Assembly: GCF_000420325.1 (NCBI RefSeq) | Contig: NZ_ATUS01000001.1 | Span: 1,244,463 to 1,308,462, forward strand | Source of the DNA: Spongiibacter tropicus DSM 19543 | Lineage (GTDB): Bacteria > Pseudomonadota > Gammaproteobacteria > Pseudomonadales > Spongiibacteraceae | Direction: 5' to 3' | Length of the DNA stretch: 64,000 bases | In this document: positions 1-64,000 of the stretch, in pieces | How the letters are laid out: the number at the start of each line of letters is the position of its first letter | Position numbering within the stretch: the first letter of the stretch is position 1 | The notes under the pieces: generated by a model | What the model saw: the letters and a program-made list of their open reading frames with translations, nothing else | The model's database searches: none | Told to the model about the DNA's origin: nothing | Made by a program: the position numbers and the translations under genes

Positions 1-20
1 CTGCATAAGCAGATAGCTAC

Positions 21-48
21 CGAGGCAGTGGCGATGGCCGCTGCCTCG
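21..48. other. GC-rich hairpin beyond the phnA-like gene
   Basis: Positions 21-28 and 41-48 are perfect reverse complements (CGAGGCAG / CTGCCTCG). The inner bases 29-32 and 37-40 extend the stem around a GATG loop. It lies just downstream of the leftward PhnA-like gene and could be a transcript-end structure. No T-run follows on the minus strand, so it is not a standard intrinsic terminator. Confidence 0.35.
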
Positions 49-63
49 TCACTCCCATCGAAG

Positions 64-624
64 TTAGCCAGACTTTTTCACGTATTTGCTGATAATCACA
101 ATACGCGTGCCGTTGACACGACCTTCAATATGCTCGGGGTTATCACTCAGGGAGATATTACGCACGGCAGTTCCACGCTTGGCTGTAAAACTGGTGCCCT
201 TCACGTTCAGGTCTTTGATTAGCGTCACCGTATCGCCAGCCTGTAAAGCTGCGCCGTTTGCGTCCAACGTAGGCTCCACATCGCCGTCGGCACTGCCCGC
301 ATCGGCCCAGGCTTTAAGCTCTTCATCGAGGAACACAATATCCAGCGTATCCTGAGCCCAAGGTTCACCGGCCAGCCGCTTGAGCATGCGGTAAGACAGC
401 ACTTGTACCGCCGGTTCGGGACTCCAGACACTCTGGCTCAAGCAGTGCCAGCGCGCCGTCTCCAGTGCTTGCGCCTCAGTCACCTGCCCGTAGCAGGTCT
501 CACACAGCGCGACGTCAGCCGCCGCTGCACCGCCATCTACCCCGTATGCCTGTAATGGCTCACTGGCGCCACACAGTTCACACTGCCCCTGACTGCGCGC
601 TTGGAGTTGCTGATCGATTGCCAT
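64..624 (-). CDS. phnA: PhnA/YjdM-like zinc-ribbon protein, long form
   Basis: A 186-residue protein of the PhnA family (renamed YjdM in E. coli). Despite the name, no catalytic role in phosphonate breakdown has been established for the family. The N-terminus has a zinc ribbon with paired cysteines C15/C18 and C41/C44. The C-terminal 70 residues form the conserved PhnA domain (DTVTLIKDLNVKGTSF, then RGTAVRNISLSDNPEHIEGR). The E. coli protein is about 110 residues; this is the longer form with an extra middle segment of roughly 75 residues. It starts at ATG 624 and is separated by 65 bp from the bactofilin gene upstream on the same strand, so the two may share a transcript. No phosphonate genes lie nearby. 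Family assignment is firm; function unknown. Confidence 0.85.
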   Translation of the reverse strand: MAIDQQLQARSQGQCELCGASEPLQAYGVDGGAAAADVALCETCYGQVTEAQALETARWHCLSQSVWSPEPAVQVLSYRMLKRLAGEPWAQDTLDIVFLDEELKAWADAGSADGDVEPTLDANGAALQAGDTVTLIKDLNVKGTSFTAKRGTAVRNISLSDNPEHIEGRVNGTRIVIISKYVKKSG

Positions 625-689
625 ACTGCCCTCCTGGCAAAACCGGCATTATAAACGACCAGGGCACCGCCGCGGGGCATTCTCGCAAA

Positions 690-1127
690 TCAAACGGTGG
701 CAGGATTCGAGGCCGGCTCGGTTTCTGCTTCAGTCTCGGCCTTGCCTCCGACTTGCTTCAACTGGGGCGCATCATGTTTTTTCACCTGGCTGGCGCCGAC
801 AAACTGGCCACCTGACTCAATCACCAGCTCCCGCACTTTAATCTCGCCACTCACCTGCCCCGACGCGACAATCTCCAGGCGGTCCGCATCGACTTTACCG
901 TCCAGCACGCCGCTGACCAGTACACGCTTGGCCTGAACATCGCCTTTAAAGCGACCACTGCGACCGATGGCGACATCCCCCTGCGAGACCAGCGATCCAT
1001 CCATTTTGCCGTCCAGATGAAAGTTGTCTTTCAGCTTGATGTCGCCGACAAGTTCGGTACCAGCTGCGACCACCGTCGTTCGGGCAGCGCCGTCTGCTTT
1101 CTTAGTGTTTTTGCCAGTGAATCCCAT
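690..1127 (-). CDS. bactofilin (polymer-forming cytoskeletal protein)
   Basis: A 145-residue bactofilin (DUF583). The central region, about residues 20-115, has the regular short beta-repeats of the bactofilin beta-helix (VVAAGTELVGDIKLKDNFHL; DGSLVSQGDVAIG; VLDGKVDADRLEI), with flexible charged tails. Bactofilins polymerise without nucleotide on the inner membrane and position cell-wall enzymes. The start ATG at 1127 lies inside the M23 peptidase gene, giving a 97-bp overlap in a different frame. AGGAACGGAT lies a few bases upstream and may act as ribosome site. Coupling to an M23 peptidase matches the CcmA/Csd1 arrangement in Helicobacter and bactofilin/LmdC in Hyphomonas, so a role in cell shape is likely. 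Confidence 0.92.
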   Translation of the reverse strand: MGFTGKNTKKADGAARTTVVAAGTELVGDIKLKDNFHLDGKMDGSLVSQGDVAIGRSGRFKGDVQAKRVLVSGVLDGKVDADRLEIVASGQVSGEIKVRELVIESGGQFVGASQVKKHDAPQLKQVGGKAETEAETEPASNPATV

Positions 1128-1981
1128 TTAATCCGTTCCTCGCGCGTAAACAACACATCGTAATTTTCGAGAGACCACTCCATAAACGGCCCCGGAGACA
1201 GACGCCGATACAAGTGCCGAACTTCGTAGTGCAAATGTGGCCCGCTGGACAGGCCGGTGTTACCGCTATAGGCAATCACATCACCTTGACGAACGTAATC
1301 GCCAGCATTGACCAGCGTTTTACTTAAATGACCATACAAGGTAGAAAAGCCAAAATTGTGGCTGAGCTTTACCATCCGCCCCAAACCACTGTCATGCATA
1401 CCGGACCATTCCACCACCCCATCGGCCGTGGCATAAACCGGAGTCCCGATGTCGGCACGTAGATCAGCGCCACCGTGCAGAATATTTTTCCCCAACACAG
1501 GGTGCTTGCGCATTCCAAAGTGGCTGGTCACCGACGCGTCCTCCAGCGGATAGCCACTTGGAATCGCCGTCAGCATGTAGCGCTTTTCCTGTATGGTTTG
1601 CGTTGCCGTATCCAGCCGCTCATACAGCGCCTCTTCCGGTGCAGGCTTCAGGCCAATCATCACTTCAATGCTGTCCAGCTCTTCACCCATCACCGCCAGC
1701 GCGGTCACTTTTTCCTCAACCGAGGACTGCAGGCGCTCCTGCTCTGCCAGCAGCGCAATATTTTCACTTTTGATCGCATCCTGCAGGCTGCGGAGATCCG
1801 CCAATTCGCCATTTAGCGAATCCAATTTGCCGCTCAACAGGTAGATAGAAAGGAAGCCACCGAGAAACAGCAAGGCCAGCAGACCGGCAATACCGGCGAG
1901 AAAACGCCGTGCGAGCTGTGTCAGGGTGTAGTGCCGCGATCCCTCGAAGCTTGTAATCGTAATGCGGTAGTGATCGCGCAT
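1031..1981 (-). CDS. M23-family peptidoglycan endopeptidase, membrane-anchored
   Basis: A 316-residue LytM/M23 metallopeptidase. Residues 1-24 are cytoplasmic, 25-48 form one membrane segment, about 50-105 look coiled-coil, and 145-260 are the peptidase domain. Zinc ligands are visible as H169-x3-D173 (HGGAD) and the HLH at 249-251 (GPHLHYE). It should cleave peptidoglycan cross-links from the periplasmic face. The last 32 codons overlap the start of the bactofilin gene in another frame, which implies translational coupling. The upstream 264 bp are shared with the divergent deacetylase-like gene; I see no convincing promoter there. The overlap supports a bactofilin-guided shape-determining module. 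Whether the enzyme is active or acts as a regulator cannot be told from sequence, but the ligands are intact. Confidence 0.93.
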   Translation of the reverse strand: MRDHYRITITSFEGSRHYTLTQLARRFLAGIAGLLALLFLGGFLSIYLLSGKLDSLNGELADLRSLQDAIKSENIALLAEQERLQSSVEEKVTALAVMGEELDSIEVMIGLKPAPEEALYERLDTATQTIQEKRYMLTAIPSGYPLEDASVTSHFGMRKHPVLGKNILHGGADLRADIGTPVYATADGVVEWSGMHDSGLGRMVKLSHNFGFSTLYGHLSKTLVNAGDYVRQGDVIAYSGNTGLSSGPHLHYEVRHLYRRLSPGPFMEWSLENYDVLFTREERIKWDSLAKTLRKQTALPERRWSQLVPNLSATSS

Positions 1982-2245
1982 AAACCAACCGTGCTGCCGT
2001 GCCTGTTATGATTGCCGACTATGCAGAAAATGTACCGTTGTCGTCAGGGCGTAACCGCCCGCACAACGGGAGTACATACCGGCAATGTCGAATTAATTAT
2101 CGCGATACTATACAAGGCAAGGCGGTCGATACAATCTTTACGGCCTCAAGGGCTCACAGGCCACCCCGGAACAATGCCCTTCATTGAGACATCGTCGCAG
2201 CCAGCGCACAGCAAAAGAGCAGTCCCCAGCAGGAGAATCACCACG

Positions 2246-3163
2246 ATGCGATTGCCCCCTATGGTCAGCAATCCCGCTTACAGTTACCCCTTTGAGCGGC
2301 GACACCGCTTCCCCATGGAGAAATTCGGGCTCCTTAACCAATATTTGAGCGAACGCTCTTTGCTGACAGAGACAAACCTGTTCCGCCCCGGCCGGGCCAG
2401 AGCCGATGTCCTCGCCCAGGCGCATTGCCCTGACTACATCACCGCCGTCAGCGAAAACCGTCTCGACCCCAAAGCCGCCCGACGCTTGGGGCTACCGTGG
2501 AGTGAGGGGCTGATAAAACGAAGCTGGATATCCCCCAATGGCACGCTGCTGACGGCTCAGCTGGCTCTGCGTCACGGTATTGCCTGCCACCTCGCCGGCG
2601 GAACGCATCACGCACACTATGACTTTGGCTCGGGCTTCTGCGTTTTTAATGATCTGGCCGTCGCGGCCAGCACCTTGCTGTCTTCAGGGCAGGTATCACG
2701 CTTACTGGTGTTCGACTGCGATGTCCACCAGGGCGATGGTACGGCGACCATTCTTCGCGATACCCCCGGTGCTTACACCTGTTCACTGCACTGCGAGAAA
2801 AATTTTCCCGTTCGAAAAGCCGAGAGTGATCTCGACATCAATATCCCCAAGGGCGTCGAGGATGACCGCTATCTGGAAATACTCGCCGAAGGGCTCGCTC
2901 AAGCGATGGCGGCCGCCAAGCCTGAGATTGTGCTCTACGATGCCGGCGTAGACATCTATACCGGAGATCCTCTCGGATTGCTGAATGTCAGCGAGGGTGG
3001 TATTCGCCAGCGCGACCGGTATGTATTAACGCAGTGCGCGGCCGCAGGCATCCCCGTTGCAACCGTCATTGGCGGCGGCTATGACGACAATCGCCTCGCG
3101 CTGGCGGCGCGCCACGCCATTGTTGTCGAAGAAGCCCAGCGCTGCTACGCGAAACTGGGCTAA
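2246..3163 (+). CDS. histone deacetylase-fold amidohydrolase
   Basis: A 305-residue member of the arginase/deacetylase superfamily (bacterial HDAC-like, acetoin-utilisation type). Visible catalytic elements are the paired histidines in GGTHHAHYDFGSGFCVFNDL, the zinc-binding DxH in VFDCDVHQGDG, a further Asp in DAGVDIYTGDPLG, and the GGGY tyrosine near the C-terminus. Bacterial members deacetylate small molecules, polyamines or proteins; the substrate here is unknown. The frame is open from 2012, but I choose ATG 2246 because AGGAGA lies at 2231-2236 and family similarity begins just after it. The gene stands alone, divergent from the M23 gene and convergent with the lipoprotein gene, ending at a two-way terminator. 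Confidence 0.9.
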   Translation: MRLPPMVSNPAYSYPFERRHRFPMEKFGLLNQYLSERSLLTETNLFRPGRARADVLAQAHCPDYITAVSENRLDPKAARRLGLPWSEGLIKRSWISPNGTLLTAQLALRHGIACHLAGGTHHAHYDFGSGFCVFNDLAVAASTLLSSGQVSRLLVFDCDVHQGDGTATILRDTPGAYTCSLHCEKNFPVRKAESDLDINIPKGVEDDRYLEILAEGLAQAMAAAKPEIVLYDAGVDIYTGDPLGLLNVSEGGIRQRDRYVLTQCAAAGIPVATVIGGGYDDNRLALAARHAIVVEEAQRCYAKLG

Positions 3164-3176
3164 ACATGGGATAAAT

Positions 3177-3204
3177 AAAAAAGGCGGCCCAAAGGCCGCC
3201 TTTT
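3177..3204. terminator. bidirectional intrinsic terminator
   Basis: A stem GGCGGCC (3183-3189) / GGCCGCC (3194-3200) with a CAAA loop, flanked by an A-run on the left and TTTT on the right, so it works in both directions. It sits in the 60-bp gap between the convergent deacetylase-like and lipoprotein genes. Confidence 0.9.
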
Positions 3205-3223
3205 ATCGTGAGGGACGTGTCGA

Positions 3224-4603
3224 TCAGCCGGGAATCAGCAGACCGAGTACAGACTCAATAACGCCAGTCAATGTACCCAGCAGATCACCACCGCCACCAG
3301 ACGCCACCTGATTTTCGAACTCGCTCACCAGGTCACACAGCGATGACAGGGGGGTATCGGCCAGAGGACAGCTACCAGCACCGCCTTGCAGCAGGTCAGC
3401 GATGGGGTCCAGGATCAAATCCAGCGGAGTGCCCGTCAGACCGCCTTCACCACCGCCGCCACCGAGGCCGCCGGTCAGCGCTTCAGCAACGCCTTGCAGC
3501 GGGGCCAGCAGGATGTCCAGAGGTGTGCCAGTCGGGCCGGCACCACTGCCGCCACCTGAACTCAGGCCACCAGTAATAGCCTCACCAATCGGCGTCAGCA
3601 ACATGTTCAAACCACCGATCAATTGCTCGGTCGCCGAGCCAAAGAGTGCGTCAAAGGCAGGATCGAGTACCGCACCCAAACCACTGCCCAGCTGCTCGGT
3701 GATCGCCGCAATACCCGCTTCGATCTGGCTGCTGAATACGCCGCCCTGACCGGCTTGCTCTTCAATAAAGCCAACCGGTACCACATTGATCAACAGATTG
3801 CTCAGCAGGTTATCCAATGTACCGGCAATCGCGCCTGCGGTTGCCGCGCCGTCACCGTCATCCAGTGCCGCGACTGTCGTGTTCAAATCATTGAATGTGG
3901 TTTGCAGTGTCACCAGCAAGCCACCCAGCACCGGGGCATCAGCCACTTCAGCAGGCAAGTTGCTCAAGCCGTCGTTAAACGCCGCTGAGAGTTGATCTGT
4001 GAGGGCTTGGAGCGCAGTCAGGTCCAGTGTTTGGCCGCCTTCGCCACCAAATCCACCGCCGAAACCACTACCGGCAGCAAACAGCGGAGCAAGGGCATCA
4101 CCCAGCGGAGCCAGCGGCGTACCAGCCAACGGGTTGCTGCCATCGGAAGCACCACCGCCAGTACCCGTGCAATCGCCCTGGCCTGCCAGAGAGGTCAGCA
4201 GCACAGGCAAGTCGGCCAGCAGCTCATTAACGGCCGCCTGAATATTCTCAGCAGCGGCAGCAAATGCCACTTGAGGATCATTCATGGACGTCGGATCCAC
4301 CGCACCCAGAATACTGTCCAGTACGTCGATGGTGTCCTGCACCACCACCTGATCAACACAGCTCACGGCACCTTCAAGAGGCGTGCCCGCAGCGGCTTCA
4401 CTCAGCGGTGTCAGTACTTGTGTAGACAGCGGCTCTTGCACCGCATCGAGAGGCCCAGCGACGCCCTGATAGGCCGCACTTTCACCGCCGCCACTGCTGC
4501 TACCGCCACCACCGCCACCGCCACCGCAGGCAGTCAACAGAAGTCCCGCGCCCAGCCCGAGTAGGGCTGAACGACCAAAATTGTAGTTATTCAGTCTGAA
4601 CAT
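3224..4603 (-). CDS. repeat-rich Gly-rich secreted lipoprotein, function unknown
   Basis: A 459-residue predicted lipoprotein. The start is ATG 4603, with GGAG about 8 bases upstream; a longer frame begins at 4654 without support. Residues 1-27 are a lipoprotein signal ending in LLLTAC, followed by a run of about eight glycines and a Gly/Ser linker. The rest is low in charge and aromatics and carries imperfect repeats of the form GTPLDxxLxPxxxxxxxLxGG separated by Gly-rich stretches, best seen in the last 120 residues. Several cysteines (VSCVDQ, GDCTGTG, GSCPLA, SLCDLV) could form disulphides. It resembles glycine-rich surface lipoproteins seen in marine gammaproteobacteria, but I recognise no domain with a known function. 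The 150-residue protein at 37958 has similar PL-rich composition. Confidence 0.8.
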   Translation of the reverse strand: MFRLNNYNFGRSALLGLGAGLLLTACGGGGGGGGSSSGGGESAAYQGVAGPLDAVQEPLSTQVLTPLSEAAAGTPLEGAVSCVDQVVVQDTIDVLDSILGAVDPTSMNDPQVAFAAAAENIQAAVNELLADLPVLLTSLAGQGDCTGTGGGASDGSNPLAGTPLAPLGDALAPLFAAGSGFGGGFGGEGGQTLDLTALQALTDQLSAAFNDGLSNLPAEVADAPVLGGLLVTLQTTFNDLNTTVAALDDGDGAATAGAIAGTLDNLLSNLLINVVPVGFIEEQAGQGGVFSSQIEAGIAAITEQLGSGLGAVLDPAFDALFGSATEQLIGGLNMLLTPIGEAITGGLSSGGGSGAGPTGTPLDILLAPLQGVAEALTGGLGGGGGEGGLTGTPLDLILDPIADLLQGGAGSCPLADTPLSSLCDLVSEFENQVASGGGGDLLGTLTGVIESVLGLLIPG

Positions 4604-4885
4604 GGTGTCACTCCGTTTGCATATTAGGGGTACGTTGGCGGTGAAGGTGAACAACCCAGACCGTCTACGACCATGCCTGCGCGCCTGCAGCGCTTATTTC
4701 CCTTCTGAGTCGGCATGTGCTGAACATTGAACCAGCAGTGGGAATTAGGCGAACTAAGGGAAAACCGAAATGACTAAGGCGCGACCATGACATTTTCGTG
4801 ACATACATCACATCCCACAGATTCTCCTCGCCGTCTTGCGTCACAACGCACCACCAGTAGGCAATTAACGTCGCACCACAATCAA
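4604..4885. other. non-coding interval between divergent genes
   Basis: Together with the promoter at 4886-4913 this is about 340 bp without a gene. It separates the lipoprotein gene from the thioesterase-led run. I find no credible ORF, repeat or RNA gene. The leftward promoter for the lipoprotein must be here, but no convincing -35/-10 pair stands out. Confidence 0.5.
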
Positions 4886-4913
4886 TTGACCCTTTCGGGA
4901 GACTCGTTACACT
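4886..4913 (+). promoter_or_regulatory. sigma-70-like promoter of the thioesterase/exporter run
   Basis: A -35 box TTGACC (4886-4891) and a -10 box TACACT (4908-4913) are separated by 16 bp. The predicted start near 4920 leaves a leader of about 20 bases before the TTG start codon at 4942. Inferred from consensus match only. Confidence 0.55.
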
Positions 4914-4941
4914 GCGGTTCCATTGAGTGTGAGGATGAATT

Positions 4942-5385
4942 TTGACAGTACAGGATTGGGACTATCCGTCGCCGTTTGTCTACCCGGTGGCCATTCAGCA
5001 AGAACACATCGACGGCCTCGGCCACGTTAACAATGCGGTCTACGTTAATTGGTGTCAGGACGCGGGCTGGGCGCACTCACTGGCGCTGGGCTTGAACCTG
5101 GACGATTACCGCGAACTGGACGCCGCCATGGTGATCCGCCGCGCCGACTACGATTATATTGGCGCAGCCTTTCTCGGCCAGCGCTGTGAAATGGCGACCT
5201 GGCTGACCGGCAGCGACCAGCGCCTGACCATGGAGCGCCGCTTCCAGTTACGCAGGGTCGACGACGGTCAGATTCTGCTGCGTGCCCGCTGGCAACTGGT
5301 ATGTATACGCCTGAGCAGCGGCAAAGCGCGGCGTATGCCCGAGGTATTTAATGCCCAATACGGTGCGGCGGTTATCGATCCCTGA
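4942..5385 (+). CDS. hotdog-fold acyl-CoA thioesterase (4HBT family)
   Basis: A 147-residue single-domain hotdog thioesterase. The signature HIDGLGHVNNAVYVNWCQDAG (residues 22-42) holds the presumed catalytic Asp24 and the HVNN turn seen in YbgC/FcbC-type enzymes. These hydrolyse acyl-CoA or aryl-CoA thioesters in the cytosol. The start is a TTG at 4942: GAGGA (4931-4935) is at proper distance, while the nearby ATG at 4935 is out of frame. It is the first gene of a same-strand run that includes a lipid exporter-like ABC protein and a wax ester synthase, so a lipid role is plausible; the actual substrate is unknown. Confidence 0.87.
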   Translation: MTVQDWDYPSPFVYPVAIQQEHIDGLGHVNNAVYVNWCQDAGWAHSLALGLNLDDYRELDAAMVIRRADYDYIGAAFLGQRCEMATWLTGSDQRLTMERRFQLRRVDDGQILLRARWQLVCIRLSSGKARRMPEVFNAQYGAAVIDP

Positions 5386-5454
5386 AGGCCGACATGCCCG
5401 GATCAGCAAGAATGTGTAGAATGCAGGCATCAGCCAATAACAGAGAGCCCTGCA

Positions 5455-5832
5455 GTGAGCCAGAACTACGCTGAACACCCCTCGATGTTTCGCAACAAAC
5501 CCTTCGGATTCATTCTCAGCCTGCTACTGATTCCCGTGGTGATTGGCGTGATTATTCTAGTGGTCTGGTACCTCAAGTGCCGCAGCACCAAACTGGAAAT
5601 CAATGGGGACGAAATCATTCTCGAACAGGGGCTGCTCAGCAAGGACCGCACGGAACTCAACACCAGCAGCATCCGCACCGTCAAAATCAGCCAAAGCCTG
5701 ATGAACCGCCTGCTCGGCGTTGGCACACTCAGTATTTTCACGGCGGGCGACACCCCGGAAATTCAGGTCGACGGCATGCCTCGTCCCGAGGTTTTCAGGG
5801 AGCTGGTCAAGGCCCGCCAGGATCAAGCCTGA
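5455..5832 (+). CDS. membrane-anchored bacterial PH-domain protein (YdbS-like)
   Basis: A 125-residue protein with one hydrophobic segment at residues 17-41, followed by a bacterial PH domain (bPH2/DUF304) from about 45 to 120: TKLEINGDEIILEQGLLSKDR, then TVKISQSLMNRLLGVGTLSI. Such proteins tether PH folds to the inner membrane; their ligands are largely unknown. The start is GTG 5455 with GAGAG a short distance upstream. The in-frame ATG at 5485 would remove part of the region before the membrane segment and has no ribosome site. It is followed after 31 bp by the DUF3301 gene and likely co-transcribed. Confidence 0.8.
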   Translation: MSQNYAEHPSMFRNKPFGFILSLLLIPVVIGVIILVVWYLKCRSTKLEINGDEIILEQGLLSKDRTELNTSSIRTVKISQSLMNRLLGVGTLSIFTAGDTPEIQVDGMPRPEVFRELVKARQDQA

Positions 5833-5863
5833 GTGCCAACCATAGTCCGCCACTGTAACGCCG

Positions 5864-6196
5864 ATGTTGTCGCTCGCTGATCTGGCATTCCTCGCGCTGC
5901 TCTGCGTGTGCTGCTATCACATCTGGCAATCACAGGGCGTGAAAGAACGCAGCAAGCGCGCGGTAGAAAACTACCTCAAAACGCAGCAATTACAGCTGCT
6001 GGATGACAATATCGCGCTTCGCGCACTCTGGCTTAAACGCAACTCGCAGGGGCAGTTGTCTTGGTGGCGCCGCTATCACTTTGAATTCAGCGCACAGGGC
6101 GACGAGCGTTACCAAGGCAGAATCATCACCCTCGGCAACACAATAGAAACTATCCAGCTCCAGGCCCACCGAATGCCCGAAGACAGGCTTCACTGA
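5864..6196 (+). CDS. DUF3301 family membrane-linked protein
   Basis: A 110-residue protein of the DUF3301 family common in gammaproteobacteria. Residues 4-22 form a hydrophobic N-terminal anchor (LADLAFLALLCVCCYHIW). The rest is a small soluble domain with the conserved segments LDDNIALRALWLKR and SWWRRYHFEFSAQGDERYQG. It ends 2 bp before the start of the Atm1-like exporter, so the two are probably translated together. No biochemical role is known for the family; the fixed neighbourhood may mean a part in the same membrane or lipid process. Confidence 0.82.
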   Translation: MLSLADLAFLALLCVCCYHIWQSQGVKERSKRAVENYLKTQQLQLLDDNIALRALWLKRNSQGQLSWWRRYHFEFSAQGDERYQGRIITLGNTIETIQLQAHRMPEDRLH

Positions 6197-6198
6197 CC

Positions 6199-7989
6199 AT
6201 GCACGGCAATACGCCCTATAACGAGCAGCAAGCCGTCAACAGCCGAACGCTGCTGGAACTGCTTCCCTACCTCCGACCGCACCTGCCGCGAATCAGTCTT
6301 GCTCTGCTCTGCCTGATCGCCGCCAAACTGGCCAGCGTCGGTCTCCCCTTTGCGCTGAAAAAAATCGTCGATTATCTGGATACCAGCGGCGCCAGTGCAC
6401 TCACCTTGGTGCCAATTGCCCTGCTACTGGCCTACGGCGGTCTGCGCTTTGCCAATGTGCTGTTTGGCGAACTGCGCGACACCTTGTTCGGCCGCGTCAC
6501 CGAGCGGGCAATGCGGGAGATCGGCCTGACCGTCTTTCGCCACCTGCATCAGCTCGATCTGGACTTTCACCTCAATCGCCGCACCGGCGGCCTGTCGCGC
6601 GATATCGAGCGCGGCACCAACGGCATCAGTTTTCTGCTGCGCTTCATGGTCTTCAATATCGTCCCCACCTTCATCGAAATCGGCATGGTGCTGGTACTGC
6701 TGGGCTGGAAGTACAGTGTCTACTACGCCTTGATCGTGTTTCTGGCGGTACTGGGATATGTGCTGTTTTCCGTGTTCGCCACCGAGTGGCGCACCGGCTT
6801 CATCCGCCGCGCCAACGCTGCCGAATCGCGCAGCAGCAGTCGTGCGGTCGACAGCCTGCTGAATTTTGAAACGGTAAAATACTTCGGCAACGAAGAGTAC
6901 GAGGCCCGCTGCTACGACCAGGAGCTGGCGCAGTGGGAGCAGGCCCGACGCCAGAATCGCCTCAGTTTATTTGCCCTGAACGGCGGACAGGCACTGATCA
7001 TCGCCGTCTCCATGACCGCCGCCATGCTGCTGGCCGCCCACCATACGCTGAGCGGTGCAATGAGCCTGGGTGACTTTGTCCTGATTAACGCCTTTATGAT
7101 GCAGATTTTCATGCCACTCAATTTTCTCGGTTTTGTCTACCGTGAAATGAAAGGCTCCATGGCTAACATCGAAGCCATGTTTGGCCTGCTGCGCCAACGC
7201 GCCACCGTCAGCGATCATGCCGAAGCACCGGACTTGAAAATCCATCGGGGTGAGTTGGTTTTCGAACAGGTCAGCTTCGCCTACCACGCCGACCGGCAAA
7301 TTCTCAGTGAGATCAGCTTTGCACTGCCGCCCCGCCAGAAACTCGCCATCGTCGGCGGCAGCGGTGCGGGAAAATCCACGCTGCTTAAACTGTTGTTCCG
7401 GTTTTACGATGTTGGCAGCGGCCAAATCACCATCGACGGACAGAACATTGCCGAGGTCAGTCAGGCCTCCCTGCGCCATTGCCTGGGTATCGTCCCGCAG
7501 GACACGGTGCTATTTAATCAGAGCATTCGCGACAACATCCGCTACGGACGCGTTGACGCCAGTGACGCCGAGGTCGACGAGGCGATCCGTCTTGCCCACC
7601 TCGACCATTTCGTGGCGCGCTTACCCGAAGGCGCCGACACCCTGGTCGGTGAACGCGGCCTGAAACTCTCCGGCGGCGAGAAACAGCGCGTCGCGATCGC
7701 CCGGGCACTGTTGAAAGGCGCTCCGATACTGGTATTTGACGAGGCCACCTCATCGCTGGACAGCGCCTCGGAACAGGCCATTCTGGCGGCAATGCGCGAT
7801 ATCGCAAAACAGCACAGCATGCTGGTCATCGCTCACCGGCTGTCGACGGTGGTCGATGCCGACCAGATACTGGTGCTGGATGAGGGAAAAATTGTAGAGC
7901 GCGGCAGCCATCAGCAATTACTCGCCCAGCAAGGTCGCTATGCCACCCTGTGGGCCCTGCAGCAACGACAGCGAAACGACAACGCATAA
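6199..7989 (+). CDS. Atm1/HMT1-type ABC exporter (fused permease-ATPase)
   Basis: A 596-residue half-transporter that should work as an inner-membrane homodimer. Residues 30-320 hold six membrane helices, including the Atm1 hallmark NFETVKYFGNEEYEARCYD near 222-240. The ATPase domain shows Walker A GGSGAGKS (386-393), signature LSGGEKQRVA (490-499), Walker B ILVFDEATSSLD (510-521) and the switch His in IAHRLST. Bacterial Atm1-like proteins export glutathione conjugates or metal-thiol complexes, while mitochondrial Atm1 exports sulfur compounds for Fe-S assembly. The substrate here is inferred only from the subfamily. It lies in a run with a PH-domain protein, DUF3301 and a wax ester synthase. 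Confidence 0.93.
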   Translation: MHGNTPYNEQQAVNSRTLLELLPYLRPHLPRISLALLCLIAAKLASVGLPFALKKIVDYLDTSGASALTLVPIALLLAYGGLRFANVLFGELRDTLFGRVTERAMREIGLTVFRHLHQLDLDFHLNRRTGGLSRDIERGTNGISFLLRFMVFNIVPTFIEIGMVLVLLGWKYSVYYALIVFLAVLGYVLFSVFATEWRTGFIRRANAAESRSSSRAVDSLLNFETVKYFGNEEYEARCYDQELAQWEQARRQNRLSLFALNGGQALIIAVSMTAAMLLAAHHTLSGAMSLGDFVLINAFMMQIFMPLNFLGFVYREMKGSMANIEAMFGLLRQRATVSDHAEAPDLKIHRGELVFEQVSFAYHADRQILSEISFALPPRQKLAIVGGSGAGKSTLLKLLFRFYDVGSGQITIDGQNIAEVSQASLRHCLGIVPQDTVLFNQSIRDNIRYGRVDASDAEVDEAIRLAHLDHFVARLPEGADTLVGERGLKLSGGEKQRVAIARALLKGAPILVFDEATSSLDSASEQAILAAMRDIAKQHSMLVIAHRLSTVVDADQILVLDEGKIVERGSHQQLLAQQGRYATLWALQQRQRNDNA

Positions 7990-8013
7990 CAAAAATCGCC
8001 AAGAGGACGCAGT

Positions 8014-9432
8014 ATGCAACAGCTTTCCGGCCAGGACGCCATGTTCATTCACACTGAGGCAGCGGGCATTCCGCAGCACATCAGCAGCCTGAGCATTTAC
8101 GACCAGTCCACCGCCCCCGGTGGTCTGGTGCGTTTCAAACAGATTATCGATTTGATCAACGCGCGTGCGCCGCTCTCACCAATCTTCAACCGGCGACTGC
8201 GCAAATTGCCCTGGGGCGTCGACCAGCCTTGGTGGGAGCCTGTGGAGCAAGTCGATGTGGAACGGCATATCCACCATATGGCCCTGCCCAAGCCCGGTGA
8301 CTGGCGGCAGCTTTGTATTCTGGCCGCCCGTCTGCACGCGAGACCGCTGGATATACATCGTCCGCTCTGGGAAATGTATGTCATTGAAGGCCTGGACAAG
8401 GTGCCGGGACTGCCAGAGCGTTGCTTTGCGGTAATGATAAAGGTCCATCATGCCGCAATGGACGGCATGACCGGCGCCCGATTCCTGCCCCTGCTGCACG
8501 ATCTGAGTCCCGAGGTGCGCAGCCTGCCCATACCCGAGGGCAGCGACGAGGAAGTGTTCAAGCGCGGCAAACTGCTGCGCGCCGCGCTCACCAACAATCT
8601 GAGCAAGCCGGGCAAAGCCATTAAGCTGACAGGCAAGCTGCTGCCAGCCTGGCAGCGCATTCGACGCGGCAAAAAAGAGCAGGACTTTCGCAGCCTGGAC
8701 GACAAACAGCGCTCACGTTTTCAGGGTAAATTATCGCCGCACCGGGTGGTCGACTCCGTCAACATGGACTTCGCAGAGGTCCGCGCCATCAAACAGCAGA
8801 TTCCCGGCGCCACCATTAACGACGTCATGCTGGCTATCGTGTCAGGTGCGCTGCGCCACTACCTTCAAGGCAAAGACGAGCTGCCGGAAAAAACCTTGGT
8901 GGCAGGCTGTCCGATTGATGTACGCGGCGGCGAAGCCAGCAGCAGCGGCAACATGGTCGGCTTCATGACCTCCTCGCTGTGCAGCGACATTGCCGACCCG
9001 CTCGAGCGCTTGATTGCTATCCAGCAAGCCTCACTGGAAAGCAAGGCCTACGCCGATGCCCTTGGGCCACGGGTGGCCGTTGACGTGACCGACGTTCTTC
9101 ACGGCGGGGTGCTGCAACTGGCCCTGCGCGCAGCCTCCAGCACCGGCTTGTCGGAAGCTGCGGTGGTCTTCAATACGGTCGTCACCAATGTACCCGGCCC
9201 AACGGAGCAACTGTATTTCTGTGGCGCCCAGCGGGTCGATGGCATGAACTTCGGTCCCCTGCTACCCAATGTGGGGCTATTCCATATTGTGTATAGCAGC
9301 GTGCAGAACAAGCGCGGCACCATCGCCATTTCCTTCACTGCCTGTCGTGATATGCTGCCCGATCCCGATGTTTACGCGGACTGCCTGCGCCAGTCATACC
9401 AGGAATTGCGCGACGCGGTACTGAGCCAATAA
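8014..9432 (+). CDS. wax ester synthase / diacylglycerol acyltransferase (WS/DGAT)
   Basis: A 472-residue bifunctional acyltransferase of the WES family. The catalytic HHxxxDG motif is HHAAMDG at 145-151; the conserved PLDxxRPLWE (111-120), the GATINDVMLAIVSGALR segment and the late NVPGP motif are also present. It condenses acyl-CoA with fatty alcohols or diacylglycerol to make storage wax esters or triacylglycerol in the cytoplasm. An AGAGGA site precedes the ATG at 8014. It sits 24 bp after the ABC exporter and 4 bp before the AAA ATPase gene, so the three are likely one transcript. Storage-lipid formation suits an organism that feeds on hydrophobic carbon, as the catabolic island at 38-64 kb suggests. 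Confidence 0.94.
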   Translation: MQQLSGQDAMFIHTEAAGIPQHISSLSIYDQSTAPGGLVRFKQIIDLINARAPLSPIFNRRLRKLPWGVDQPWWEPVEQVDVERHIHHMALPKPGDWRQLCILAARLHARPLDIHRPLWEMYVIEGLDKVPGLPERCFAVMIKVHHAAMDGMTGARFLPLLHDLSPEVRSLPIPEGSDEEVFKRGKLLRAALTNNLSKPGKAIKLTGKLLPAWQRIRRGKKEQDFRSLDDKQRSRFQGKLSPHRVVDSVNMDFAEVRAIKQQIPGATINDVMLAIVSGALRHYLQGKDELPEKTLVAGCPIDVRGGEASSSGNMVGFMTSSLCSDIADPLERLIAIQQASLESKAYADALGPRVAVDVTDVLHGGVLQLALRAASSTGLSEAAVVFNTVVTNVPGPTEQLYFCGAQRVDGMNFGPLLPNVGLFHIVYSSVQNKRGTIAISFTACRDMLPDPDVYADCLRQSYQELRDAVLSQ

Positions 9433-9436
9433 CGCC

Positions 9437-10903
9437 ATGAATACCAGCCACGACCTGCGCCTGATCATTGAATCCCATATTCCCATCGTGGTGATAGAAA
9501 CTTGGGAAGAGCAGCGTGCGCTCACACTGCTCTGCAAGCTTGGCGTGCAATTGGCGCTGCCGGTGCAGGCCTGGTCGGTCACCGAAGGTCTGCGACGGAT
9601 TGATTTGCCTCATGGTGCAAGCCTGAACCACACCGCCGAACCCGAAGCGGCCCTCAAGCATATTCTCCACAGTGAGCAGGCGGGCTTGTTTGCTCTCTGT
9701 GATATTCACCCCTTCCTCGATGAACCCCGCTGCGTGCGGCTCATCAAGGAAATCGCCATGCGCGCAGAGGACAGCGGCCAGCGACTGGTTCTTATCAGCC
9801 ACGCCCTCAGCATTCCCCCAGAGTTCAAACGTTTCTGCGCTCGCTTCTCACTGTCCATGCCCGAAGACCACAAACTTCTGGCAGCCGTGCACAGAGAGGC
9901 TCAGCAGTTCACCAAGGACAAGGGACGCAAAGTCCGCACTGACCGAGACGCGCTCAACAAACTGGTGGCGAATCTTCGCGGCCTGCCGCTGCAGGATGTA
10001 CGCAAGCTGGCACGAGGTGCGATTTATCAGGATGGCGCCATCACCCACAGTGACATCCCCGCCATCAATAAAGCCAAGTTTGAGCTGCTGGATATGGACG
10101 GCCTGCTCAGCTTCGAATACGACACGGAATCCTTTGCCCGTGTTGGCGGCCTGCGCGCAATGAAAAGCTGGCTGGAACAGCGCCGGGATGCGTTTCTCGG
10201 CAAGCAGAGCGACTGTCCCAAGGGCATGATGCTGGTGGGCGTGCAAGGCGGCGGCAAAAGCCTGGCCGCCAAAGCAGTTGCCGGGCTATGGGGACTGCCG
10301 CTGCTGCGTCTGGATATGGGCGCGCTGTTTAATAAATTCTTCGGGGAGTCTGAACGCAATGTTCGTGAAGCGCTAAAGCTCGCCGATACTATGGCGCCCT
10401 GTGTGCTCTGGATCGATGAAATAGAAAAAGGCATCAGTGGCGACAGCCACGACGGCGGCACCGCCCGGCGCGTGCTGGGCAGCCTGCTGACCTGGATGGC
10501 AGAACAGCAGAGCGGCGTCTTCGTCGTTGCCACCGCCAACGATATCTCGCGCCTGCCACCGGAACTGATTCGCAAAGGCCGTCTCGACGAGATCTTCTTT
10601 GTCGACCTGCCCGATGCCGAGGTACGCAGGGAGATTTTCCGTATTCACCTGGAAAAACGCGACCAGGACAGCCAGGCCTTTGAACTAGATGCACTGAGTG
10701 AGGCAAGCGACGGGTTTACCGGCGCCGAAATCGAACAGGCGGTGGTCTCTGCCGGCTACAGTGCCCGCGCCCGCGACGAGGCACTGCAAACCGCGCATAT
10801 TGTTAGAGAACTCGGCAATACCGTGCCGCTGTCCGTGACCATGAGCGAGCATCTGCAAGCCCTGCGGCAGTGGTGCCAAGAGCGAGCCGTTCCGGCAAAT
10901 TAG
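9437..10903 (+). CDS. Ycf46-like AAA+ ATPase
   Basis: A 488-residue protein matching the Ycf46 family of AAA+ ATPases. The first 240 residues are a family-specific N-terminal domain. The AAA domain carries Walker A GVQGGGKS (268-275), Walker B VLWIDEIE (323-330), sensor-1 ATAND (365-369) and the arginine-finger segment RKGRLDE (379-385). Some cyanobacterial Ycf46 proteins affect CO2 uptake and photosynthesis, but a general role is not established. It starts 4 bp after the wax ester synthase stop without a clear ribosome site, which suggests translational coupling. Any functional link to storage-lipid synthesis is inference from position alone. Confidence 0.87.
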
Positions 10904-10907
10904 GCGG

Positions 10908-11831
10908 CTATAACCCCGGTTCTTTGGCCGCCACCTCGCGCACCACAGGCATCAGCTCGTAGGCGTCAAACACCGCTTTAATCTGCTCGTCATTGCCGCT
11001 GCGCTTGCTTTTGTTGCGGCGCTTCAGCGACACCTCCTGGCTGCCGGCGATGACCGGGAAGCGCTGCATCCACACGCCGCGCCCCTCCAGCATGGTGCAC
11101 ACCGTGCCTTTTTTCAGACTCATGGCCTTCAACCAGACATCGTCGGCATTGGGCGCCAGGCGCTGAAACGCGTCAACATTGGCAATGTCGTCGTCAAAAC
11201 AACCGGGGAAATACAATACGCCGCCGACGCCGGTAGGAAAAATCATCAGTGAGCTGTCGCGATCATCGTTGCGACGCCACCACTGTTTGTATGGCAGTAG
11301 CTCGCCTTTTTCGTCCAGACGAATACGGTGACCACGGGTGCAGTGAATCTGGTCCGGCGCATTGAGGTGGGCGCGGTAGAGTTGGTCAACCATATCCTGC
11401 GGATAAAGAATATCGTCATCCACCGTCAGCAGCAGCGCCTCTGGGTACTTCTGCAAGGCATAGAAAAACTTGGTGTACGGGCCGAGATCCTTCTCCACAA
11501 ATTCGATGTCCAAGCCGCGCTCACACTGGCGACGCAAAATCGCCGGGATATCTCCCTCGCCAAATTCCTCAGCCGACAGCCACAGCACAATGCGATCGGG
11601 CGCGTGAGACTGCTGCAACAGACTTTCTATCGTCAGGTACACATCGTGGATACGCTTGCTGAAGCTGGTCAGCGACACCACCAGTTCACGCGGGGCATTG
11701 CGCTGCACACCCGACTCCCGGCGGTGCAGGGCATCGGCCTCGAAACGCTGGGTAAGCGCTTCGACCCGACGATCGATGGCCTCGGCCAGCGCTCGTCGCT
11801 GCCGTTTTTCCTGACGAAGTTTTTTAAACAT
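10908..11831 (-). CDS. glycosyltransferase, family-2-like
   Basis: A 307-residue protein with a GT-A style core. It has a start strand LVVSLTSFSKRIHDVYLTIESLLQQ, the nucleotide-sugar/metal motif TVDDDILYP (DxD type) around residue 135-143, and an acceptor-side region with GVGGVLYFPGCFDD. The N-terminal 45 residues are highly basic and helical (KKLRQEKRQRRALAEAIDRR). This type of protein often decorates lipopolysaccharide core or surface glycans, but no polysaccharide genes lie near. The gene is convergent with the AAA ATPase gene, with only a 4-bp gap, and divergent from rlmA. Sugar and acceptor cannot be told. Confidence 0.75.
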   Translation of the reverse strand: MFKKLRQEKRQRRALAEAIDRRVEALTQRFEADALHRRESGVQRNAPRELVVSLTSFSKRIHDVYLTIESLLQQSHAPDRIVLWLSAEEFGEGDIPAILRRQCERGLDIEFVEKDLGPYTKFFYALQKYPEALLLTVDDDILYPQDMVDQLYRAHLNAPDQIHCTRGHRIRLDEKGELLPYKQWWRRNDDRDSSLMIFPTGVGGVLYFPGCFDDDIANVDAFQRLAPNADDVWLKAMSLKKGTVCTMLEGRGVWMQRFPVIAGSQEVSLKRRNKSKRSGNDEQIKAVFDAYELMPVVREVAAKEPGL

Positions 11832-11918
11832 GTGCCGAAATTATCCTTAATGGTACAGGCGTAGCCGATTGATGCCCGGTCGCGTTATGCTGCGCACTGT
11901 AACAGACCGCGAGACACC

Positions 11919-12776
11919 ATGCCTTTACTCCCCTTACGCGACCTCCGCTGCCCACTGGACGGCGATGCCATGCAACGGCAATCCAGCCACTGGCAGTGCC
12001 CAAAGGGTCACAGCTTTGATATTGCCCGTCAGGGCTACGTTAATTTGCTGCCGGTGCAGCACAAAAAATCCCGCGATCCCGGCGACAGCAAAGCGATGGT
12101 GGCCGCCCGCAAAGCCTTTCTCGACAGCGGTTTCTACGCCCCTATCGCCACCGCAATCAGCCAGCTATGCACTGACCATCTCGACACGACTGCTCCGCTT
12201 GCGATACTGGATGCAGGCTGCGGCGAGGGCTATTACCTGCAAGCACTCTGCGCGGCACTGGATACACCGGAGCGGGAGATTATCGCCACTGGGCTGGATA
12301 TTTCCAAGTGGGCGCTGCGCGCCTGCCTGCAACGCAACCGCCAACTGAACGGTATTGTCGCCAGCAATCGTCAAGTGCCGCTACCGGACCACAGTCAGCA
12401 ACTGCTGCTATGCGCCTTTGGTTTCCCGGTCTATCGTGAATTCGCTCGCCTATTGGCGCCAGGCGGGCTGTATCTGCAAGTGGATGCCGGCCCCGATCAT
12501 CTGCTGGAAATGCGCGAGCACCTCTACCCGGAGTTGCGCCGCAGTGAGGCGCCATCTATTCAGGAAGGTATTGATACGATTGGCCCCGTGCTCAATGAGC
12601 AGCGCCTGCAATTTACTATCGACGAACTGACGCGCCAGCCTCTTGAACAGCTGTTAATGATGACGCCACACTACCACCGCGCCAGCCCGGCCGCACAGCA
12701 GCGTCTGCTGGACAGTGCCCCGCTGCCGATGACAGCCGACCTTGTAGTGCGACTATTGCGAGTCGACGGGCCATAA
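11919..12776 (+). CDS. rlmA: 23S rRNA (guanine-745 N1)-methyltransferase RlmA
   Basis: A 285-residue enzyme that methylates guanine 745 of 23S rRNA using S-adenosylmethionine. The N-terminal zinc finger is CPLDGDAM..WQCPKGHSFD (residues 11-31), followed by the RlmA hallmark RQGYVNLLPVQHKKSRDPGDS. The methyltransferase domain has motif I ILDAGCGEGYYLQAL. Length and order match E. coli RlmA (269 residues). The start ATG 11919 is chosen because the finger follows within ten residues. It is a stand-alone gene, divergent from the glycosyltransferase gene. Confidence 0.93.
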   Translation: MPLLPLRDLRCPLDGDAMQRQSSHWQCPKGHSFDIARQGYVNLLPVQHKKSRDPGDSKAMVAARKAFLDSGFYAPIATAISQLCTDHLDTTAPLAILDAGCGEGYYLQALCAALDTPEREIIATGLDISKWALRACLQRNRQLNGIVASNRQVPLPDHSQQLLLCAFGFPVYREFARLLAPGGLYLQVDAGPDHLLEMREHLYPELRRSEAPSIQEGIDTIGPVLNEQRLQFTIDELTRQPLEQLLMMTPHYHRASPAAQQRLLDSAPLPMTADLVVRLLRVDGP

Positions 12777-12908
12777 AAGCTTGCCCGCTGAGGAAACATT
12801 TTCTCCGCAGCCGGTCTATGCAATGTCATGGGCCACGGCTTGAAAACGCCGGTACGCTCCCCCACTACATAGGGAGACGCGCCTAAAAAATGAAACAGGG
12901 AATTCCCG

Positions 12909-13865
12909 ATGAGTGAGATTGAGCAGCTCAACCAGTTACGCGACTGGTTGAACACCCAGATTATTGGTCAACATACCCTTACCGAACGTCTGCTGCTGGC
13001 CCTGCTGGCCGATGGTCACCTGCTGGTAGAAGGCGCTCCCGGACTGGCAAAGACCCGCGCCATCAAAACACTGTCCGACGCCATCGAAGGCAGTTTCCAG
13101 CGAATCCAGTTCACGCCCGACCTGCTTCCCGGCGATGTCACCGGCAGCGACATTTATCGGCCCGAAACCGGCGTTTTCGAATTTCAGCGCGGCCCGGTGT
13201 TTCACAACCTGCTGCTGGCGGATGAGATCAACCGCGCCCCCGCAAAAGTCCAGTCGGCCCTGCTGGAAGCCATGGCCGAACGTCAGGTCAGCGTCGGCAG
13301 CCACAGCTACCCACTGCCCCAACTGTTCCTGGTTATGGCGACCCAAAACCCGCTGGAACAGGAAGGTACATATCCGCTGCCGGAGGCGCAGCTCGACCGC
13401 TTCTTACTGCACGTCAATGTCGACTATCCTGATGCCGACGCCGAGCTGGCAATCCTGCGCAGCGTTCGCGCCGAAGCCACAGGCGCCGCCAACCCGCCCC
13501 CCATCATCAGTCAGGACACGCTGTTTGCGGCTCGTCAGCAAGTCCTCGCCATGCATATGGCCGAGCCTGTGGAGCAGTATCTGGTACAACTGGTCGTCGC
13601 AACGCGTAACCCCAGCCAGTGGGACAGTGAACTGAATGAGTGGCTGGACGTTGGCGCCAGTCCCCGAGCCACCATTGCGCTGGACCGCTGCGCCCGCGCC
13701 CACGCCTGGCTGCAGGGCCGCGACTTTGTCAGCCCTGACGATGTGCAAGCGGTAGTTCACGATGTCCTCCGTCACCGGCTGATCATGAGCTTTGCCGCTG
13801 AGGCCGAAGGCGTCTCCCGCGACCAGCTTATTGATCGCCTGCTGCGCTGCGTGCCGGTAAGCTAA
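12909..13865 (+). CDS. MoxR-family AAA+ ATPase
   Basis: A 318-residue MoxR ATPase: Walker A GAPGLAKTR near residues 39-47, Walker B LLLADEINRAP near 101-111, sensor-1 ATQNPLEQEGTYPLPEAQLDR near 146-166, and a lid domain. MoxR proteins act as chaperone-like partners of VWA-domain proteins, helping metal insertion or complex assembly. AGGGAA precedes the ATG at 12909. It is the first gene of a tight six-gene operon, and its stop overlaps the start of the DUF58 gene. Confidence 0.95.
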   Translation: MSEIEQLNQLRDWLNTQIIGQHTLTERLLLALLADGHLLVEGAPGLAKTRAIKTLSDAIEGSFQRIQFTPDLLPGDVTGSDIYRPETGVFEFQRGPVFHNLLLADEINRAPAKVQSALLEAMAERQVSVGSHSYPLPQLFLVMATQNPLEQEGTYPLPEAQLDRFLLHVNVDYPDADAELAILRSVRAEATGAANPPPIISQDTLFAARQQVLAMHMAEPVEQYLVQLVVATRNPSQWDSELNEWLDVGASPRATIALDRCARAHAWLQGRDFVSPDDVQAVVHDVLRHRLIMSFAAEAEGVSRDQLIDRLLRCVPVS

Positions 13866-14812
13866 TGAGTCGAGCGTCTCGACAACGCAGCAATGATGAC
13901 TGGCGCGCTCGCGGCGCCAGCATCGAGACTCGCCAGTTGATTGGCCTGCGTCTGGCAGCACGGCAGCTGCGCCTCGCCCAACAACATCGCCACTACGCTC
14001 GCCAGAGCGGCAGTCATATCGCACCGTTCAAGGGGCGTGGCCTGAGTTTTCAGCAATTGCGCGCCTATCAGGGCGGCGATGAAATCCGACACATCGACTG
14101 GCGCGTTACTGCGCGAACCACGCAGCCTCACACCCGCCTGTTTGAAGAAGAACGTGAACGGCCCGTGGTGCTGTGTGTCGATCAGCGACAATCAATGGCC
14201 TTTGGCAGCCGACAGTGTTTTAAATCGGTACTGGCCTGTCATACCGCCGCGCTGCTGGCCTGGAATGCACTGGAGCACAACGACCGCGTCGGCGGCTTTG
14301 TCTTCAGTGATCGGCAACATGCCGAGAGCCGCCCGCGACGCAGCCAGCGCGCCGTGCTGCATTTTTTGCAGCAGCTGACGGATTTCAACCAACAGGCGCT
14401 CACGTCTGCAGGCGACGAACCACCGCAAGCGCTTTCAGCAGTATTTGAAGAATTGCGCCGCATTACCCGTCCCGGTTCCGCCGTGTTTATCCTCAGCGAT
14501 TTTCACGATATGGACGAGGCCGCCGAACGCCAACTCGCGCTGCTGGCCCGGCACAATGATGTCCTCGCGGTGGAAATCAGCGACCCCATGGAAGCGAAGC
14601 TGCCACTGCGTGGACATCTGGCCCTGAGCGACGGGCGTCAGCGACTGGCCGTCGATATCGATGGTAAGCTTCAGCAGCGCTACCAGCAGGACTACCAACG
14701 ACGCCAGGAAACACTGCACAGCACTCTTCGCAAACTGGGTATCGTCAGACTCAGCCTGCAAACCAGCGACGATGTGCAGGCCATACTGGGACGGGAGCTG
14801 CGATTGCAATGA
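13865..14812 (+). CDS. DUF58 domain protein of the moxR/bat operon
   Basis: A 315-residue DUF58 protein. The diagnostic segment GRGLSFQQLRAYQGGDEIRHIDWR lies near residues 59-82, followed by RPVVLCVDQRQSMAFG, a VWA-like strand with a DxRxS metal-site variant. Members accompany MoxR and are thought to be its substrate or adaptor. It overlaps moxR by one base and the next gene by 4 bp. No membrane segment is evident, so it is probably cytoplasmic. Confidence 0.92.
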   Translation: MSRASRQRSNDDWRARGASIETRQLIGLRLAARQLRLAQQHRHYARQSGSHIAPFKGRGLSFQQLRAYQGGDEIRHIDWRVTARTTQPHTRLFEEERERPVVLCVDQRQSMAFGSRQCFKSVLACHTAALLAWNALEHNDRVGGFVFSDRQHAESRPRRSQRAVLHFLQQLTDFNQQALTSAGDEPPQALSAVFEELRRITRPGSAVFILSDFHDMDEAAERQLALLARHNDVLAVEISDPMEAKLPLRGHLALSDGRQRLAVDIDGKLQQRYQQDYQRRQETLHSTLRKLGIVRLSLQTSDDVQAILGRELRLQ

Positions 14813-15285
14813 ATCCGCAAGGCAGCGATCCACTCGCGCAACTCGCCGACATCCACCTGCCGCCGCCGGTGCCGAGCTTTCCTTGGGGCTGGGGCGCATT
14901 TGTCCTGCTGACGGTCGCCCTACTGCTTCTGGCGCTGGCGGGGGTTCTGATCTGGCGGCATCGCAGCCAGAATGCCTACCGGCGCGCCGCGCTGGCAGAA
15001 TTGGAACAGATCCGCACTCTGAACGATGACCATGCCTTTGCCACTGCATTGGGGCAATTGCTGCGCCGGGTCGCCCACCACGCCTATGGCAACAGCGGGC
15101 TCTCTTCACGTGGCGATGTCTGGCAGGACAATCTGAATCAACATTGCAAACGGCCGGTATTCAGCGAAGGTCGCATCCGGGCGATGGAAGCCGCGATATA
15201 TCAACCCGCTGGCCGAATCGACGACCGTGAGGCGCTGATCGCCGAGGCTCGCCAGTGGCTGCGCAAGCACCGGAGGGCGACATGA
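14809..15285 (+). CDS. DUF4381 single-pass membrane protein
   Basis: A 158-residue protein with one membrane helix at about residues 24-47 (WGWGAFVLLTVALLLLALAGVLIW), a basic stretch, and a soluble domain ending in EALIAEARQWLRKHR. It matches the DUF4381 family, a constant member of gammaproteobacterial moxR/bat operons. The start overlaps the DUF58 stop (ATGA) and its stop overlaps the next start. It probably helps assemble the VWA proteins in the inner membrane. Confidence 0.9.
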   Translation: MNPQGSDPLAQLADIHLPPPVPSFPWGWGAFVLLTVALLLLALAGVLIWRHRSQNAYRRAALAELEQIRTLNDDHAFATALGQLLRRVAHHAYGNSGLSSRGDVWQDNLNQHCKRPVFSEGRIRAMEAAIYQPAGRIDDREALIAEARQWLRKHRRAT

Positions 15286-16289
15286 TTCATCTCGACTGGC
15301 CCTGGTTATTGCTGCTTCTCCCCCTGCCACTGCTAATCCGGCTGCTGTCCAAGCGACAGACCCGCAGCGCCGGTGCCGCCTTGCGCGTCCCCTTTCTTCA
15401 GCAACTGCTTAAGCTGCAGAGCGAAAAAACGGCAACGCTGATTACCGGCTCTCGCGCCGCGCTCTGGCTGATGACAGTCGCCTGGCTGGCATTGCTGTTG
15501 GCCGCCGCTCGCCCCCAGTGGGTCGGGGAGCCACAGGCCCTGCCCAGCAGCGGTCGCGACCTGATGCTCGCCGTTGATATTTCCGGCTCAATGGCGCAGC
15601 AGGATATGAAAATTCAGGGCAATGCCCTGCCGCGCCTGACGGTGGTCAAAGCCGTGGTCAATGAATTTGTCCAACAGCGCCAAGGCGACAAGCTCGGCCT
15701 GATTCTGTTTGGCAGTCGCGCCTATATTCAGTCGCCACTGTCTTTCGATCTGCAAACCCTCGGTGTGCTGATGGACGAAGCTCAGGTGGGCTTTGCCGGC
15801 AAGCAAACCGCGATTGGCGATGCCATAGGCTTTGCCATCAAGCGCTTACGACAACGCCCGGAAAACAGCCGAGTGGTGATCCTGCTCACCGATGGCGCCG
15901 ACACCGCCAGCACCCTGCCGCCGCTGGAAGCGGCATCGGTCGCCACCCGCGAAGGTATTCGCATTTACACCATCGGCGTCGGGGCCACCGAGATGGAGGT
16001 GCCCGGACTGTTCGGCAGTCGTCTGGGCGCCCGTACCGTCAATCCCTCGGCAGACCTGGACGAAAAAACCCTTCGAGAAATCGCTCACCGCACGGGTGGC
16101 GAATACTACCGAGCACGGGATACAGAAGAATTACAGGCCGCCTACGCCGCCATTGCCGCACTGGAACCGGTGGAGCAGGAAGCAGAAAGCATTCGCCCGC
16201 GGCGCTCGCTGCTGCACTGGCCACTACTGGCTGCCGCCCTTTTTGCGACGCTGAGCCTGTTGCTGAGAAAACCGGGAGGGAGCACCTGA
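15282..16289 (+). CDS. VWA-domain membrane protein (BatA-like)
   Basis: A 335-residue protein with an N-terminal membrane segment (residues 5-19), a second at about 60-80, a von Willebrand A domain (about 93-290) and a C-terminal membrane helix. The metal-ion-dependent adhesion site is DISGS in LMLAVDISGSMAQQD, with the later LLTDGADT. I start it at ATG 15282, which overlaps the previous TGA and has GGAGGGCG upstream; a longer frame from 15255 has no such site. The VWA domain should sit in the periplasm. Bat proteins are linked to stress tolerance and envelope integrity; the partner here is presumably the next gene product. Confidence 0.93.
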   Translation: MIHLDWPWLLLLLPLPLLIRLLSKRQTRSAGAALRVPFLQQLLKLQSEKTATLITGSRAALWLMTVAWLALLLAAARPQWVGEPQALPSSGRDLMLAVDISGSMAQQDMKIQGNALPRLTVVKAVVNEFVQQRQGDKLGLILFGSRAYIQSPLSFDLQTLGVLMDEAQVGFAGKQTAIGDAIGFAIKRLRQRPENSRVVILLTDGADTASTLPPLEAASVATREGIRIYTIGVGATEMEVPGLFGSRLGARTVNPSADLDEKTLREIAHRTGGEYYRARDTEELQAAYAAIAALEPVEQEAESIRPRRSLLHWPLLAAALFATLSLLLRKPGGST

Positions 16290-18223
16290 TGTCCGAGCTG
16301 CCGTTACTCTCACAACTTTCTCAACTGCACTGGCTGCGCCCGGAGCTGGTCTGGATCGCTCTGCCAATGCTGCTGGCACTGCTGTGGCTGGCCCGCCGCC
16401 AGCGCCCACAGCGCGGCTGGCAGCAACATATCGACGCCGAACTCCTGCCCTACCTGCTGGACGACAGTGAACAGCGTCCCCGGCGACTCTGGCCCGCCGC
16501 ACTGGCCGCCTTGATCTGCTGGCTGGCGCTGATGGGACCCAGCTGGGAAAAAGTGCCCAGCCCGGTACTGGAAGACCGGTCCGGACTGGTCATCGTACTG
16601 GACCTGTCGCCCTCCATGCTTGCTCAGGATGTTCAGCCTTCGCGACTGGAGCGTGCCAAGTACACGATTCGCGACCTGCTGCGGCTGCGCGCCGACGGCC
16701 AGACCGCGCTGGTCGCCAGCGCGGGTGATGCCTTCGTCGTGGCGCCGCTGACCGACGATGGCAACACCCTCAGCACCCTGCTGCCAGCTCTCCACCCCGG
16801 CATGATGCCGCTGCCTGGCAGCAATCCTTTGGCAGGACTGACGCTGGCGGCAGAATTGCTGGCACGCGGAGGCAGTGCCAACGGTCATATTCTGCTAATC
16901 GGCGACGGTTTCTCGGCCAGCCAGCTAACCGGGCTAAAGGGCTTTGCCCGCAATAGCCAATACCCGCTCTCCATTCTAGCGGTAGGCAGCGAGCGCGGCG
17001 CGCCGATCCCCCTGCCGGAAGGCGGCTTTGTCAAAGACAGTCAGGGCAAGACGGTGCTGGCCAGCGTGCCCACCGGCCTGATGAAATCGCTGAGCCGCGA
17101 CAGTGGAGGGCAGTATGCCCAACTCGACAGTCAACTGAGCGAGCAGACCCTCAGCACCCTGGCCAGCGGCAGCCGCAATTTTGAAGAGGGCCAGCGGCAG
17201 CAAACCATGGAACAGTGGCGCGATGGTGGCGTCTGGCTGGTACTGCTGCTTCTGCCGCTGGCACTGTTGTCTTTCCGTCGCAATGTGCTGCCGCTGATAC
17301 TGCTGGCAGTCGTCGGCCTGCCGGAAAGCAGTCATGCACTGGACTGGCAAAGTACCCTGAAAACACCAGATCAACGCGGTGCGGCGTTGTTCGACAGCGA
17401 TCCCGGTTCTGCCGCCACGCAGTTTGTAGACCCCATGTGGCGCGGCAGCGCCCTATACCGTGCTGGTGACTATGCCGCCGCTGCCCAAGCCTTTGCGCAA
17501 CGCGACTCCGCCGATGCTCATTACAACCGGGGCAATGCGCTGGCCAGAGCCGGCAAACTGGACGAGGCCATCGACGCCTACCAACAGGCGCTGGACTGGA
17601 ACCCCAATATGGCAGATGCCAAGGCCAACAAAGCCCTGCTGGAACAACTGAAGCAGCAGCAGGAACAGCAGGGCGACCAGCAGAATTCCGGCGGCAGCGA
17701 CGCGCAGGACTCTCAAGACTCTCAAGACTCAGAGAGCAAGCAAAACAGCGACTCACAGGAAGGCGCCGACGACCAGCAGGGCTCGCCCGGCGATCAGCAA
17801 CAGGATGGCAAGCCGCAGGACGGCGACAAGTCGCCCGACGACAGTGACGCCAGCCAGTCTCAGAACGATAGCAATGCCGACGAGCGCGACAGCACTGAGC
17901 CGTCGGACGACGCGCAAAGTGAGGCACAGCAGCAGGCCCAGCGCGATGCCGCTGCGGAGCATGCCCGCCAGCAAGAAGCCATTGATACGGAATCGTCGGT
18001 AGCGGAAAAGACAAGCGAGCCCAGTGACGAACAGCTCGACAGCAATGCCGCCGCTGGCAGCAGTCAGGAGCCCCTCTCGGAAGAAGAGCAGGCTCAGGAG
18101 CAGTGGCTGCGCAATATTCCTGACAGCGCCGACCAACTGCTACGCAACAAATTCCAATACCAGTATATGCAGCGCCGTCAGCGCGGCGAACAGCCGGAAG
18201 CCGAGAATTATGCGCCTTACTAA
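16289..18223 (+). CDS. VWA plus TPR membrane protein (BatB/BatC fusion type)
   Basis: A 644-residue protein: membrane helices near residues 20-36 and 70-86, VWA domain (about 95-290) with the metal site DLSPS in VIVLDLSPSMLAQD, membrane helices near 310-350, then a TPR pair (ADAHYNRGNALARAGKLDEA, about 405-450). The C-terminal part, about 450-610, is a very acidic Gln/Ser/Asp-rich low-complexity tail. This merges roles that are separate BatB and BatC proteins in Bacteroidetes and Leptospira. The start overlaps the previous stop (TGATG). The tail is presumably periplasmic and disordered. Confidence 0.92.
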   Translation: MSELPLLSQLSQLHWLRPELVWIALPMLLALLWLARRQRPQRGWQQHIDAELLPYLLDDSEQRPRRLWPAALAALICWLALMGPSWEKVPSPVLEDRSGLVIVLDLSPSMLAQDVQPSRLERAKYTIRDLLRLRADGQTALVASAGDAFVVAPLTDDGNTLSTLLPALHPGMMPLPGSNPLAGLTLAAELLARGGSANGHILLIGDGFSASQLTGLKGFARNSQYPLSILAVGSERGAPIPLPEGGFVKDSQGKTVLASVPTGLMKSLSRDSGGQYAQLDSQLSEQTLSTLASGSRNFEEGQRQQTMEQWRDGGVWLVLLLLPLALLSFRRNVLPLILLAVVGLPESSHALDWQSTLKTPDQRGAALFDSDPGSAATQFVDPMWRGSALYRAGDYAAAAQAFAQRDSADAHYNRGNALARAGKLDEAIDAYQQALDWNPNMADAKANKALLEQLKQQQEQQGDQQNSGGSDAQDSQDSQDSESKQNSDSQEGADDQQGSPGDQQQDGKPQDGDKSPDDSDASQSQNDSNADERDSTEPSDDAQSEAQQQAQRDAAAEHARQQEAIDTESSVAEKTSEPSDEQLDSNAAAGSSQEPLSEEEQAQEQWLRNIPDSADQLLRNKFQYQYMQRRQRGEQPEAENYAPY

Positions 18224-19949
18224 TAACGCCTTCCCGACCACCCAGCGGCACTGGCTTACCGCGAGTCTGCTGTTTCTGCTCACGCTATTGAGTACGGCTC
18301 TGCATGCCGATACCAATGTGCGCGCCAGCGTCGACCGCAATCGCCTGTCGATGGACGAGACGCTGACCCTGAGTCTGACCGCCGACAGCATGCTATTCAG
18401 CGAAGAGCCGGAAGTGGCCGCACTGGAAAACGACTTTCATATTCTCAACCGCCAGCAAAGCAGCCGCACCAATATCATCAACGGCAGCATCAGCAGCAGC
18501 CGTCAGTGGGACCTGACGCTGGCGCCCAAACGCGAAGGCGAGATCACCATCCCCGCCATCCGCATGGGCGACAAAAGCACCCGCCCGCTGACGATCACCG
18601 TCACCCGCGCGCCGCAGGGCACCACCAATCGCAGCAGCGACCAACAAGTCTGGCTGGAAGCCGATATCACCCCGCGCCGAGCGTATGTTCAGCAACAACT
18701 GGAGTACACCGTCCGACTGTTCAGCTCGGTGAATTTCCTCGATGCCTCGCTGGAACAGCCGGAAATTGAGCATGCACTGGTGGAGTCACTCGGCGAAAAC
18801 CGCTATCGGCAGCGGGTGGACGGCCGCGTATATCAGGTCATCGAACGCCGTTATGCCGTTTTTCCCCAGCGCAGCGGCAGCCTCTCGATTCCCGCCCTCA
18901 CCTTGCAGGCGAGAGTAGAAAGCTACCGGCCCTCGCTGCTGGACCCTGGCCGCCTCGTCATCAAGCGCAGCCCGCCGATGGAAATTCAGGTACAGGCGCC
19001 ACCGGCCAGCTTCGATGGTGCACTGTGGCTGCCCGCCAAGAATATTGAGCTGTTCGAAGAATGGAGCGACGCCCCAGAGCAACTGCAGGCGGGTCAGTCC
19101 ATTACCCGCCGCGTCGATATCCGCGCCGAAGGGCTAATGGCTGCCCAGCTTCCCAAGCTGCCCCCGCTGAATCTGCCGGGCATCAAACTCTACCCGGATC
19201 AGCCCGGCTTGCAGAATACGACCGATGAAAGCGGGCTGATCGGGCTGCGCAGTGAATCCACGGCGATGATTCCCACCCAGCCCGGTGACTACACACTGCC
19301 CGAGCTGCGCATTGCCTGGTGGAATACCGAAACCAATCAGCCAGAGGTCGCCGTATTGCCTGCCCGCACCCTGCGCATTGCCGCAGCGCCGGGGCAAATA
19401 CAGGATGAAGCGACTCAGCCCAGCACCGTCGTCGCTCCCCCGACGGCAGATAACGCAGCGGAAATCGCGCCACGGATACCCGCGGCAACTTCCGCGCAGC
19501 TATTCTGGCTATACGGCATTATCGGCGCCCTGCTGTTGAGCAACCTTATCTGCCTGGACCTGCTGATTCGCCAGCGACGCAAAAGCCGTCAGCCTGAGCC
19601 CCCAACGCCCGGCCAGCAAGCTTCCGGCGCCCGGGAAAAAGCCGCCTACAATGCACTGAAAAAAGCGGTGAGTCAGCGAGCAGATGTCGCCACGCTGCGG
19701 CAGGCCCTGAGCGATTGGGGCGATGCCTGGCAGCCGGGTTGCGGCCAGCTGCCACGGCTGGCGATACAGGCCAAGGCGCTGGCGCCGTATATCGACCAGC
19801 TTAATCGCGCGCTATACGGGAACAAGGAAGGCGGTGATATCGACGGCAAAGGACTGCTCAGTGCCGTGGAAAACTGCCGCCGCGAATCCAAACGCCGGTC
19901 GTCCGACGCGCCACTGCCCGGGCTGTACGAGCGACCACTCAGGTCTTAG
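18210..19949 (+). CDS. BatD-family envelope protein
   Basis: A 579-residue BatD protein. Residues 1-35 contain a signal sequence (WLTASLLFLLTLLSTALHA), then a large beta-rich periplasmic region starting VRASVDRNRLSMDETLTLSL, and one C-terminal membrane helix (about 435-460, LFWLYGIIGALLLSNLICLDLLI) with a cytosolic tail of about 120 residues. I choose ATG 18210, overlapping the end of the previous gene by 14 bp, because the signal peptide begins there; the frame itself is open from 18024. It is the last gene of the moxR operon. Its 3' end overlaps the convergent EamA gene by 11 bp. Confidence 0.93.
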   Translation: MRLTNNAFPTTQRHWLTASLLFLLTLLSTALHADTNVRASVDRNRLSMDETLTLSLTADSMLFSEEPEVAALENDFHILNRQQSSRTNIINGSISSSRQWDLTLAPKREGEITIPAIRMGDKSTRPLTITVTRAPQGTTNRSSDQQVWLEADITPRRAYVQQQLEYTVRLFSSVNFLDASLEQPEIEHALVESLGENRYRQRVDGRVYQVIERRYAVFPQRSGSLSIPALTLQARVESYRPSLLDPGRLVIKRSPPMEIQVQAPPASFDGALWLPAKNIELFEEWSDAPEQLQAGQSITRRVDIRAEGLMAAQLPKLPPLNLPGIKLYPDQPGLQNTTDESGLIGLRSESTAMIPTQPGDYTLPELRIAWWNTETNQPEVAVLPARTLRIAAAPGQIQDEATQPSTVVAPPTADNAAEIAPRIPAATSAQLFWLYGIIGALLLSNLICLDLLIRQRRKSRQPEPPTPGQQASGAREKAAYNALKKAVSQRADVATLRQALSDWGDAWQPGCGQLPRLAIQAKALAPYIDQLNRALYGNKEGGDIDGKGLLSAVENCRRESKRRSSDAPLPGLYERPLRS

Positions 19950-20883
19950 CCGAGTCGCGGCCACTGACCACCAGTACGCCGCCCAAAATGACCAGACTGA
20001 TCCCGATCACCGTCAGGCGGTCTGGCACCAAGTGCCAGACCAGCCAGTCCAACAGGCCGCCGAAAACCACACCGAAGTAGCTGGTGGGCGACAGCGCCGA
20101 GGCGGACACCAGGCGGTAGGCCCAAGTGTAAAGAACGAAGCAGAGATACATCACTACGCCCATATACAACAGCCAGCCATAGGCCTCAGGCGGCACTTCG
20201 CCACCCTGCCAGAGAAAGAAGGGAATACTCACTGCCAGGGAGATCGCAAAATAGTAGAACAGTATGCGACTGCCGGGCTCGGTCGAGGCAAGCAGGCGGG
20301 TGGAGATCATCGACACCGCCAGGCCGATACCGGCAAACAGCCCCACCAAATGCCAAATGGTCAGTACTGAAAACCCCGGCCGCAAAACCAAAATCACACC
20401 GGCAAAGCCCACGACCAAGGGCAGTAAGCTGCGCTTTGGCACCCGCTCACGCAGTGTCAGAAAAATAAGCAGTGGCACCATCAGCGGCGCGCTGTTACGC
20501 AGCAGCGTCGCTTCCAGCAGCGAAATCTTACTCAGGGCAATGAAGTAACAATAGAAACACACCACACCGCCCAGGCCCCGCAGCAGGTGCATCGCCGGGC
20601 GCTGGGTATGCAGACTGCCCAGACCACTGCGCAACAGGCCCGGCAGGGTAAGTAAAAACGAGATCGCGTACTGAGCCACCACGATGGTGGAAACATGAAC
20701 GCCCATTCCCGACAGGTGTTTCCCCACCGCCGCGATCGTCGCTGTCATGAAAACCGTGACAAGCGCCAGCCCCACACCCAGCAACAGCCGTTTGCGTTCA
20801 TCGGAAACTGAGGATAGAAGTCGCGCCAAAATGCCCTGCTCAACCGCAAGTAGAAGAAAATGCGCCCGGGGCGCCGAGGGCAC
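19939..20883 (-). CDS. EamA/DMT-family permease
   Basis: A 314-residue inner-membrane transporter with about ten hydrophobic helices from residue 33 to 308, in two EamA repeats (roughly 38-170 and 185-305). Typical motifs are RGLGGVVCFYCYFIALSKIS and LLEATLLRNSAPLMVPLLIF. Members export small metabolites such as amino acids, but the substrate cannot be read from sequence. It ends inside the last codons of the convergent BatD gene. The histidine-kinase-like gene lies 41 bp upstream on the same strand, so co-transcription is possible. Confidence 0.88.
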   Translation of the reverse strand: MPSAPRAHFLLLAVEQGILARLLSSVSDERKRLLLGVGLALVTVFMTATIAAVGKHLSGMGVHVSTIVVAQYAISFLLTLPGLLRSGLGSLHTQRPAMHLLRGLGGVVCFYCYFIALSKISLLEATLLRNSAPLMVPLLIFLTLRERVPKRSLLPLVVGFAGVILVLRPGFSVLTIWHLVGLFAGIGLAVSMISTRLLASTEPGSRILFYYFAISLAVSIPFFLWQGGEVPPEAYGWLLYMGVVMYLCFVLYTWAYRLVSASALSPTSYFGVVFGGLLDWLVWHLVPDRLTVIGISLVILGGVLVVSGRDSAKT

Positions 20884-20924
20884 ACTATAAAGAGACGCGG
20901 GCCGGGTGACCAGTCGCCGCGGTA

Positions 20925-22163
20925 TCAGCGCGGATAGTGGATGCGAAATTCGCTGCCGCTCTCCCCGTCGCTGCGCAGGCTGATTTGCGCACCGTATTCC
21001 TCAAGCAAGCGTTTGACTGCCGCCAGCCCCACACCCAGCCCTGAGGAATCGAAGTGTTCAAACAGACCGAAGACCCGCCGCTGCCGCGAGCAGGGAATAC
21101 CCCGGCCATTATCGCGAACCAATAGCCCTTGCCCCTCACTGGCGGGCAGCGCGGCAATCTCGATATGGGGTGGCTCTGCGCTGCGAAACCGCAGAGAATT
21201 GACGATCAGTTCAGTCAGTACATATTCCATGACTTTCGACGGCAGGGGCGATTCGGGTAGCTGCCCGCAGCTTAGCGTGGCTTTCGCAAGCTCGAGTTCA
21301 TCGCACAGCTTCTCCCGCACGTTCCCGACAAGCTCGGTCACATTCGACGACGCCTCGGACTCTGTCATCGGCAACTGGCAGTAGCGCAGCAAGCCGGCAT
21401 TGAGCAACGACACCTTGTCGCTGGCTACGCAGATTTTATCCAGCCACTCTCGCTGGTCTGCACGCAAATTATCCGCCTCGCGTGTTTTGAGCCGGTGCCC
21501 GTATACATTGATCACTCGCAGCGGCTCAATAAAGCCTTCGGTACTGGCCCGCGACATATCCTCCAGCGCCTGATTACTGGTGGTGAGCTTGGCATTCGCC
21601 TGCTCGAGCAGCGTCTTGGTCAGACGCGCCTCGGCCAGCTCGGCCGTTCGCTGATCGACCAGTGCACGCAGGTCTGCCGACAATTTCTCAACCTCCGCCT
21701 GCTTGCGATGGTTTTCGGCGACTTCCGCCTGCAGCTTCTGATTCAGCTCCCAGAGTTGGGACGTACTGGGCAAGGCCAGTGCCTTGGGCAACAGCGGCCA
21801 CACCACGATCGCCGTGCCCACCGACACCACCGCGGTAATGGCCTTGATCGTTCCACTGAGCCAGTAAGCGCCGTACCAGACGTTAAGGATATTCACCATA
21901 TGGGTGGCACCACAGGCAAAAATGAATAACGCGAACATCACAAAGATGTAGTTAAACTTCAGATCGTCGCGGTGGCGAACCAGATAAATCAGCGCAATGG
22001 GAATGGTCAGGTAGGAAAGGCTGATCAGCGTATCGCTGGTCACATGCAACCAAACCAGCGAGTCGTTCCACAGATAGCAGTGGCCATGGGGCGGCATTTC
22101 CGGCCCCAGGATACTCCGCCAGAAGTCATTCATTTCTGTGTTATGTGCGCTGTGCTCAGCCAA
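20925..22163 (-). CDS. ethylene-receptor-like histidine kinase with degenerate H-box
   Basis: A 412-residue membrane sensor. Residues 36-130 form three helices matching the plant ETR1 ethylene-binding domain. D44, Y51, P55, I81, C84 and H88 (the CGATH stretch) have exactly the relative spacing of ETR1 D25, Y32, P36, I62, C65 and H69. C and H are the copper ligands in ETR1. A coiled coil (135-200) leads to a dimerisation region (about 195-265), where SNQALEDMSRASTEGFIEPLR aligns without gaps to the usual ASHDLQEPLR type H-box. The phospho-acceptor His is replaced by Glu209. The ATP domain looks intact: N-box around N322, DNGRGI (351-356), SGLGVGL (374-380). It may bind ATP without autophosphorylating, or act on a partner kinase. 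No cognate regulator is adjacent. Confidence 0.88.
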   Translation of the reverse strand: MAEHSAHNTEMNDFWRSILGPEMPPHGHCYLWNDSLVWLHVTSDTLISLSYLTIPIALIYLVRHRDDLKFNYIFVMFALFIFACGATHMVNILNVWYGAYWLSGTIKAITAVVSVGTAIVVWPLLPKALALPSTSQLWELNQKLQAEVAENHRKQAEVEKLSADLRALVDQRTAELAEARLTKTLLEQANAKLTTSNQALEDMSRASTEGFIEPLRVINVYGHRLKTREADNLRADQREWLDKICVASDKVSLLNAGLLRYCQLPMTESEASSNVTELVGNVREKLCDELELAKATLSCGQLPESPLPSKVMEYVLTELIVNSLRFRSAEPPHIEIAALPASEGQGLLVRDNGRGIPCSRQRRVFGLFEHFDSSGLGVGLAAVKRLLEEYGAQISLRSDGESGSEFRIHYPR

Positions 22164-22239
22164 AAGAAAGCAGCCCCTAGTGTACTGTCATTATTGTTCG
22201 CCGCATTTTCTCGTAGTGGGTGGCTGGGCAGTTATTGGG

Positions 22240-22899
22240 TCAATTACCTACATCAGCTGCGCTTAACGAGAGCTTGGCCGGATGACTGCTGTCGCCCTCC
22301 GGATGGCAAGCGGTGACATCAGCATAGCACTGCTGGATGACCGGCATATCCGCATCGAGGTCTCCGCTGGGCAGACAGGGCTCACCAAAACCGACCTGTT
22401 TGCGGCCATAATCCAGAAACACCGGCACCACCGGCACCTGCGCCCCCGCAGCAATATGATAGAAACCGCCCTTCCAGCGAGGCACCGCCTTGCGCGTGCC
22501 CTCAGGCGCAATGATCAGCACCATATCGTCGGTACCCGCAAAGGTCTCCGTCATCTGCTGAACAACGTTATTCTGGCTGCTGCGATCCACCGAAATCCCG
22601 CCCAGCCAGCGCATCAGGCTGCCCAGCGGGCCGACAAATACGCTGTCCTTGACCATGAATCGCGCTTGCCGCCCCAGTGCAGCCCCCAGGCCTACCATCA
22701 GGAAAAAATCCCAATTGCTGGTATGTGGCGCCACAACCATCACATATTTCCGCTCGGCTGGCGGCTGAGTGGAGAACGTCCAGCCTGCCAGTCGAAACCC
22801 GCCCTGAAAGAGGACGCGAATTAACCAGAGAATACGAGGGTAACTGCAAACGGTTTTGCGCTGCGCAGGTAAAGCTGAAGATGAGTGCATGATGGACAT
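22240..22899 (-). CDS. PlsC-type lysophospholipid acyltransferase family protein
   Basis: A 219-residue acyltransferase with the HX4D motif HTSNWD (VVAPHTSNWDFFLM, about residues 58-63), the GISVDRSSQNN block and the EGTR block IIAPEGTRKAVPRWKGG. The family transfers acyl chains to lysophosphatidic acid or related acceptors at the inner membrane. It is shorter than typical PlsC (about 245). The start could be ATG 22899 or 22890. It lies 76 bp upstream of the ethylene-receptor-like gene on the same strand and may share its transcript. The acceptor is not predictable. Confidence 0.85.
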   Translation of the reverse strand: MSIMHSSSALPAQRKTVCSYPRILWLIRVLFQGGFRLAGWTFSTQPPAERKYVMVVAPHTSNWDFFLMVGLGAALGRQARFMVKDSVFVGPLGSLMRWLGGISVDRSSQNNVVQQMTETFAGTDDMVLIIAPEGTRKAVPRWKGGFYHIAAGAQVPVVPVFLDYGRKQVGFGEPCLPSGDLDADMPVIQQCYADVTACHPEGDSSHPAKLSLSAADVGN

Positions 22900-23068
22900 C
22901 GTTATTATTGGCTTTTAACACCCCGTGCGGCCACCGGCGACCGTCACAAGTCTCACGCGGCACCCTTGCCCCTTCCGGGTGGCACCGCTATGCTCGCCAA
23001 GATAACACATAACAGGCAAGGCGTGACGCAGCACTGTCGACTCACACTCGCCCTTACCGGAGATCTTC

Positions 23069-24187
23069 GTGTTCAGAATTCGCGCCCTGTTTTACAGCAT
23101 TTGCGTCCTGCTGCTTGGCAGCCCATTTGCGAGCGCTGCCGACGTCAACATCGCCGACCTTACCGTTAACCCTGCCGATGCCGGACACAGCCGCGACAAT
23201 CGCGAGACATTAAGCTACTTCGGCATGCAGCTTTACTTTGACGACCGCGACGACCTGCTGGACAAGGCGCTGGAGCTCAAAGAGGAAAGCGAGGCCCTGG
23301 AAGCGCGCTCGCGAGGCTTTCTGTTAATTCCTGGCGACGAACAGGATCTGGTCGCCGCCCTGGAGAATCTCGACGGCGCGATCACCAGTTTGCGTGGTGA
23401 ACTGGACTTCGTCTTCGCCGGCAAGAAAGACAGTCCCGCCCACTATGTTATGGGCACAGAATTACGTGGCACCGCGCGCTTCTACTATGATCCGGGCGAT
23501 GAGCAACGGCTGCGATTCGCAAGCATTACCGGCCTGTTCCGCCCTCTGGACCTCGAGTCGTACATGGATGTCGCAGGGGTGATGCACAGCCATTTTGGCC
23601 TGAATCTGCATTATCAACTGGAGAACTTCGGCCAACTGGAAATCGGCGTACTCGCCAAGCTTCAGGTCATCAGCCTGCTGGATCGCCGCATTGACTACAA
23701 CGACTATGAACGCGGCGATGTCTTTGACTGGGGCACCGACATTAAAAATACCGTGCAGCCCAATATCGATCTTGGGCTTCGCAAACAACTGGGACGCGTG
23801 GGGCTGCAACTGGTCATCAGTGACCTTTACACCGACACGCTACGAGGCCACAACGGCCACCGCTATCGCCAGCGCAGCCGTATTCAAGCCGGGTTCGACT
23901 ACCGCCGCCACTGGGGCAGCCTGCAGATTATGGGCGATGTTGTGCCACGCCCACGTTTTGGTGAAGTTTCTTCTCGCCGGGATATTCGCGTAGATGGCAG
24001 CCTGCGAATGACACGCCGCTGGGACCTGCTGCTGGGCTACAACGATGTGCAGGAGCACTACGAACGCAATACCGGCAGCGCCGGGCTGCGCTACACCCTG
24101 GGCCGATCGCTGCGTTTTGACATCAGAGGAACCGCCGCGGGTAAACGCGAACTGGGCTTCCAGCTCGGCCTGCAAATGCCGCTGTAG
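23069..24187 (+). CDS. predicted outer-membrane beta-barrel, TraF-like
   Basis: A 372-residue exported protein. The GTG start at 23069 has CCGGAG a few bases upstream. Residues 1-23 are a signal peptide cut after ASA. After a short helical stretch (about residues 60-115) the protein shows alternating beta strands (LRGTARFYYD, LRFASITGLFRPL, GLRKQLGRVGLQLVISDLY, LGFQLGLQMPL) and ends in a hydrophobic residue, as outer-membrane barrels do. The composition is like the TraF_2/conjugal-transfer-TraF-like proteins of Vibrio and relatives, which are not part of conjugation systems; this assignment is tentative. It stands alone between the divergent acyltransferase and convergent GMC oxidoreductase genes. 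No function known. Confidence 0.7.
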   Translation: MFRIRALFYSICVLLLGSPFASAADVNIADLTVNPADAGHSRDNRETLSYFGMQLYFDDRDDLLDKALELKEESEALEARSRGFLLIPGDEQDLVAALENLDGAITSLRGELDFVFAGKKDSPAHYVMGTELRGTARFYYDPGDEQRLRFASITGLFRPLDLESYMDVAGVMHSHFGLNLHYQLENFGQLEIGVLAKLQVISLLDRRIDYNDYERGDVFDWGTDIKNTVQPNIDLGLRKQLGRVGLQLVISDLYTDTLRGHNGHRYRQRSRIQAGFDYRRHWGSLQIMGDVVPRPRFGEVSSRRDIRVDGSLRMTRRWDLLLGYNDVQEHYERNTGSAGLRYTLGRSLRFDIRGTAAGKRELGFQLGLQMPL

Positions 24188-24199
24188 CCCGCGCTGCTC

Positions 24200-25846
24200 T
24201 CAGGCCGCCTCGCGACGGCCACTCACCTCAACCACCTGCGCTTTGGCGGGAATATGACTCATCGCATGCTCGGTCAGGGCAGTGATCGTCAGCGAAGGAT
24301 TCACACCGAGGTTGGCACCCAGCATCGCGCCGTCGCATACGTAGAGATTTTCATAGCCGAAAATACGATTTCGGTAATCAATGACGCCTTCCTCAGCACT
24401 GCGCCCCATCGCCGCACCGCCCATGCAATGGGCCGTGGCGGGGATATTAAACAGCACTTCGGTTAACAGGCTGCCCGCCATGCCACCAAGCTTTTCCGCG
24501 GCGTGCTGAGCAAAGTCACTGGCCTCGGGAATATACGCGGGAATACGCTCGCCGTGGCTGACCATGCGCTTGCTGAACGGCCAATACCAGCGGCGCTGGT
24601 AGCGCATATCAATATGGCCTTCCAGGGTCTGCATACACAGGAAAATCATCGTTTGCTTTGCCAAACCAAAGGGTACCAGCATGCGCAGCCCCTGCAGCGG
24701 TTTGGTCAGTAGCAGACCGAAGATCGTCTTCAGCCAGACCAGAATTCGGGCCGGGCCTTCCGTGCCGCGCGTCATCGCAGTGACCAGCATACCCATGGCA
24801 TCGGAACCTTCGGGATAGCGGGTGGCCTCGATATGCGTGTGCTCATTCAGATACACACCCGAACCAATGGCAATGCCCTTGTCCATATCGGCGTCTTTCG
24901 GCAAGCGCACGCCAATCAGCGATTCGGCATTGGTTCGCACCCGTTTGCCAAGCTGGTCGGAAATCTTCGGCAATGAACCGCTGTCGCGAAGCTTGAAGAG
25001 CAAATCCTGTGTCCCCAGCGACGATGCGGCAAAGACCACCGAACGCACCTTCCAGCGGCGACGCTGCCGACGCCACCAACGCGTGCTGGATACTGCTGTC
25101 ACTTCGTAACCGTCGCGGCCATCCTCGCCCCCCAGCGGCTTAACATCCACCACGCGCATCTCGGGAATAATCTCGGCACCCTGCTTCTCGGCAAAGTACA
25201 GGTAGTTTTTGTCCAGCGTATTTTTGGCATCGTAGCGGCAACCCACCATACAGCCCCCACAGCCGATGCAACTGTTGCGATCCGGGCCTTCGCCATCAAA
25301 GTAGGGGTCGCTATATCGCCTTCCAGCGGGCTCGCCCTCATCGCCGAAGAACACGCCAACTTGTGTGCGGTAGAAGCTGTCACCACAGCCCCAGTCTTCA
25401 GCGATGTCCCTCAAGGCATAATCTGCGGGCCCGAGGATGCGGTTCTCGGTAACCCCCAACATGCGTCGTGCTTCGTCATAATGGCGAGGCATTTCGCGTT
25501 GCCAGTCGGCGAGCCCGGCCCAACTGCCTTCTTCCCAGACACTGTGCTTGGGCACCAGCAGGGTATTGGCGTAGGTGACTGAACCGCCACCCACAGCATT
25601 GCCCTGTAAAATCAGCACATGGCGAAACCAGCGGATATTGAAAAAGCCACGCAACCCGAGCAGCGGGCGCCACAACCAGCGACGGAAGTTCCAGTTACTG
25701 CGAGGCAAATCTTCGGCGTGCCAACGTTTACCGGCTTCCACAACCGCTACCGAATAGCCCTTCTGAGTCAGTCTATGCGCCGACACCGAGCCGCCAAAGC
25801 CCGAGCCAATTACCAGATAGTCGACGTCAAAGTCTGTCTGCGCCAT
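24200..25846 (-). CDS. GMC oxidoreductase, cholesterol-oxidase-like, with a cysteine cluster
   Basis: A 548-residue FAD-dependent GMC enzyme. The FAD-binding motif is VIGSGFGGSVSAHRL (12-26); the second GMC block is GNAVGGGSVTYANTL near 82-96. The C-terminal active-site region has ATAHCMGGAAMG, and GVNPSLTITAL closes the FAD site. An unusual CxxCxxCxxxC cluster at C193, C196, C199 and C203 could hold an iron-sulfur centre. Relatives oxidise sterols, alcohols or other bulky hydroxyl compounds. AAGGG precedes the ATG at 25846. A divergent TetR gene and two palindromic operators over its promoter indicate substrate-responsive repression. Electron acceptor and substrate are unknown. Confidence 0.88.
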   Translation of the reverse strand: MAQTDFDVDYLVIGSGFGGSVSAHRLTQKGYSVAVVEAGKRWHAEDLPRSNWNFRRWLWRPLLGLRGFFNIRWFRHVLILQGNAVGGGSVTYANTLLVPKHSVWEEGSWAGLADWQREMPRHYDEARRMLGVTENRILGPADYALRDIAEDWGCGDSFYRTQVGVFFGDEGEPAGRRYSDPYFDGEGPDRNSCIGCGGCMVGCRYDAKNTLDKNYLYFAEKQGAEIIPEMRVVDVKPLGGEDGRDGYEVTAVSSTRWWRRQRRRWKVRSVVFAASSLGTQDLLFKLRDSGSLPKISDQLGKRVRTNAESLIGVRLPKDADMDKGIAIGSGVYLNEHTHIEATRYPEGSDAMGMLVTAMTRGTEGPARILVWLKTIFGLLLTKPLQGLRMLVPFGLAKQTMIFLCMQTLEGHIDMRYQRRWYWPFSKRMVSHGERIPAYIPEASDFAQHAAEKLGGMAGSLLTEVLFNIPATAHCMGGAAMGRSAEEGVIDYRNRIFGYENLYVCDGAMLGANLGVNPSLTITALTEHAMSHIPAKAQVVEVSGRREAA

Positions 25847-25927
25847 GTTTTAAACCCTTTTTTCTACGTTCCGCTGCGCGCTCACCTTGCTCGCGGCACA
25901 ACTCTTGGAGATACCGTTTCGAGATAC

Positions 25928-25945
25928 TGACAACAGCTGTTGTCA
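25928..25945. promoter_or_regulatory. perfect 18-bp palindromic operator, site 1
   Basis: TGACAACAGCTGTTGTCA equals its own reverse complement over all 18 bases. It overlaps the -10 edge and the start of the predicted leftward promoter of the GMC gene. It lies between that gene and the divergent TetR gene, so it is probably the TetR operator. Confidence 0.8.
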
Positions 25946-25973
25946 CTTTACATCTGACAACACGGCATGTCAA
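25945..25973 (-). promoter_or_regulatory. predicted leftward promoter of the GMC oxidoreductase gene
   Basis: On the minus strand a perfect -35 box TTGACA (25973-25968) and a -10 box TAAAGT (25950-25945) are 17 bp apart. Predicted start is near 25938, giving a leader of about 90 bases. The two operator-like sites cover the -35 and the -10/start. Confidence 0.6.
25955..25972. promoter_or_regulatory. second operator-like site, imperfect
   Basis: TGACAACACGGCATGTCA shares the TGACAACA half and the outer TGACA/TGTCA arms with site 1. It is centred 27 bp away and overlaps the -35 box of the GMC promoter and the leader of the TetR gene. A paired site fits cooperative or doubled TetR binding and autoregulation. 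Confidence 0.65.
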
Positions 25974-25982
25974 AATTCAGCC

Positions 25983-26642
25983 ATGCCAGAATCCGCTCCC
26001 CAACGCCGCCGCAGCTACCGCGGCCAAAGCTCCGATGCCCGCCGTGCAGAGCGGCGACAACTGCTATTGGAAGCCGCCCTCAATCTGATTGCCGAGCAAG
26101 GCTACAGCAACGCGACCGTGCGCAATCTCTGCGCGGCAGCAGGGCTCACCGAACGCTATTTTTACGAGTCCTTCAGCAACCGCGAAGCCCTACTTGGAGA
26201 GTTGTATCAGCAGCAGACGGAGATTCTGCGGGAAGCCATGCTCAGCGCCATTCACCGCAGCAACGGCAGCGCTGAACAAGCGGTGAGAGCGGGACTTCAG
26301 GCGTTTTTCGAGACCTTGCAGAACTGCCCCTCACTGGCCAGAGTGATTCTGTTTGAAATCTTTGGCGTGAGTAAAACCATGGACGCGCTGTACTACCAAG
26401 CGATGGAGGATTTCGCAGCGCTGCTCGGGGAACTGGCTCAGGTATTAGGCATCGCCCGCATTGTGCCACCTGCCAGTGATGCCATGCTCTACGCGGGCTT
26501 GGTTGGCGCCGCAGTCCAGATGGCGCGCCGCTGGGTACTGAATGACTACCGCGAGAGCCCTGACATACTTGTGGAAAGCAGTCTGCTGCTGTTCATGGCC
26601 CTGTCTGAGCAACAGGATGCGCCGCTGTCAGTCGAGCATTAA
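25983..26642 (+). CDS. TetR-family transcriptional regulator
   Basis: A 219-residue TetR regulator with an N-terminal basic tail and HTH at about residues 20-65 (LLLEAALNLIAEQGYSNATV, then LTERYFYESFSNREALLGEL). The C-terminal ligand and dimer domain is divergent, as is normal. I choose ATG 25983; the frame extends back to 25887 but runs through the operator region and lacks a ribosome site. It is divergent from the cholesterol-oxidase-like gene and very likely represses it through the TGACAACA palindromes. Its last 15 bp overlap the convergent YgjP-like gene. The inducer is unknown, perhaps the oxidase substrate. Confidence 0.9.
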   Translation: MPESAPQRRRSYRGQSSDARRAERRQLLLEAALNLIAEQGYSNATVRNLCAAAGLTERYFYESFSNREALLGELYQQQTEILREAMLSAIHRSNGSAEQAVRAGLQAFFETLQNCPSLARVILFEIFGVSKTMDALYYQAMEDFAALLGELAQVLGIARIVPPASDAMLYAGLVGAAVQMARRWVLNDYRESPDILVESSLLLFMALSEQQDAPLSVEH

Positions 26643-27362
26643 CGCTCTCGTCAGTTCGTCCAGATGCTCGCTGTGCTGCTGCCAGTCTGGCATCAATTCG
26701 CTCATCAAGGCATAGAATGCGGGGCTGTGGTTCATTTCCCGCAAGTGGCAAAGCTCGTGAACAATAACCATGTCGATGCACTGCGGCGGCGCCATCATCA
26801 GTCGCGTATTCAGGCAGATCGCCCGCTGGGAACAACTTCCCCAACGCGAGCGCATCCGGCGTAGCCGCAGTGGTGGCAGTGTCGTTACCCAACTTGCCTG
26901 CGCGGCCCAAGCACTCAGACGCGCCTCCAGATGCTGCTCGGCGCGCTGGCGATACCAGCGCTGCAATGCCGCCTGAACTGCCTCTGCGCGGTGGTCGCTC
27001 ACGGCGAGTTCCAGGATACGCGCGGCCTCATCCAGGCGCCCACCGCGCCCCTCGACCAACTGCAAGGTATATGTCTGCCCCAAGTAGAATATGCGGTCGC
27101 CAGATTGCTGGGGGGCACGTGGCAAGTCCTGCTGGGCGGCGCGCTCGCGGCACTGCCACAGCCAGTCCTCATGACGGCGAAGCAGGGCATCGATATCTGA
27201 CTGCCGCGCCGCAACAGGCGCCCTTACCTCGACCTCTCCTCGCGGAGAAACCAATAGCGACAAGCGGCGCTGACGTCGTGGATGACGCCTGAGGCAATAG
27301 CCCAACGCGCCCGCTTCAAGCAGTATCTGACGCTGTTCCTCAGTGGCTTTCTTTACTGCCAC
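26628..27362 (-). CDS. YgjP-like zinc metallopeptidase (DUF45)
   Basis: A 244-residue protein of the YgjP/DUF45 family. The zinc-binding HExxH is HELCHLREMNHSPAFY near residues 201-216, the third ligand being the downstream His as in the family. Upstream core segments include RRMRSRWGSCSQRAICLNTRL. These proteins resemble the SprT/WSS1 protease fold; the cellular role in bacteria is unclear. It starts 4 bp after the stop of the REC-PAS kinase gene on the same strand, so it may be the last gene of that operon, and it overlaps the convergent TetR gene. Confidence 0.86.
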   Translation of the reverse strand: MAVKKATEEQRQILLEAGALGYCLRRHPRRQRRLSLLVSPRGEVEVRAPVAARQSDIDALLRRHEDWLWQCRERAAQQDLPRAPQQSGDRIFYLGQTYTLQLVEGRGGRLDEAARILELAVSDHRAEAVQAALQRWYRQRAEQHLEARLSAWAAQASWVTTLPPLRLRRMRSRWGSCSQRAICLNTRLMMAPPQCIDMVIVHELCHLREMNHSPAFYALMSELMPDWQQHSEHLDELTRALMLD

Positions 27363-27365
27363 GAC

Positions 27366-28889
27366 TTATACGTCAGCCACACAGGGCGGGAATTCACAGA
27401 TAAATACCGCACCACCGTCGGGGTTAGCTTCATAGCGGATATCCCCCCCGTGCCCTTGCATGATCGATTGTGACACCGACAGACCGATCCCCATTCCGCC
27501 CTCTTTAGAGGTCACAAACGGGCTGAAGAGCTGTTCCTCAACCTCTCTTGCCAGACCGAGGCCAAAGTCTCTCACCCTGAAACAGACATGCCCGCCAGCG
27601 GGAAAGGTACTGACCTCAACCGGACGGTGACTGCCCGCCGCAGCCGTAGACTCCATCGCATTGCGAATGAGGTTCAAGGCTACCTGCTGAATCTGCACCT
27701 CGTCGCCGTAAATGCTGGACAAGTCGCCCGCCGCCTGCAACACCACCCGCGTGCGATTGACCTTGGAGTCGACTTCGGCAAGAGCCAACACCTCTTTCAG
27801 CAGCACATTGAGATTGATTACCGACTTTGCACCCGAGGGCTTCTTCACATAGCTGCGCATGCGCTGGATCACCGCCGACGCCCGTTCAGCCTGAACCCCG
27901 ATTTTGTTTAACACATCGTCCAGTTTGGCGCGCTTCTCCTCAGGCAAATCGGCCAGCAGGCGGTGTGCGACCCGCGCATAATTGGTCACGGCGGTGAGCG
28001 GTTGATTGACCTCATGGGCAATCCCGGCGGCCATTTCACCACCGGTACTCAAACGTTCGATATGGGCAAGATGCTGACGCTGCTGGTCCATTTCATTGCG
28101 CGCCTGCTCAAGCGCCCGCTGATTGGCCAGCCACTCACTGATATCACGCAACACCAGCACCGCACCGCCCTCACTGCGCGCGCTGCCACTGAGCGCAACC
28201 TGCAGGGGTTTGCCATCACGGCGCGTCATTTCCGCGTGGTTTTTGCGCAGGCTGACCCCCGCCTCGCAAAGCAGCGACAGGGACTGATTCAGGCCGTCAT
28301 CGCCGGGAAAAAGATCCAGACCGAGGAGTGGTTCGCCCAGCGCATCGGCTTGAGGCCAACCCGTTAACTCAGCTGCCCGGGCATTCATAGAGCTGACGCG
28401 GCCCTCGGCATCAAGACCGAAAATCCCCTCTTCCACCGCATTCAAGATGCGCTGGTTTTCGTCCTCAAGTTCGGTATTGCGCCGCGCCAGAGCCCGCTCC
28501 AAACGCTGGAGCTTGATGTGGGTGCGTACCCGCGCCAACACTTCATCGGCCTGAAAGGGTTTGGCGATGTAATCGACCCCGCCGATCGCCAGACCGTGAA
28601 CCTTGGACTGGCTGTCGGTCAGCGCCGACAGAAAAATCACCACAATATCTGCCGTATCGGGGTCTGCCTTTAATCGCTCACAGACCTCAAAACCGTCCAT
28701 CCCCGGCATCATCACATCGAGCAGAATCAGCGATGGCTTGGCACGCTTTGCGGTATACAAGGCCGCCTCGCCGTCGCGGGCCGCCAGCAGCCGATACCCA
28801 CTCCCTTCAAGGGTTTTAAACAACACCTGAAGGTTCGTCGGATTATCGTCAACCAGCAGAATCTGCTCTCCTCCCTGATCACGCGTCAT
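27366..28889 (-). CDS. REC-PAS-histidine kinase (FixL/NtrB-like)
   Basis: A 507-residue protein: receiver domain (about 8-122) with phospho-acceptor Asp58 in LILLDVMMPGMDG, PAS domain (about 143-250), HisKA (275-345) with His292 in GIAHEVNQPLTAV, and HATPase (about 390-505) with GMGIGLSVSQSIMQGHGG. A receiver at the N-terminus means the kinase is itself controlled by phosphotransfer, probably from the hybrid kinase encoded just upstream. The ATG at 28889 overlaps the end of the hybrid kinase gene by 11 bp; a longer frame to 28946 is less likely. No membrane segment, so cytosolic. The likely output is the FixJ-type regulator at 32126. Confidence 0.9.
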   Translation of the reverse strand: MTRDQGGEQILLVDDNPTNLQVLFKTLEGSGYRLLAARDGEAALYTAKRAKPSLILLDVMMPGMDGFEVCERLKADPDTADIVVIFLSALTDSQSKVHGLAIGGVDYIAKPFQADEVLARVRTHIKLQRLERALARRNTELEDENQRILNAVEEGIFGLDAEGRVSSMNARAAELTGWPQADALGEPLLGLDLFPGDDGLNQSLSLLCEAGVSLRKNHAEMTRRDGKPLQVALSGSARSEGGAVLVLRDISEWLANQRALEQARNEMDQQRQHLAHIERLSTGGEMAAGIAHEVNQPLTAVTNYARVAHRLLADLPEEKRAKLDDVLNKIGVQAERASAVIQRMRSYVKKPSGAKSVINLNVLLKEVLALAEVDSKVNRTRVVLQAAGDLSSIYGDEVQIQQVALNLIRNAMESTAAAGSHRPVEVSTFPAGGHVCFRVRDFGLGLAREVEEQLFSPFVTSKEGGMGIGLSVSQSIMQGHGGDIRYEANPDGGAVFICEFPPCVADV

Positions 28890-31800
28890 GCAGGCTGACT
28901 CCCTCGTCCAGTCCCTCGAACAGCTGCGCCAGCCGTTCAAAATCAAATTCCCTTAACAGCCGTTCCGCCTCATCGCTCAGGGCGGACTGCTGGGGATAAC
29001 GCCTGCGCAATTGCCCCAGCAATTCGCGCAATCCGGTCACATCCCCCACATCCACAGCTTCCTTGAGTTGCTGAATAAAGGCTTCCGGCAAATCTATCGC
29101 GACGCGTACCGGCGTCACCTCCACGGGCTCGTCTGCGGGCTCGACAGGCTCCGCGCGTGTCACCGTTGCTGTCGCTCGGCCGCAGAAACGCACCATGACT
29201 TTGTACAGTTCATTCATACTGATCGGCTTCGGCAGGAAATCATCGCAGCCGACCGATCGCGCTTCCGCCACCATGCCTTCATCGGTGGTGGCCGAAGCCA
29301 TAACAATGTTCACATTCAGCTTCATTTCCTGCTTGATGATGCGGGTTGCCTCCATGCCGTCCATCTCGGGCATACGCAGATCCATCAGCACAATATCCGC
29401 CGGGCGTTCCTTCAGCAGCTCAATAACTTCCAGCCCATTGGCTGCCTCGCGAACATCACTGGTAATGTCATCCAACATGCCGAGCAGTACTTGGCGGTTC
29501 ACCATCACATCATCGGCCACGATCACTGCCGGATTGCCTGCGATCATGTCACTGCTGAGCTCCTCGCTGCGGCGACCCGCATCGCCATCAGGCAGGCTCC
29601 CGACACGCTCAACAACAATCAGCGGAATGTGGAAGTAGAAGCAGCTACCCACGCCGACTTTACTGCGCAAGTTCAAACTGCCGCCCATCGCCTCTACCAG
29701 TCGCCGACAGATCGACAGACCGAGCCCGGTCCCCTTGCCGTCCTGCGGATTGACCTGTTTGAAGGGTTCGAATACATCGTGCAGCTTCGACTCGGGAATG
29801 CCGATACCGGAGTCCGTGACCTCGAAGTCCAGCGTATCCCGCTCATCGCGGACGAATATTTTGAGACTGACCTTGCCCTTATTGGTGAACTTGACCGCAT
29901 TGTCGAGCAAGTTCACCAGCACCTGCCGCAGCTTCACCGCATCAAATTCCAATTCCTGCGGCACGCTGGTATCGATATCGATAATAAACTCCAGGCCTTT
30001 TGACTTCGCCCGGTGCCCGACGATATCGCCCACACTGGCAATCACATCGTCCAGCTTATTGGCTTCGGGCAAGATATTAATGTTGCCGCTCTCGATCTTG
30101 GCGAGATCCAGCACATCATTAATCAGATTGAGCAGGTGCTTGCCGCAACTCTCGATGGCGCGCAAATATTCCTGACTTTCTCCCGGCAGTCCCACCTCTT
30201 TCTGCAACAGCTGGGCATAACCCAATACGCCATTCAGCGGCGTGCGCAGCTCGTGGCTGACACTGGACAGGAACTGGCTTTTCGCGTGCAGGGCATCCTC
30301 TGCAGAAATGCGTGCATCGACCAGATCCTGCTCCATCCGCTTGCGATCAGTGATATCAATCATGATCCCCATCGCACGCAACGGCTGGTCGCGGTCATCG
30401 TTTTCCACCACATCGCCACGGCTGTATATCCAGCGGTAGTTCCCGGCGCTGTCGCGCACGCGAAATTCGACACTGTTACCCGTGGCCAGCCCTAACCAGC
30501 TATCGACCGCCGAGGCAATAATCTGCAGATCATCCGGGCAGGCCACTTCTTTATAAGAGCCAACGGGATGGGGTTTAGAGAGCGGCCGGTATCCCAGCGA
30601 GCGGAAAAAGCTGGGGCTCACCATGACGAGGCCAGTACTCAGATCAAGATCCCAGAGGTGATTCTGCGCCGCATCCAACGCCAACTGAAAGCGGCGCTCA
30701 CTCAGCTTCAGCGCGCGCTCAGTCTGCGTACGCTTGTCGACCATGAAATTCGCGTCTTCTGCCAGGCGCTGAAATTCGGCGAATGGCAGGCGGTTGACGT
30801 CGATAAAGGTCGAGCGCTTGCTGGCGTCGGCAAAAAACTGCTGAAAGATACTGAAGCCATGAGCGCTGCGCTGCGCCAGCCAGCGAGCGGCAATCATCGA
30901 GAACAGCATCAGCCCGAAGGCGATCAGCATAATAGACAGGATATGTTCTTCGACTCGCGCCTGCAGTGCAGAGCGCTCATCCAGCAGCTTGGCATTCAGC
31001 TCGTCCAGGAAGACGGCCGACCCCAGAACCCAGCCCCAGGGTTCGTAACGACGCAGATAGGAGACCACCGGCTGCGGCTGGTCTGGCTGTTCGTTATTCG
31101 GCCAGCTCAACTCGGTGAACAGACTGTTCTCCTTGCTGTCCATGCGCCGCGCGGCTTCCAGCACACCGGGCATCGTCGTGCCGACGGCTTCGGGGTGATA
31201 GCCGTTTACTAATTGCCGCCCCGCGGCATCGACCACAAACAGAATAGAGTTGTCGGTGTCGACCGGCACCGCCGCAATGCGCTCAATCACTTCCTGCTGC
31301 ACACGGCCAATTTCCGCATGCAGGTAGACACTGGCGCCGATGTAGACATTCAGAGGCTCGTAGTAATACACAAAACTGAAGTTGCGCTCACTACCACCGC
31401 GACTGCTGTCGTTCACCCGATATTCGACGAAGTCGTAATTTTTCTCTTTGGTCACCGACTTGATCTGAGCGGCAAAAGCCTTGAGCACCTTGGCATCACT
31501 CAGCCGCTTGCTGCCATCGGGATGCATCGGGGGCAGAATATCCTGCCCATCGCCGCCGAATAGAAAGAAGAAGCCGTTATTGTCGTGAAAGCTGAGGGCG
31601 CCCATGGTGGTGCGAAGCCGGTTGAGCAGCTCGCTGCGACTTTCCCCTTGAGACTCTTTGCGGGTGTTTTCCAGCAGCGACAACCCCACCGCCAGTTGCT
31701 GGCGCAGATCGTTGTATAGCTGACGGTTCAACTGCGTGCGCCGAAACTCGAGGTATTCGACGGCCTTGTCCACCTCCCGGCGCAGCAGTTCGCGGCGCGT

Positions 31801-31959
31801 CTCAATATAGTTATTGCGCCAATCTTCACTCTGCTCGGTATACTGCTCGTATTCTTTGGCGATCCAAATATAGCCGAGAATTGCCAGCGGAATCGCCGAC
31901 AGCGCGACCAGGCTGAGCAGGTAGATTTGTACTAAACTGCGCTTCGGTTTCATGCGCAC
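28879..31959 (-). CDS. Cache-PAS hybrid sensor histidine kinase
   Basis: A 1026-residue membrane sensor. First membrane segment 10-33, periplasmic Cache-type domain about 35-335 (two lobes, FFFLFGGDGQDILPPMHPDG and PVVSYLRRYEPWGWVLGSAVF), second segment 337-358, PAS 425-540, HisKA with His569 in SVSHELRTPLNG, HATPase (NLLDNAVKFTNKG, DSGIGIPESKLHDVFEPF, GTGLGLSICRRL), and receiver 810-925 with Asp860 in IVLMDLRMPEMDG. The last 80 residues are helical but lack a clear Hpt histidine. Cache domains sense small ligands such as carboxylates or amino acids. The gene overlaps the next kinase gene and is divergent from the FixJ-like regulator, so the three probably form one relay. Confidence 0.92.
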   Translation of the reverse strand: MRMKPKRSLVQIYLLSLVALSAIPLAILGYIWIAKEYEQYTEQSEDWRNNYIETRRELLRREVDKAVEYLEFRRTQLNRQLYNDLRQQLAVGLSLLENTRKESQGESRSELLNRLRTTMGALSFHDNNGFFFLFGGDGQDILPPMHPDGSKRLSDAKVLKAFAAQIKSVTKEKNYDFVEYRVNDSSRGGSERNFSFVYYYEPLNVYIGASVYLHAEIGRVQQEVIERIAAVPVDTDNSILFVVDAAGRQLVNGYHPEAVGTTMPGVLEAARRMDSKENSLFTELSWPNNEQPDQPQPVVSYLRRYEPWGWVLGSAVFLDELNAKLLDERSALQARVEEHILSIMLIAFGLMLFSMIAARWLAQRSAHGFSIFQQFFADASKRSTFIDVNRLPFAEFQRLAEDANFMVDKRTQTERALKLSERRFQLALDAAQNHLWDLDLSTGLVMVSPSFFRSLGYRPLSKPHPVGSYKEVACPDDLQIIASAVDSWLGLATGNSVEFRVRDSAGNYRWIYSRGDVVENDDRDQPLRAMGIMIDITDRKRMEQDLVDARISAEDALHAKSQFLSSVSHELRTPLNGVLGYAQLLQKEVGLPGESQEYLRAIESCGKHLLNLINDVLDLAKIESGNINILPEANKLDDVIASVGDIVGHRAKSKGLEFIIDIDTSVPQELEFDAVKLRQVLVNLLDNAVKFTNKGKVSLKIFVRDERDTLDFEVTDSGIGIPESKLHDVFEPFKQVNPQDGKGTGLGLSICRRLVEAMGGSLNLRSKVGVGSCFYFHIPLIVVERVGSLPDGDAGRRSEELSSDMIAGNPAVIVADDVMVNRQVLLGMLDDITSDVREAANGLEVIELLKERPADIVLMDLRMPEMDGMEATRIIKQEMKLNVNIVMASATTDEGMVAEARSVGCDDFLPKPISMNELYKVMVRFCGRATATVTRAEPVEPADEPVEVTPVRVAIDLPEAFIQQLKEAVDVGDVTGLRELLGQLRRRYPQQSALSDEAERLLREFDFERLAQLFEGLDEGVSLHDA

Positions 31960-32125
31960 CCTATGCTGTTGTTTTAAGCCGCCATCTGGCGCATATCGCC
32001 AAAGCTTATCGGCTCAATTGGCAGTCCGCCAGTATCGGGGGGCTAAATTCGCAAATAGGCTGGTCAATGGCCCTGCGTTTCCGCTAATCTGAAAGCAATA
32101 ACATCGAACGAGCAAGGACGGAATA

Positions 32126-32749
32126 ATGACCAAAGAAGCTACTGTCTACCTGGTAGAAGACGACGACGCGGTTCGCGACTCGCTGCAGATGGTGCTGGAG
32201 TCCGTAGGCTACCACGTAGCGGCCTACTCCCGCGCTGACAGCTTCCTTGAAGAATTTTCTACCGATATGGCCGGCTGTCTCGTGCTGGACATCCGTATGC
32301 CCGGTATGAATGGTATGGAGCTGCAGCGTCAGCTGAACATGCGAAACTCGATTCTGCCCATCATTTTTGTGACTGGCCACGGTGATGTACCGATGGCTGT
32401 CGAAGCCATGCAGCGCGGCGCGGTAGACTTTGTTCAGAAGCCCTACCGGGAAGAAGAACTGCTGGGCAAAATTCAGCAGGCCATTGCCGCAGATACCGAA
32501 AACCGCGCCGAACTCGATGCCAAACACAAAATCATTGAGCGCTTGGCCGAACTGACGCCACGGGAAAAGCAGGTCATGGAGCTGATGATTGAAGGTAAAG
32601 CCAATAAGGTGATTGCCTACGATCTGGATATCAGCCAGCGTACCGTCGAGATTCACCGCGCGCGCGTTATGGAGAAAATGGGTGTGCGCTCACTGGCTCA
32701 CCTGGTGCGCATGGTCATGGCCGCTGAAGATAACGGCAGCGCCCAATAA
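32126..32749 (+). CDS. FixJ/NarL-type response regulator
   Basis: A 207-residue DNA-binding response regulator. The receiver has the acidic pocket EDDDAVRDSL and phospho-acceptor Asp55 in CLVLDIRMPGMNG, the Thr in FVTGHGDVPMAVEAM, and Lys in FVQKPY. The LuxR-type HTH (about 138-200) reads LTPREKQVMELMIEGKANK, then ISQRTVEIHRARVMEKMGV. AAGGACGG precedes the ATG. The divergent neighbours are two histidine kinases, making this the presumed output of that phosphorelay. Target genes are not indicated. Confidence 0.93.
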   Translation: MTKEATVYLVEDDDAVRDSLQMVLESVGYHVAAYSRADSFLEEFSTDMAGCLVLDIRMPGMNGMELQRQLNMRNSILPIIFVTGHGDVPMAVEAMQRGAVDFVQKPYREEELLGKIQQAIAADTENRAELDAKHKIIERLAELTPREKQVMELMIEGKANKVIAYDLDISQRTVEIHRARVMEKMGVRSLAHLVRMVMAAEDNGSAQ

Positions 32750-32783
32750 TTTTACTCAACCGCGTCCTCTCAAGCATCACGAC

Positions 32784-33110
32784 TCAGCCATCCCCACTTA
32801 GCAAGGCATCGATGCGCTCCAGCGCATCGAGCAAGCCCCCGACTGGCAAGCGCTGTCCTCGATAAAACTCTTCCGCCATCGGCGTAATACTGCAGGCACC
32901 CGGCAGTGCTTCCTCCTGCTCGATCAGAAAGCGAATGCGGGGAATAAAAATGAATTGCAGCCACTGATTAAACCGCAAGGTATCCACCGCAAATGGCTGC
33001 TCACTGCGCAGCGCTTCGACGGGGGGTGAGACCCGATCCCAGTGGCCGATGCCACGCAACTCCGCTTCAATATCTATCAGGGTGGCGGCAATTAATGCGT
33101 CGTGTTCCAT
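32784..33110 (-). CDS. yqcC: YqcC family protein
   Basis: A 108-residue YqcC/DUF446 protein. Typical segments are ALIAATLIDIEAELRGIGHW, PFAVDTLRFNQWLQFIFIPR and SITPMAEEFYRG. In enterobacteria yqcC lies beside truC (tRNA pseudouridine-65 synthase); here it follows dinG by 2 bp, and no truC is visible. The biochemical role is unknown. Probably translated with dinG. Confidence 0.9.
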   Translation of the reverse strand: MEHDALIAATLIDIEAELRGIGHWDRVSPPVEALRSEQPFAVDTLRFNQWLQFIFIPRIRFLIEQEEALPGACSITPMAEEFYRGQRLPVGGLLDALERIDALLSGDG

Positions 33111-33112
33111 CG

Positions 33113-35260
33113 CTATTCAATACGCTGCTGGTAGGGCGGCATTGAGTCCAGCATCTGGCGCCCGTAGCGCCGGGTCACAATGCGCCGATCAAGAATGGTA
33201 ATGCGGCCGCGATCCGATTCACTGCGCAGCAGGCGGCCGCTGGCCTGTACCAGCTTGACCGCCGCATCAGGCACAGTGATCTCCATAAAGGGGTTACCGT
33301 TGTTGCGACTGATCCACTCTGCCAACGCCTCTTCCACGGGGTCTTCCGGCACCGCAAAGGGGATTTTGGCAATAACCACATGGCTGCAATACTTGCCGGG
33401 CAAATCCACACCTTCGGCAAAACTGGCCAGACCGAAAATCACACTGCCCTTGCCCTCATCCACGCGCTGACGATGCTGGCTGAGAATTTCGTGCTTGGGT
33501 AACTCCCCCTGCGCGACAATCAGACGCCGCAAAGACAGCGGCACGCCTTCCAGCACTGCATTCAGCTGGCGGCGGGAAGCGAACAGGACGAGACTACCCT
33601 CATCCTTATTCAGCAGTTCGGGGAGCATCTCAATCAGTGCCTCGGTGTGGGCCTCGGCATCCCCCGCATCGCAGGCCATGGCGGGAATGTATAACTCACC
33701 CGCCTCGGCATGCTGGAAGGGACTGGGCACCACCTCAAAACTGGCATCCTCATACAGCCCCGCCCGCATACTGAAACGCTTGAAACTGCCAAGCGCGGTC
33801 AAGGTGGCCGACGTCAGCACCGCGCCATAACAGCGAGACCACAGGGACGATTGCAAGGTTTTCGCGGCCAGAATCGGACTGCTGTTCAGCTCCATATCCA
33901 TCAGGCCTTGCCCCGCTTCAACCAACGTCAGCCAGCGGGCAATGGGGGGCTTCTCCTTGCTGCTATCACTGGCGTAAGACTGCCACAGCGCCAGTATGGT
34001 CTGGCAACGAAAGCGCATGGCAGAAACATCGGCCAGCCACTGCTCCAACTCATCGCGTCGCTGCTCTAGCGTCCCCTTGTCCAACCCTTCCTGCAGCGTT
34101 TCAATCAATCCTTCCGTATGCTGAACCAGCGCACCAAATGCCGCTCGCAGCTCCCGCGCCAACGTGGCCAGCTCAGCGGGAACCTGACCATCTTCAAACC
34201 GACGCAGTTTTTTCCCCTGCCGCTCTCCGGCATCGTCGAGCAAATCCACCAATTGGCTGCGCAACGGCTGCATGCCCTCGCGCGCGGCAATCAGCAGATT
34301 GAGTAACGATTCAAACTGCCCCCGCAGCGATTTTTGCATGGCAGGTAAAGCCAAGATCGGTGCTATTGAACGCTCCGCCTGCTCCAGCCAGCGCTCGCTG
34401 GCACCCAGCCGGAAGCTGGCACTGAAATGATTAATGACTTTATCCGGCAGGTGGTGCGCCTCATCAAATACGTAGATGCACTCTTCCGGCGGCGGCAGAA
34501 TCGCCCCCCCTCCCAGCGCCAGATCCGCGAGTACGAGGTCATGGTTTGCCACAACCACCTCGGCCTGCGTCATCGCTTCCCGCGCTTTGAAAAAGCTGCA
34601 CTGTTTAACGTGGCTGCAACGTCGTCCGCCACACTGTGCGTGGTCAGTGGTAACGCGCTGCCACTGCTCCTCTGGCAGCACCGCTTCCCAGTTGTCGCGA
34701 TCGCCGTCCCATTTACCCTGAGCCAGGTTTTCAGCAAAGTGCTTGTAGAGAGTCAGTGCGTCATTGTCCGGCGCCGCGCTGCGCTCATCGGGATACAGGG
34801 GCAACACCTGTGTGTCACCACCGCTTAATAGTTGATCAAGTTTTGAAAGACACAGATAACGTCGGCGCCCTTTTGACAGGCTCAGCGTGAACGACAGACC
34901 ACTGTGCTGGAGAATATCCGGCAAGTCACGCTGCAAAATCTGCTCCTGCAGAGCGACCGTCGCCGTCGCGATAACCAGTGTCTTGTTCGCCTCGCGGGCA
35001 ATGGGTATCGCTGCCAGGGCATAGGCCAGCGTCTTGCCCGTTCCGGTACCCGCCTCCACTACACAGAGGTGGTCGCCGCCACTGCGCAAATGCTCCTGAT
35101 TGCGCTTGATGCCACCCAGCACCCGAGCAATATGTGCAATCATCAGGCGCTGGCCAAGCCGGGGTTTCAGCGACTTGTTGTTCAGAAACTGGCGGTAAGC
35201 CCCCTGAATCTGCGATTTCAGATCATCACTGAGCACCGACAACTCCCGGCGCGCCGGCAT
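33113..35260 (-). CDS. dinG: ATP-dependent DNA helicase DinG (Fe-S, XPD-like)
   Basis: A 715-residue superfamily-2 helicase. Walker A is EAGTGTGKT near residues 70-78, the DEAH box is VFDEAHHLPD near 267-276. The iron-sulfur cluster cysteines are in RRRYLCLSKL and the later CGGRRCSHVKQCSFF segment. Motif VI is near the C-terminus (QASGRLLRSESDRGRITILD). DinG unwinds DNA 5'-3', R-loops and G-quadruplexes. Length matches E. coli DinG (716). The ATG at 35260 overlaps the stop of the upstream acyltransferase gene by one base (TAATG). I see no clear LexA box next to it, and the gene is embedded in an operon. Confidence 0.95.
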   Translation of the reverse strand: MPARRELSVLSDDLKSQIQGAYRQFLNNKSLKPRLGQRLMIAHIARVLGGIKRNQEHLRSGGDHLCVVEAGTGTGKTLAYALAAIPIAREANKTLVIATATVALQEQILQRDLPDILQHSGLSFTLSLSKGRRRYLCLSKLDQLLSGGDTQVLPLYPDERSAAPDNDALTLYKHFAENLAQGKWDGDRDNWEAVLPEEQWQRVTTDHAQCGGRRCSHVKQCSFFKAREAMTQAEVVVANHDLVLADLALGGGAILPPPEECIYVFDEAHHLPDKVINHFSASFRLGASERWLEQAERSIAPILALPAMQKSLRGQFESLLNLLIAAREGMQPLRSQLVDLLDDAGERQGKKLRRFEDGQVPAELATLARELRAAFGALVQHTEGLIETLQEGLDKGTLEQRRDELEQWLADVSAMRFRCQTILALWQSYASDSSKEKPPIARWLTLVEAGQGLMDMELNSSPILAAKTLQSSLWSRCYGAVLTSATLTALGSFKRFSMRAGLYEDASFEVVPSPFQHAEAGELYIPAMACDAGDAEAHTEALIEMLPELLNKDEGSLVLFASRRQLNAVLEGVPLSLRRLIVAQGELPKHEILSQHRQRVDEGKGSVIFGLASFAEGVDLPGKYCSHVVIAKIPFAVPEDPVEEALAEWISRNNGNPFMEITVPDAAVKLVQASGRLLRSESDRGRITILDRRIVTRRYGRQMLDSMPPYQQRIE

Positions 35261-36423
35261 TAGGCATTTGCTGTCTCCTGAGCCACGTCTTTCAGACGCA
35301 ACTGATTGACCAGCGGCTGTGCGTAAATTTCCAAGGCTCGACGGCGGTAATCCGGCGGCATTTTTGCGAAATGCTCATCAAACTCCGCCACCTGCTTGTC
35401 CGAAATCTCTGGCAGATCCAGCGTCCGCCAGCGTGCGTCGTCGTGCAGTCGCATATAGGCCAGCACATTGCTGCTATGCAGTGGATAATTGCCGATAATC
35501 TCGCGGTCCAGCGCGGCAGCCAGCGCCGCCGCGTCGGCGTAATCGCCCTGCATACGCGGACCAAAGTGCACATGAACACGGCCCTTGTTACCGACAATGC
35601 CAGTACCAATGCTTTTCAGATCTTCGTGTTCCGCCTTCTGGTAAGCGCCGTCGCGTTCAATCTGTACCAACTCGCGCGCCTTGGCCGCATCCAGTGGATC
35701 CCATTCATAGGAAATCGACACCGGCACCACATTCATGGCCGCCACAAATTCGGCAAAGCTCTCGCTGCCCTTGTCCTGCGACATACCGATCATTTTGATC
35801 AGCGCCACTTCCGTCGCGTCATTGCCGTCCTTTGCCCGCCCCTCTCGCTGGGCAATCCAGATAGAGGCACGCTCTTCCAGCAGAGAATGGCGTATGTAAT
35901 TGGACAGCTTGCGGAAGGCTGCCAGCATCTGCCGAGGCCCCTTGGCGCTGCGCTGTACAATAAAGCTCTTGTTAATCCGCATCAGATCCGCGGCAAAGGG
36001 CTTCGACAGCAAGTTATCCCCAATCGCAATCCGCACGGTGTCCAGGCCATTGTGGTAGAGCGCGTAGTTGACGAACGCCGGGTCCAAGGCGATGTCGCGA
36101 TGATTACTGATAAACAGATAGGCTTTCCCGGGCGACAGATGCTCGACACCCGACACCACAAATTCTCTCGTACTGCCTTCGATCATCTGATCCATGTAGA
36201 CCTTAACGACCGACTGAAAGGCCGCAACAGAGTCCACACCAATAAGCTGTCGGCGCAGAATCCGGGAAACCAGCGGGCGTAACAGCCCCGGGAACCACCG
36301 ATTAAGACGGGGCATGCGCAAGCTGGCCACCGCGGCGATCAACTCCGGGTCAATCAGCAAGCGGTCAAGAACGTCTCGAACCTCGTTATCGTGATAGGGT
36401 CGGATATCGGCAAATTCATCCAT
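35260..36423 (-). CDS. glycerol-3-phosphate/lysophosphatidate acyltransferase family protein
   Basis: A 387-residue membrane-associated acyltransferase. The acyltransferase motif is FISNHRDIALDPAF, a variant of NHX4D with one extra residue before the Asp; further blocks are INKSFIVQRS and IWIAQREGRAKDG, matching the family's EGxR element. Length and sequence suit a proteobacterial subfamily annotated only as glycerol acyltransferase or PlsC-like, more than 100 residues longer than PlsC. The start is ATG 36423. It is first in a leftward operon with dinG and yqcC. The acceptor is uncertain; it may act on phospholipids. Confidence 0.83.
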   Translation of the reverse strand: MDEFADIRPYHDNEVRDVLDRLLIDPELIAAVASLRMPRLNRWFPGLLRPLVSRILRRQLIGVDSVAAFQSVVKVYMDQMIEGSTREFVVSGVEHLSPGKAYLFISNHRDIALDPAFVNYALYHNGLDTVRIAIGDNLLSKPFAADLMRINKSFIVQRSAKGPRQMLAAFRKLSNYIRHSLLEERASIWIAQREGRAKDGNDATEVALIKMIGMSQDKGSESFAEFVAAMNVVPVSISYEWDPLDAAKARELVQIERDGAYQKAEHEDLKSIGTGIVGNKGRVHVHFGPRMQGDYADAAALAAALDREIIGNYPLHSSNVLAYMRLHDDARWRTLDLPEISDKQVAEFDEHFAKMPPDYRRRALEIYAQPLVNQLRLKDVAQETANA

Positions 36424-36647
36424 TATTCTTCATACTCAGCACACCAGAGGCCCGGCCGGGGCCACACAAACCAGCCGGGATTCTACCCCAATTACCTCCC
36501 TGATGCGTGTTCCCCATGTCAGTAGCCGCCACCGATTGCCGCAACACGCCCGCACTGCCAACTAGACATGCAAAGTCCTTCCTCTAAGCAGCCAAAATCG
36601 CTTTAATCGGGCAACCTAACGAGAAAACTACGATAACGAGGACACCC

Positions 36648-37415
36648 ATGAGTCTGGACAACTTCTCACTTAAAGGTCGGCGCGCACTCATTACCGGCGC
36701 CTCCTCCGGCCTCGGTCATGGCATCGCCAAGGGACTTGCTGCCGCCGGCGCCGAAATCATTGCCTGTGCCCGACGCGTGGATCGACTGGAAGCACTGGTT
36801 GCCGACATTCGCCAGTCTGGCGGCAAAGCCTGCGCCGTTGCCATGGACGTCGCCAACCGTGACAGCGTCAACGCCGCTTACGACCAAGCCATCGCCGAGC
36901 TGGGGGTGCCCGACATCATCATCAACAACGCCGGCGTGGCCGACCCGAAGAACTTTCTGAAAGCCGACGAAGCCTCACGCGACTTTGTGATGAACACGAA
37001 CTTCAACGGCGTGTGGAACGTCGCTCAGGAAGGCGCCCGTCGCATGGTAGAGGCGAACCTGCCCGGCAGCATCATCAACATCGCCTCTGTGTTGGCCATC
37101 ATGGCACAGACGGGCCAGGCAACGTACTGCGCCTCCAAAGCCGCCGTTGCCCACCTGACCAACGTGATGTCGCTCGACCTCATGCGTCACAACATCCGCG
37201 TCAACGCCATCGCACCGGGCTGGTTTCTGACTGAGATGAACGAAGATTTCTTCGCGACGCAGGCGGGGAAAGACTACATCAGCACCATGCCGGCTCGTCG
37301 CCTCGGGAGCATCGACGAGCTGATCGGCCCCGTCATTCTGCTTGCCAGCGATGCCGGCTCCTTCATCAACGGCACCCTGCTGCCTGTCGATGGCGCCATT
37401 CGTCACAGCGCCTGA
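36648..37415 (+). CDS. short-chain dehydrogenase/reductase
   Basis: A 255-residue classical SDR. The cofactor motif is TGASSGLGHGIA (residues 16-27), NNAG is present, and the catalytic YxxxK is YCASK with an upstream Ser in INIASVLAIM. GAGGA precedes the ATG 36648. The C-terminus VDGAIRHSA shows a Gly-poor end typical of NAD(P)-dependent alcohol dehydrogenases. It resembles the SDR at 45282 in the NNAGVA and DFFA segments but is in a separate transcription unit just before the initiator tRNA. Substrate unknown. Confidence 0.9.
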   Translation: MSLDNFSLKGRRALITGASSGLGHGIAKGLAAAGAEIIACARRVDRLEALVADIRQSGGKACAVAMDVANRDSVNAAYDQAIAELGVPDIIINNAGVADPKNFLKADEASRDFVMNTNFNGVWNVAQEGARRMVEANLPGSIINIASVLAIMAQTGQATYCASKAAVAHLTNVMSLDLMRHNIRVNAIAPGWFLTEMNEDFFATQAGKDYISTMPARRLGSIDELIGPVILLASDAGSFINGTLLPVDGAIRHSA

Positions 37416-37436
37416 GCACTTTTCTCGAGAAAATAA

Positions 37437-37456
37437 GCCTTTGTACAAACAAAGGC
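37437..37456. repeat. inverted repeat between the SDR gene and the tRNA promoter
   Basis: GCCTTTG (37437-37443) and CAAAGGC (37450-37456) pair perfectly around a TACAAA loop. It ends right beside the -35 box of the tRNA promoter. It may terminate the SDR transcript weakly, though no T-run follows. Confidence 0.45.
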
Positions 37457-37485
37457 TTGCAAGACCCAAAGGTCGTCCCTATAAT
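37457..37485 (+). promoter_or_regulatory. consensus sigma-70 promoter of the initiator tRNA
   Basis: -35 TTGCAA (37457-37462), 17-bp spacer, perfect -10 TATAAT (37480-37485), followed by the GC-rich discriminator GCGCGACC, a feature of stringently controlled stable-RNA promoters. Confidence 0.85.
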
Positions 37486-37522
37486 GCGCGACCTGTCTTG
37501 AGGAACAAGACAACCAGTCAAT

Positions 37523-37599
<77 letters not shown>

Positions 37600-37604
37600 A
37601 ATAG

Positions 37605-37641
37605 AAAGGCGAATCAAGCGTACAGCTGATTCGCCTTTTTT
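37605..37641 (+). terminator. intrinsic terminator of the tRNA
   Basis: A 12-bp perfect stem, AAAGGCGAATCA (37605-37616) with TGATTCGCCTTT (37627-37638), a 10-base loop and a following T-run. Begins 6 bases after the tRNA. Confidence 0.92.
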
Positions 37642-37871
37642 GTATCAATATAATAAGACGCACAAACAGTATTTGCGGCCCTCAATTACCCCTCTTTCCC
37701 CTGTGTCTCATTATCGCAGTCTGTCATCGATTCAGAAAAACCATGTGCCCTTCATTAGCCGCAATAAATTTAGTGAAGGTAGGCCATATATTTACTTTTG
37801 CGCCCATCAATAGCCATAAACGGGCACCAAACGCTTCGACACTCATAAGCCCTTCCCCAACACACTCATAC
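37642..37871. other. AT-rich non-coding interval
   Basis: With the flanking terminators, about 360 bp lie between the tRNA and the next gene. I find no ORF of note, repeat or further tRNA in it. It is clearly more AT-rich than the neighbouring genes. Confidence 0.5.
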
Positions 37872-37895
37872 AAAAAAGCCAGCCTAATGGCTGGC
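37872..37895 (-). terminator. intrinsic terminator of the small secreted protein/TonB receptor unit
   Basis: On the minus strand GCCAGCC / GGCTGGC (37895-37889 and 37884-37878) with a 4-base loop is followed by six T. It lies 62 bp beyond the stop of the 150-residue secreted protein gene. Confidence 0.88.
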
Positions 37896-37957
37896 AATAA
37901 GAGGGCCTAGAATTACCAGGCAACACACATTTTTAATAGGAATGCAGGAAACAAGTA

Positions 37958-38410
37958 TTACGGAGCCAGGTTTGGCGACATGCTCATCAGTATTTCCACG
38001 GGATCGACAAGAAAGCCCAGAGGAATGGCGTCGATACCGCCCGACGGACTGCCCGCCTGACCGCCGGTCAACACCGAGGTCAGTCCTGCCGTGACGTCAA
38101 CCACCGGCAGCAGCACCGCATCCAGCGGGCCGTAAAGCGTGGTCAGGCCCTTGAGGGTATCGCCACCCAACAGCAGGTCAGTCAAGGGCTTTGCCATACC
38201 AAAGTTGTTCACCAGCGGCTCCGAAAGCGGATTATTGAGCAGCAAACCAGCCAGCACGGGCAGCGCCTCGCCCACGGCAACACTGGTGAGATCTGTCACC
38301 AGCCCCACCGGCACTAGGGGCGACAAATCCAGGACCGGGGCCGCCAGCAGCTTGGGGGAGTTGCCGGCAAGCACCAGCAGGGTCATTACGGTCATCAGCA
38401 TTTTTTTCAT
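37958..38410 (-). CDS. small secreted protein, function unknown
   Basis: A 150-residue protein with a signal peptide (MKKMLMTVMTLLVLAGNSP.., cut near LLAAP). The mature part is Leu/Pro/Gly-rich with almost no charge (LSPLVPVGLVTDLTSVAVG; DTLKGLTTLYGPLDAVLLPV). It has no cysteine and no known domain. GAGG lies ahead of ATG 38410, and the TonB receptor gene ends 43 bp upstream on the same strand, so the two are likely co-transcribed and this protein may assist uptake or surface binding of the substrate. Its composition recalls the larger lipoprotein at 3224. Confidence 0.7.
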   Translation of the reverse strand: MKKMLMTVMTLLVLAGNSPKLLAAPVLDLSPLVPVGLVTDLTSVAVGEALPVLAGLLLNNPLSEPLVNNFGMAKPLTDLLLGGDTLKGLTTLYGPLDAVLLPVVDVTAGLTSVLTGGQAGSPSGGIDAIPLGFLVDPVEILMSMSPNLAP

Positions 38411-38453
38411 TATTGTTACCTCGTCATTATTGTTAACAGTATTCGAAGCGTCG

Positions 38454-40805
38454 TTAGTAATCCCAGTTCAGCCGCACGCCGTACGTTGTCGGCGGTGCCA
38501 GATAATCGGAGCGTCCGGCGTCGGTGTGAAACTGCGAATAGGTGTAGCGGGCATCATTAATGTTTTTGCCAAAGGCGGTGATGCGAATATTGCTGTCGTA
38601 GTGAAGAAAGCTCAGCGCAGCGTCCACGACGTAGTAGTCTTCCTCGAACGACACTGGCGAGTTCTGCGCCAGATAGTAGAAGCCATCGTTGTAGTACATG
38701 CTGGCATTGAGCTCAAACTCGCCAAAGCTGAACGGCGACCACACCTGGTTAACACCAATACTGCCACTGAACTCGGGCGTTCGGGTTACGCGGTTGCCTG
38801 TAAAATCACCGTTCTTGAAGTTGTAGAGACCATCGCCTTCGTTATAGCCACTGCCCTCTTTATACGAGGTGTATTCTGAGTCCAGGAAGGAGCCGGTCAG
38901 TGCCAGTACCAGGCCGGGGTTCATATTGGGCATGGGCACCCATTGCACGTCGAAGTCGATGCCCTTGATTTCTGCGCCACCGGCGTTTTCCAGCGACACG
39001 GCACCGCCGCTGAGCAGCGAAATAAACTGCACCTGAAGGTCTTCGATCTCATTCTGGAAGATCGCCGCGTTAACGGTGAGCGTACGATCAAACCACTGTG
39101 ACTTCAGCCCCAGCTCGTAAGTGGTGACGGTTTCCGGGCGCACATATTCCGGCTGGTCGTAGACGTTCACAGTATTAAATGTGCCGCTCTTATAGCCCTG
39201 GGTGTAGGTGGCGTAAAGCATCACATCGTCGGCAGGCGTCAGGCTCAAGGTCACTTTTGGCGAGAAGTTTTCGTCCTCCGCGCGCGGCCGATCAAAAGGA
39301 ATTGCCCTTGTAGTACTTCCATCGATGTTAACCAAGGAAACACTTGACTCAACAACGTAACGCTCCTCTTCCTGATACCGCCCGCCCAATGTCAGGCTCA
39401 TCCAATCGGTAAAGTGCAGGGTGGTCTGGGCAAAATAGGCAGTGGACTCTGTACCCAGCTTAGACACCAAACCCAGCGATACGCCGTCGGGAATGACCGG
39501 CACTATACTGCCCAGTAAATCTACTAGATTATTGATGCTTTCAGGCAACGGAATTCCCAATAACGCCCCGTCGTTAAGATCGAGTCCAAGCGCCGACAGG
39601 CGGTTAAGCGGGAAGCCCGACTCCTGGTTCAGATGAAAGGCGCCCACAATCCACTCGATCCAGTGGGGCGAGTTTTCGTTAGACAGAAACTGAATTTCTT
39701 GGGTTTTTACGTCGGCAAACTGGCCTTTGGCGTCGAAGGTGATAAACGGGGTATCCGAGCCATCGAAGTCGTAAACATTGTCGGTGACAATATCCTGCTT
39801 GCTGGCCAGCACTTTTACATCGAACCAATTGGTGCGCCACTCAAACTCACCGTAGAGCACCTCGTTGTCCAGCGAGAAATAACTGGGGACGTCGACCTTA
39901 ACCTGGTAGTCCTTCTCCTCAGCGGTGATCCCCAGCCCCTTAGACAGCGCGCTGGGCGCCACATTCGGCATGGCGGTGGAGCTCACGCCGTACTGTTCGT
40001 ACTTGATATACGCCGCGTTGAGATCGATATCTTCAGTGGGCGAGAAGCGAAGCTTGTAACGAAAGCCCTCAGACTCTTCCTCGGGGAAAGGCTCAAAGCC
40101 GCCCTCGCCATCACCCCGCATGCCCTCATAGTAATTGTCGGCAATCTGCTTGGTGTACGACACACTGGCCGCCAGCCAGTCGGCAAAGGGGTAACTCACA
40201 TGCGCCCGAACATTTTTATCTTCAAACTGGCCGGAATAACTGCCCTGCAGGGAAATTTCCGGCTCGATGCCTGGATCGCGGGTGATGATATTAATCGCGC
40301 CGCCGGTAGAGTTTCGACCAAACAGGGTTCCCTGCGGGCCTTTCAATACCTCTACCCGCTCTACCGCGCCAAAGGACTGCGACTGACCATTGGCAAAGGG
40401 GTAATAAATGCCGTCGATGTAGGTGGCGATACTGGGATCGGAGTCGGGAAGGAAGGCATCGCTGCCCACTCCGCGAATATACACCACCGCAAAGTTCACC
40501 GTTTGGCCGTAGTACATGCCCGGCGTAAATTGCGCCAAATCCTTGGGATCGTCAATGCCCATGGCGTCCATCTTGTCGGCGGTAAACGCCGCCAGGGCAA
40601 TAGGCACGTCCTGCGCATTTTCGGTCCGCTTTTGCGCCATCACCACCACCTCTTCCATGAGGCGGCTCGTGCCTTTGGCCCGAGCCTCTTGCTGAGCAAG
40701 AGCAGGCGACGCTGCGCTTAGTGCAGCTACCGCCAGACTAAGGGCCGCTTTTCTACTCGGGCAGGGAATACCTAAGGGTAGTAATTTTCGACTGAGTAAG
40801 CTCAC
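38454..40805 (-). CDS. TonB-dependent outer-membrane receptor
   Basis: A 783-residue receptor. Signal peptide 1-38 (ends ASPALA), TonB-box-like MEEVVVMAQKR near residues 50-60, plug domain about 60-170 with YIRGVGSDAFLPDSDPSIAT and VEVLKGPQGTLFGRNSTGGAIN, then a 22-strand barrel ending GVRLNWDY with a terminal aromatic residue. The GTG start at 40805 has AGGA upstream. It resembles the receptors found with catabolic clusters for sterols, terpenoids and hydrocarbons in marine bacteria and sphingomonads, rather than siderophore receptors; this is inference from its setting. Its promoter carries the island-wide nCTAn-N5-TTAGA element. Confidence 0.92.
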   Translation of the reverse strand: MSLLSRKLLPLGIPCPSRKAALSLAVAALSAASPALAQQEARAKGTSRLMEEVVVMAQKRTENAQDVPIALAAFTADKMDAMGIDDPKDLAQFTPGMYYGQTVNFAVVYIRGVGSDAFLPDSDPSIATYIDGIYYPFANGQSQSFGAVERVEVLKGPQGTLFGRNSTGGAINIITRDPGIEPEISLQGSYSGQFEDKNVRAHVSYPFADWLAASVSYTKQIADNYYEGMRGDGEGGFEPFPEEESEGFRYKLRFSPTEDIDLNAAYIKYEQYGVSSTAMPNVAPSALSKGLGITAEEKDYQVKVDVPSYFSLDNEVLYGEFEWRTNWFDVKVLASKQDIVTDNVYDFDGSDTPFITFDAKGQFADVKTQEIQFLSNENSPHWIEWIVGAFHLNQESGFPLNRLSALGLDLNDGALLGIPLPESINNLVDLLGSIVPVIPDGVSLGLVSKLGTESTAYFAQTTLHFTDWMSLTLGGRYQEEERYVVESSVSLVNIDGSTTRAIPFDRPRAEDENFSPKVTLSLTPADDVMLYATYTQGYKSGTFNTVNVYDQPEYVRPETVTTYELGLKSQWFDRTLTVNAAIFQNEIEDLQVQFISLLSGGAVSLENAGGAEIKGIDFDVQWVPMPNMNPGLVLALTGSFLDSEYTSYKEGSGYNEGDGLYNFKNGDFTGNRVTRTPEFSGSIGVNQVWSPFSFGEFELNASMYYNDGFYYLAQNSPVSFEEDYYVVDAALSFLHYDSNIRITAFGKNINDARYTYSQFHTDAGRSDYLAPPTTYGVRLNWDY

Positions 40806-40835
40806 CGCAAAACCATCCTGTTAATTATCATTAGA

Positions 40836-40863
40836 ATAATAGTGGCGACTAATTTTTATCTAA
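40836..40863 (-). promoter_or_regulatory. predicted promoter of the TonB receptor gene
   Basis: On the minus strand a good -10 TATTAT (40841-40836) lies 16 bp after a weak -35 TTAGAT (40863-40858). The weak -35 is one arm of the operator-like palindrome at 40859-40873. Confidence 0.5.
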
Positions 40864-40873
40864 CGCCGTTAGA
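40859..40873. promoter_or_regulatory. operator-like palindrome TCTAA-N5-TTAGA, site 1
   Basis: TCTAACGCCGTTAGA has perfect 6-bp arms (TCTAAC / GTTAGA) and lies over the -35 of the TonB receptor promoter. It matches the sites at 46151, 51251, 60201 and 61561. Confidence 0.7.
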
Positions 40874-40909
40874 CAAGCATTCTAGATAGGGGTAACTACG
40901 TATGTCAAC

Positions 40910-40931
40910 AAAAACTATTAACATTCGTTAA
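40910..40931 (+). repeat. 22-bp element shared with 46186-46207, copy 1
   Basis: This stretch starts AAAAACTATTAACATT and ends CGTTAA. It matches the copy near the TetR gene at 20 of 22 positions. It also keeps the ACTAT-N5-TT core of the operator family. The rest of the 40806-41165 interval, about 360 bp, is AT-rich and holds no convincing gene; an 83-codon frame from 40931 looks random. Confidence 0.55.
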
Positions 40932-41131
40932 TGGCGTCTAAAATTTATTTATTATTCTTAAATATCAATACGTTAACCAACAAAACAAATGAGCTAAGTG
41001 GCGATTTTTTAGCGGCAAATAGCTATTATTCCAAGGCGCTATTAGCAACCCAGAATATTACAATTAACGCGTATAAAAACCCTAGATCTTTCCGGCAAGC
41101 GCCACGGAATGGGCAAGACAAAACAACGCGA

Positions 41132-41158
41132 CCGGGGGCAGGCACGACCCGCCCCCGG
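41132..41158 (-). terminator. hairpin ending the beta-oxidation operon
   Basis: CCGGGGGC (41132-41139) pairs perfectly with GCCCCCGG (41151-41158). On the minus strand it lies 7 bp after the thiolase stop and is followed by a moderately T-rich stretch (GTTGTTTTG). Likely a terminator, though not a perfect one. Confidence 0.6.
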
Positions 41159-41165
41159 CAAGCCG

Positions 41166-42401
41166 TTATAGCCTCTCGATGATAATAGCCGGCGCCATGC
41201 CGCCCGCTGCACACATGGTCACCAAGCCGCGCTTGAGATCGCGCCGCTCCAGTTCGTCAAGCACAGTGCCAATCAGCATGGCGCCCGTGCAACCAATGGG
41301 ATGCCCCAGGGCCATCGCCCCGCCATTCACATTCACTTTGTTGCGATCCAGACCCAGATCGCGGATGTATTTCTCGGCGACCACTGCAAAGGCCTCATTG
41401 ATCTCGAACAGGTCGATATCGTCCAGCGTCAGGCCCGCCTTCTTCAACACCTTGCGCGTGGCGGGCACCGGGGCATTGAGCATTAAGGTTGGCGAGTCGC
41501 CCATATTGGCGATGGCCAGCACCTTGGCACGGGGCTTTAAACCGTGTTGCTTGGCGTACTCGGGCGATGACAGCAGCAAGGCCGCCGCGCCATCAACCAC
41601 GCCAGAGGAGTTGCCACCGTGATGCACATGCTGAATTTTCAGATCCGGATAGACCTTGTGAATCAAACTCGCATAGCTTGTGCCCTGCTCGTCCAGCGGC
41701 GCGTAGGCCAGTTGTTCGAAGGCCGGGCGCAGGCCCGCCAGCGCCTCCACAGTGGTGCCCGGGCGGGGGAATTCCTCGCGGTCCAGCGCCAGTGAGCCGT
41801 CCTGCCGATACACCGGAATCAGGCTGCGGTCAAAATGCCCACCGGCAATGGCGGCAGCCGCGCGCTCCTGGCTGAGTGCGGCCAGCTCGTCCAGGCTCTG
41901 GCGGCTGATCTTCTCCAGCGTGGCAATGGCATCGGCACACACGCCCTGATGCGGCTGCGGATGCGCCTCGCGCAGACGCAGATTGCCCGCGTCCATAAAA
42001 ATCGGGCCTAAATTCCCCTCGTGGCCGTAGTTCGACATCATCTCGGTGCCACCGGCAATCACCAGGTCTTCAAAGCCCGCCGCAATACTGGCCGCCGCCA
42101 TGTTCACCGCGGTAATCCCCGAGCCACAAAACCGGTCGAGCGTGACCGCGCTGGAGGCAATGTTGTAGCCGGCATCCAGCGCGGCCATACGGCCCAGGTC
42201 ATTGCCCTGCTCGCCGCGCTGGGAGCTGGTGCCCCAGACGATATCATCCACATCGGCAGTATTCAGGGCATTGCGCTCGGCGATCGCCTTGAGCACCGTA
42301 GCGCCCAGTTGCTGGGGATGAATACCCGCCAGCGACCCCTTACCCACCTTACCTATCCCCCGCGGGGTGCGACAGGCATCAATAATCCAAGCCTCTTTCA
42401 T
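41166..42401 (-). CDS. acetyl-CoA acetyltransferase (thiolase)
   Basis: A 411-residue thiolase II-type enzyme. The nucleophilic Cys92 is in DRFCGSGITAVNMA; the C-terminal motifs GGAMALGHPIGCTGA and MCAAGGMAP hold the catalytic His and second Cys. It cleaves 3-ketoacyl-CoA with CoA, the last step of beta-oxidation. It is the fifth and last gene of a leftward operon (46061 to 41166), followed by a hairpin. Relatives serve steroid side-chain and other branched-chain degradation, so the substrate may be bulky, but this is inference. Confidence 0.93.
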   Translation of the reverse strand: MKEAWIIDACRTPRGIGKVGKGSLAGIHPQQLGATVLKAIAERNALNTADVDDIVWGTSSQRGEQGNDLGRMAALDAGYNIASSAVTLDRFCGSGITAVNMAAASIAAGFEDLVIAGGTEMMSNYGHEGNLGPIFMDAGNLRLREAHPQPHQGVCADAIATLEKISRQSLDELAALSQERAAAAIAGGHFDRSLIPVYRQDGSLALDREEFPRPGTTVEALAGLRPAFEQLAYAPLDEQGTSYASLIHKVYPDLKIQHVHHGGNSSGVVDGAAALLLSSPEYAKQHGLKPRAKVLAIANMGDSPTLMLNAPVPATRKVLKKAGLTLDDIDLFEINEAFAVVAEKYIRDLGLDRNKVNVNGGAMALGHPIGCTGAMLIGTVLDELERRDLKRGLVTMCAAGGMAPAIIIERL

Positions 42402-42427
42402 TGTTTATCCTCGCCATTAGGCCGTTA

Positions 42428-43192
42428 TTATTTTCCTTGCCACTGGGGTGCCCGCTTCTCGGCAAATGCCCGGGCGCCCTCAATGGCATCTTTACTGGAA
42501 AAGATCGGATCGACAATCTCTGCTTGTTTGCCAAACATCTCGCCGTCCTGCCAATCTGCCGACTCGTAAATCACCTGCTTAGACGACTCGATGGACAGCG
42601 GCGCATTGGCCACGATTTTTGCCGCCATGGCCTTGGCCGCGCCCAGTACCTCGCCTGCGGGCACGCATTGATTCACCAAACCGAGATTCAACGCCCGCTG
42701 GGCATCCATAAAGTCGCCGGTGAGCGCCAGCTCCATCGCCACGCGCAGCGGGGTTTGCCGGGGCAGCCGCATAAGGCCACCGGCAGCAGCCGCCAGACCG
42801 CGTTTGGCCTCGGGAATACCAAACTGGCTGTTTTCCGCCGCCACGATCAAGTCGCAGCTCAGGGCAATTTCAAAACCACCCGCCAATGCATAGCCCTCAA
42901 CAGCGGCAATTAGCGGTTTACGCGGGCGCTTTTCACACAATCCGGCAAAACCGCGTCCCTTAATCACCGGCAGTTCGCCGCTGACAAAAGCTTTTAAGTC
43001 CATCCCTGCACAGAAGGTACCGCCCGCGCCGGTAATAATGGCAACGCGAATGGCCGGATCGCTGTCTAATTGATCCATGGCCGCCGCAATACCTTTAGCA
43101 ACATCCAGGTTTACCGCGTTTTTCGCCTTTGGGCGATTCAGGGTTACAGTCATCACGCCGTTGTCGACGGCAACCAGCACAGCATCATTCAT
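42428..43192 (-). CDS. enoyl-CoA hydratase/isomerase (crotonase family)
   Basis: A 254-residue crotonase. The oxyanion-hole segment is TGAGGTFCAGMDLKAF; the second block is PLIAAVEGYALAGGFEIALSC. The first catalytic Glu position is taken within GIPEAKRGL, with Glu preserved. It hydrates 2-enoyl-CoA in the beta-oxidation operon. The stop lies 26 bp before the thiolase start. Crotonases have wide substrate range, so isomerase activity cannot be excluded. Confidence 0.92.
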   Translation of the reverse strand: MNDAVLVAVDNGVMTVTLNRPKAKNAVNLDVAKGIAAAMDQLDSDPAIRVAIITGAGGTFCAGMDLKAFVSGELPVIKGRGFAGLCEKRPRKPLIAAVEGYALAGGFEIALSCDLIVAAENSQFGIPEAKRGLAAAAGGLMRLPRQTPLRVAMELALTGDFMDAQRALNLGLVNQCVPAGEVLGAAKAMAAKIVANAPLSIESSKQVIYESADWQDGEMFGKQAEIVDPIFSSKDAIEGARAFAEKRAPQWQGK

Positions 43193-43258
43193 AGCGATTC
43201 CTTAGTGTTGTCATCACGGGCCGTTCGCCTCGTGCTTGGTAAATATCCTGCTGGGTGC

Positions 43259-44032
43259 TTAGCGAGGCTGCATGCGAATGGCGCCGTCCAAGCGTACGCA
43301 CTCACCGTTCATGTATTCGTTCTCGGCAATAAATACCGACAGGTGGGCAATTTCTTCGGGGCGACCCAGGCGCTTGGGGTTCACCACGCTGGCCTCAAGA
43401 GATTTGTAAGCCTCTTCGGGCAGGGTTTCGAACAGCGGCGTGTGGATCAGACCGGGCACAATGGTATTCACGCGAATACCGTAAGAGGCCAAATCGCGCG
43501 CCATCGGTAAAGTCATGCCTACCACACCGCCCTTGGACGCGCTGTAGGCCAGTTGGCCAATTTGCCCTTCGTAGGCCGCCACCGACGCGGTATTAATGAT
43601 TACACCGCGGGCATTTACTTCATCGTAGGGCGCATTCTTAGCCATTTGTTCGGCAGCCAGGCGCGCCACATTAAACGTACCAATCAGATTAATATTGATT
43701 ACATGGCAGTAGTCTGCGAGGGGGAAGGGGCCATTCTTACCCAATGTTTTAATAGCATTACCGATCCCTGCGTAGTTATTGCAAATATGAATCGCCTTAA
43801 ACCTTGCCAACACACCGTCAATAGCTTCTTTTACAGAGGCCTCATCGGCGACATTCACGTTGAAGAAGGCAACTTTGTCCTCGCCCAACTCAGCGATAAT
43901 GGTCTTGGCACGCTCTTCATTCAGGTCAAAAATGGCCACAGATGCGCCCTTGTCGACATAAGCACGTACGGTCGCTTCGCCCAAACCAGAGGCTCCACCA
44001 GTCACAATCGCGACTTTGTTATTAATATCCAT
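43259..44032 (-). CDS. HSD10-like 3-hydroxyacyl-CoA dehydrogenase (SDR)
   Basis: A 257-residue SDR resembling type-2 3-hydroxyacyl-CoA dehydrogenase (HSD17B10). Cofactor motif TGGASGLGEATV (11-22), NNYAGIGNAIKTLG in place of NNAG, catalytic YSASK and ARDLASYGIRVNTIVPGLI. The C-terminus is VRLDGAIRMQPR, close to HSD10 sequences. It would oxidise 3-hydroxyacyl-CoA with NAD in the same operon as the hydratase and thiolase. HSD10-type enzymes accept branched acyl-CoA and steroids, in line with a bulky substrate. Confidence 0.9.
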   Translation of the reverse strand: MDINNKVAIVTGGASGLGEATVRAYVDKGASVAIFDLNEERAKTIIAELGEDKVAFFNVNVADEASVKEAIDGVLARFKAIHICNNYAGIGNAIKTLGKNGPFPLADYCHVININLIGTFNVARLAAEQMAKNAPYDEVNARGVIINTASVAAYEGQIGQLAYSASKGGVVGMTLPMARDLASYGIRVNTIVPGLIHTPLFETLPEEAYKSLEASVVNPKRLGRPEEIAHLSVFIAENEYMNGECVRLDGAIRMQPR

Positions 44033-44089
44033 GATCTCTATCCTTTTTCGATTACAACCCTGTACAGGTCATCACTAAGTTAATTGCCG

Positions 44090-45235
44090 TCACTTACCGC
44101 CAAACATGTCGCGGGCGACGATTTCTTTCATAATTTCGGAGGTACCAGCCAGAATCCGACTGATTCGGGCATTGGCATACAAATTACAAATTTCATATTC
44201 CTGCATATAACCGGCACCGCCGTGCAACTGCAGCCCCTCGTCCACCGCCCGGCCCTCGACCTCCGAGCAGTAGTATTTCGCCTGAGAAGCCGACACTGCC
44301 GACAGCAATCCCTCGTTGTGCTGGGCAACGCAGCGGTCAATATAGGCTTGGGCGACATCCAGCTCAGTTCGCATCGCCGCCATTTTGAAGCGGGTATTCT
44401 GCAGGGCCGACAGTGGCCCACCAAAAGCCTGTCGCTCCATCACAAAGTCGCGCGTCAATGCAAAGGCCGCCTCGCCCGCTGCGAGGGAAATACAGGCAGT
44501 AATCAACCGCTCTTCCGCCAACCCCTGCATAAGCTGCTGCATGCCACGACCAACGTCACCGAGAACGTTGTTCTTGGGTATTTTTACGTTATTGAAAAAC
44601 AGCTCAGCGGTGTCCTGAGCTTTCAGACCAAGCTTGTCGAGATTCCGCCCCCGCTCGAAGCCATCCATACCTCGCTCGACAATAAACAAAGTCATTTCAC
44701 GGGGCTGCTGCGGATTCGTCTTGGCAGCGACAATCACTGCATCCGCAAGGATCCCGTTGGAGATATAAACCTTGGAGCCGTTGAGAAGCCAATGATCTCC
44801 GCAATCCTCGGCTCGAGTTTTCATCCCCGCCAGATCGCTGCCCGCGTCAGGCTCGGTCATGGCAATAGCCAGCACACACTCTCCTGAAACACAGCGCGGA
44901 ATAAAGCGTTGCTGCTGCTCAGTGCTGCCAAAATGCCTGAGGTAAGGAGCTACGAGGCGGCTATGCAAGGTATGGAAAAACCCGGGCTCCCCGTGCAGCG
45001 CATCTTCCTCAATCATAATCTGTTGATAGCGAAAATCTTCCACGCCCAGGCCGCCCAGTGCTTCCGGAGCCCAGGTCAGCAAGTACCCCTGTTCGCCCAT
45101 CAAACGAAACATATCCCGGGGCACCAGGCCGTCACGCCGCCATTGCTCGCGATGCGGCTTTACCTCAGCGTGGAGAAAACGCCGGTAGGATTCGCGAAAG
45201 ATCTGTTGCTCTTCAGTAAAGACCTGATGTCGCAT
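44090..45235 (-). CDS. acyl-CoA dehydrogenase
   Basis: A 381-residue FAD acyl-CoA dehydrogenase. Conserved segments: AIAMTEPDAGSDLAGMKTRA, WLLNGSKVYISNGILADAVIV, and the C-terminal LQLHGGAGYMQEYEICNLYANARISRILAGTSEIMK, where the FAD and catalytic-Glu region of long-chain and isovaleryl-type enzymes lies. It introduces the 2,3 double bond. It is second in the leftward beta-oxidation operon. Chain specificity is not readable. Confidence 0.93.
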   Translation of the reverse strand: MRHQVFTEEQQIFRESYRRFLHAEVKPHREQWRRDGLVPRDMFRLMGEQGYLLTWAPEALGGLGVEDFRYQQIMIEEDALHGEPGFFHTLHSRLVAPYLRHFGSTEQQQRFIPRCVSGECVLAIAMTEPDAGSDLAGMKTRAEDCGDHWLLNGSKVYISNGILADAVIVAAKTNPQQPREMTLFIVERGMDGFERGRNLDKLGLKAQDTAELFFNNVKIPKNNVLGDVGRGMQQLMQGLAEERLITACISLAAGEAAFALTRDFVMERQAFGGPLSALQNTRFKMAAMRTELDVAQAYIDRCVAQHNEGLLSAVSASQAKYYCSEVEGRAVDEGLQLHGGAGYMQEYEICNLYANARISRILAGTSEIMKEIVARDMFGGK

Positions 45236-45281
45236 GAAAGCCTCTTCAGAAAATGGCCGTCACCATTGCGGCCGGTTAACA

Positions 45282-46061
45282 CTACAAAGACCGCAGTAAA
45301 TGCCCACCATCTACCGGCAGCGCCACGCCGGTCATAAACGAACCTGCTTCACTGGCCAACAACAAAAGTGGCGCATTAAGCTCGTCTAACTGCCCCAGCC
45401 TCTGAGGGGGAATTTTTTTCAGGTAATTATGTCCACGCTCCGAAGCAAAGAAGTCGGCGTTCAGTTCGGTTTCGAAGTAGCCAGGGCAAAGTGCATTGAC
45501 TCGGATACCGTCGCGCCACAGTTCCATAGCGGAATTTCTGGTGAGCTGAACCACTCCCGCCTTGGCCGTGGCGTAAAGCGTGTTATTAACACTGGGATGC
45601 AATCCCAGAATAGAAGCGATGTTAACGATACTACCGGGCTTTTGGGCACCGACCAGCCGCTCTGCCGCCTCTCGGGAAACTCGCCAAACCGCTTGAAGAT
45701 TGGTGCCTACGATATAGTCCCACTGCGCCTCGTCGGTCGCAATGAAACTAGCTGGATTCGCCACACCTGCGTTGTTGACCAAGAGATCTACGACACCCAG
45801 CGAAGATTCGACGGTATCGAAAGCTGCGGTCACAGAAGCGACATCATTCACATCCATCGCTACGGCCATAGCCCGCCCGCCGTCAGCGGATATCTCGCTA
45901 ACCAAAGTCTCCAGGCGGTCCACTCTCCGCGCCGCAGCCACTACTGTCGCACCGGCCGCAGATAGAAGCTTACAAAAATGCGCACCAAAACCACTTGATG
46001 CTCCGGTAACCAGCGCAATGCGCCCGTCGACCCGCAACGCCTCGCTTATTGGCTCACTCAT
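45282..46061 (-). CDS. short-chain dehydrogenase/reductase, first gene of the beta-oxidation operon
   Basis: A 259-residue classical SDR. Cofactor motif TGASSGFGAHFC (20-31), NNAGVAN, and catalytic YATAK, with NIASIL upstream. The C-terminus is VDGGHLLRSL. It is similar in several blocks to the SDR at 36648. It may oxidise a hydroxyl group on the substrate or a 3-hydroxyacyl-CoA. The promoter upstream carries one copy of the island operator, and the TetR gene is divergent. Confidence 0.9.
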   Translation of the reverse strand: MSEPISEALRVDGRIALVTGASSGFGAHFCKLLSAAGATVVAAARRVDRLETLVSEISADGGRAMAVAMDVNDVASVTAAFDTVESSLGVVDLLVNNAGVANPASFIATDEAQWDYIVGTNLQAVWRVSREAAERLVGAQKPGSIVNIASILGLHPSVNNTLYATAKAGVVQLTRNSAMELWRDGIRVNALCPGYFETELNADFFASERGHNYLKKIPPQRLGQLDELNAPLLLLASEAGSFMTGVALPVDGGHLLRSL

Positions 46062-46132
46062 ATCTCATCCGTTACGTATTTCTTATTCGATGTGCCGGGG
46101 TGCGGCTTGCCGCTGATTCGTCAATGCGAGCC

Positions 46133-46165
46133 ATCATATCCAGCCTCTTATCTAATATCAATAGT
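46133..46165 (-). promoter_or_regulatory. promoter and operator-like site 2, beta-oxidation operon
   Basis: On the minus strand -35 TTGATA (46161-46156) and -10 TATGAT (46138-46133) are 17 bp apart. The element ACTATTGATATTAGA (46165-46151) covers the -35. The surrounding AAAACTATTGATATTAGAT agrees closely with the sites at 60201 and 61561. Confidence 0.72.
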
Positions 46166-46185
46166 TTTACGCACACCCCAAGACG

Positions 46186-46207
46186 AAAAACTATCAGCAT
46201 TCGTTAA
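46186..46207 (+). repeat. 22-bp element shared with 40910-40931, copy 2
   Basis: Begins AAAAACTATCAGCATT and ends CGTTAA, with two mismatches to the other copy. It sits in the upstream region of the TetR gene, near where its -35 should be (a possible -10 is TACACT at 46225-46230). This may be an autoregulatory site. Confidence 0.55.
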
Positions 46208-46267
46208 ATAACAACGTTCTCTGATACACTCTTGGGCAATATTTAGCCCGACTAAAAGGGATTTTTG

Positions 46268-46861
46268 ATGGGACGCCCGGCAAAACCCATAATTTCACGA
46301 GAGCGAGCGGTACGCGCAGCACTTGAGGTCATCGACGAAAACGGCGTCGAAGGTCTCAGCCTGCAACTAGTAGCGAAACGCCTAGGAGTGAAGGCACCTT
46401 CGCTTTACTACCACTTCAAAAACAAGGCCGAGATTCTTTCTGATGTCGCGCGCCTGCTGTTTTCCGACGTGGTGACCCGCGAAGATGTTGAATACGAAAA
46501 CTGGCGTGAAGAACAAGCCGCACTGGCGGTGGCCACGCGGCGCTCGATTCTCAGCCATCCCAAGGCTGCTCCGCTACTGCTGCAGTTTTTCCCACGCTAT
46601 TTAATGCTCAAGGCCTACGACAACTGGTCCGGCCGGGTCGATCTGCCCGTTGAACAGCGCATGCAGGTGATTGAGGGCATTGAAAAGCTCACGCTGGGCT
46701 CGGCGTTGTTTGGCGCCATGAGCGCCGCCACCCAAACCGACCCCATGCCAGCCTTCCCGGCGGAAAAATTCCCGCACCTGAGCGAGGCGATCGACGCGAA
46801 TCCCCTGTCTGAGGATGAAATGTTTGAGGCTGTGCTGCGCGCGTTTCTCTACGCGTTCTAA
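46268..46861 (+). CDS. TetR-family regulator of the catabolic island
   Basis: A 197-residue TetR protein. The HTH is near residues 10-55 (RAVRAALEVIDENGVEGLSL, then LVAKRLGVKAPSLYYHFKNK). The remainder is a variable ligand domain. The start is ATG 46268 with GGGA about 6 bases upstream; a TTG three bases earlier is in frame but unlikely. It lies divergent to the beta-oxidation operon. The nCTAn-N5-TTAGA site over that promoter, repeated at four more promoters of the island, makes it the best candidate for the repressor of the whole island; this is inference. The inducer may be a CoA ester of the substrate. Confidence 0.92.
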   Translation: MGRPAKPIISRERAVRAALEVIDENGVEGLSLQLVAKRLGVKAPSLYYHFKNKAEILSDVARLLFSDVVTREDVEYENWREEQAALAVATRRSILSHPKAAPLLLQFFPRYLMLKAYDNWSGRVDLPVEQRMQVIEGIEKLTLGSALFGAMSAATQTDPMPAFPAEKFPHLSEAIDANPLSEDEMFEAVLRAFLYAF

Positions 46862-46883
46862 GCTCGCGCCGCACAGCACAGCA

Positions 46884-48371
46884 CTAGGACCGAGGCGGTA
46901 TTTTCTTCATGCCGAGCTTGAGCATTTTTTCCAGGGTGGCGCCATAGGGCGGGTCCATCATTGCCGCCACCTTTTTGTACCAACCCTGTTCAAACACCGA
47001 TTTGGCATGAGAAAAACGCCGGAAGCCAGCCTCGCCGCCCCAGTAACTTCCCATGCCGCTGTGCCCCACACCGCCAAAGGGCAGGTCTGACATCATCAGC
47101 TGTAACATCACCTCGTTAATCGCCACGCCGCCGGAGTGGGTCTGCGCAAGCAGCTGCTGCTTTGCCTGGCTGGCATGGCCAAAGTAATACAGCGCCAGCG
47201 GGCGCTCCCCGGCATTGACGTAATCCACGGCGGCGCTGAGATCCGCCACGGTTTTCACCACCAGAATCGGGCCAAAGATTTCCTCCTGCATCACCCGGCT
47301 GTCGTCGGCGGGATCCACGACAATCACCGGACTGAACTGGCGCCGCTCAGTGGTCGCACCAACGTCTATTTCGATGATGCGCGCACCACTGGCCCGGGCA
47401 TCGTCGAGCAGCTCATGCATACGCTGGTAATGCGCGTTCGTGGCAATCGCGGCGTAGTCCCGCCCCTGCAATTCAGCCGGGTACAGTTGCCGGATCGCCT
47501 GGCTCGCTGCCTCGATAAAGGCCTCCAGGCACGGCGCTTCAAGTAACACGTAATCGGGGGTAATACAGCCCTGCCCGGCGTTAATCAGCCGCCCGCTAAC
47601 CGTGCGCTGGGCGGCGTATTGAAGGTCGGCGTGGCGGTCGACAAGCACCGGCGACTTGCCACCCAGCTCCAGTGTAACCGGGGTGAGATTTTGCGCGGCC
47701 GCCGCCATCACGTGACGGGCGGTCCCCGCGCTGCCGGTATACATCAAATGATCAAACGGCAGCGCGGCAAAAGCCCGCGACACCCCGACTTCACCGGTCA
47801 CAATGCTCAGTTCGCTGGCGTCAAAGTAGCGGGGCAAGGTTTCTGCCAGCATGGCAGCCGCCGCCGGGGAATATTCGGAAATCTTCACCATCACTCGATT
47901 GCCCGCCGAAAAAGCATCAATCGCCGCAACCATCGCCATGGCCACCGGGCCGTTCCAGGGCACCATCACGCCCACCACGCCCAGCGGCTGATAGCGGATA
48001 TAGGCTTTGGCACCCAGCAGATTGAAGGGAAAATCGGCCTTACGTCGCTCGTCGCGCAGCCAGCTTGGCAGTCGCTTGCTTACCGCCTTGGCGTGATTAA
48101 TCACTGGCAGAATTTCCACCGCTTTGATAAAGGCCGCGGGCTTGTGCAACCAGTCTTTAACAGTGGCCGCCACAATGGCCTCCTGTTGATCGACCACAAA
48201 ATCGACAATGCGACGTATGCGGTCGAGGCGGCTGGCCAAGCTCGGATACCGCTCGGCGGCAAAGGCCTCGCGCTGCAGTGCAAATTGCGACTGCAGATCG
48301 TCGCCGCAGGAGATGTTATCTGCCAGCATTCCTTCCACTCCTTCCGGCTTTTTGTCCGTTGTGGCAGTCAT
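46884..48371 (-). CDS. aldehyde dehydrogenase (coniferyl-aldehyde dehydrogenase type)
   Basis: A 495-residue NAD(P)-dependent aldehyde dehydrogenase. The general-base Glu lies in VTLELGGKSPV, the catalytic Cys in NAGQGCITPDYVLL, and the late motif is LPFGGVGHSGMGSYWGGEAGF. The type is that of coniferyl-aldehyde dehydrogenases, which act on bulky or aromatic aldehydes. It follows the acyl-CoA dehydrogenase gene with a 4-bp overlap. With the GMC alcohol oxidase of the same operon it would turn an alcohol into a carboxylic acid. Confidence 0.92.
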   Translation of the reverse strand: MTATTDKKPEGVEGMLADNISCGDDLQSQFALQREAFAAERYPSLASRLDRIRRIVDFVVDQQEAIVAATVKDWLHKPAAFIKAVEILPVINHAKAVSKRLPSWLRDERRKADFPFNLLGAKAYIRYQPLGVVGVMVPWNGPVAMAMVAAIDAFSAGNRVMVKISEYSPAAAAMLAETLPRYFDASELSIVTGEVGVSRAFAALPFDHLMYTGSAGTARHVMAAAAQNLTPVTLELGGKSPVLVDRHADLQYAAQRTVSGRLINAGQGCITPDYVLLEAPCLEAFIEAASQAIRQLYPAELQGRDYAAIATNAHYQRMHELLDDARASGARIIEIDVGATTERRQFSPVIVVDPADDSRVMQEEIFGPILVVKTVADLSAAVDYVNAGERPLALYYFGHASQAKQQLLAQTHSGGVAINEVMLQLMMSDLPFGGVGHSGMGSYWGGEAGFRRFSHAKSVFEQGWYKKVAAMMDPPYGATLEKMLKLGMKKIPPRS

Positions 48372-49507
48372 GCGCTCACCGCCAGTTGCTGATAGCGCAA
48401 CAGCTGCTCATCGGCGCTGCCGAGCTCCCGCTCGATGGCCGTTGCACGCTTGAAGTAGTGGCTCACCGGCACGTCGTCACTCATCCCCATACCGCCGTGC
48501 AACTGCACCGCGTTTTGGCCAATAAAGCGACAAGCCCGGGCGACGGTGACTTTTGCGGCGGCCGCCGACCGCTCGCGCTCAAGTACATCGGCGCTCAGCG
48601 ACAGCGTCGCTCGGTAGCTGGCAGCGCGGCTCATTTCCAACTGCAGATACATATCCACCATGCGGTGTTGCAGCACCTGAAAACGCGACAAAGGCTGCGA
48701 AAACTGGCGGCGCTGCTGGCAGTAGTCCCGCGTTTGCTGCAGCAAGGCCTCCATTACCCCCACGGCCTCGGCGCTCAGCGCCGCAATGCCGTGGCAGCGC
48801 GCCGCTTCCAGCAGCGCCAGCGCCTGATCCTGCTCGCCCAGACGCGCGGAGTCGGGCAACTGAACCTGCGCAAACAACAGGTCCGCCGCGCAGCGCTCGT
48901 CAATGGTCGGATAGGGGTCGATGCTCAGCCCGGGCGTACCGGCAGGCACGACAAACAGTGATAGTCCCCGCTCCTCACCCGCACGCCCCGTGGTTCTGGC
49001 CGAGACAATAAAATGGCTGGCCAGCGGCGCCGACATCACGACGGTTTTCTGGCCGCTCAAGATCCACTGGCCATCGCGCCATTGCGCCGGTAAGGCCTGT
49101 TGGCGAAAATCGTTGTGGCTGCCCTCCTCGCTCCAGGCCAGTATCGGCATGGCCCGGCCAGCACAAAGCGCGTCTCGCAGCGCCGGTGCGGCGGCGCTGC
49201 GCCACTGCCCCAGCAGGTAGCCCGCCACAATGGCCACATCAAGATATGGTTCTATCGCCAGCGCGCGCCCCAGCTCCTCCATCACAATCATCGTGTTCTG
49301 GGCGTTGTCGGCGAGCGGCTCACTGTCGTCGCGCAGTCCCAGCCCGAGCACGCCGAGCTGGTCAGCCAATGCCTGCCATAACTCCGGCCGCCACGCGTTG
49401 CCAGCCTGAACCGCCCGCTGGTGAGAGGCGAAGTCGGCGTGCTGGCGCAGACAGGCCTGAAGGCTGCTGCGCAGCAGGCGCTGTTCCTGACTAAAGGAAA
49501 AATCCAT
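48368..49507 (-). CDS. acyl-CoA dehydrogenase family protein
   Basis: A 379-residue member of the acyl-CoA dehydrogenase family. Visible blocks: MVMEELGRALAIEPYLD-like segment (IVMEELGRALAIEPYLDVA), the middle domain GQWILSGQKTVVMSAPLASHF and C-terminal QNAVQLHGGMGMSDDVPVSHYFKRATA. It resembles subunits of the heteromeric enzymes for steroid side-chain degradation (FadE28/29-like), which are often encoded in pairs. The usual catalytic Glu block is not evident, so it may pair with another subunit or act on ring substrates. Overlaps the aldehyde dehydrogenase gene and starts 1 bp after the GMC gene ends. Confidence 0.87.
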   Translation of the reverse strand: MDFSFSQEQRLLRSSLQACLRQHADFASHQRAVQAGNAWRPELWQALADQLGVLGLGLRDDSEPLADNAQNTMIVMEELGRALAIEPYLDVAIVAGYLLGQWRSAAAPALRDALCAGRAMPILAWSEEGSHNDFRQQALPAQWRDGQWILSGQKTVVMSAPLASHFIVSARTTGRAGEERGLSLFVVPAGTPGLSIDPYPTIDERCAADLLFAQVQLPDSARLGEQDQALALLEAARCHGIAALSAEAVGVMEALLQQTRDYCQQRRQFSQPLSRFQVLQHRMVDMYLQLEMSRAASYRATLSLSADVLERERSAAAAKVTVARACRFIGQNAVQLHGGMGMSDDVPVSHYFKRATAIERELGSADEQLLRYQQLAVSA

Positions 49508-49508
49508 A

Positions 49509-51119
49509 TCAGTGGTCCCGTAAAATAATGTCGGCGGCGCGCCAGGCCATGGCCATGGTCGGCCCGTTGGTATTGCCCGAGGGAATCTGCGGCATAATCG
49601 AGGTGTCCATCACCCTCACGCCGCTAACGCCGCGAACCCGCAGCGCCGGGTCGACCACCGACTGCGCATCGGCGCCCATGCGACAACTACCCACCGCGTG
49701 GTAGCCACAGCTGCCGTGCTGGTCGAAAGCCGCCAAAATCTGCGCGTCGCTCACGCAGCTCGGCCCGGGATAACTCTCGGCGTCAATAAACGGCTGCAAA
49801 GCCGCCTGCCCGGCCCACTCCCGCGCCAACTCAACCGTGCGCTGCATCAGCGCGCGGTCCTCGGCGGTGCTGCGATAATTGGGCACCAGCACCGGCATGG
49901 CGGCGGGGTCGCGACTGGCAATGTGAATGCTGCCCCGGGAAGTGGGGCGCAGCGGGTAGCCAACAATACTCATGCCGGGAAACGGCTCGAGCTTTTCGCG
50001 GCCGGGGGCGCTTAAATCAAAACTGAAGGGCGCGATAAGAAACTGAATATCCGGCCGCGATGACGCACCAGAGGCAAACCAGGCGCCCACCTCATAGGCC
50101 CCCGCGGCCATCGGCCCAGACTTGTTGAACCAGTACTTGAACACGTTTTTCAGCAGCCGGACCCCGGCGTACTCGGCGTTTTCTGACAGCGGCTGGCGCA
50201 GCTTCCACTGCACCAGAATACCGCGGTGCTCGATCAGGTTTTCGCCCACCTCCGGGCTGTCGGCCACCAGTGGAATCCCCAGCGCGGCCAGGCGCTCGGC
50301 CGGCCCCACCCCGGAGCGCTGCAAAATGCCCGGCGAGGCCATCGCCCCGGCCGCGACAATGACCTCACGGCGCGCGGCAAACCTGCTGGGTGTGCCGTTT
50401 TTGGCCGACTGGCACAGCACCGCCACCGCGCGACCCTCGTCAAACTCGATGCGGTCGCAAAGCTGGTGGGTGAAAATATGCAAATTGGGGCGCCCCCGTA
50501 CTGGGGCGATAAAAGCCTTGGCGGCACTTTGTCGCCGCCCCTGCCAGATGGTGCGCGCGGCATAACCCACGCAGGGTGCATCGCTGGGCAGATTGGGATC
50601 CTCGCTTACCGCCAGGCCCATTTGCGCGGCGGCCGCCACCATTGCCTCGGTGAGCGGCGTGCGCCGATCGGCCATACTGATTTTCAGCGGCCCGGTGCTG
50701 CCCCGGGTCGGCCCACTGCCCAGCTGGTGCTGTTCCAGCGCTTGATAGGCGGCGCCGATATGCGACCAGCTCCAGTCTTCGCTGCTCTGAGCGGCAATAT
50801 CATTAAAGTCGGCGGGCTGCCCGCGCACATACATCAGCCCGTTGAGGGAACTGGAGCCGCCCATCACCCGCCCACGGGCCCAATGCTCGGGCTGGTAAGC
50901 GTTCCCCTCTTCCGGTTCGGCGGGGTATTGCCAGGTGAGTTTGGGGTCGGTAATTAACTTGCCCAACCCCTTGGGCATATGAATAAGCGGGTGCCGGTCC
51001 TCGCCACCCGCCTCTAACAGGGCTACGGAAATGGCGGGATCTTCCGACAGCCGATGGGCCAACACACAGCCTGCCGCACCGGCTCCAATAATGACGTAAT
51101 CGAATTCAGTGTGTTGCAT
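49509..51119 (-). CDS. GMC-family alcohol oxidase/dehydrogenase (choline-dehydrogenase-like)
   Basis: A 536-residue FAD enzyme. FAD motif DYVIIGAGAAGCVLAHRLSED (6-26, N-terminal), GMC signature 1 ARGRVMGGSSSLNGLMYVRG near 82-101, signature 2 GAMASPGILQRSG near 255-268, and active-site GYHAVGSCRMG with late NTNGPTMAMAWRAAD. It should oxidise a primary or secondary alcohol. I choose ATG 51119 because the FAD motif follows within six codons; the frame runs on to 51227 without support. It heads the leftward operon with the acyl-CoA and aldehyde dehydrogenases and is divergent from the ferredoxin-P450 operon across operator site 3. Confidence 0.9.
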   Translation of the reverse strand: MQHTEFDYVIIGAGAAGCVLAHRLSEDPAISVALLEAGGEDRHPLIHMPKGLGKLITDPKLTWQYPAEPEEGNAYQPEHWARGRVMGGSSSLNGLMYVRGQPADFNDIAAQSSEDWSWSHIGAAYQALEQHQLGSGPTRGSTGPLKISMADRRTPLTEAMVAAAAQMGLAVSEDPNLPSDAPCVGYAARTIWQGRRQSAAKAFIAPVRGRPNLHIFTHQLCDRIEFDEGRAVAVLCQSAKNGTPSRFAARREVIVAAGAMASPGILQRSGVGPAERLAALGIPLVADSPEVGENLIEHRGILVQWKLRQPLSENAEYAGVRLLKNVFKYWFNKSGPMAAGAYEVGAWFASGASSRPDIQFLIAPFSFDLSAPGREKLEPFPGMSIVGYPLRPTSRGSIHIASRDPAAMPVLVPNYRSTAEDRALMQRTVELAREWAGQAALQPFIDAESYPGPSCVSDAQILAAFDQHGSCGYHAVGSCRMGADAQSVVDPALRVRGVSGVRVMDTSIMPQIPSGNTNGPTMAMAWRAADIILRDH

Positions 51120-51227
51120 GTAACAGCGTCCCCGGCCACGCGACAGCGCCGCCATAGGCAGGCAAACCCCCGCGTTGATCATTTTTATTATTGCCCGCCA
51201 TGCCCTCGCATTTGCGACATAGAGCAA

Positions 51228-51256
51228 TTGACAGACCCGTTTAATTTTTATCTAAT
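51228..51256 (+). promoter_or_regulatory. promoter of the ferredoxin-P450 operon
   Basis: Perfect -35 TTGACA (51228-51233), 17-bp spacer, -10 TCTAAT (51251-51256), which is the left arm of the operator-like palindrome. Start expected near 51263, inside the palindrome, with about 50 bases of leader. Confidence 0.7.
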
Positions 51257-51265
51257 CTATTTAGA
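51251..51265. promoter_or_regulatory. operator-like palindrome TCTAA-N5-TTAGA, site 3
   Basis: TCTAATCTATTTAGA has 5-bp perfect arms, 6 with the flanking A and T. It covers the -10 and start of the rightward P450 operon and lies upstream of the leftward GMC operon, so one site could control both. Confidence 0.72.
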
Positions 51266-51315
51266 TTTAAGACCCAGGTCAAGGGTCGAAAAGCAAATAA
51301 CAAGAGGCCCCGCAA

Positions 51316-51639
51316 ATGGTGAGAATTATTTTTGAATCCCACGACGGCAGCGAGCAAACCACCCTCGATGTGCCCCCCGAAGGCAGCGTGATGGAGGCCG
51401 CGGTCAGCCACAATATCGACGGCATACTCGCCGACTGCGGCGGCTCGATGGTCTGCGGCACCTGCCACGCCATGGTGTCGGCAGACTGGTTCGACAAACT
51501 GCCCGAGCAAAGCGAGATGGAACAGGGGCTGCTGGAATACGTTCCCGACCCACAGCCCTATGCCCGGCTGTGCTGTCAGCTTGAAGTGAGTGAGGCCATC
51601 GACGGCATCGTGCTGCGCCTGCCCGAAAGCCAGCGGTGA
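51316..51639 (+). CDS. [2Fe-2S] ferredoxin, putidaredoxin type (1)
   Basis: A 107-residue ferredoxin. Cluster cysteines follow the C-x5-C-x2-C spacing (CGGSMVCGTC) with the last Cys in RLCCQLEVSE. AGAGG precedes the ATG 51316. It is the first gene of the P450 operon and the likely electron donor to the P450, which starts 136 bp downstream. A second ferredoxin (56832) closes the operon; the two are only moderately similar and may serve different partners (P450 versus Rieske oxygenases). Confidence 0.92.
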   Translation: MVRIIFESHDGSEQTTLDVPPEGSVMEAAVSHNIDGILADCGGSMVCGTCHAMVSADWFDKLPEQSEMEQGLLEYVPDPQPYARLCCQLEVSEAIDGIVLRLPESQR

Positions 51640-51665
51640 GCGCAGCTATTTACATAACTAACAAC

Positions 51666-51682
51666 GATAGATTAATATCAAT
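51666..51682. promoter_or_regulatory. possible weak operator-like sequence
   Basis: GATAGATTAATATCAAT; its reverse complement shares ATTGATATTA with the 46151 site. It lies between ferredoxin and P450 genes, but the arms do not keep the N5 spacing, so support is low. Confidence 0.25.
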
Positions 51683-51774
51683 CCAACCGGCACCAGCGGG
51701 CGCTTTCCCCGCCACTGAACAGCCGGCCGTCAATAATAATGTTTAGCCCAGCGCTATCGGTGAGGAAAAACCCC

Positions 51775-52992
51775 ATGTCTAGCCCCATTGCGGAACACGT
51801 GCCCGACCATGTCCCCCAGTCCCTGATTTTTAATTACGACTACCACGGCGATCCGCGTGTGAACAACGAAGTGCATGCCAGCCTGCAAACCCTGCACAAC
51901 GACGCCCCAGCCATTTTCTACACGCCCAAAAACGGCGGCCATTGGGTCGTGACCCGCTTCGATGAAATAAAGAAGGTGGTGGAGAATTACGAGAATTTTT
52001 CGGCCAAGGAAATGCAAATTCCGCGCATTGAAAACCCGCCGTTTTTCATTCCTTTGAACCTCGACCCACCCAACAATATTGCCTTCCGCCAGGCGCTGAT
52101 GCCGGCCTTTTCGCCCCGCGCCATTAAAAGCCTGGAAGACAAAGTGCGCCTGTGGGCGGGCAAGCTGATCGACGAGGCCCTGAGCAAGGGCAATACCTTC
52201 GACTTTGTGCAAGAAATTGCCTCGGTCTATCCGGTGAGTATTTTCATGGAGCTGATGGGCATGCCCATGGATCGCCTGTGGGAGTTCCGCGAGCTGTCCG
52301 ACGCCTTTTTCAGCACCAATGATCAGGAAAAAATCCATCAGCTCAGCGCCCAGATCATTATGATCATGACGGAAATTCTGATGGCGAAAAAAGAGCAGCC
52401 CGCCGACGATCTGATGACCAAGATTCTCGACATCAAGGTCAACGGCGAGCCGATCAGCCTGGAAGAAATGCAGAACATGTGTTTTCTGCTGTTCCTCGGC
52501 GGCATGGACACCGTGGCCAATGTCACCGGTTACACCTTCCGTCAGCTGGCAAATATGCCCGAGCTGCAGCAGCGCCTGCAGGATCAGCCCGAGGACATTC
52601 CCAAGTTCTCGGAAGAAGGCATTCGTCTGTTCGGGGTCATCAGCAACCCACGCATCGTCGCCCAAGACTGCGAAGTGTTCGGTATTCAGTTCAAAAAAGA
52701 CGATATGGTGCTGTGCCTGCTGCCCATCTCCGGCCGCGACGACCGCAAAAACAGTAACCCCAATGTCTTCGATATCGACCGTGCCAAAGACGACGCCAGC
52801 ACGCTCACCTTCTCCTCCGGGCCGCATATGTGTCTGGGCAGTTTTCTGGCGCGCACCGAAATCCGCATTCTGGTGGAAGAGTGGTGCAAGCGCGTCAAAT
52901 CCTTCGAGATCACCCCCGGCACCGAACTGAGCTTCCGCATGGGCTTCTCGCTGGCGCTGACCGCGCTGCCGCTGACGGTACAAACGCGCTGA
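51775..52992 (+). CDS. cytochrome P450, CYP101 (P450cam)-like
   Basis: A 405-residue class I P450. The haem ligand is Cys353 in FSSGPHMCLG; the oxygen-activating pair is D245-T246 in LGGMDTVANV, as in P450cam GGLDTVVN; the ExxR is E281-R284. The N-terminal region (FNYDYHG, NGGHWVVTRFDEI, FIPLNLDPPNN) follows P450cam throughout. The residue at the place of P450cam Tyr96, which holds camphor, is Pro in NPPFFIP, so camphor is an unlikely substrate. I choose ATG 51775 with GAGGA upstream. Electron donors are encoded on both sides. It likely begins attack on a terpenoid or other alicyclic compound. Confidence 0.93.
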   Translation: MSSPIAEHVPDHVPQSLIFNYDYHGDPRVNNEVHASLQTLHNDAPAIFYTPKNGGHWVVTRFDEIKKVVENYENFSAKEMQIPRIENPPFFIPLNLDPPNNIAFRQALMPAFSPRAIKSLEDKVRLWAGKLIDEALSKGNTFDFVQEIASVYPVSIFMELMGMPMDRLWEFRELSDAFFSTNDQEKIHQLSAQIIMIMTEILMAKKEQPADDLMTKILDIKVNGEPISLEEMQNMCFLLFLGGMDTVANVTGYTFRQLANMPELQQRLQDQPEDIPKFSEEGIRLFGVISNPRIVAQDCEVFGIQFKKDDMVLCLLPISGRDDRKNSNPNVFDIDRAKDDASTLTFSSGPHMCLGSFLARTEIRILVEEWCKRVKSFEITPGTELSFRMGFSLALTALPLTVQTR

Positions 52993-52998
52993 GCTGTT

Positions 52999-53023
52999 CT
53001 GCCGGGCGCGCCGTGCCCGGCAG
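52999..53023. other. intercistronic GC hairpin
   Basis: CTGCCGGGC (52999-53007) and GCCCGGCAG (53015-53023) pair perfectly around a 7-base loop, 7 bp after the P450 stop. No T-run. It may protect or partly terminate the upstream mRNA and so lower expression of the downstream genes. Confidence 0.6.
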
Positions 53024-53059
53024 TCTCCCCCCGTTGATAAAACCGAAAAGAGGGATGTT

Positions 53060-53470
53060 ATGAAAGGTGTCGGCGCCGATCACCCGTATTGGGACGCACT
53101 CCGCGATGGCCGCGTCAGCCAGCAGCAGTGCCGCGACTGCCAACAATGGCACTGGCCTGCCGTGTATCGCTGCAGCCACTGCGGCAGCTGGGAACAGCAA
53201 TGGCACGAGGTTGAGCCGCGCGGCCGCATTTACAGCTGGACCCGCAGCCACTACGACTTTGGCGGCCCGCGGGAGCACGGCCTGCCCTTTGTCAGTGTGC
53301 TGGTCGAACTGGAGCATGCGAGCAAGACTCGCCTGCTCGGCACGCTAGAGGGCAACCCGGCGCGGCTGCGTATTGGCGACCGGGTCAGCGGCCAGGTGAT
53401 GCATGTCGAGTTCGACGGCGAGTCCTTACCCACGCTGCGCTGGCAGCTCACTGACCAGGGGGAGCACTAA
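53060..53470 (+). CDS. Zn-ribbon OB-fold protein (DUF35, ChsH2/Ltp2-partner type)
   Basis: A 136-residue protein with a rubredoxin-like zinc ribbon at its N-terminus (CRDCQQWHWPAVYRCSHC) followed by an OB-fold (GRIYSWTRSHYDFGG, LPFVSVLVELEH, RLRIGDRVSGQVMHVEFDG). DUF35 proteins bind thiolase-fold partners; in steroid degradation a DUF35 domain forms the functional aldolase with Ltp2. Here the thiolase-fold gene starts 1 bp after the stop codon, so a stable complex is likely. Confidence 0.9.
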   Translation: MKGVGADHPYWDALRDGRVSQQQCRDCQQWHWPAVYRCSHCGSWEQQWHEVEPRGRIYSWTRSHYDFGGPREHGLPFVSVLVELEHASKTRLLGTLEGNPARLRIGDRVSGQVMHVEFDGESLPTLRWQLTDQGEH

Positions 53471-53471
53471 T

Positions 53472-54638
53472 ATGGCCACCACAGCATTTTGCGGCGGCGT
53501 CTCGGCGGTGGGCGTTGGCCTTCGCCAATACAAGCGCGGCCAGGCCCCCATGCCCGAACAGGGCGTCCTGGTCAGGGCCATTGTTGATGCCTGCGAAGAC
53601 GCCGGTTTCGACCCCGCCAATATCGACGGCTTTGTTTCCTACGGCGATGACAAAAACGAACCGGTGCGCCTGATGCCCGACCTCGGCACCCGCCATCTGC
53701 GCGTTAATGCCCAGGTGTGGGGCGGTGGCGGTGGCGGCATTGCCGCCGCGTTTGGCATTGCGGCCGCGGCGATTGGCAGCGGTCAGGCCGATGCCGTGGT
53801 GGTATTTCGAGCGCTGGTGCAAGACAACAGTGGTCGTATGTCGGCCGCCGTCATGCGCCACCACCTGAACGACCATATTATTGGCGCCGGGGTACTGGCC
53901 CCCGCTCAGATCTGCGCCCTGCGCGCCCAGCGCATGTTTGAATACCACGGCGTGCCGCAATCGGTCACTGAAGAGTTAGTGCGCGCCTCCTATTACCACG
54001 GCGCCCGCAACCCCGATGCCATGAGCTACGGCAAAGAGCTAGACCTGGACGCCTACCGCAACGGTCGCTGGATTGCCGAGCCCTTCCGGCTATTTGACTG
54101 CTCGCGGGAAAACGACGGCGCCGGCGCCATCCTGCTGGTATCGAGCGAAAAAGCCAAATACCTGAACAAGCCGCCGGTGCATCTGTTAGGCGTGGCCAAC
54201 GGCGCCGAGCAGGGCTGGGGCGACCTGCTGGAAAACGACCGTCACTACGACTCGGCGGGCTTTCGTCCGATTGCCGAGCGCCTGTGGCAACAAACCGGCC
54301 TGCGCCCGGCTGATGTGGATGTGGTACAGCTCTACGAAAATTTCAGTGCCCAGGGCATTGCCTCGTTGATCGATCACGGCTTTTGCAGCTACGACAATGT
54401 CGCCGAGTTTATTCGTTTTGAAAACCTTATCGCGCCCCACGGCAAGCTGCCGGTGAACACCTCCGGGGGCAACTTTGCCCAGGGCTTTATTCACGGCTTT
54501 GGCACGGCGGTGGAATCGGTGCGGGTGTTGCGCGGCGAATCGGCCAACCCGGTGCCCGATGCGAAAGTCTGCCTGCTGGCGGGCGGGCCGGGCGCGCCGA
54601 CGGTCAGTTCAGCGCTGTTTGGCACAGAGGCACTCTGA
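53472..54638 (+). CDS. thiolase-fold lipid-transfer (Ltp2-like) protein, probable retro-aldolase
   Basis: A 388-residue thiolase-fold protein of the SCP-x/Ltp2 group. Segments: GQAPMPEQGVLVRAIVDACE, VNAQVWGGGGGGIAAAFGIA, VNTSGGNFAQGFIHGFGTAV. The Gly-rich stretch in which thiolases carry their nucleophilic Cys has none, as in Ltp2, where Claisen cleavage is replaced by a retro-aldol step. The GxxHG region is kept. ATG 53472 has GGGGGAG upstream; the longer frame from 53403 overlaps the OB-fold gene. With the DUF35 protein it may release a propionyl- or acetyl-CoA unit from a hydroxyacyl-CoA. The aldolase call is inference from family. Confidence 0.87.
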   Translation: MATTAFCGGVSAVGVGLRQYKRGQAPMPEQGVLVRAIVDACEDAGFDPANIDGFVSYGDDKNEPVRLMPDLGTRHLRVNAQVWGGGGGGIAAAFGIAAAAIGSGQADAVVVFRALVQDNSGRMSAAVMRHHLNDHIIGAGVLAPAQICALRAQRMFEYHGVPQSVTEELVRASYYHGARNPDAMSYGKELDLDAYRNGRWIAEPFRLFDCSRENDGAGAILLVSSEKAKYLNKPPVHLLGVANGAEQGWGDLLENDRHYDSAGFRPIAERLWQQTGLRPADVDVVQLYENFSAQGIASLIDHGFCSYDNVAEFIRFENLIAPHGKLPVNTSGGNFAQGFIHGFGTAVESVRVLRGESANPVPDAKVCLLAGGPGAPTVSSALFGTEAL

Positions 54639-54639
54639 T

Positions 54640-55518
54640 ATGACCAAGGCTATCGACTATCGCGTGGAAGATGGCATTGCCATCCTCACTTTTAACCGCC
54701 CCGACAAACTCAATGCCCTCACCCGCGAGATGGCAATGGCATTTATCGCCTTGCTGGATCGCAGCGACGCCGACGATGCCGTTAAAGCGGTGATTGTGAC
54801 CGGTGCGGGCAAGGCCTTTTGCGCGGGCGCCGATTTATCCGCGGGCGACGACGCTCTCAGCGAGGTAAACGCGGGGGCAGAAGCGGGTAGTGATGGCGTC
54901 AACCGCGATATTGGCGGCCTGATGACCCTGCGCATTTACCGCAGCCTGAAACCCATTATTGCCGCCATCAACGGCGCCGCCGTGGGGGTGGGTATTACCC
55001 TGACCCTAGCCATGGATATTCGCCTGGGCAGTCAGCAATGCAAGGCGGGCTTTGTGTTTGCCCGCCGCGGCATTGTGCCCGAGGCGGCGTCATCGTATTT
55101 CCTTCCCCGCATTGTCGGCATTTCGCGGGCGCTGGCCTGGTGCTACAGCGGGCGGCTGATCGACGCCACGGAGCTGCGGGAAGCAGGCTTGCTCAGCGAG
55201 ATTGTGCCCGCCGAGCAATTGCTGGATCGCGCCCGGGAAATTGCCCGGGAAATCATCGACAACGCCGCGCCGGTCTCGGTGGCGCTGACCCGGCAAATGC
55301 TGTGGCAGGGGCTGGAAATGAATCACCCCATGGAGGCCCACCAGCTCGACAGCCGCCTGGTTGCCGCCCGGGGAGACAGCGCCGACGCCCGCGAAGGTGT
55401 TGCCTCGTTCCTGGCCAAGCGCCCGCCGCAATTCAGCGACCGGGTGTCTCAGGATATGCCCGGCGACTACCCCTGGCGAGACGAACCGACGTACCGCCCG
55501 GCGCCAGCAAAAAAATAA
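54640..55518 (+). CDS. enoyl-CoA hydratase/isomerase family protein
   Basis: A 292-residue crotonase-family protein. Oxyanion segments TGAGKAFCAGADLSAG and AINGAAVGVGITLTLAMDIRL; catalytic-Glu region FARRGIVPEAASSYFLPRIVG. The C-terminal tail, about 30 residues longer than the 42428 homologue, ends RDEPTYRPAPAKK. ATG 54640 is 1 bp after the thiolase-fold stop. In the Ltp2-type pathway it could make the 3-hydroxyacyl-CoA that the aldolase cleaves. Confidence 0.9.
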   Translation: MTKAIDYRVEDGIAILTFNRPDKLNALTREMAMAFIALLDRSDADDAVKAVIVTGAGKAFCAGADLSAGDDALSEVNAGAEAGSDGVNRDIGGLMTLRIYRSLKPIIAAINGAAVGVGITLTLAMDIRLGSQQCKAGFVFARRGIVPEAASSYFLPRIVGISRALAWCYSGRLIDATELREAGLLSEIVPAEQLLDRAREIAREIIDNAAPVSVALTRQMLWQGLEMNHPMEAHQLDSRLVAARGDSADAREGVASFLAKRPPQFSDRVSQDMPGDYPWRDEPTYRPAPAKK

Positions 55519-55568
55519 CACGCACCGCGCTGCGGCCACAGCGGCTCGCACGCGCAGGGAGATGACCC

Positions 55569-56795
55569 ATGACAAACGAGCATTGTGTAATCATCGGCGG
55601 CAGCCACGCCGCTGCGCAACTGGCCGCCTCGTTGCGGCAGGAAGGCTGGGAGGGTGCCATCACCCTGATCGGCGCCGAGCCCACCCCACCCTACCACCGC
55701 CCACCGTTGTCGAAGGCCGCGCTCAGCGGTGAGAAAAGTGACAGCGAGCTGCTGATTCGCCCCGCCGAGTTCTACGAAAAAAACCGCATCGACCTGCTGC
55801 TGGGCAGCACTGTTACCGCCATCGACCGGCAGGCTAAAAAGGTCCTGCTTCACGATGGCGGCGAAATTCCCTACAGCAAGCTCGCCCTGACCACCGGCGC
55901 CAGGGTACGCAAACTCCCGATTCCCGGCAGCGAGCTGGACGGTGTTTGCTACCTGCGCGATTTGCGCGACGCCCACCAGATTCGCAAATACATCGGCCCG
56001 GGGAAATCGGCGGTGGTCATCGGCGGTGGCTATATTGGCCTGGAGGCGGCGGCATCGATGCGCAAACTGGGCATGGCGGTGACCGTGCTTGAGGCCCAGC
56101 CGCGGGTATTGGCGCGCGTCACCTCGGCGGAAATTTCCGCGTTTTACAGTCGCGTTCACCGCGAAGAAGGCACTGAGATTATTACTGGCGCCAGCATCGA
56201 GGCCATTAGCGGCGACACCCGGGTACGCGGCGTCAGCCTGACCGACGGCCGCAACCTGCCCGCCGATGTGGTGCTGATTGGCGTGGGCGTGCTGCCCGCC
56301 ACCGAGCTGGCAGAACAGGCCGGGCTGGAAACCGATAATGGCATCCTGGTGGACGAATTCGCCCGCACAAGCGACGCCAATATTGTTGCCGCCGGTGACT
56401 GCACCCGCCACTACAACCCCATTTACAGCGCGCAGCTGCGGTTGGAGTCGGTGCAAAACGCCAACGACCAGGCCAAGGTAGCGGCGCGCACGCTGTGCGG
56501 CAAACTGGAACCTTACTGCGCCCTGCCCTGGTTCTGGTCCGATCAATACGACCTGAAGCTGCAGATTGCTGGCTATTCCCAGGGTTTCGATCGGGTCGTA
56601 CTGCGCGGTGACACCACCACCGGCCGCAGCTTTGCCGCGTTTTACTACGCGGGCGATACGCTGCTGGCGGTCGACGCCATTAACCGCCCCAAGGAATTTA
56701 TGATGGCCAAGCGCTTTCTCGCGGAAGGCAAAAGCGCCGACCCCGCCAAGGTGGCCGACGAAAGTATTGATGTTAAAACCCTGTTCGCTGACTGA
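55569..56795 (+). CDS. ferredoxin reductase, putidaredoxin/rhodocoxin-reductase type
   Basis: A 408-residue FAD/NAD(P)H oxidoreductase. FAD motif VIIGGSHAAAQLAASLRQ (residues 6-23), NAD motif VVIGGGYIGLEAAASMRKLG near 150-170, and the second FAD motif VAAGDCTRHYNP near 272-283. It passes electrons from NADH to [2Fe-2S] ferredoxins. GGGAGATG precedes the ATG. Placed between the Ltp2-type block and ferredoxin 2, it completes the class I electron chain, and may also feed the two Rieske oxygenases, for which no separate reductase is visible in the window. Confidence 0.94.
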   Translation: MTNEHCVIIGGSHAAAQLAASLRQEGWEGAITLIGAEPTPPYHRPPLSKAALSGEKSDSELLIRPAEFYEKNRIDLLLGSTVTAIDRQAKKVLLHDGGEIPYSKLALTTGARVRKLPIPGSELDGVCYLRDLRDAHQIRKYIGPGKSAVVIGGGYIGLEAAASMRKLGMAVTVLEAQPRVLARVTSAEISAFYSRVHREEGTEIITGASIEAISGDTRVRGVSLTDGRNLPADVVLIGVGVLPATELAEQAGLETDNGILVDEFARTSDANIVAAGDCTRHYNPIYSAQLRLESVQNANDQAKVAARTLCGKLEPYCALPWFWSDQYDLKLQIAGYSQGFDRVVLRGDTTTGRSFAAFYYAGDTLLAVDAINRPKEFMMAKRFLAEGKSADPAKVADESIDVKTLFAD

Positions 56796-56831
56796 CAGGC
56801 AGCCCCCAAGCCCTTTAAAGGAATAGTAACC

Positions 56832-57152
56832 ATGCCCCTAGTGACCTTTGTCAGCCATGACGGCAACAAAACTGAAGTGAATGTTGAGGCGGGCAGCAGC
56901 CTGATGCAGGCCGCTGTCGAAAACGGTGTCGACGGTATTCTCGGTGAGTGCGGCGGCGTTTGCAGCTGCGCCACCTGCCACTGCTACGTCGACAACGCTT
57001 GGCGCAGCAAAACCGGCGAACCCGAGTCGATGGAAAAAGACATGCTGGACTGCGTCCTCGACCCCCAGGACAACAGTCGGCTTAGCTGCCAGGTGCAAGT
57101 GAGTGATGAACTCGATGGCCTGGTGGTCCACCTGCCAGAATCCCAGTACTAA
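56832..57152 (+). CDS. [2Fe-2S] ferredoxin, putidaredoxin type (2)
   Basis: A 106-residue ferredoxin with CGGVCSCATC cluster motif (an extra Cys compared with ferredoxin 1) and RLSCQVQVSD. It is the last gene of the operon, 36 bp after the reductase. Its partner may be a Rieske oxygenase or the P450; sequence cannot decide. Confidence 0.92.
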   Translation: MPLVTFVSHDGNKTEVNVEAGSSLMQAAVENGVDGILGECGGVCSCATCHCYVDNAWRSKTGEPESMEKDMLDCVLDPQDNSRLSCQVQVSDELDGLVVHLPESQY

Positions 57153-57172
57153 GCACGCCCTACTGCGCCCGC

Positions 57173-57192
57173 GCCCGGCAGCCGTGCCGGGC
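57173..57192. terminator. hairpin between convergent operons
   Basis: GCCCGGCA (57173-57180) and TGCCGGGC (57185-57192) pair perfectly around GCCG, 20 bp after the ferredoxin stop. No T-run, so termination may need Rho. The rest of the gap to 57363 (about 170 bp) is GC-rich with no gene seen. Confidence 0.45.
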
Positions 57193-57363
57193 CACGGCCG
57201 CGCAGGGGAAACCACAGCCGCGGCAAGCCGACACCCATCTTCCATAGATCAACACGCGATCAATCCCTGCCACATCCCTGCCGCAAGGGGATCAATCAGG
57301 CACGGCAGACCGCCCCCGGCGCATACACCGGGGACGGACGCAGGGCCTCAGAGAGGGGGCTAG

Positions 57364-58884
57364 TTAGCGGACTTTTTCTAATTCCAGATGCGCCGCGGCA
57401 TAGCGCTCGCGCAGGGCAGGCTTGGCGATTTTGCCAGTGGCCAGACGCGGCAGTGGCTCGGCCTCAAAGGCAATATAACGGGGCACCTTGTAAGCGCTCA
57501 TTTCACGGTTGCAGTGGGCCAGCACGGTCTCTACCGACAGCGCTTCGCCGTGAATGATCGCCAGCGGCGTTTCGCCAAATTTGTCGTCTTTAGCGGCCAG
57601 CACGGCCACTTCCTTAACGCCGGGAATCTCGGCAATCACCCGCTCAAGCTCGGCGGCAGAAATATTAATTCCGCCGGAAATAATAATGTCCTTCAAGCGG
57701 TCCAGCATGGTCAGCAGGCCGTCTTCATCCACCATGCCCAGATCGCCGGTGTGCAGCCAGCCATCGACCAGCGCCTTGGCTGTGGCCTCCGGGTCGTTCC
57801 AGTAGCGCAGCATCATGCCCGGGCCGCGAATCACAATTTCGCCCGGGGTGTTGGGCGGGCAGAAGGCGCCTTTGTCATCCTTGATGGCAATGCGGGTAAA
57901 GACTGAACCCTTGCCACATTTTTCCGGGCTGTGCAGCGCGCCTCGGTCGGTATTCACGGTGGCCTGCCCGCCCGCCTCGGTTTGCCCGTACAACTGGCGA
58001 AGGGTAACGTCTTTTGCCAGCCAGGTGTCCAGCAGGCTTTTTGCCACCTGGGCACCGCCGACATTGGCCAGGCGCAGCGACGACAGATCGGCGCTGGCAA
58101 AACGGGGAGACTGCATCATCCGCTCAAAAAATATGGGCGCGCCGTTCAGGGCGGTAATGCGCTCGCCCTCAATAATGTCGATGGCCCGCTCCGGTTCAAA
58201 GGCCTCCTCGACATACACCGTGGCGCCGTAGGCAAAGTACTGGGTCGCCACCACGTAGCCTGCCGAGGTGCAAAACGGGCCGAATACCAGCGTTTTTGCC
58301 GGGTAGGCCGGCACAAAGGGCATGGTGATGGCAATATCCGAGGCGTAGGCGGTCAGGGAGCGATGACTGTAGACCACGCCCTTGGGGTAGCCGGTGGAAC
58401 CGCTGGTGGGAATGATCACCACTTCGGTATCGGGGCCAAGCGGTGGGCGTGAACGCCCGCTTGCCGGCTGTTCGCGCAGCTGCCGCACCGTGCTCAGCGG
58501 CGCAGCCTGACAATCAACGAGCCCGTTTGCCACTTCGCGGGCCAGCTCGGCGCGGGCGTCATCGTAAAACACCCATTTGGATTGGTAGCGCTCACCGACA
58601 AGGTAGCGCACTTCGCTAACCGTAAAGCGCGGATTGATCGGCGCCAGAATGGCGCCGGCCAACATGCAGCCCTGCGACATGACCAACCAGTCTAGGCAGT
58701 TGGTCGCTAAAATGGTGACCCTGTCGCCCAGTTCAACGCCCTGTTCAATCAACCAATCGGCCACCGCCTGCGACCACTGGTAAAATTCGCCATAGGTGAC
58801 GCGCTCGGTCGCCGTGACGATCGCTAACTCATCCCGGCGCTCGGTGGCCCACCAATCAAACACCTCAGCTAACGTGCTGCCCAC
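57364..58884 (-). CDS. acyl-CoA ligase (AMP-binding)
   Basis: A 506-residue adenylate-forming ligase. The P-loop is TSGSTGYPKG near residues 172-181, the adenine motif LYGQTEAGG, the hinge motif DGLLTMLDRLKDIIISGG, and the A10 lysine in LATGKIAKPAL. It activates a carboxylic acid as CoA thioester. The start is GTG 58884 with GGGAGA upstream. It follows the Rieske gene by 53 bp. Together with the CoA-transferase at 62245 the island has two ways to load CoA, perhaps on different intermediates. Confidence 0.92.
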   Translation of the reverse strand: MGSTLAEVFDWWATERRDELAIVTATERVTYGEFYQWSQAVADWLIEQGVELGDRVTILATNCLDWLVMSQGCMLAGAILAPINPRFTVSEVRYLVGERYQSKWVFYDDARAELAREVANGLVDCQAAPLSTVRQLREQPASGRSRPPLGPDTEVVIIPTSGSTGYPKGVVYSHRSLTAYASDIAITMPFVPAYPAKTLVFGPFCTSAGYVVATQYFAYGATVYVEEAFEPERAIDIIEGERITALNGAPIFFERMMQSPRFASADLSSLRLANVGGAQVAKSLLDTWLAKDVTLRQLYGQTEAGGQATVNTDRGALHSPEKCGKGSVFTRIAIKDDKGAFCPPNTPGEIVIRGPGMMLRYWNDPEATAKALVDGWLHTGDLGMVDEDGLLTMLDRLKDIIISGGINISAAELERVIAEIPGVKEVAVLAAKDDKFGETPLAIIHGEALSVETVLAHCNREMSAYKVPRYIAFEAEPLPRLATGKIAKPALRERYAAAHLELEKVR

Positions 58885-58937
58885 AGTTACTCTCCCGTTG
58901 AGTCTTATATTTATTAAGTTTTGCTGTTTTTAATTAT

Positions 58938-60110
58938 TTATTCTGTCGTGTTGAGAAAGGACTCCACCGAATCGTGGAACGGGCCGATCATCCACTCCAG
59001 ACCGCCGTAGTAAACCGTGTCCACGCCGCCTGCCTGCAAGCCCTGCTGCTGAATTAATGCCGCGCGGAAATCCTCACCGCCAAACACCTCGTCAATCAGC
59101 TTGTAAGAACGCGCATAGAGCTCTTTAGCCTTTTCCGTTTCCGGCGGCGCTTTCACCAGCATGTAGTACTCCACCACCGTGCGATTGTTGGCCCGCGGGC
59201 AGAGCACCATCACACTGATGTAATAGGGGCTGGTCACCACAATGGTGTTGGGGAAGGCCAGGTAGGCATGGGTGATGTATTTGTGCAGATTATCAATATT
59301 GCCGCCCAGCACCGCCGGGTCGAAATTCGCCTTGCCGGAGATTTGCCGCTGGTGATGGCCGAGCTGGCTGTAAACGCTGGGCACATCGTCAAACAATTTA
59401 GCGATGGAATTCGCGTGCAAACGCTGCACGTGATAGCCCTCTAGAAACGGTTCAATCACAAACTTCCAGTTGGTTTCCAGGTCGTAGCTGCGGTGGCCGT
59501 ACACATGCATTTTGTCCAGGCCCAATGCCTCCAAGTCGGCGCAGATCTGGTCGGTGCCCTCCAGCTGCTCGGGCGCCTGCTTGTGGTCCAGGCCCACCCA
59601 GATAAAGCCGCCCGCTTCATAGCTGGTCAACTCCACCAGGCCCAGCTCGCATTTCTTCAGCGACGGGAAGGTTTCCTGGCGAGGAATGCCAATCAAGTTG
59701 CCGTCCATCGCGTAGGTCCAGGCGTGATAGGGGCAGGACACCCGCGCACTTTTTACCGGCTCATGGCTCTCTACCAGCTTCGATCCGCGGTGGCGGCAGG
59801 CGTTGATAAATACCCGCGCCTTGCCGTCGCGATCGCGGGTAATCAGCAGCGGCACACCATAGCTATCCACCGCGACCGAAGTGCCGGGCTCGGGTAAAAA
59901 CGCCGACACCGTAGCCACCACCGGCACCTTGTTAAACAACTGCTCTTTCTCGGCCTGAAAGCGCTGAGCACTGAGGTAAACATCCACCGGGCGGCTTGCC
60001 TCAATGGTCGGCACCGGCATTTCTTCGAGGGGACGGATTGACTGAATGGCATCCCACTGGCTGGCGGTCAGCCCCATCGGAGCAGACGCTTGCGGATTAT
60101 TTGCGGCCAT
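58938..60110 (-). CDS. Rieske non-haem iron oxygenase alpha subunit (B)
   Basis: A 390-residue ring-hydroxylating-oxygenase alpha subunit. The Rieske cluster ligands are CRHRG and CPYHAW (Cx1H-x17-Cx2H type). The mononuclear iron site is in EPFLEGYHVQRLH (two His four residues apart). Electrons would come from ferredoxin and the reductase at 55569; no beta subunit is encoded here, as for monooxygenase-type members. I choose ATG 60110 (GGAG upstream) over 60122. It is a close paralogue of the Rieske protein encoded next to it and precedes the ligase gene. Has its own promoter with operator site 4. Confidence 0.92.
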   Translation of the reverse strand: MAANNPQASAPMGLTASQWDAIQSIRPLEEMPVPTIEASRPVDVYLSAQRFQAEKEQLFNKVPVVATVSAFLPEPGTSVAVDSYGVPLLITRDRDGKARVFINACRHRGSKLVESHEPVKSARVSCPYHAWTYAMDGNLIGIPRQETFPSLKKCELGLVELTSYEAGGFIWVGLDHKQAPEQLEGTDQICADLEALGLDKMHVYGHRSYDLETNWKFVIEPFLEGYHVQRLHANSIAKLFDDVPSVYSQLGHHQRQISGKANFDPAVLGGNIDNLHKYITHAYLAFPNTIVVTSPYYISVMVLCPRANNRTVVEYYMLVKAPPETEKAKELYARSYKLIDEVFGGEDFRAALIQQQGLQAGGVDTVYYGGLEWMIGPFHDSVESFLNTTE

Positions 60111-60183
60111 TTTTGACTCCATTATTCGTTAGTTATTAACCCGTCATACAGGGCGCTACGACCACGGGCCATGATGTACGCAG

Positions 60184-60215
60184 AGTAAAACAGCCATTAA
60201 TCTAATGTCAATAGT
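60184..60215 (-). promoter_or_regulatory. promoter and operator-like site 4, Rieske B
   Basis: On the minus strand perfect -35 TTGACA (60211-60206), 16-bp spacer, -10 TTTACT (60189-60184). The element ACTATTGACATTAGA (60215-60201) covers the -35. Start near 60177, leader about 67 bases. Confidence 0.75.
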
Positions 60216-60245
60216 TTTAAAACCGCTAGTGCGCTTATCCCGGAC

Positions 60246-60270
60246 AAAAAAAAACGCGGCATCGCCGCGC
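60246..60270 (-). terminator. intrinsic terminator of Rieske A
   Basis: On the minus strand CGCGGC / GCCGCG (60269-60264 and 60260-60255) with a 3-base loop is followed by nine T. It separates the Rieske A unit from the Rieske B promoter. Confidence 0.9.
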
Positions 60271-60309
60271 AAAAACTGGAAGCAACCAGAGACCCACAAT
60301 CGACCCGCA

Positions 60310-61488
60310 TCAGCTCTCCTCGCTGCCGAGAAAAGACTCCACCGCCTCATGAAACGGCCCGATCAGCTCTTCCAGACCGCCAAAATACACCCTGTCTATC
60401 GCCCCGCTGGCCAAGCCTTCCTGCTGTAGCTGCGCGGCGCGAAAATCCTCGCCGCCAAACACCTGATCAATCAGCTCGTAAGAGCGGGCATACAGCTCCC
60501 GCGCCTTGTCGTTATCGGGCGGGCTTTTCACCAGCATGTAGTAATCCACCACGCTGCGGTCGGCAGCCGCTGGCGCCACCACCATCACGCTGATGTAGTA
60601 AGGGCTGGTCACCACCACCGTGCTGGGAAACACCAGATAGGCGTGGGTAATGTATTTGTGCAAATTGTCGAGGTTGCCCTCGAGCACACTGGGGTCGAAG
60701 TTGGCCTTGCCTGAACACTGCCGCTGGTGCGGACCGATCAGGCTGTAAATATTGGGCACATCGACAAATAGCTTGGCGATCGAGTCGGCGTGCAAACGCT
60801 GAATATGATAGGGCTCCAGAAACGGCTCGATCACCATTTTCCAGTTGGCGTTCAGCGTATAGCGGCGGCGACCGTAAACGTGCATGTTCTGCAGGCCAAA
60901 GGCTTCCAGGTCGGCGCAAATTGCCTCGCTGCCCTCCACCTGTGGCGGCTCGCACTCAGGGTCGAGCCCCACCCAGATAAAGCCGCCCGCTTCATAGCAG
61001 GTCAACGCCACCAAGCCCAGATCGCATTTCTTCAGTGACGGGAAGGTTTCCTGCCGGGGAATGCCAATCAACTCGCCCTGCATGCTGTAGGTCCAGGCGT
61101 GATAGGGGCAGGACAAACGCGCGCTGCTCACCGGCTCATCCGACTCCAAGACTTTTGCTCCGCGGTGGCGGCAGGCGTTGAGAAAACAGCGGACCACGCC
61201 GTCGCGGTCGCGGGTAATCAGCAGCGGCACGCCGTAGAGATCCAGCGCCAGCGACATACCCGGCTCGGGCAGATAGGCCGAGGTCGTCGCCACCACCGGC
61301 AGTGTGCGGAAAATGTCGCGCATCTCCGCCTCGAAGCGCGATGCCGACAAATAGACCGAGCTGGGCCGACTATCCTCATAGGTCGGCGTGGCAATCTCCT
61401 CCGGCAGCGTCAGCGCCGAAATCGCCTCCCATTGGCTATCCGTTAAGCCCTCTGGCTTGATCTTCTGCCGGACGGTGTTGGAATCCAC
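60310..61488 (-). CDS. Rieske non-haem iron oxygenase alpha subunit (A)
   Basis: A 392-residue paralogue of the Rieske B protein. Cluster ligands CRHRG and CPYHAW; iron site EPFLEPYHIQRLH. The two proteins agree over nearly the whole length, with most differences near the N-terminus and in the middle of the catalytic domain. The start is GTG 61488, preceded by GGGGAGA; a longer frame to 61518 has no ribosome site and does not align with Rieske B. It has its own promoter (site 5) and terminator, so the paralogues are separately transcribed, perhaps for successive hydroxylations or different substrates. Confidence 0.9.
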   Translation of the reverse strand: MDSNTVRQKIKPEGLTDSQWEAISALTLPEEIATPTYEDSRPSSVYLSASRFEAEMRDIFRTLPVVATTSAYLPEPGMSLALDLYGVPLLITRDRDGVVRCFLNACRHRGAKVLESDEPVSSARLSCPYHAWTYSMQGELIGIPRQETFPSLKKCDLGLVALTCYEAGGFIWVGLDPECEPPQVEGSEAICADLEAFGLQNMHVYGRRRYTLNANWKMVIEPFLEPYHIQRLHADSIAKLFVDVPNIYSLIGPHQRQCSGKANFDPSVLEGNLDNLHKYITHAYLVFPSTVVVTSPYYISVMVVAPAAADRSVVDYYMLVKSPPDNDKARELYARSYELIDQVFGGEDFRAAQLQQEGLASGAIDRVYFGGLEELIGPFHEAVESFLGSEES

Positions 61489-61543
61489 TGCTCGTTCTCC
61501 CCTACACAAACACGCCACACAGGCGTATGCACAACTGCCGTTG

Positions 61544-61575
61544 AGTATAATAAACTAATATCTAATTTCAATAGT
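61544..61575 (-). promoter_or_regulatory. promoter and operator-like site 5, Rieske A
   Basis: On the minus strand -35 TTGAAA (61571-61566), 16-bp spacer, -10 TATACT (61549-61544). Element ACTATTGAAATTAGA (61575-61561) covers the -35 and ends 2 bp before the glutathione-transferase stop codon. Confidence 0.75.
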
Positions 61576-61576
61576 T

Positions 61577-62191
61577 TTATAGTGCTGCCGCCCGCTGAAA
61601 TGCCGGCCGACTAAACAGCCGCTGCGCGTACGCGCGCACCTCGTCGCCAAAGGCCTCGTCGAGTTTGAAATGGCTGATCAGCAACAGGGCATAGCCCACC
61701 GAAATATCGGCCAGGGTAAACCTGTCGCCACAGAGAAAATCGCCCTCCACCCGCTGGAGCTGCGCGTTCAATACCGCCAAGCGCTCATTCACCATGGCCT
61801 GATAGTCGTCGGCTACCGCGGGCTGGCGCTGATCGGCGGGGAGGAAAAATCGGTAGCGCAGCGCCACCGCCTGCGGCCCGGCCAGTGCACACTCGCCGAA
61901 ATACAAGGCATTGAGATAGTGGCCGTAGGCGGGATGGTCGGCGGCGATTTCCAACGAGCCGTCGCCGTAACGCCCGGCGAGGTATTGCAAAATGGCGCAG
62001 GACTCATCCATTTCAACGTCGCCATCAATTAAGTAAGGCACCGAACCCAGCGGATTTACCGCCAAAAACTCCGGGGCTTTGAAGCGCGGCGGAAACGGCA
62101 TCGCCTTGAGTTCGTAGTCGGCGCCCAACTCTTCAAGCAGCCACAGGCAGCGCAGCGAGCGCGACCCGGCACAGTGATACAAGCTAATCAT
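61577..62191 (-). CDS. glutathione S-transferase family protein
   Basis: A 204-residue GST. N-terminal thioredoxin fold (MISLYHCAGSRSLRCLWLLEEL, with Ser at the likely catalytic site), the cis-Pro and glutathione-binding block NPLGSVPYLIDGD and DESCAILQYLAGRYG; C-terminal helical domain to residue 204. I choose ATG 62191 (AAGGAT upstream) over 62218. In catabolic clusters GSTs can isomerise, cleave ethers or remove reactive intermediates. It lies 53 bp downstream of the CoA-transferase gene in the same direction. Role unknown. Confidence 0.88.
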   Translation of the reverse strand: MISLYHCAGSRSLRCLWLLEELGADYELKAMPFPPRFKAPEFLAVNPLGSVPYLIDGDVEMDESCAILQYLAGRYGDGSLEIAADHPAYGHYLNALYFGECALAGPQAVALRYRFFLPADQRQPAVADDYQAMVNERLAVLNAQLQRVEGDFLCGDRFTLADISVGYALLLISHFKLDEAFGDEVRAYAQRLFSRPAFQRAAAL

Positions 62192-62222
62192 CTGACATCC
62201 TTTTATTATTAACGGCACAGTA

Positions 62223-62240
62223 CCCGGCGCGATTGCCGGG
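62223..62240. other. short GC hairpin
   Basis: CCCGGC (62223-62228) pairs with GCCGGG (62235-62240), between the CoA-transferase stop and the GST start. Same core as the hairpins at 52999 and 57173. Confidence 0.4.
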
Positions 62241-62244
62241 CAAA

Positions 62245-64000
62245 TTACATCAGACCGGCCTGCGCCAGCTGCTCATCGCTGGCGACTTCCAGCACACCAC
62301 GGCCAATCAAGTGTTCGATTTCCACCGCCGACAAGCCGAGCAGGCGACTGGCCAACTCGCGGGTGTGTTGCCCCTGTATCGGCGCAGGTTGCAGCGCAGG
62401 CTCAGGCAAATCACTGATCCCGGCGGGGCTGTTCTCGGTCACTAGCCGCCCTAAACCGGGCTGCTCAAACTCGCGAAAGAATCGCCGCTCGCGCAAATGG
62501 GCAACATCGCCAAACTCGCTGAGACGCAGCATTTTCCCCGCAGCGATGCCCGCCGCCTGCATACGCGCCATCACCTCGTCGGCCGTGTGCTGACAGGTCC
62601 ATTGCGCGACCTCGGCCTCAAGCGCCTCGCGCTGCGCCCGCCTGCCCTCGGCGTTGGCATAGGCCGCCAACGACGCCCAATCATCGCGGCCCAGCACCTG
62701 GCACAGCGCCTGCCAGTCGCGGTCGCTGCGCACTTCGACCACGCACCACATATCGTCACCCTTGCAGGGAAAAACATTGGCCGGGGCATCAAACTCGTAC
62801 TGATTTCCCTGTACTTTCAGCGAACCGGGCTGCAGCGATTCGCGGGCCAGCGGCACGGCCATGGCATTGAGTATGGCCTCGGCCTGAGAGAGCACGATCT
62901 TGCCGCCGCGCCCGCTGTCGCGGCGGCGCAGCAACTGCGCAAGAATGGCCACCGCCGCCACCCTCGCCACAAAGTGATCGGGAAAAATGGTGGTGCTGTC
63001 GCTGTAGCTATCGGGCACCCCCGGATAACTCCACAGCCCGGTGAGCCCCGCACTGGCGCGCACCAGCGGCCCATAGCCCATGCTCTTGGCCAGCGGCCCG
63101 GTGTTGCCCAGGGCGCTGCTCTCCAGCACAACAATGCGCGGATTGATTGCGCTCAGGCGGTCATAGCCAATACCCAGCGACTCCAGCGTGCCGGGCTTGA
63201 AATTGCTGAGCACCACGTCGGATTTCGCCACCAGTTGCTCGAACAGGGCAATGCCCTCTTTGCTGCGCAGATTCAGCCCCAGGGATTTTTTATTGCGACT
63301 GCCCTGGGCAAAAGATTCGCTGATCAGCTTGCCGTCGGCGCTCTGGCGCAAACCATCGGCAAAGGCGCGATTCTCCAGCTTGATGACCTCGGCACCCTGA
63401 TCGGCAAACAAGCGTCCAAGCTCCGCGCCCGCCACAATCACCCCAAGATCCAGCACCCGCAAGCCACTTAACGGACTCTGCGACGGCACCCCGGTAACGT
63501 CAGCTGGCCCCACTGGAGCACGTCGAATCGGACGGCACTCACCCAGCGTAGGCGCAGGATGACGAATCCCCATTCGACGACCATCAATTTCCACATAGCC
63601 GGAGGGTACATCTGCACTGTCTCCTCCGATCTCAACAGAGGTGAACGCTCCTCGGGCACGGAAATGCCCATTGCTAAACACCTGATCAGGCGTCGACACG
63701 GCGGCAATCGGCACACCGCGCCTCTGCCCCTCAGCCACCAACTCTTCGGCGCATTGTTCCCTGAAAAGCTCGGCGATAAGTGCGTTAATGTCTTTTATGA
63801 CTTTAATACGCTTGGCGATATTGCCGTACTCTGGATCCGTAAACGGATGGTCATCGCCCAGCCACTGAGACATACCCTGCCACTGCCTAGGGTTGAGTAC
63901 GCAAATCCGAACGTGGCCATCGCGACAAGGGAATATAGGGTAGACTTTGCCCACTGGCGGTCGCCCAAAAGAGGACACTTGCGCAGCCGACCTGCCAGCG
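62245..64000 (-). CDS. family III (CaiB/BaiF) CoA-transferase, two-domain form, 5' end beyond the window
   Basis: At least 585 residues are visible, and the frame stays open to base 64000, so the start is outside. The first part, to about residue 115, is the tail of one CaiB-type domain (GKVYPIFPCRDGHVRICVLN; EEYGNIA-like). A second, complete domain starts at SGLRVLDLGVIVAGAELGRL and contains EVIKLENRAFADGLR, RNKKSLGLNLRSKEG and VLSNFKPGTLESLG. In single-domain homologues an Asp acts as nucleophile after about residue 165. Tandem two-domain versions occur in acyl-CoA exchange and racemase-like proteins. It probably activates an acid of the pathway by CoA exchange. Confidence 0.85.
   Translation of the reverse strand, partial: AGRSAAQVSSFGRPPVGKVYPIFPCRDGHVRICVLNPRQWQGMSQWLGDDHPFTDPEYGNIAKRIKVIKDINALIAELFREQCAEELVAEGQRRGVPIAAVSTPDQVFSNGHFRARGAFTSVEIGGDSADVPSGYVEIDGRRMGIRHPAPTLGECRPIRRAPVGPADVTGVPSQSPLSGLRVLDLGVIVAGAELGRLFADQGAEVIKLENRAFADGLRQSADGKLISESFAQGSRNKKSLGLNLRSKEGIALFEQLVAKSDVVLSNFKPGTLESLGIGYDRLSAINPRIVVLESSALGNTGPLAKSMGYGPLVRASAGLTGLWSYPGVPDSYSDSTTIFPDHFVARVAAVAILAQLLRRRDSGRGGKIVLSQAEAILNAMAVPLARESLQPGSLKVQGNQYEFDAPANVFPCKGDDMWCVVEVRSDRDWQALCQVLGRDDWASLAAYANAEGRRAQREALEAEVAQWTCQHTADEVMARMQAAGIAAGKMLRLSEFGDVAHLRERRFFREFEQPGLGRLVTENSPAGISDLPEPALQPAPIQGQHTRELASRLLGLSAVEIEHLIGRGVLEVASDEQLAQAGLM

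Follow-up and report, generated by a model that had tools for sequence, protein, structure and literature searches.

The element repeated at the promoters of a catabolic island in Spongiibacter tropicus is, judging from its sequence and gene surroundings, very probably the operator of TetR-type repressors: TetR1 and, very likely, its paralog TetR2. Dimers of TetR1, and very likely of TetR2, would bind the palindrome WAWCTA-N7-TAGWTW inside core promoters (12 operators) and block RNA polymerase at the transcription units of the island, both paralogs presumably using the same operators, until a pathway compound bound in the C-terminal domain caused repressor release. The release would turn on uptake through two TonB receptors, oxidation by a CYP101-like P450 with its ferredoxin and reductase, two Rieske oxygenases, a GMC oxidoreductase and aldehyde dehydrogenases, CoA activation and beta-oxidation.

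Operator sites in the catabolic island

The genes of the island in and just past the analysed window (the whole stretch of 64,000 nucleotides) were arranged as follows, C1 denoting contig coordinates:

38454..40805, minus strand: TonB-dependent receptor 1
41166..46061, minus strand: thiolase, enoyl-CoA hydratase, SDR, acyl-CoA dehydrogenase, SDR
46268..46861, plus strand: tetR1, TetR-type repressor, proposed operator reader (TetR_N E 4e-13)
46884..51227, minus strand: aldehyde dehydrogenase, acyl-CoA dehydrogenase, GMC oxidoreductase (the true gmc start is probably further inside the ORF)
51316..56795, plus strand: ferredoxin, CYP101-like P450, small thiolase-partner protein, thiolase, enoyl-CoA hydratase, ferredoxin reductase
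57364..61518, minus strand: acyl-CoA ligase, Rieske oxygenase B, Rieske oxygenase A
61577..62218, minus strand: glutathione S-transferase-like gene
62245..64000, minus strand: family III CoA-transferase gene (818 aa ORF, start past the window)
C1:1309348, past the window: tetR2, paralog of tetR1

The nearest solved relatives of the P450 were CYP101 enzymes (P450cam at 3e-72, then CYP101D/J-type entries). No function was indicated for DUF2889 in the published literature searched.

The initial annotation had listed five 15-mers fitting nCTAn-N5-TTAGA. All five were present where it placed them and matched the pattern, with AAAACTATTGAnATTAGAT common to the three minus-strand sites. The set was real and above chance level, although incomplete: the underlying motif proved to be a palindrome with the symmetric core CTA-N7-TAG and AT-rich arms, and this core had exactly six matches in the window, all six being candidate operators, including one overlooked before (51655-51673). 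Six more copies were located within 13 kb past the window end (C1:1309197, 1309217, 1311502, 1311546, 1319077 and 1321470), bringing the candidate operators of the island to 12. Two of those past the window separate the CoA-transferase gene from tetR2. The operators inside the window were:

40857..40875 (15-mer 40859-40873): operator 1, before TonB receptor gene 1, with the weaker flank (ACA) on the right
46149..46167 (15-mer 46151-46165): operator 2, between the SDR / beta-oxidation-type operon and tetR1, on the -35 of the operon
51249..51267 (15-mer 51251-51265): operator 3, flanked by gmc (minus) and ferredoxin (plus), on a -10 for each side
51655..51673: operator 4, between the ferredoxin and P450 genes, in the spacer (-35/-10) of the P450 promoter
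60199..60217 (15-mer 60201-60215): operator 5, before Rieske B, on the -35 (TTGACA)
61559..61577 (15-mer 61561-61575): operator 6, before Rieske A, on the -35

The pattern WCTA-N6-TTAGA matched seven times strand-wise at five places within 40859-61575, two of them palindromic, against a chance level of 0.13 on average and 3 at maximum (2000 shuffles confined to windows of 60 bases). Across the whole genome of 3.95 Mb there were 11 matches at nine places, seven of which were in the island, while the same pattern read backward produced 50. WWWCTA-N7-TAGWWW was found at 12 places of the genome, ten of them within C1:1290611-1319095, and for these ten in the island the shuffle mean was 0.05 with a maximum of 2 (2000 shuffles). 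The refined pattern, which was shaped on the sites of this genome together with those of its relatives, had eight matches in the whole genome, all in the island. Equal abundance of the motif elsewhere, a possibility raised in the initial annotation, was observed neither for the refined motif genome-wide nor for CTA-N7-TAG in the window.

Position of the operators within promoters

The place occupied by the operators differed between promoters: on the -35, on the -10, within the spacer or near +1. Such positioning on core promoter elements is the layout expected of a blocking repressor. The claimed overlap with a -35 or -10 at every one of the five sites needs correction for the TonB-receptor site, which was located just downstream of the elements of the best-scoring promoter (40908-40879, minus strand, 11/12), near the expected +1. 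The -35 of scanned promoters fell inside the 46151 and 61561 sites, and the 51251 site covered, towards gmc, the -10 of a promoter listed by the scan, as well as the ferredoxin -10, the latter from a comparison of four genomes. The 60201 site contains TTGACA; since the promoter scan listed none there, its assignment as a -35 rests on the between-genome comparison. Promoter-like matches in the scanned stretches were not above shuffles (6 vs 4.4 and 3 vs 3.6). At orthologous promoters the arms were kept and the centres varied.

Conservation in related genomes

Among 18 genomes of the same genus, seven had four to eight matches of the refined pattern and the other 11 had none or one. An ortholog of the island P450 (at least 70% identity) was present in exactly those seven, a co-occurrence that is not fully independent because the pattern was shaped on these sites and the genomes are related. 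All seven operator-carrying genomes also had tetR, which in G754 was predicted first and then found. A spacing control over eight regions gave 31 for N7 vs 25 for the other fourteen spacings together. In the 40 kb regions of seven relatives, 19 of the 21 flanked sites preceded an island ortholog; outside these regions this was clearly so for 10 of 15 new sites and not clearly so for five. In having a single class of operator at several transcription units, kept from genome to genome, the island matches what is expected of a TetR-controlled regulon. The looser WWW pattern failed as a genome separator: G690, having neither a tetR nor a P450 ortholog, had 19 matches.

In two genomes, G636 and G655, a tetR ortholog encoding the same helix occurred in the absence of both a refined site and a P450 ortholog, and in G576 the operators were far from its tetR. 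In the seven relatives, the 350 bases preceding tetR contained no flanked site, and the putative autoregulation of tetR is not conserved. A class-wide search yielded no ortholog beyond the own one (1/369), while the phylum-wide search added a single one from another class, in G939 (52% identical). Three CTA-N7-TAG were found near it in 82 kb, which without a flank rule was not above other spacings (N14 = 4); with two AT bases demanded on both flanks, N7 gave two vs none for the other fourteen spacings. When 80 loci were compared, three were orthologs, and CTA-N7-TAG was present within 400 bases before the gene in six of the 77 others. One locus, L052 from Gorillibacterium, combined Arg at the Arg28 place with G at operator +2, a match that is anecdotal given those six non-ortholog loci.

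TetR proteins, known repressors and rival explanations

Both TetR genes of S. tropicus are within the island and adjoin operators. Their products scored 49.3 (TetR1) and 46.4 bits (TetR2) with the TetR_N domain against a cut-off of 24, which places them in the TetR family, and 68.8 and 57.7 bits with the tetracycline TetR equivalog NF010319, far below its cut-off of 265. They were 71% identical, with the same recognition helix; the HTH stretch was identical at 39 of 47 positions and the ligand domain at 92 of 136. By sequence, the nearest solved proteins to TetR1 were Tet repressors (1.9e-13). An AlphaFold2 model of TetR1 (pLDDT 77.9, with only four sequences in the alignment) predicted the all-helical TetR fold with a C-terminal ligand domain, and Tet repressors took Foldseek ranks 1-32 (TM about 0.67-0.7).

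The closest likeness was to the Tet repressor (Tn10 class B, class D) and tetO: all 12 own operators have palindromic arms spaced CTA-N7-TAG as in tetO2 TCCCTATCAGTGATAGAGA, and Pro39, Leu41, Tyr42 and His44 are kept in TetR1. Arg28 and Gln38 are the only Tet repressor side chains hydrogen-bonding tetO bases, and in an ungapped alignment TetR1 has Gln (Gln33) and Ala (Ala43) in their places, further replacements being Thr40 to Ser and Trp43 to Tyr. The own half-sites kept TAG at +4 to +6 in 24/24 cases, while +2 was A in 15/24 and G in 7/24 (G in tetO) and +3 was T in 14/24 and A in 8/24 (A in tetO); the Arg28/Gln38 contacts with G+2 and A+3 of the tetracycline repressor were not recognized here. 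The operator departs from tetO at the two positions matching the changed Arg28 and Gln38. In contrast to a single resistance locus, about 12 operators are spread over a catabolic island. In terms of pathway control the system would resemble CamR (camphor) and KstR (steroids), TetR-type repressors over catabolic regulons with P450-containing or steroid-type pathways, which are released by a pathway compound, except that the S. tropicus island has two paralogs that share one reading helix. AmtR of Corynebacterium glutamicum, with the box tttCTATN6AtAGat/aA, shares the TetR family, several target operons and the CTAT core; its recognition helix likewise contains Tyr-Tyr-His, and it too lacks Arg at the Arg28 place. 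It differs in nitrogen control, in arms one base wider (CTA-N8-TAG) and in having Gln at the Gln38 place (PMC2723105).

Reading of the element by another, unlinked regulator, with the TetR genes as bystanders, would be compatible with tetR lacking operators in G636 and G655, with the relatives' lack of a conserved operator before tetR and with the distant operators of G576. This appears unlikely, given the two own tetR genes beside operators, the presence of tetR in all seven operator-carrying genomes and the double match of spacing and arms to tetO and of the proteins to the Tet repressor. Moreover, a Pfam scan of 30 ORFs of the own island found the two TetR proteins as the only DNA-binding regulators, and among ten unassigned ORFs scanned near the relatives' clusters (from a longer list) the sole DNA-binding family protein was again a TetR_N protein, beyond the G725 cluster. 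A nucleoid-associated NA37 protein also matched among the ORFs near the relatives' clusters.

Some TetR proteins act as activators, and TetR1/TetR2 might do so from these sites; an activator, however, normally requires a constant position that is not within the core promoter, and the varying position of the operators makes such action quite improbable. If no dedicated protein reads the sites, chance, AT-rich promoter sequence or the copying of promoter DNA could account for the extra bases containing the -35 (TTGA-n-A) that three sites share and for the abundance of the looser pattern in several genomes. This view can hardly be reconciled with the strict N7 spacing, with no more than one refined match in each of the 11 genomes without the P450, with local shuffles far below the observed counts or with arms kept around varying centres. 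The repression by TetR proteins remains the preferred explanation. The one-regulator repression proposed in the initial annotation is consistent with one operator class at island promoters, a repression-type placement and TetR in the island, but has to accommodate two paralogs; likewise, the regulon is united by an element shared across the island promoters, but runs about 13 kb beyond the window.

A speculative extension is that the paralogs, with one reading helix and diverged ligand domains, share operators in such a way that the pathway opens only with two signals, or via heterodimers, and that Arg28-to-Gln goes with G-to-A at +2 as a naturally evolved specificity change readable residue by base. 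The regulon was not reported in the literature searched (top titles and abstract openings, open-licence only), which is weak evidence of its being unpublished. The genes, the switch and the likely sensors of a marine degradation pathway are defined here as a regulon from sequence, and with the regulon and its likely sensors defined the substrate becomes searchable, as the compound releasing TetR1 or TetR2 from DNA. The system also offers a naturally occurring variant of the most thoroughly studied repressor-operator pair, on which changes in the DNA specificity of TetR proteins can be tested.

The five sites and their palindrome

The features used below are listed in window coordinates, except for C1, which denotes the contig NZ_ATUS01000001.1.
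38454-40805, TonB receptor gene 1
40859, 46151, 51251, 60201 and 61561, starts of the five 15-bp sites
40911-40933 (+), matrix match AAAACTATTAACATTCGTTAATG
46187-46209 (+), matrix match AAAACTATCAGCATTCGTTAAAT
46268-46861 (+), TetR1
53060-54638, small protein adjoining a lipid-transfer-type thiolase
C1:1309348, TetR2, a paralog past the window

The five sites of the form nCTAn-N5-TTAGA, which the initial annotation had placed at promoters of a single island, were confirmed by direct check. This form had seven strand-wise matches in 40859-61575 against a mean of 0.13 and a maximum of 3 in 2000 local shuffles, and it occurred at nine places in the 3.95 Mb genome, seven of them inside the island; read backwards as a control, it matched 50 times genome-wide. 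A scan of 140 kb around the window, with the five sites as a matrix, turned up further copies and revealed a two-fold symmetry, CTA-N7-TAG with AT-rich arms. All six CTA-N7-TAG occurrences in the 64 kb window were predicted operators. The stricter WWWCTA-N7-TAGWWW was present at 12 places genome-wide, ten within C1:1290611-1319095 and the remaining two beyond it (1174639 and 1358376), while weaker-flanked island copies at 1285318 and 1321470 each stood upstream of one of the two TonB receptor genes. With two AT bases required on each flank, the N7 spacing was found 31 times in the regions of S. tropicus and seven relatives versus 25 for the other fourteen spacings summed, and 21 versus 21 in the relatives only.

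The matrix matches at 40911-40933 and 46187-46209 share ACTATnAnCATTCGTTAA and lie in the upstream regions of the TonB receptor 1 gene and tetR1, respectively, with a right arm different from TAG; they are possibly half-operators or sites for another regulator.

Promoter placement and distribution in the genus

A promoter scan gave no excess of promoter-like matches over shuffles, so that promoter placement rests on cross-genome comparison. In the Rieske promoters the -35 lies inside the operator: CTATTGACATTAG precedes Rieske B in S. tropicus and is present in one Rieske promoter of each of six relatives, while Rieske A of S. tropicus has TTGAAA instead and the second Rieske promoter of genome G576 differs. 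The ferredoxin promoters of four genomes (TTGACA-N17-TCTAAT) place the -10 inside the operator, the P450 promoters carry the operator between TTTACA-like and TAATAT-like hexamers, and at TonB1 it is near +1. Such variation within the core promoter would suit a polymerase-blocking repressor.

At E 1e-30 or better, with up to 8 candidates scored per genome, tetR orthologs were found in 8 of 390 genomes of the order, S. tropicus included, all from one genus. Five of the seven relatives had flanked sites within 40 kb around tetR, and 19 of these 21 sites preceded an island ortholog, the gene orders being shuffled (two in G725 did not clearly do so); autoregulation of tetR was not conserved among the relatives compared. 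No flanked site was present in those 40 kb in G636 and G655, which retain tetR beside ferredoxin and ferredoxin reductase genes (L119-L122) without P450 ortholog or operators; in these two genomes the repressor may serve a different function.

The refined pattern WAWCTAWN5WTAGWTW, scanned in 18 genus genomes, matched 8 times in S. tropicus, 7 in each of G487 and G725, 6 in G754, 5 in G596 and 4 in each of G576 and G742. Single matches in G390, G428, G512 and G535 did not precede island orthologs, and G556, G616, G636, G655, G672, G690 and G707 had none; read backwards, the pattern gave 0 to 5 matches per genome. A P450 ortholog (at least 70% identity) was present in exactly the seven genomes with 4 to 8 matches. 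The odds of such a split are 1 in 31824 assuming independent genomes, which these are not, and the pattern itself had been derived from sites in S. tropicus and relatives. The looser WWW pattern failed to separate the genomes (e.g., G690 with 19 and G754 with 17). In G754, tetR was predicted beforehand and then found on search, which brings tetR to nine of the 18 genomes: all seven with operators and two without.

Outside the regions that shaped the motif, the seven genomes contained 15 refined sites, ten of which clearly precede island orthologs: caiB (family III CoA-transferase) in G487, G596 and G754, Rieske B in G725, five in the G754 cluster and ferredoxin/gmc (GMC oxidoreductase) in G576, whose P450 locus lies 2.4 Mb along the contig from tetR. 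The remaining five lack such a position or do not show it clearly. The site at G576 3335550 is 1 kb upstream of the TonB1 ortholog, with another ORF intervening; that at G576 979016 precedes an ORF that is a 44% match to a small island ORF; that at G487 C12:183651 falls beyond the TonB1 ortholog's end and ahead of an unassigned ORF; the last two are on G725 C10 and C41.

Island genes and putative substrate

The island genes in the window encode a TonB receptor, a beta-oxidation-type operon, acyl-CoA dehydrogenase, thiolase, hydratase, acyl-CoA ligase, aldehyde dehydrogenase, GMC oxidoreductase, ferredoxin, P450, ferredoxin reductase, two Rieske oxygenases, TetR1, a GST and part of a CoA-transferase. 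Past the window follow the CoA-transferase remainder, TetR2, aldehyde dehydrogenase, thiolase, acyl-CoA dehydrogenases, a DUF2889 protein, an NMO-type protein and a second TonB receptor. An integrase-core transposase (L015:16960-17700) lies about 20 kb beyond the last operator.

The closest relative of the P450 is P450cam (E 3e-72), and one thiolase hits lipid-transfer-type models with scores below the model cut-offs. A small protein adjoins this type of thiolase at 53060-54638; in G742, the small protein preceding the thiolase counterpart carries ChsH2-type domains, reminiscent of steroid side-chain enzymes. Together, the P450cam-like P450, the thiolase and the ChsH2-type domains suggest an alicyclic substrate, e.g., a terpenoid or a steroid-like side chain.

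TetR1, TetR2 and the comparison with tetO

TetR1 and TetR2 are 71% identical and have the stretch GVKAPSLYYHFKNKAE in common; from this common helix we infer that TetR2 would use the same sites. The solved proteins closest to TetR1 are Tet repressors, while TetR2 is closest to the putative regulator 8oo2, and Tet repressors are among the hits that follow. An AlphaFold2 model of TetR1 (pLDDT 77.9, from an alignment of four sequences) had Tet repressors and their engineered derivatives at structural ranks 1-32.

As tetO2 reads TCCCTATCAGTGATAGAGA in an excerpt of PMC11686294, its arms share the N7 spacing with the island operators. According to a section of PMC7102968, side chains of the Tet repressor make base hydrogen bonds only through Arg28 (G +2) and Gln38 (A +3), and Tyr42 contacts T +4. 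Their places are taken in TetR1 by Gln33, Ala43 and Tyr47 (ungapped alignment). Among the 24 half-sites of the 12 S. tropicus operators, numbered as in tetO, +4 to +6 was TAG in all 24, while +2 was A 15, G 7, T 1 and C 1 and +3 was T 14, A 8 and G 2. Relative to these published contacts, the retained Tyr contact pairs with retained bases and the two altered contacts with altered bases. Gln33 and GVKAPSLYYHF were invariant in 11 aligned same-genus rows (10 different), and AmtR, as described in PMC2723105, provides an earlier example of a CTAT core recognised in the absence of Arg28. A distant TetR of Gorillibacterium timonense (L052:6301) carries Arg at the Arg28 position; about 100 bases upstream lies CTAACGGTGTTAG, with G at +2, matching the residue-base prediction in this single case.

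G939, from another class of the phylum, encodes a TetR 52% identical, with Ala at place 33 and the recognition helix unchanged. Three CTA-N7-TAG copies near its tetR (L155:13668, 19007 and 19135) have relatives of island genes as neighbours (58-68% identity), a hint that the TetR-operator pair was transferred from one class to another.

The proposed regulon thus appears, from its sequence, to be a true one and wider than initially described, and a TetR was probably the right kind of regulator, with two paralogs in place of one. The sites, their conservation and their co-occurrence with the pathway were observed, TetR binding and repression being predicted; the operator as a variant of the tetO geometry within a predicted regulon is well supported.
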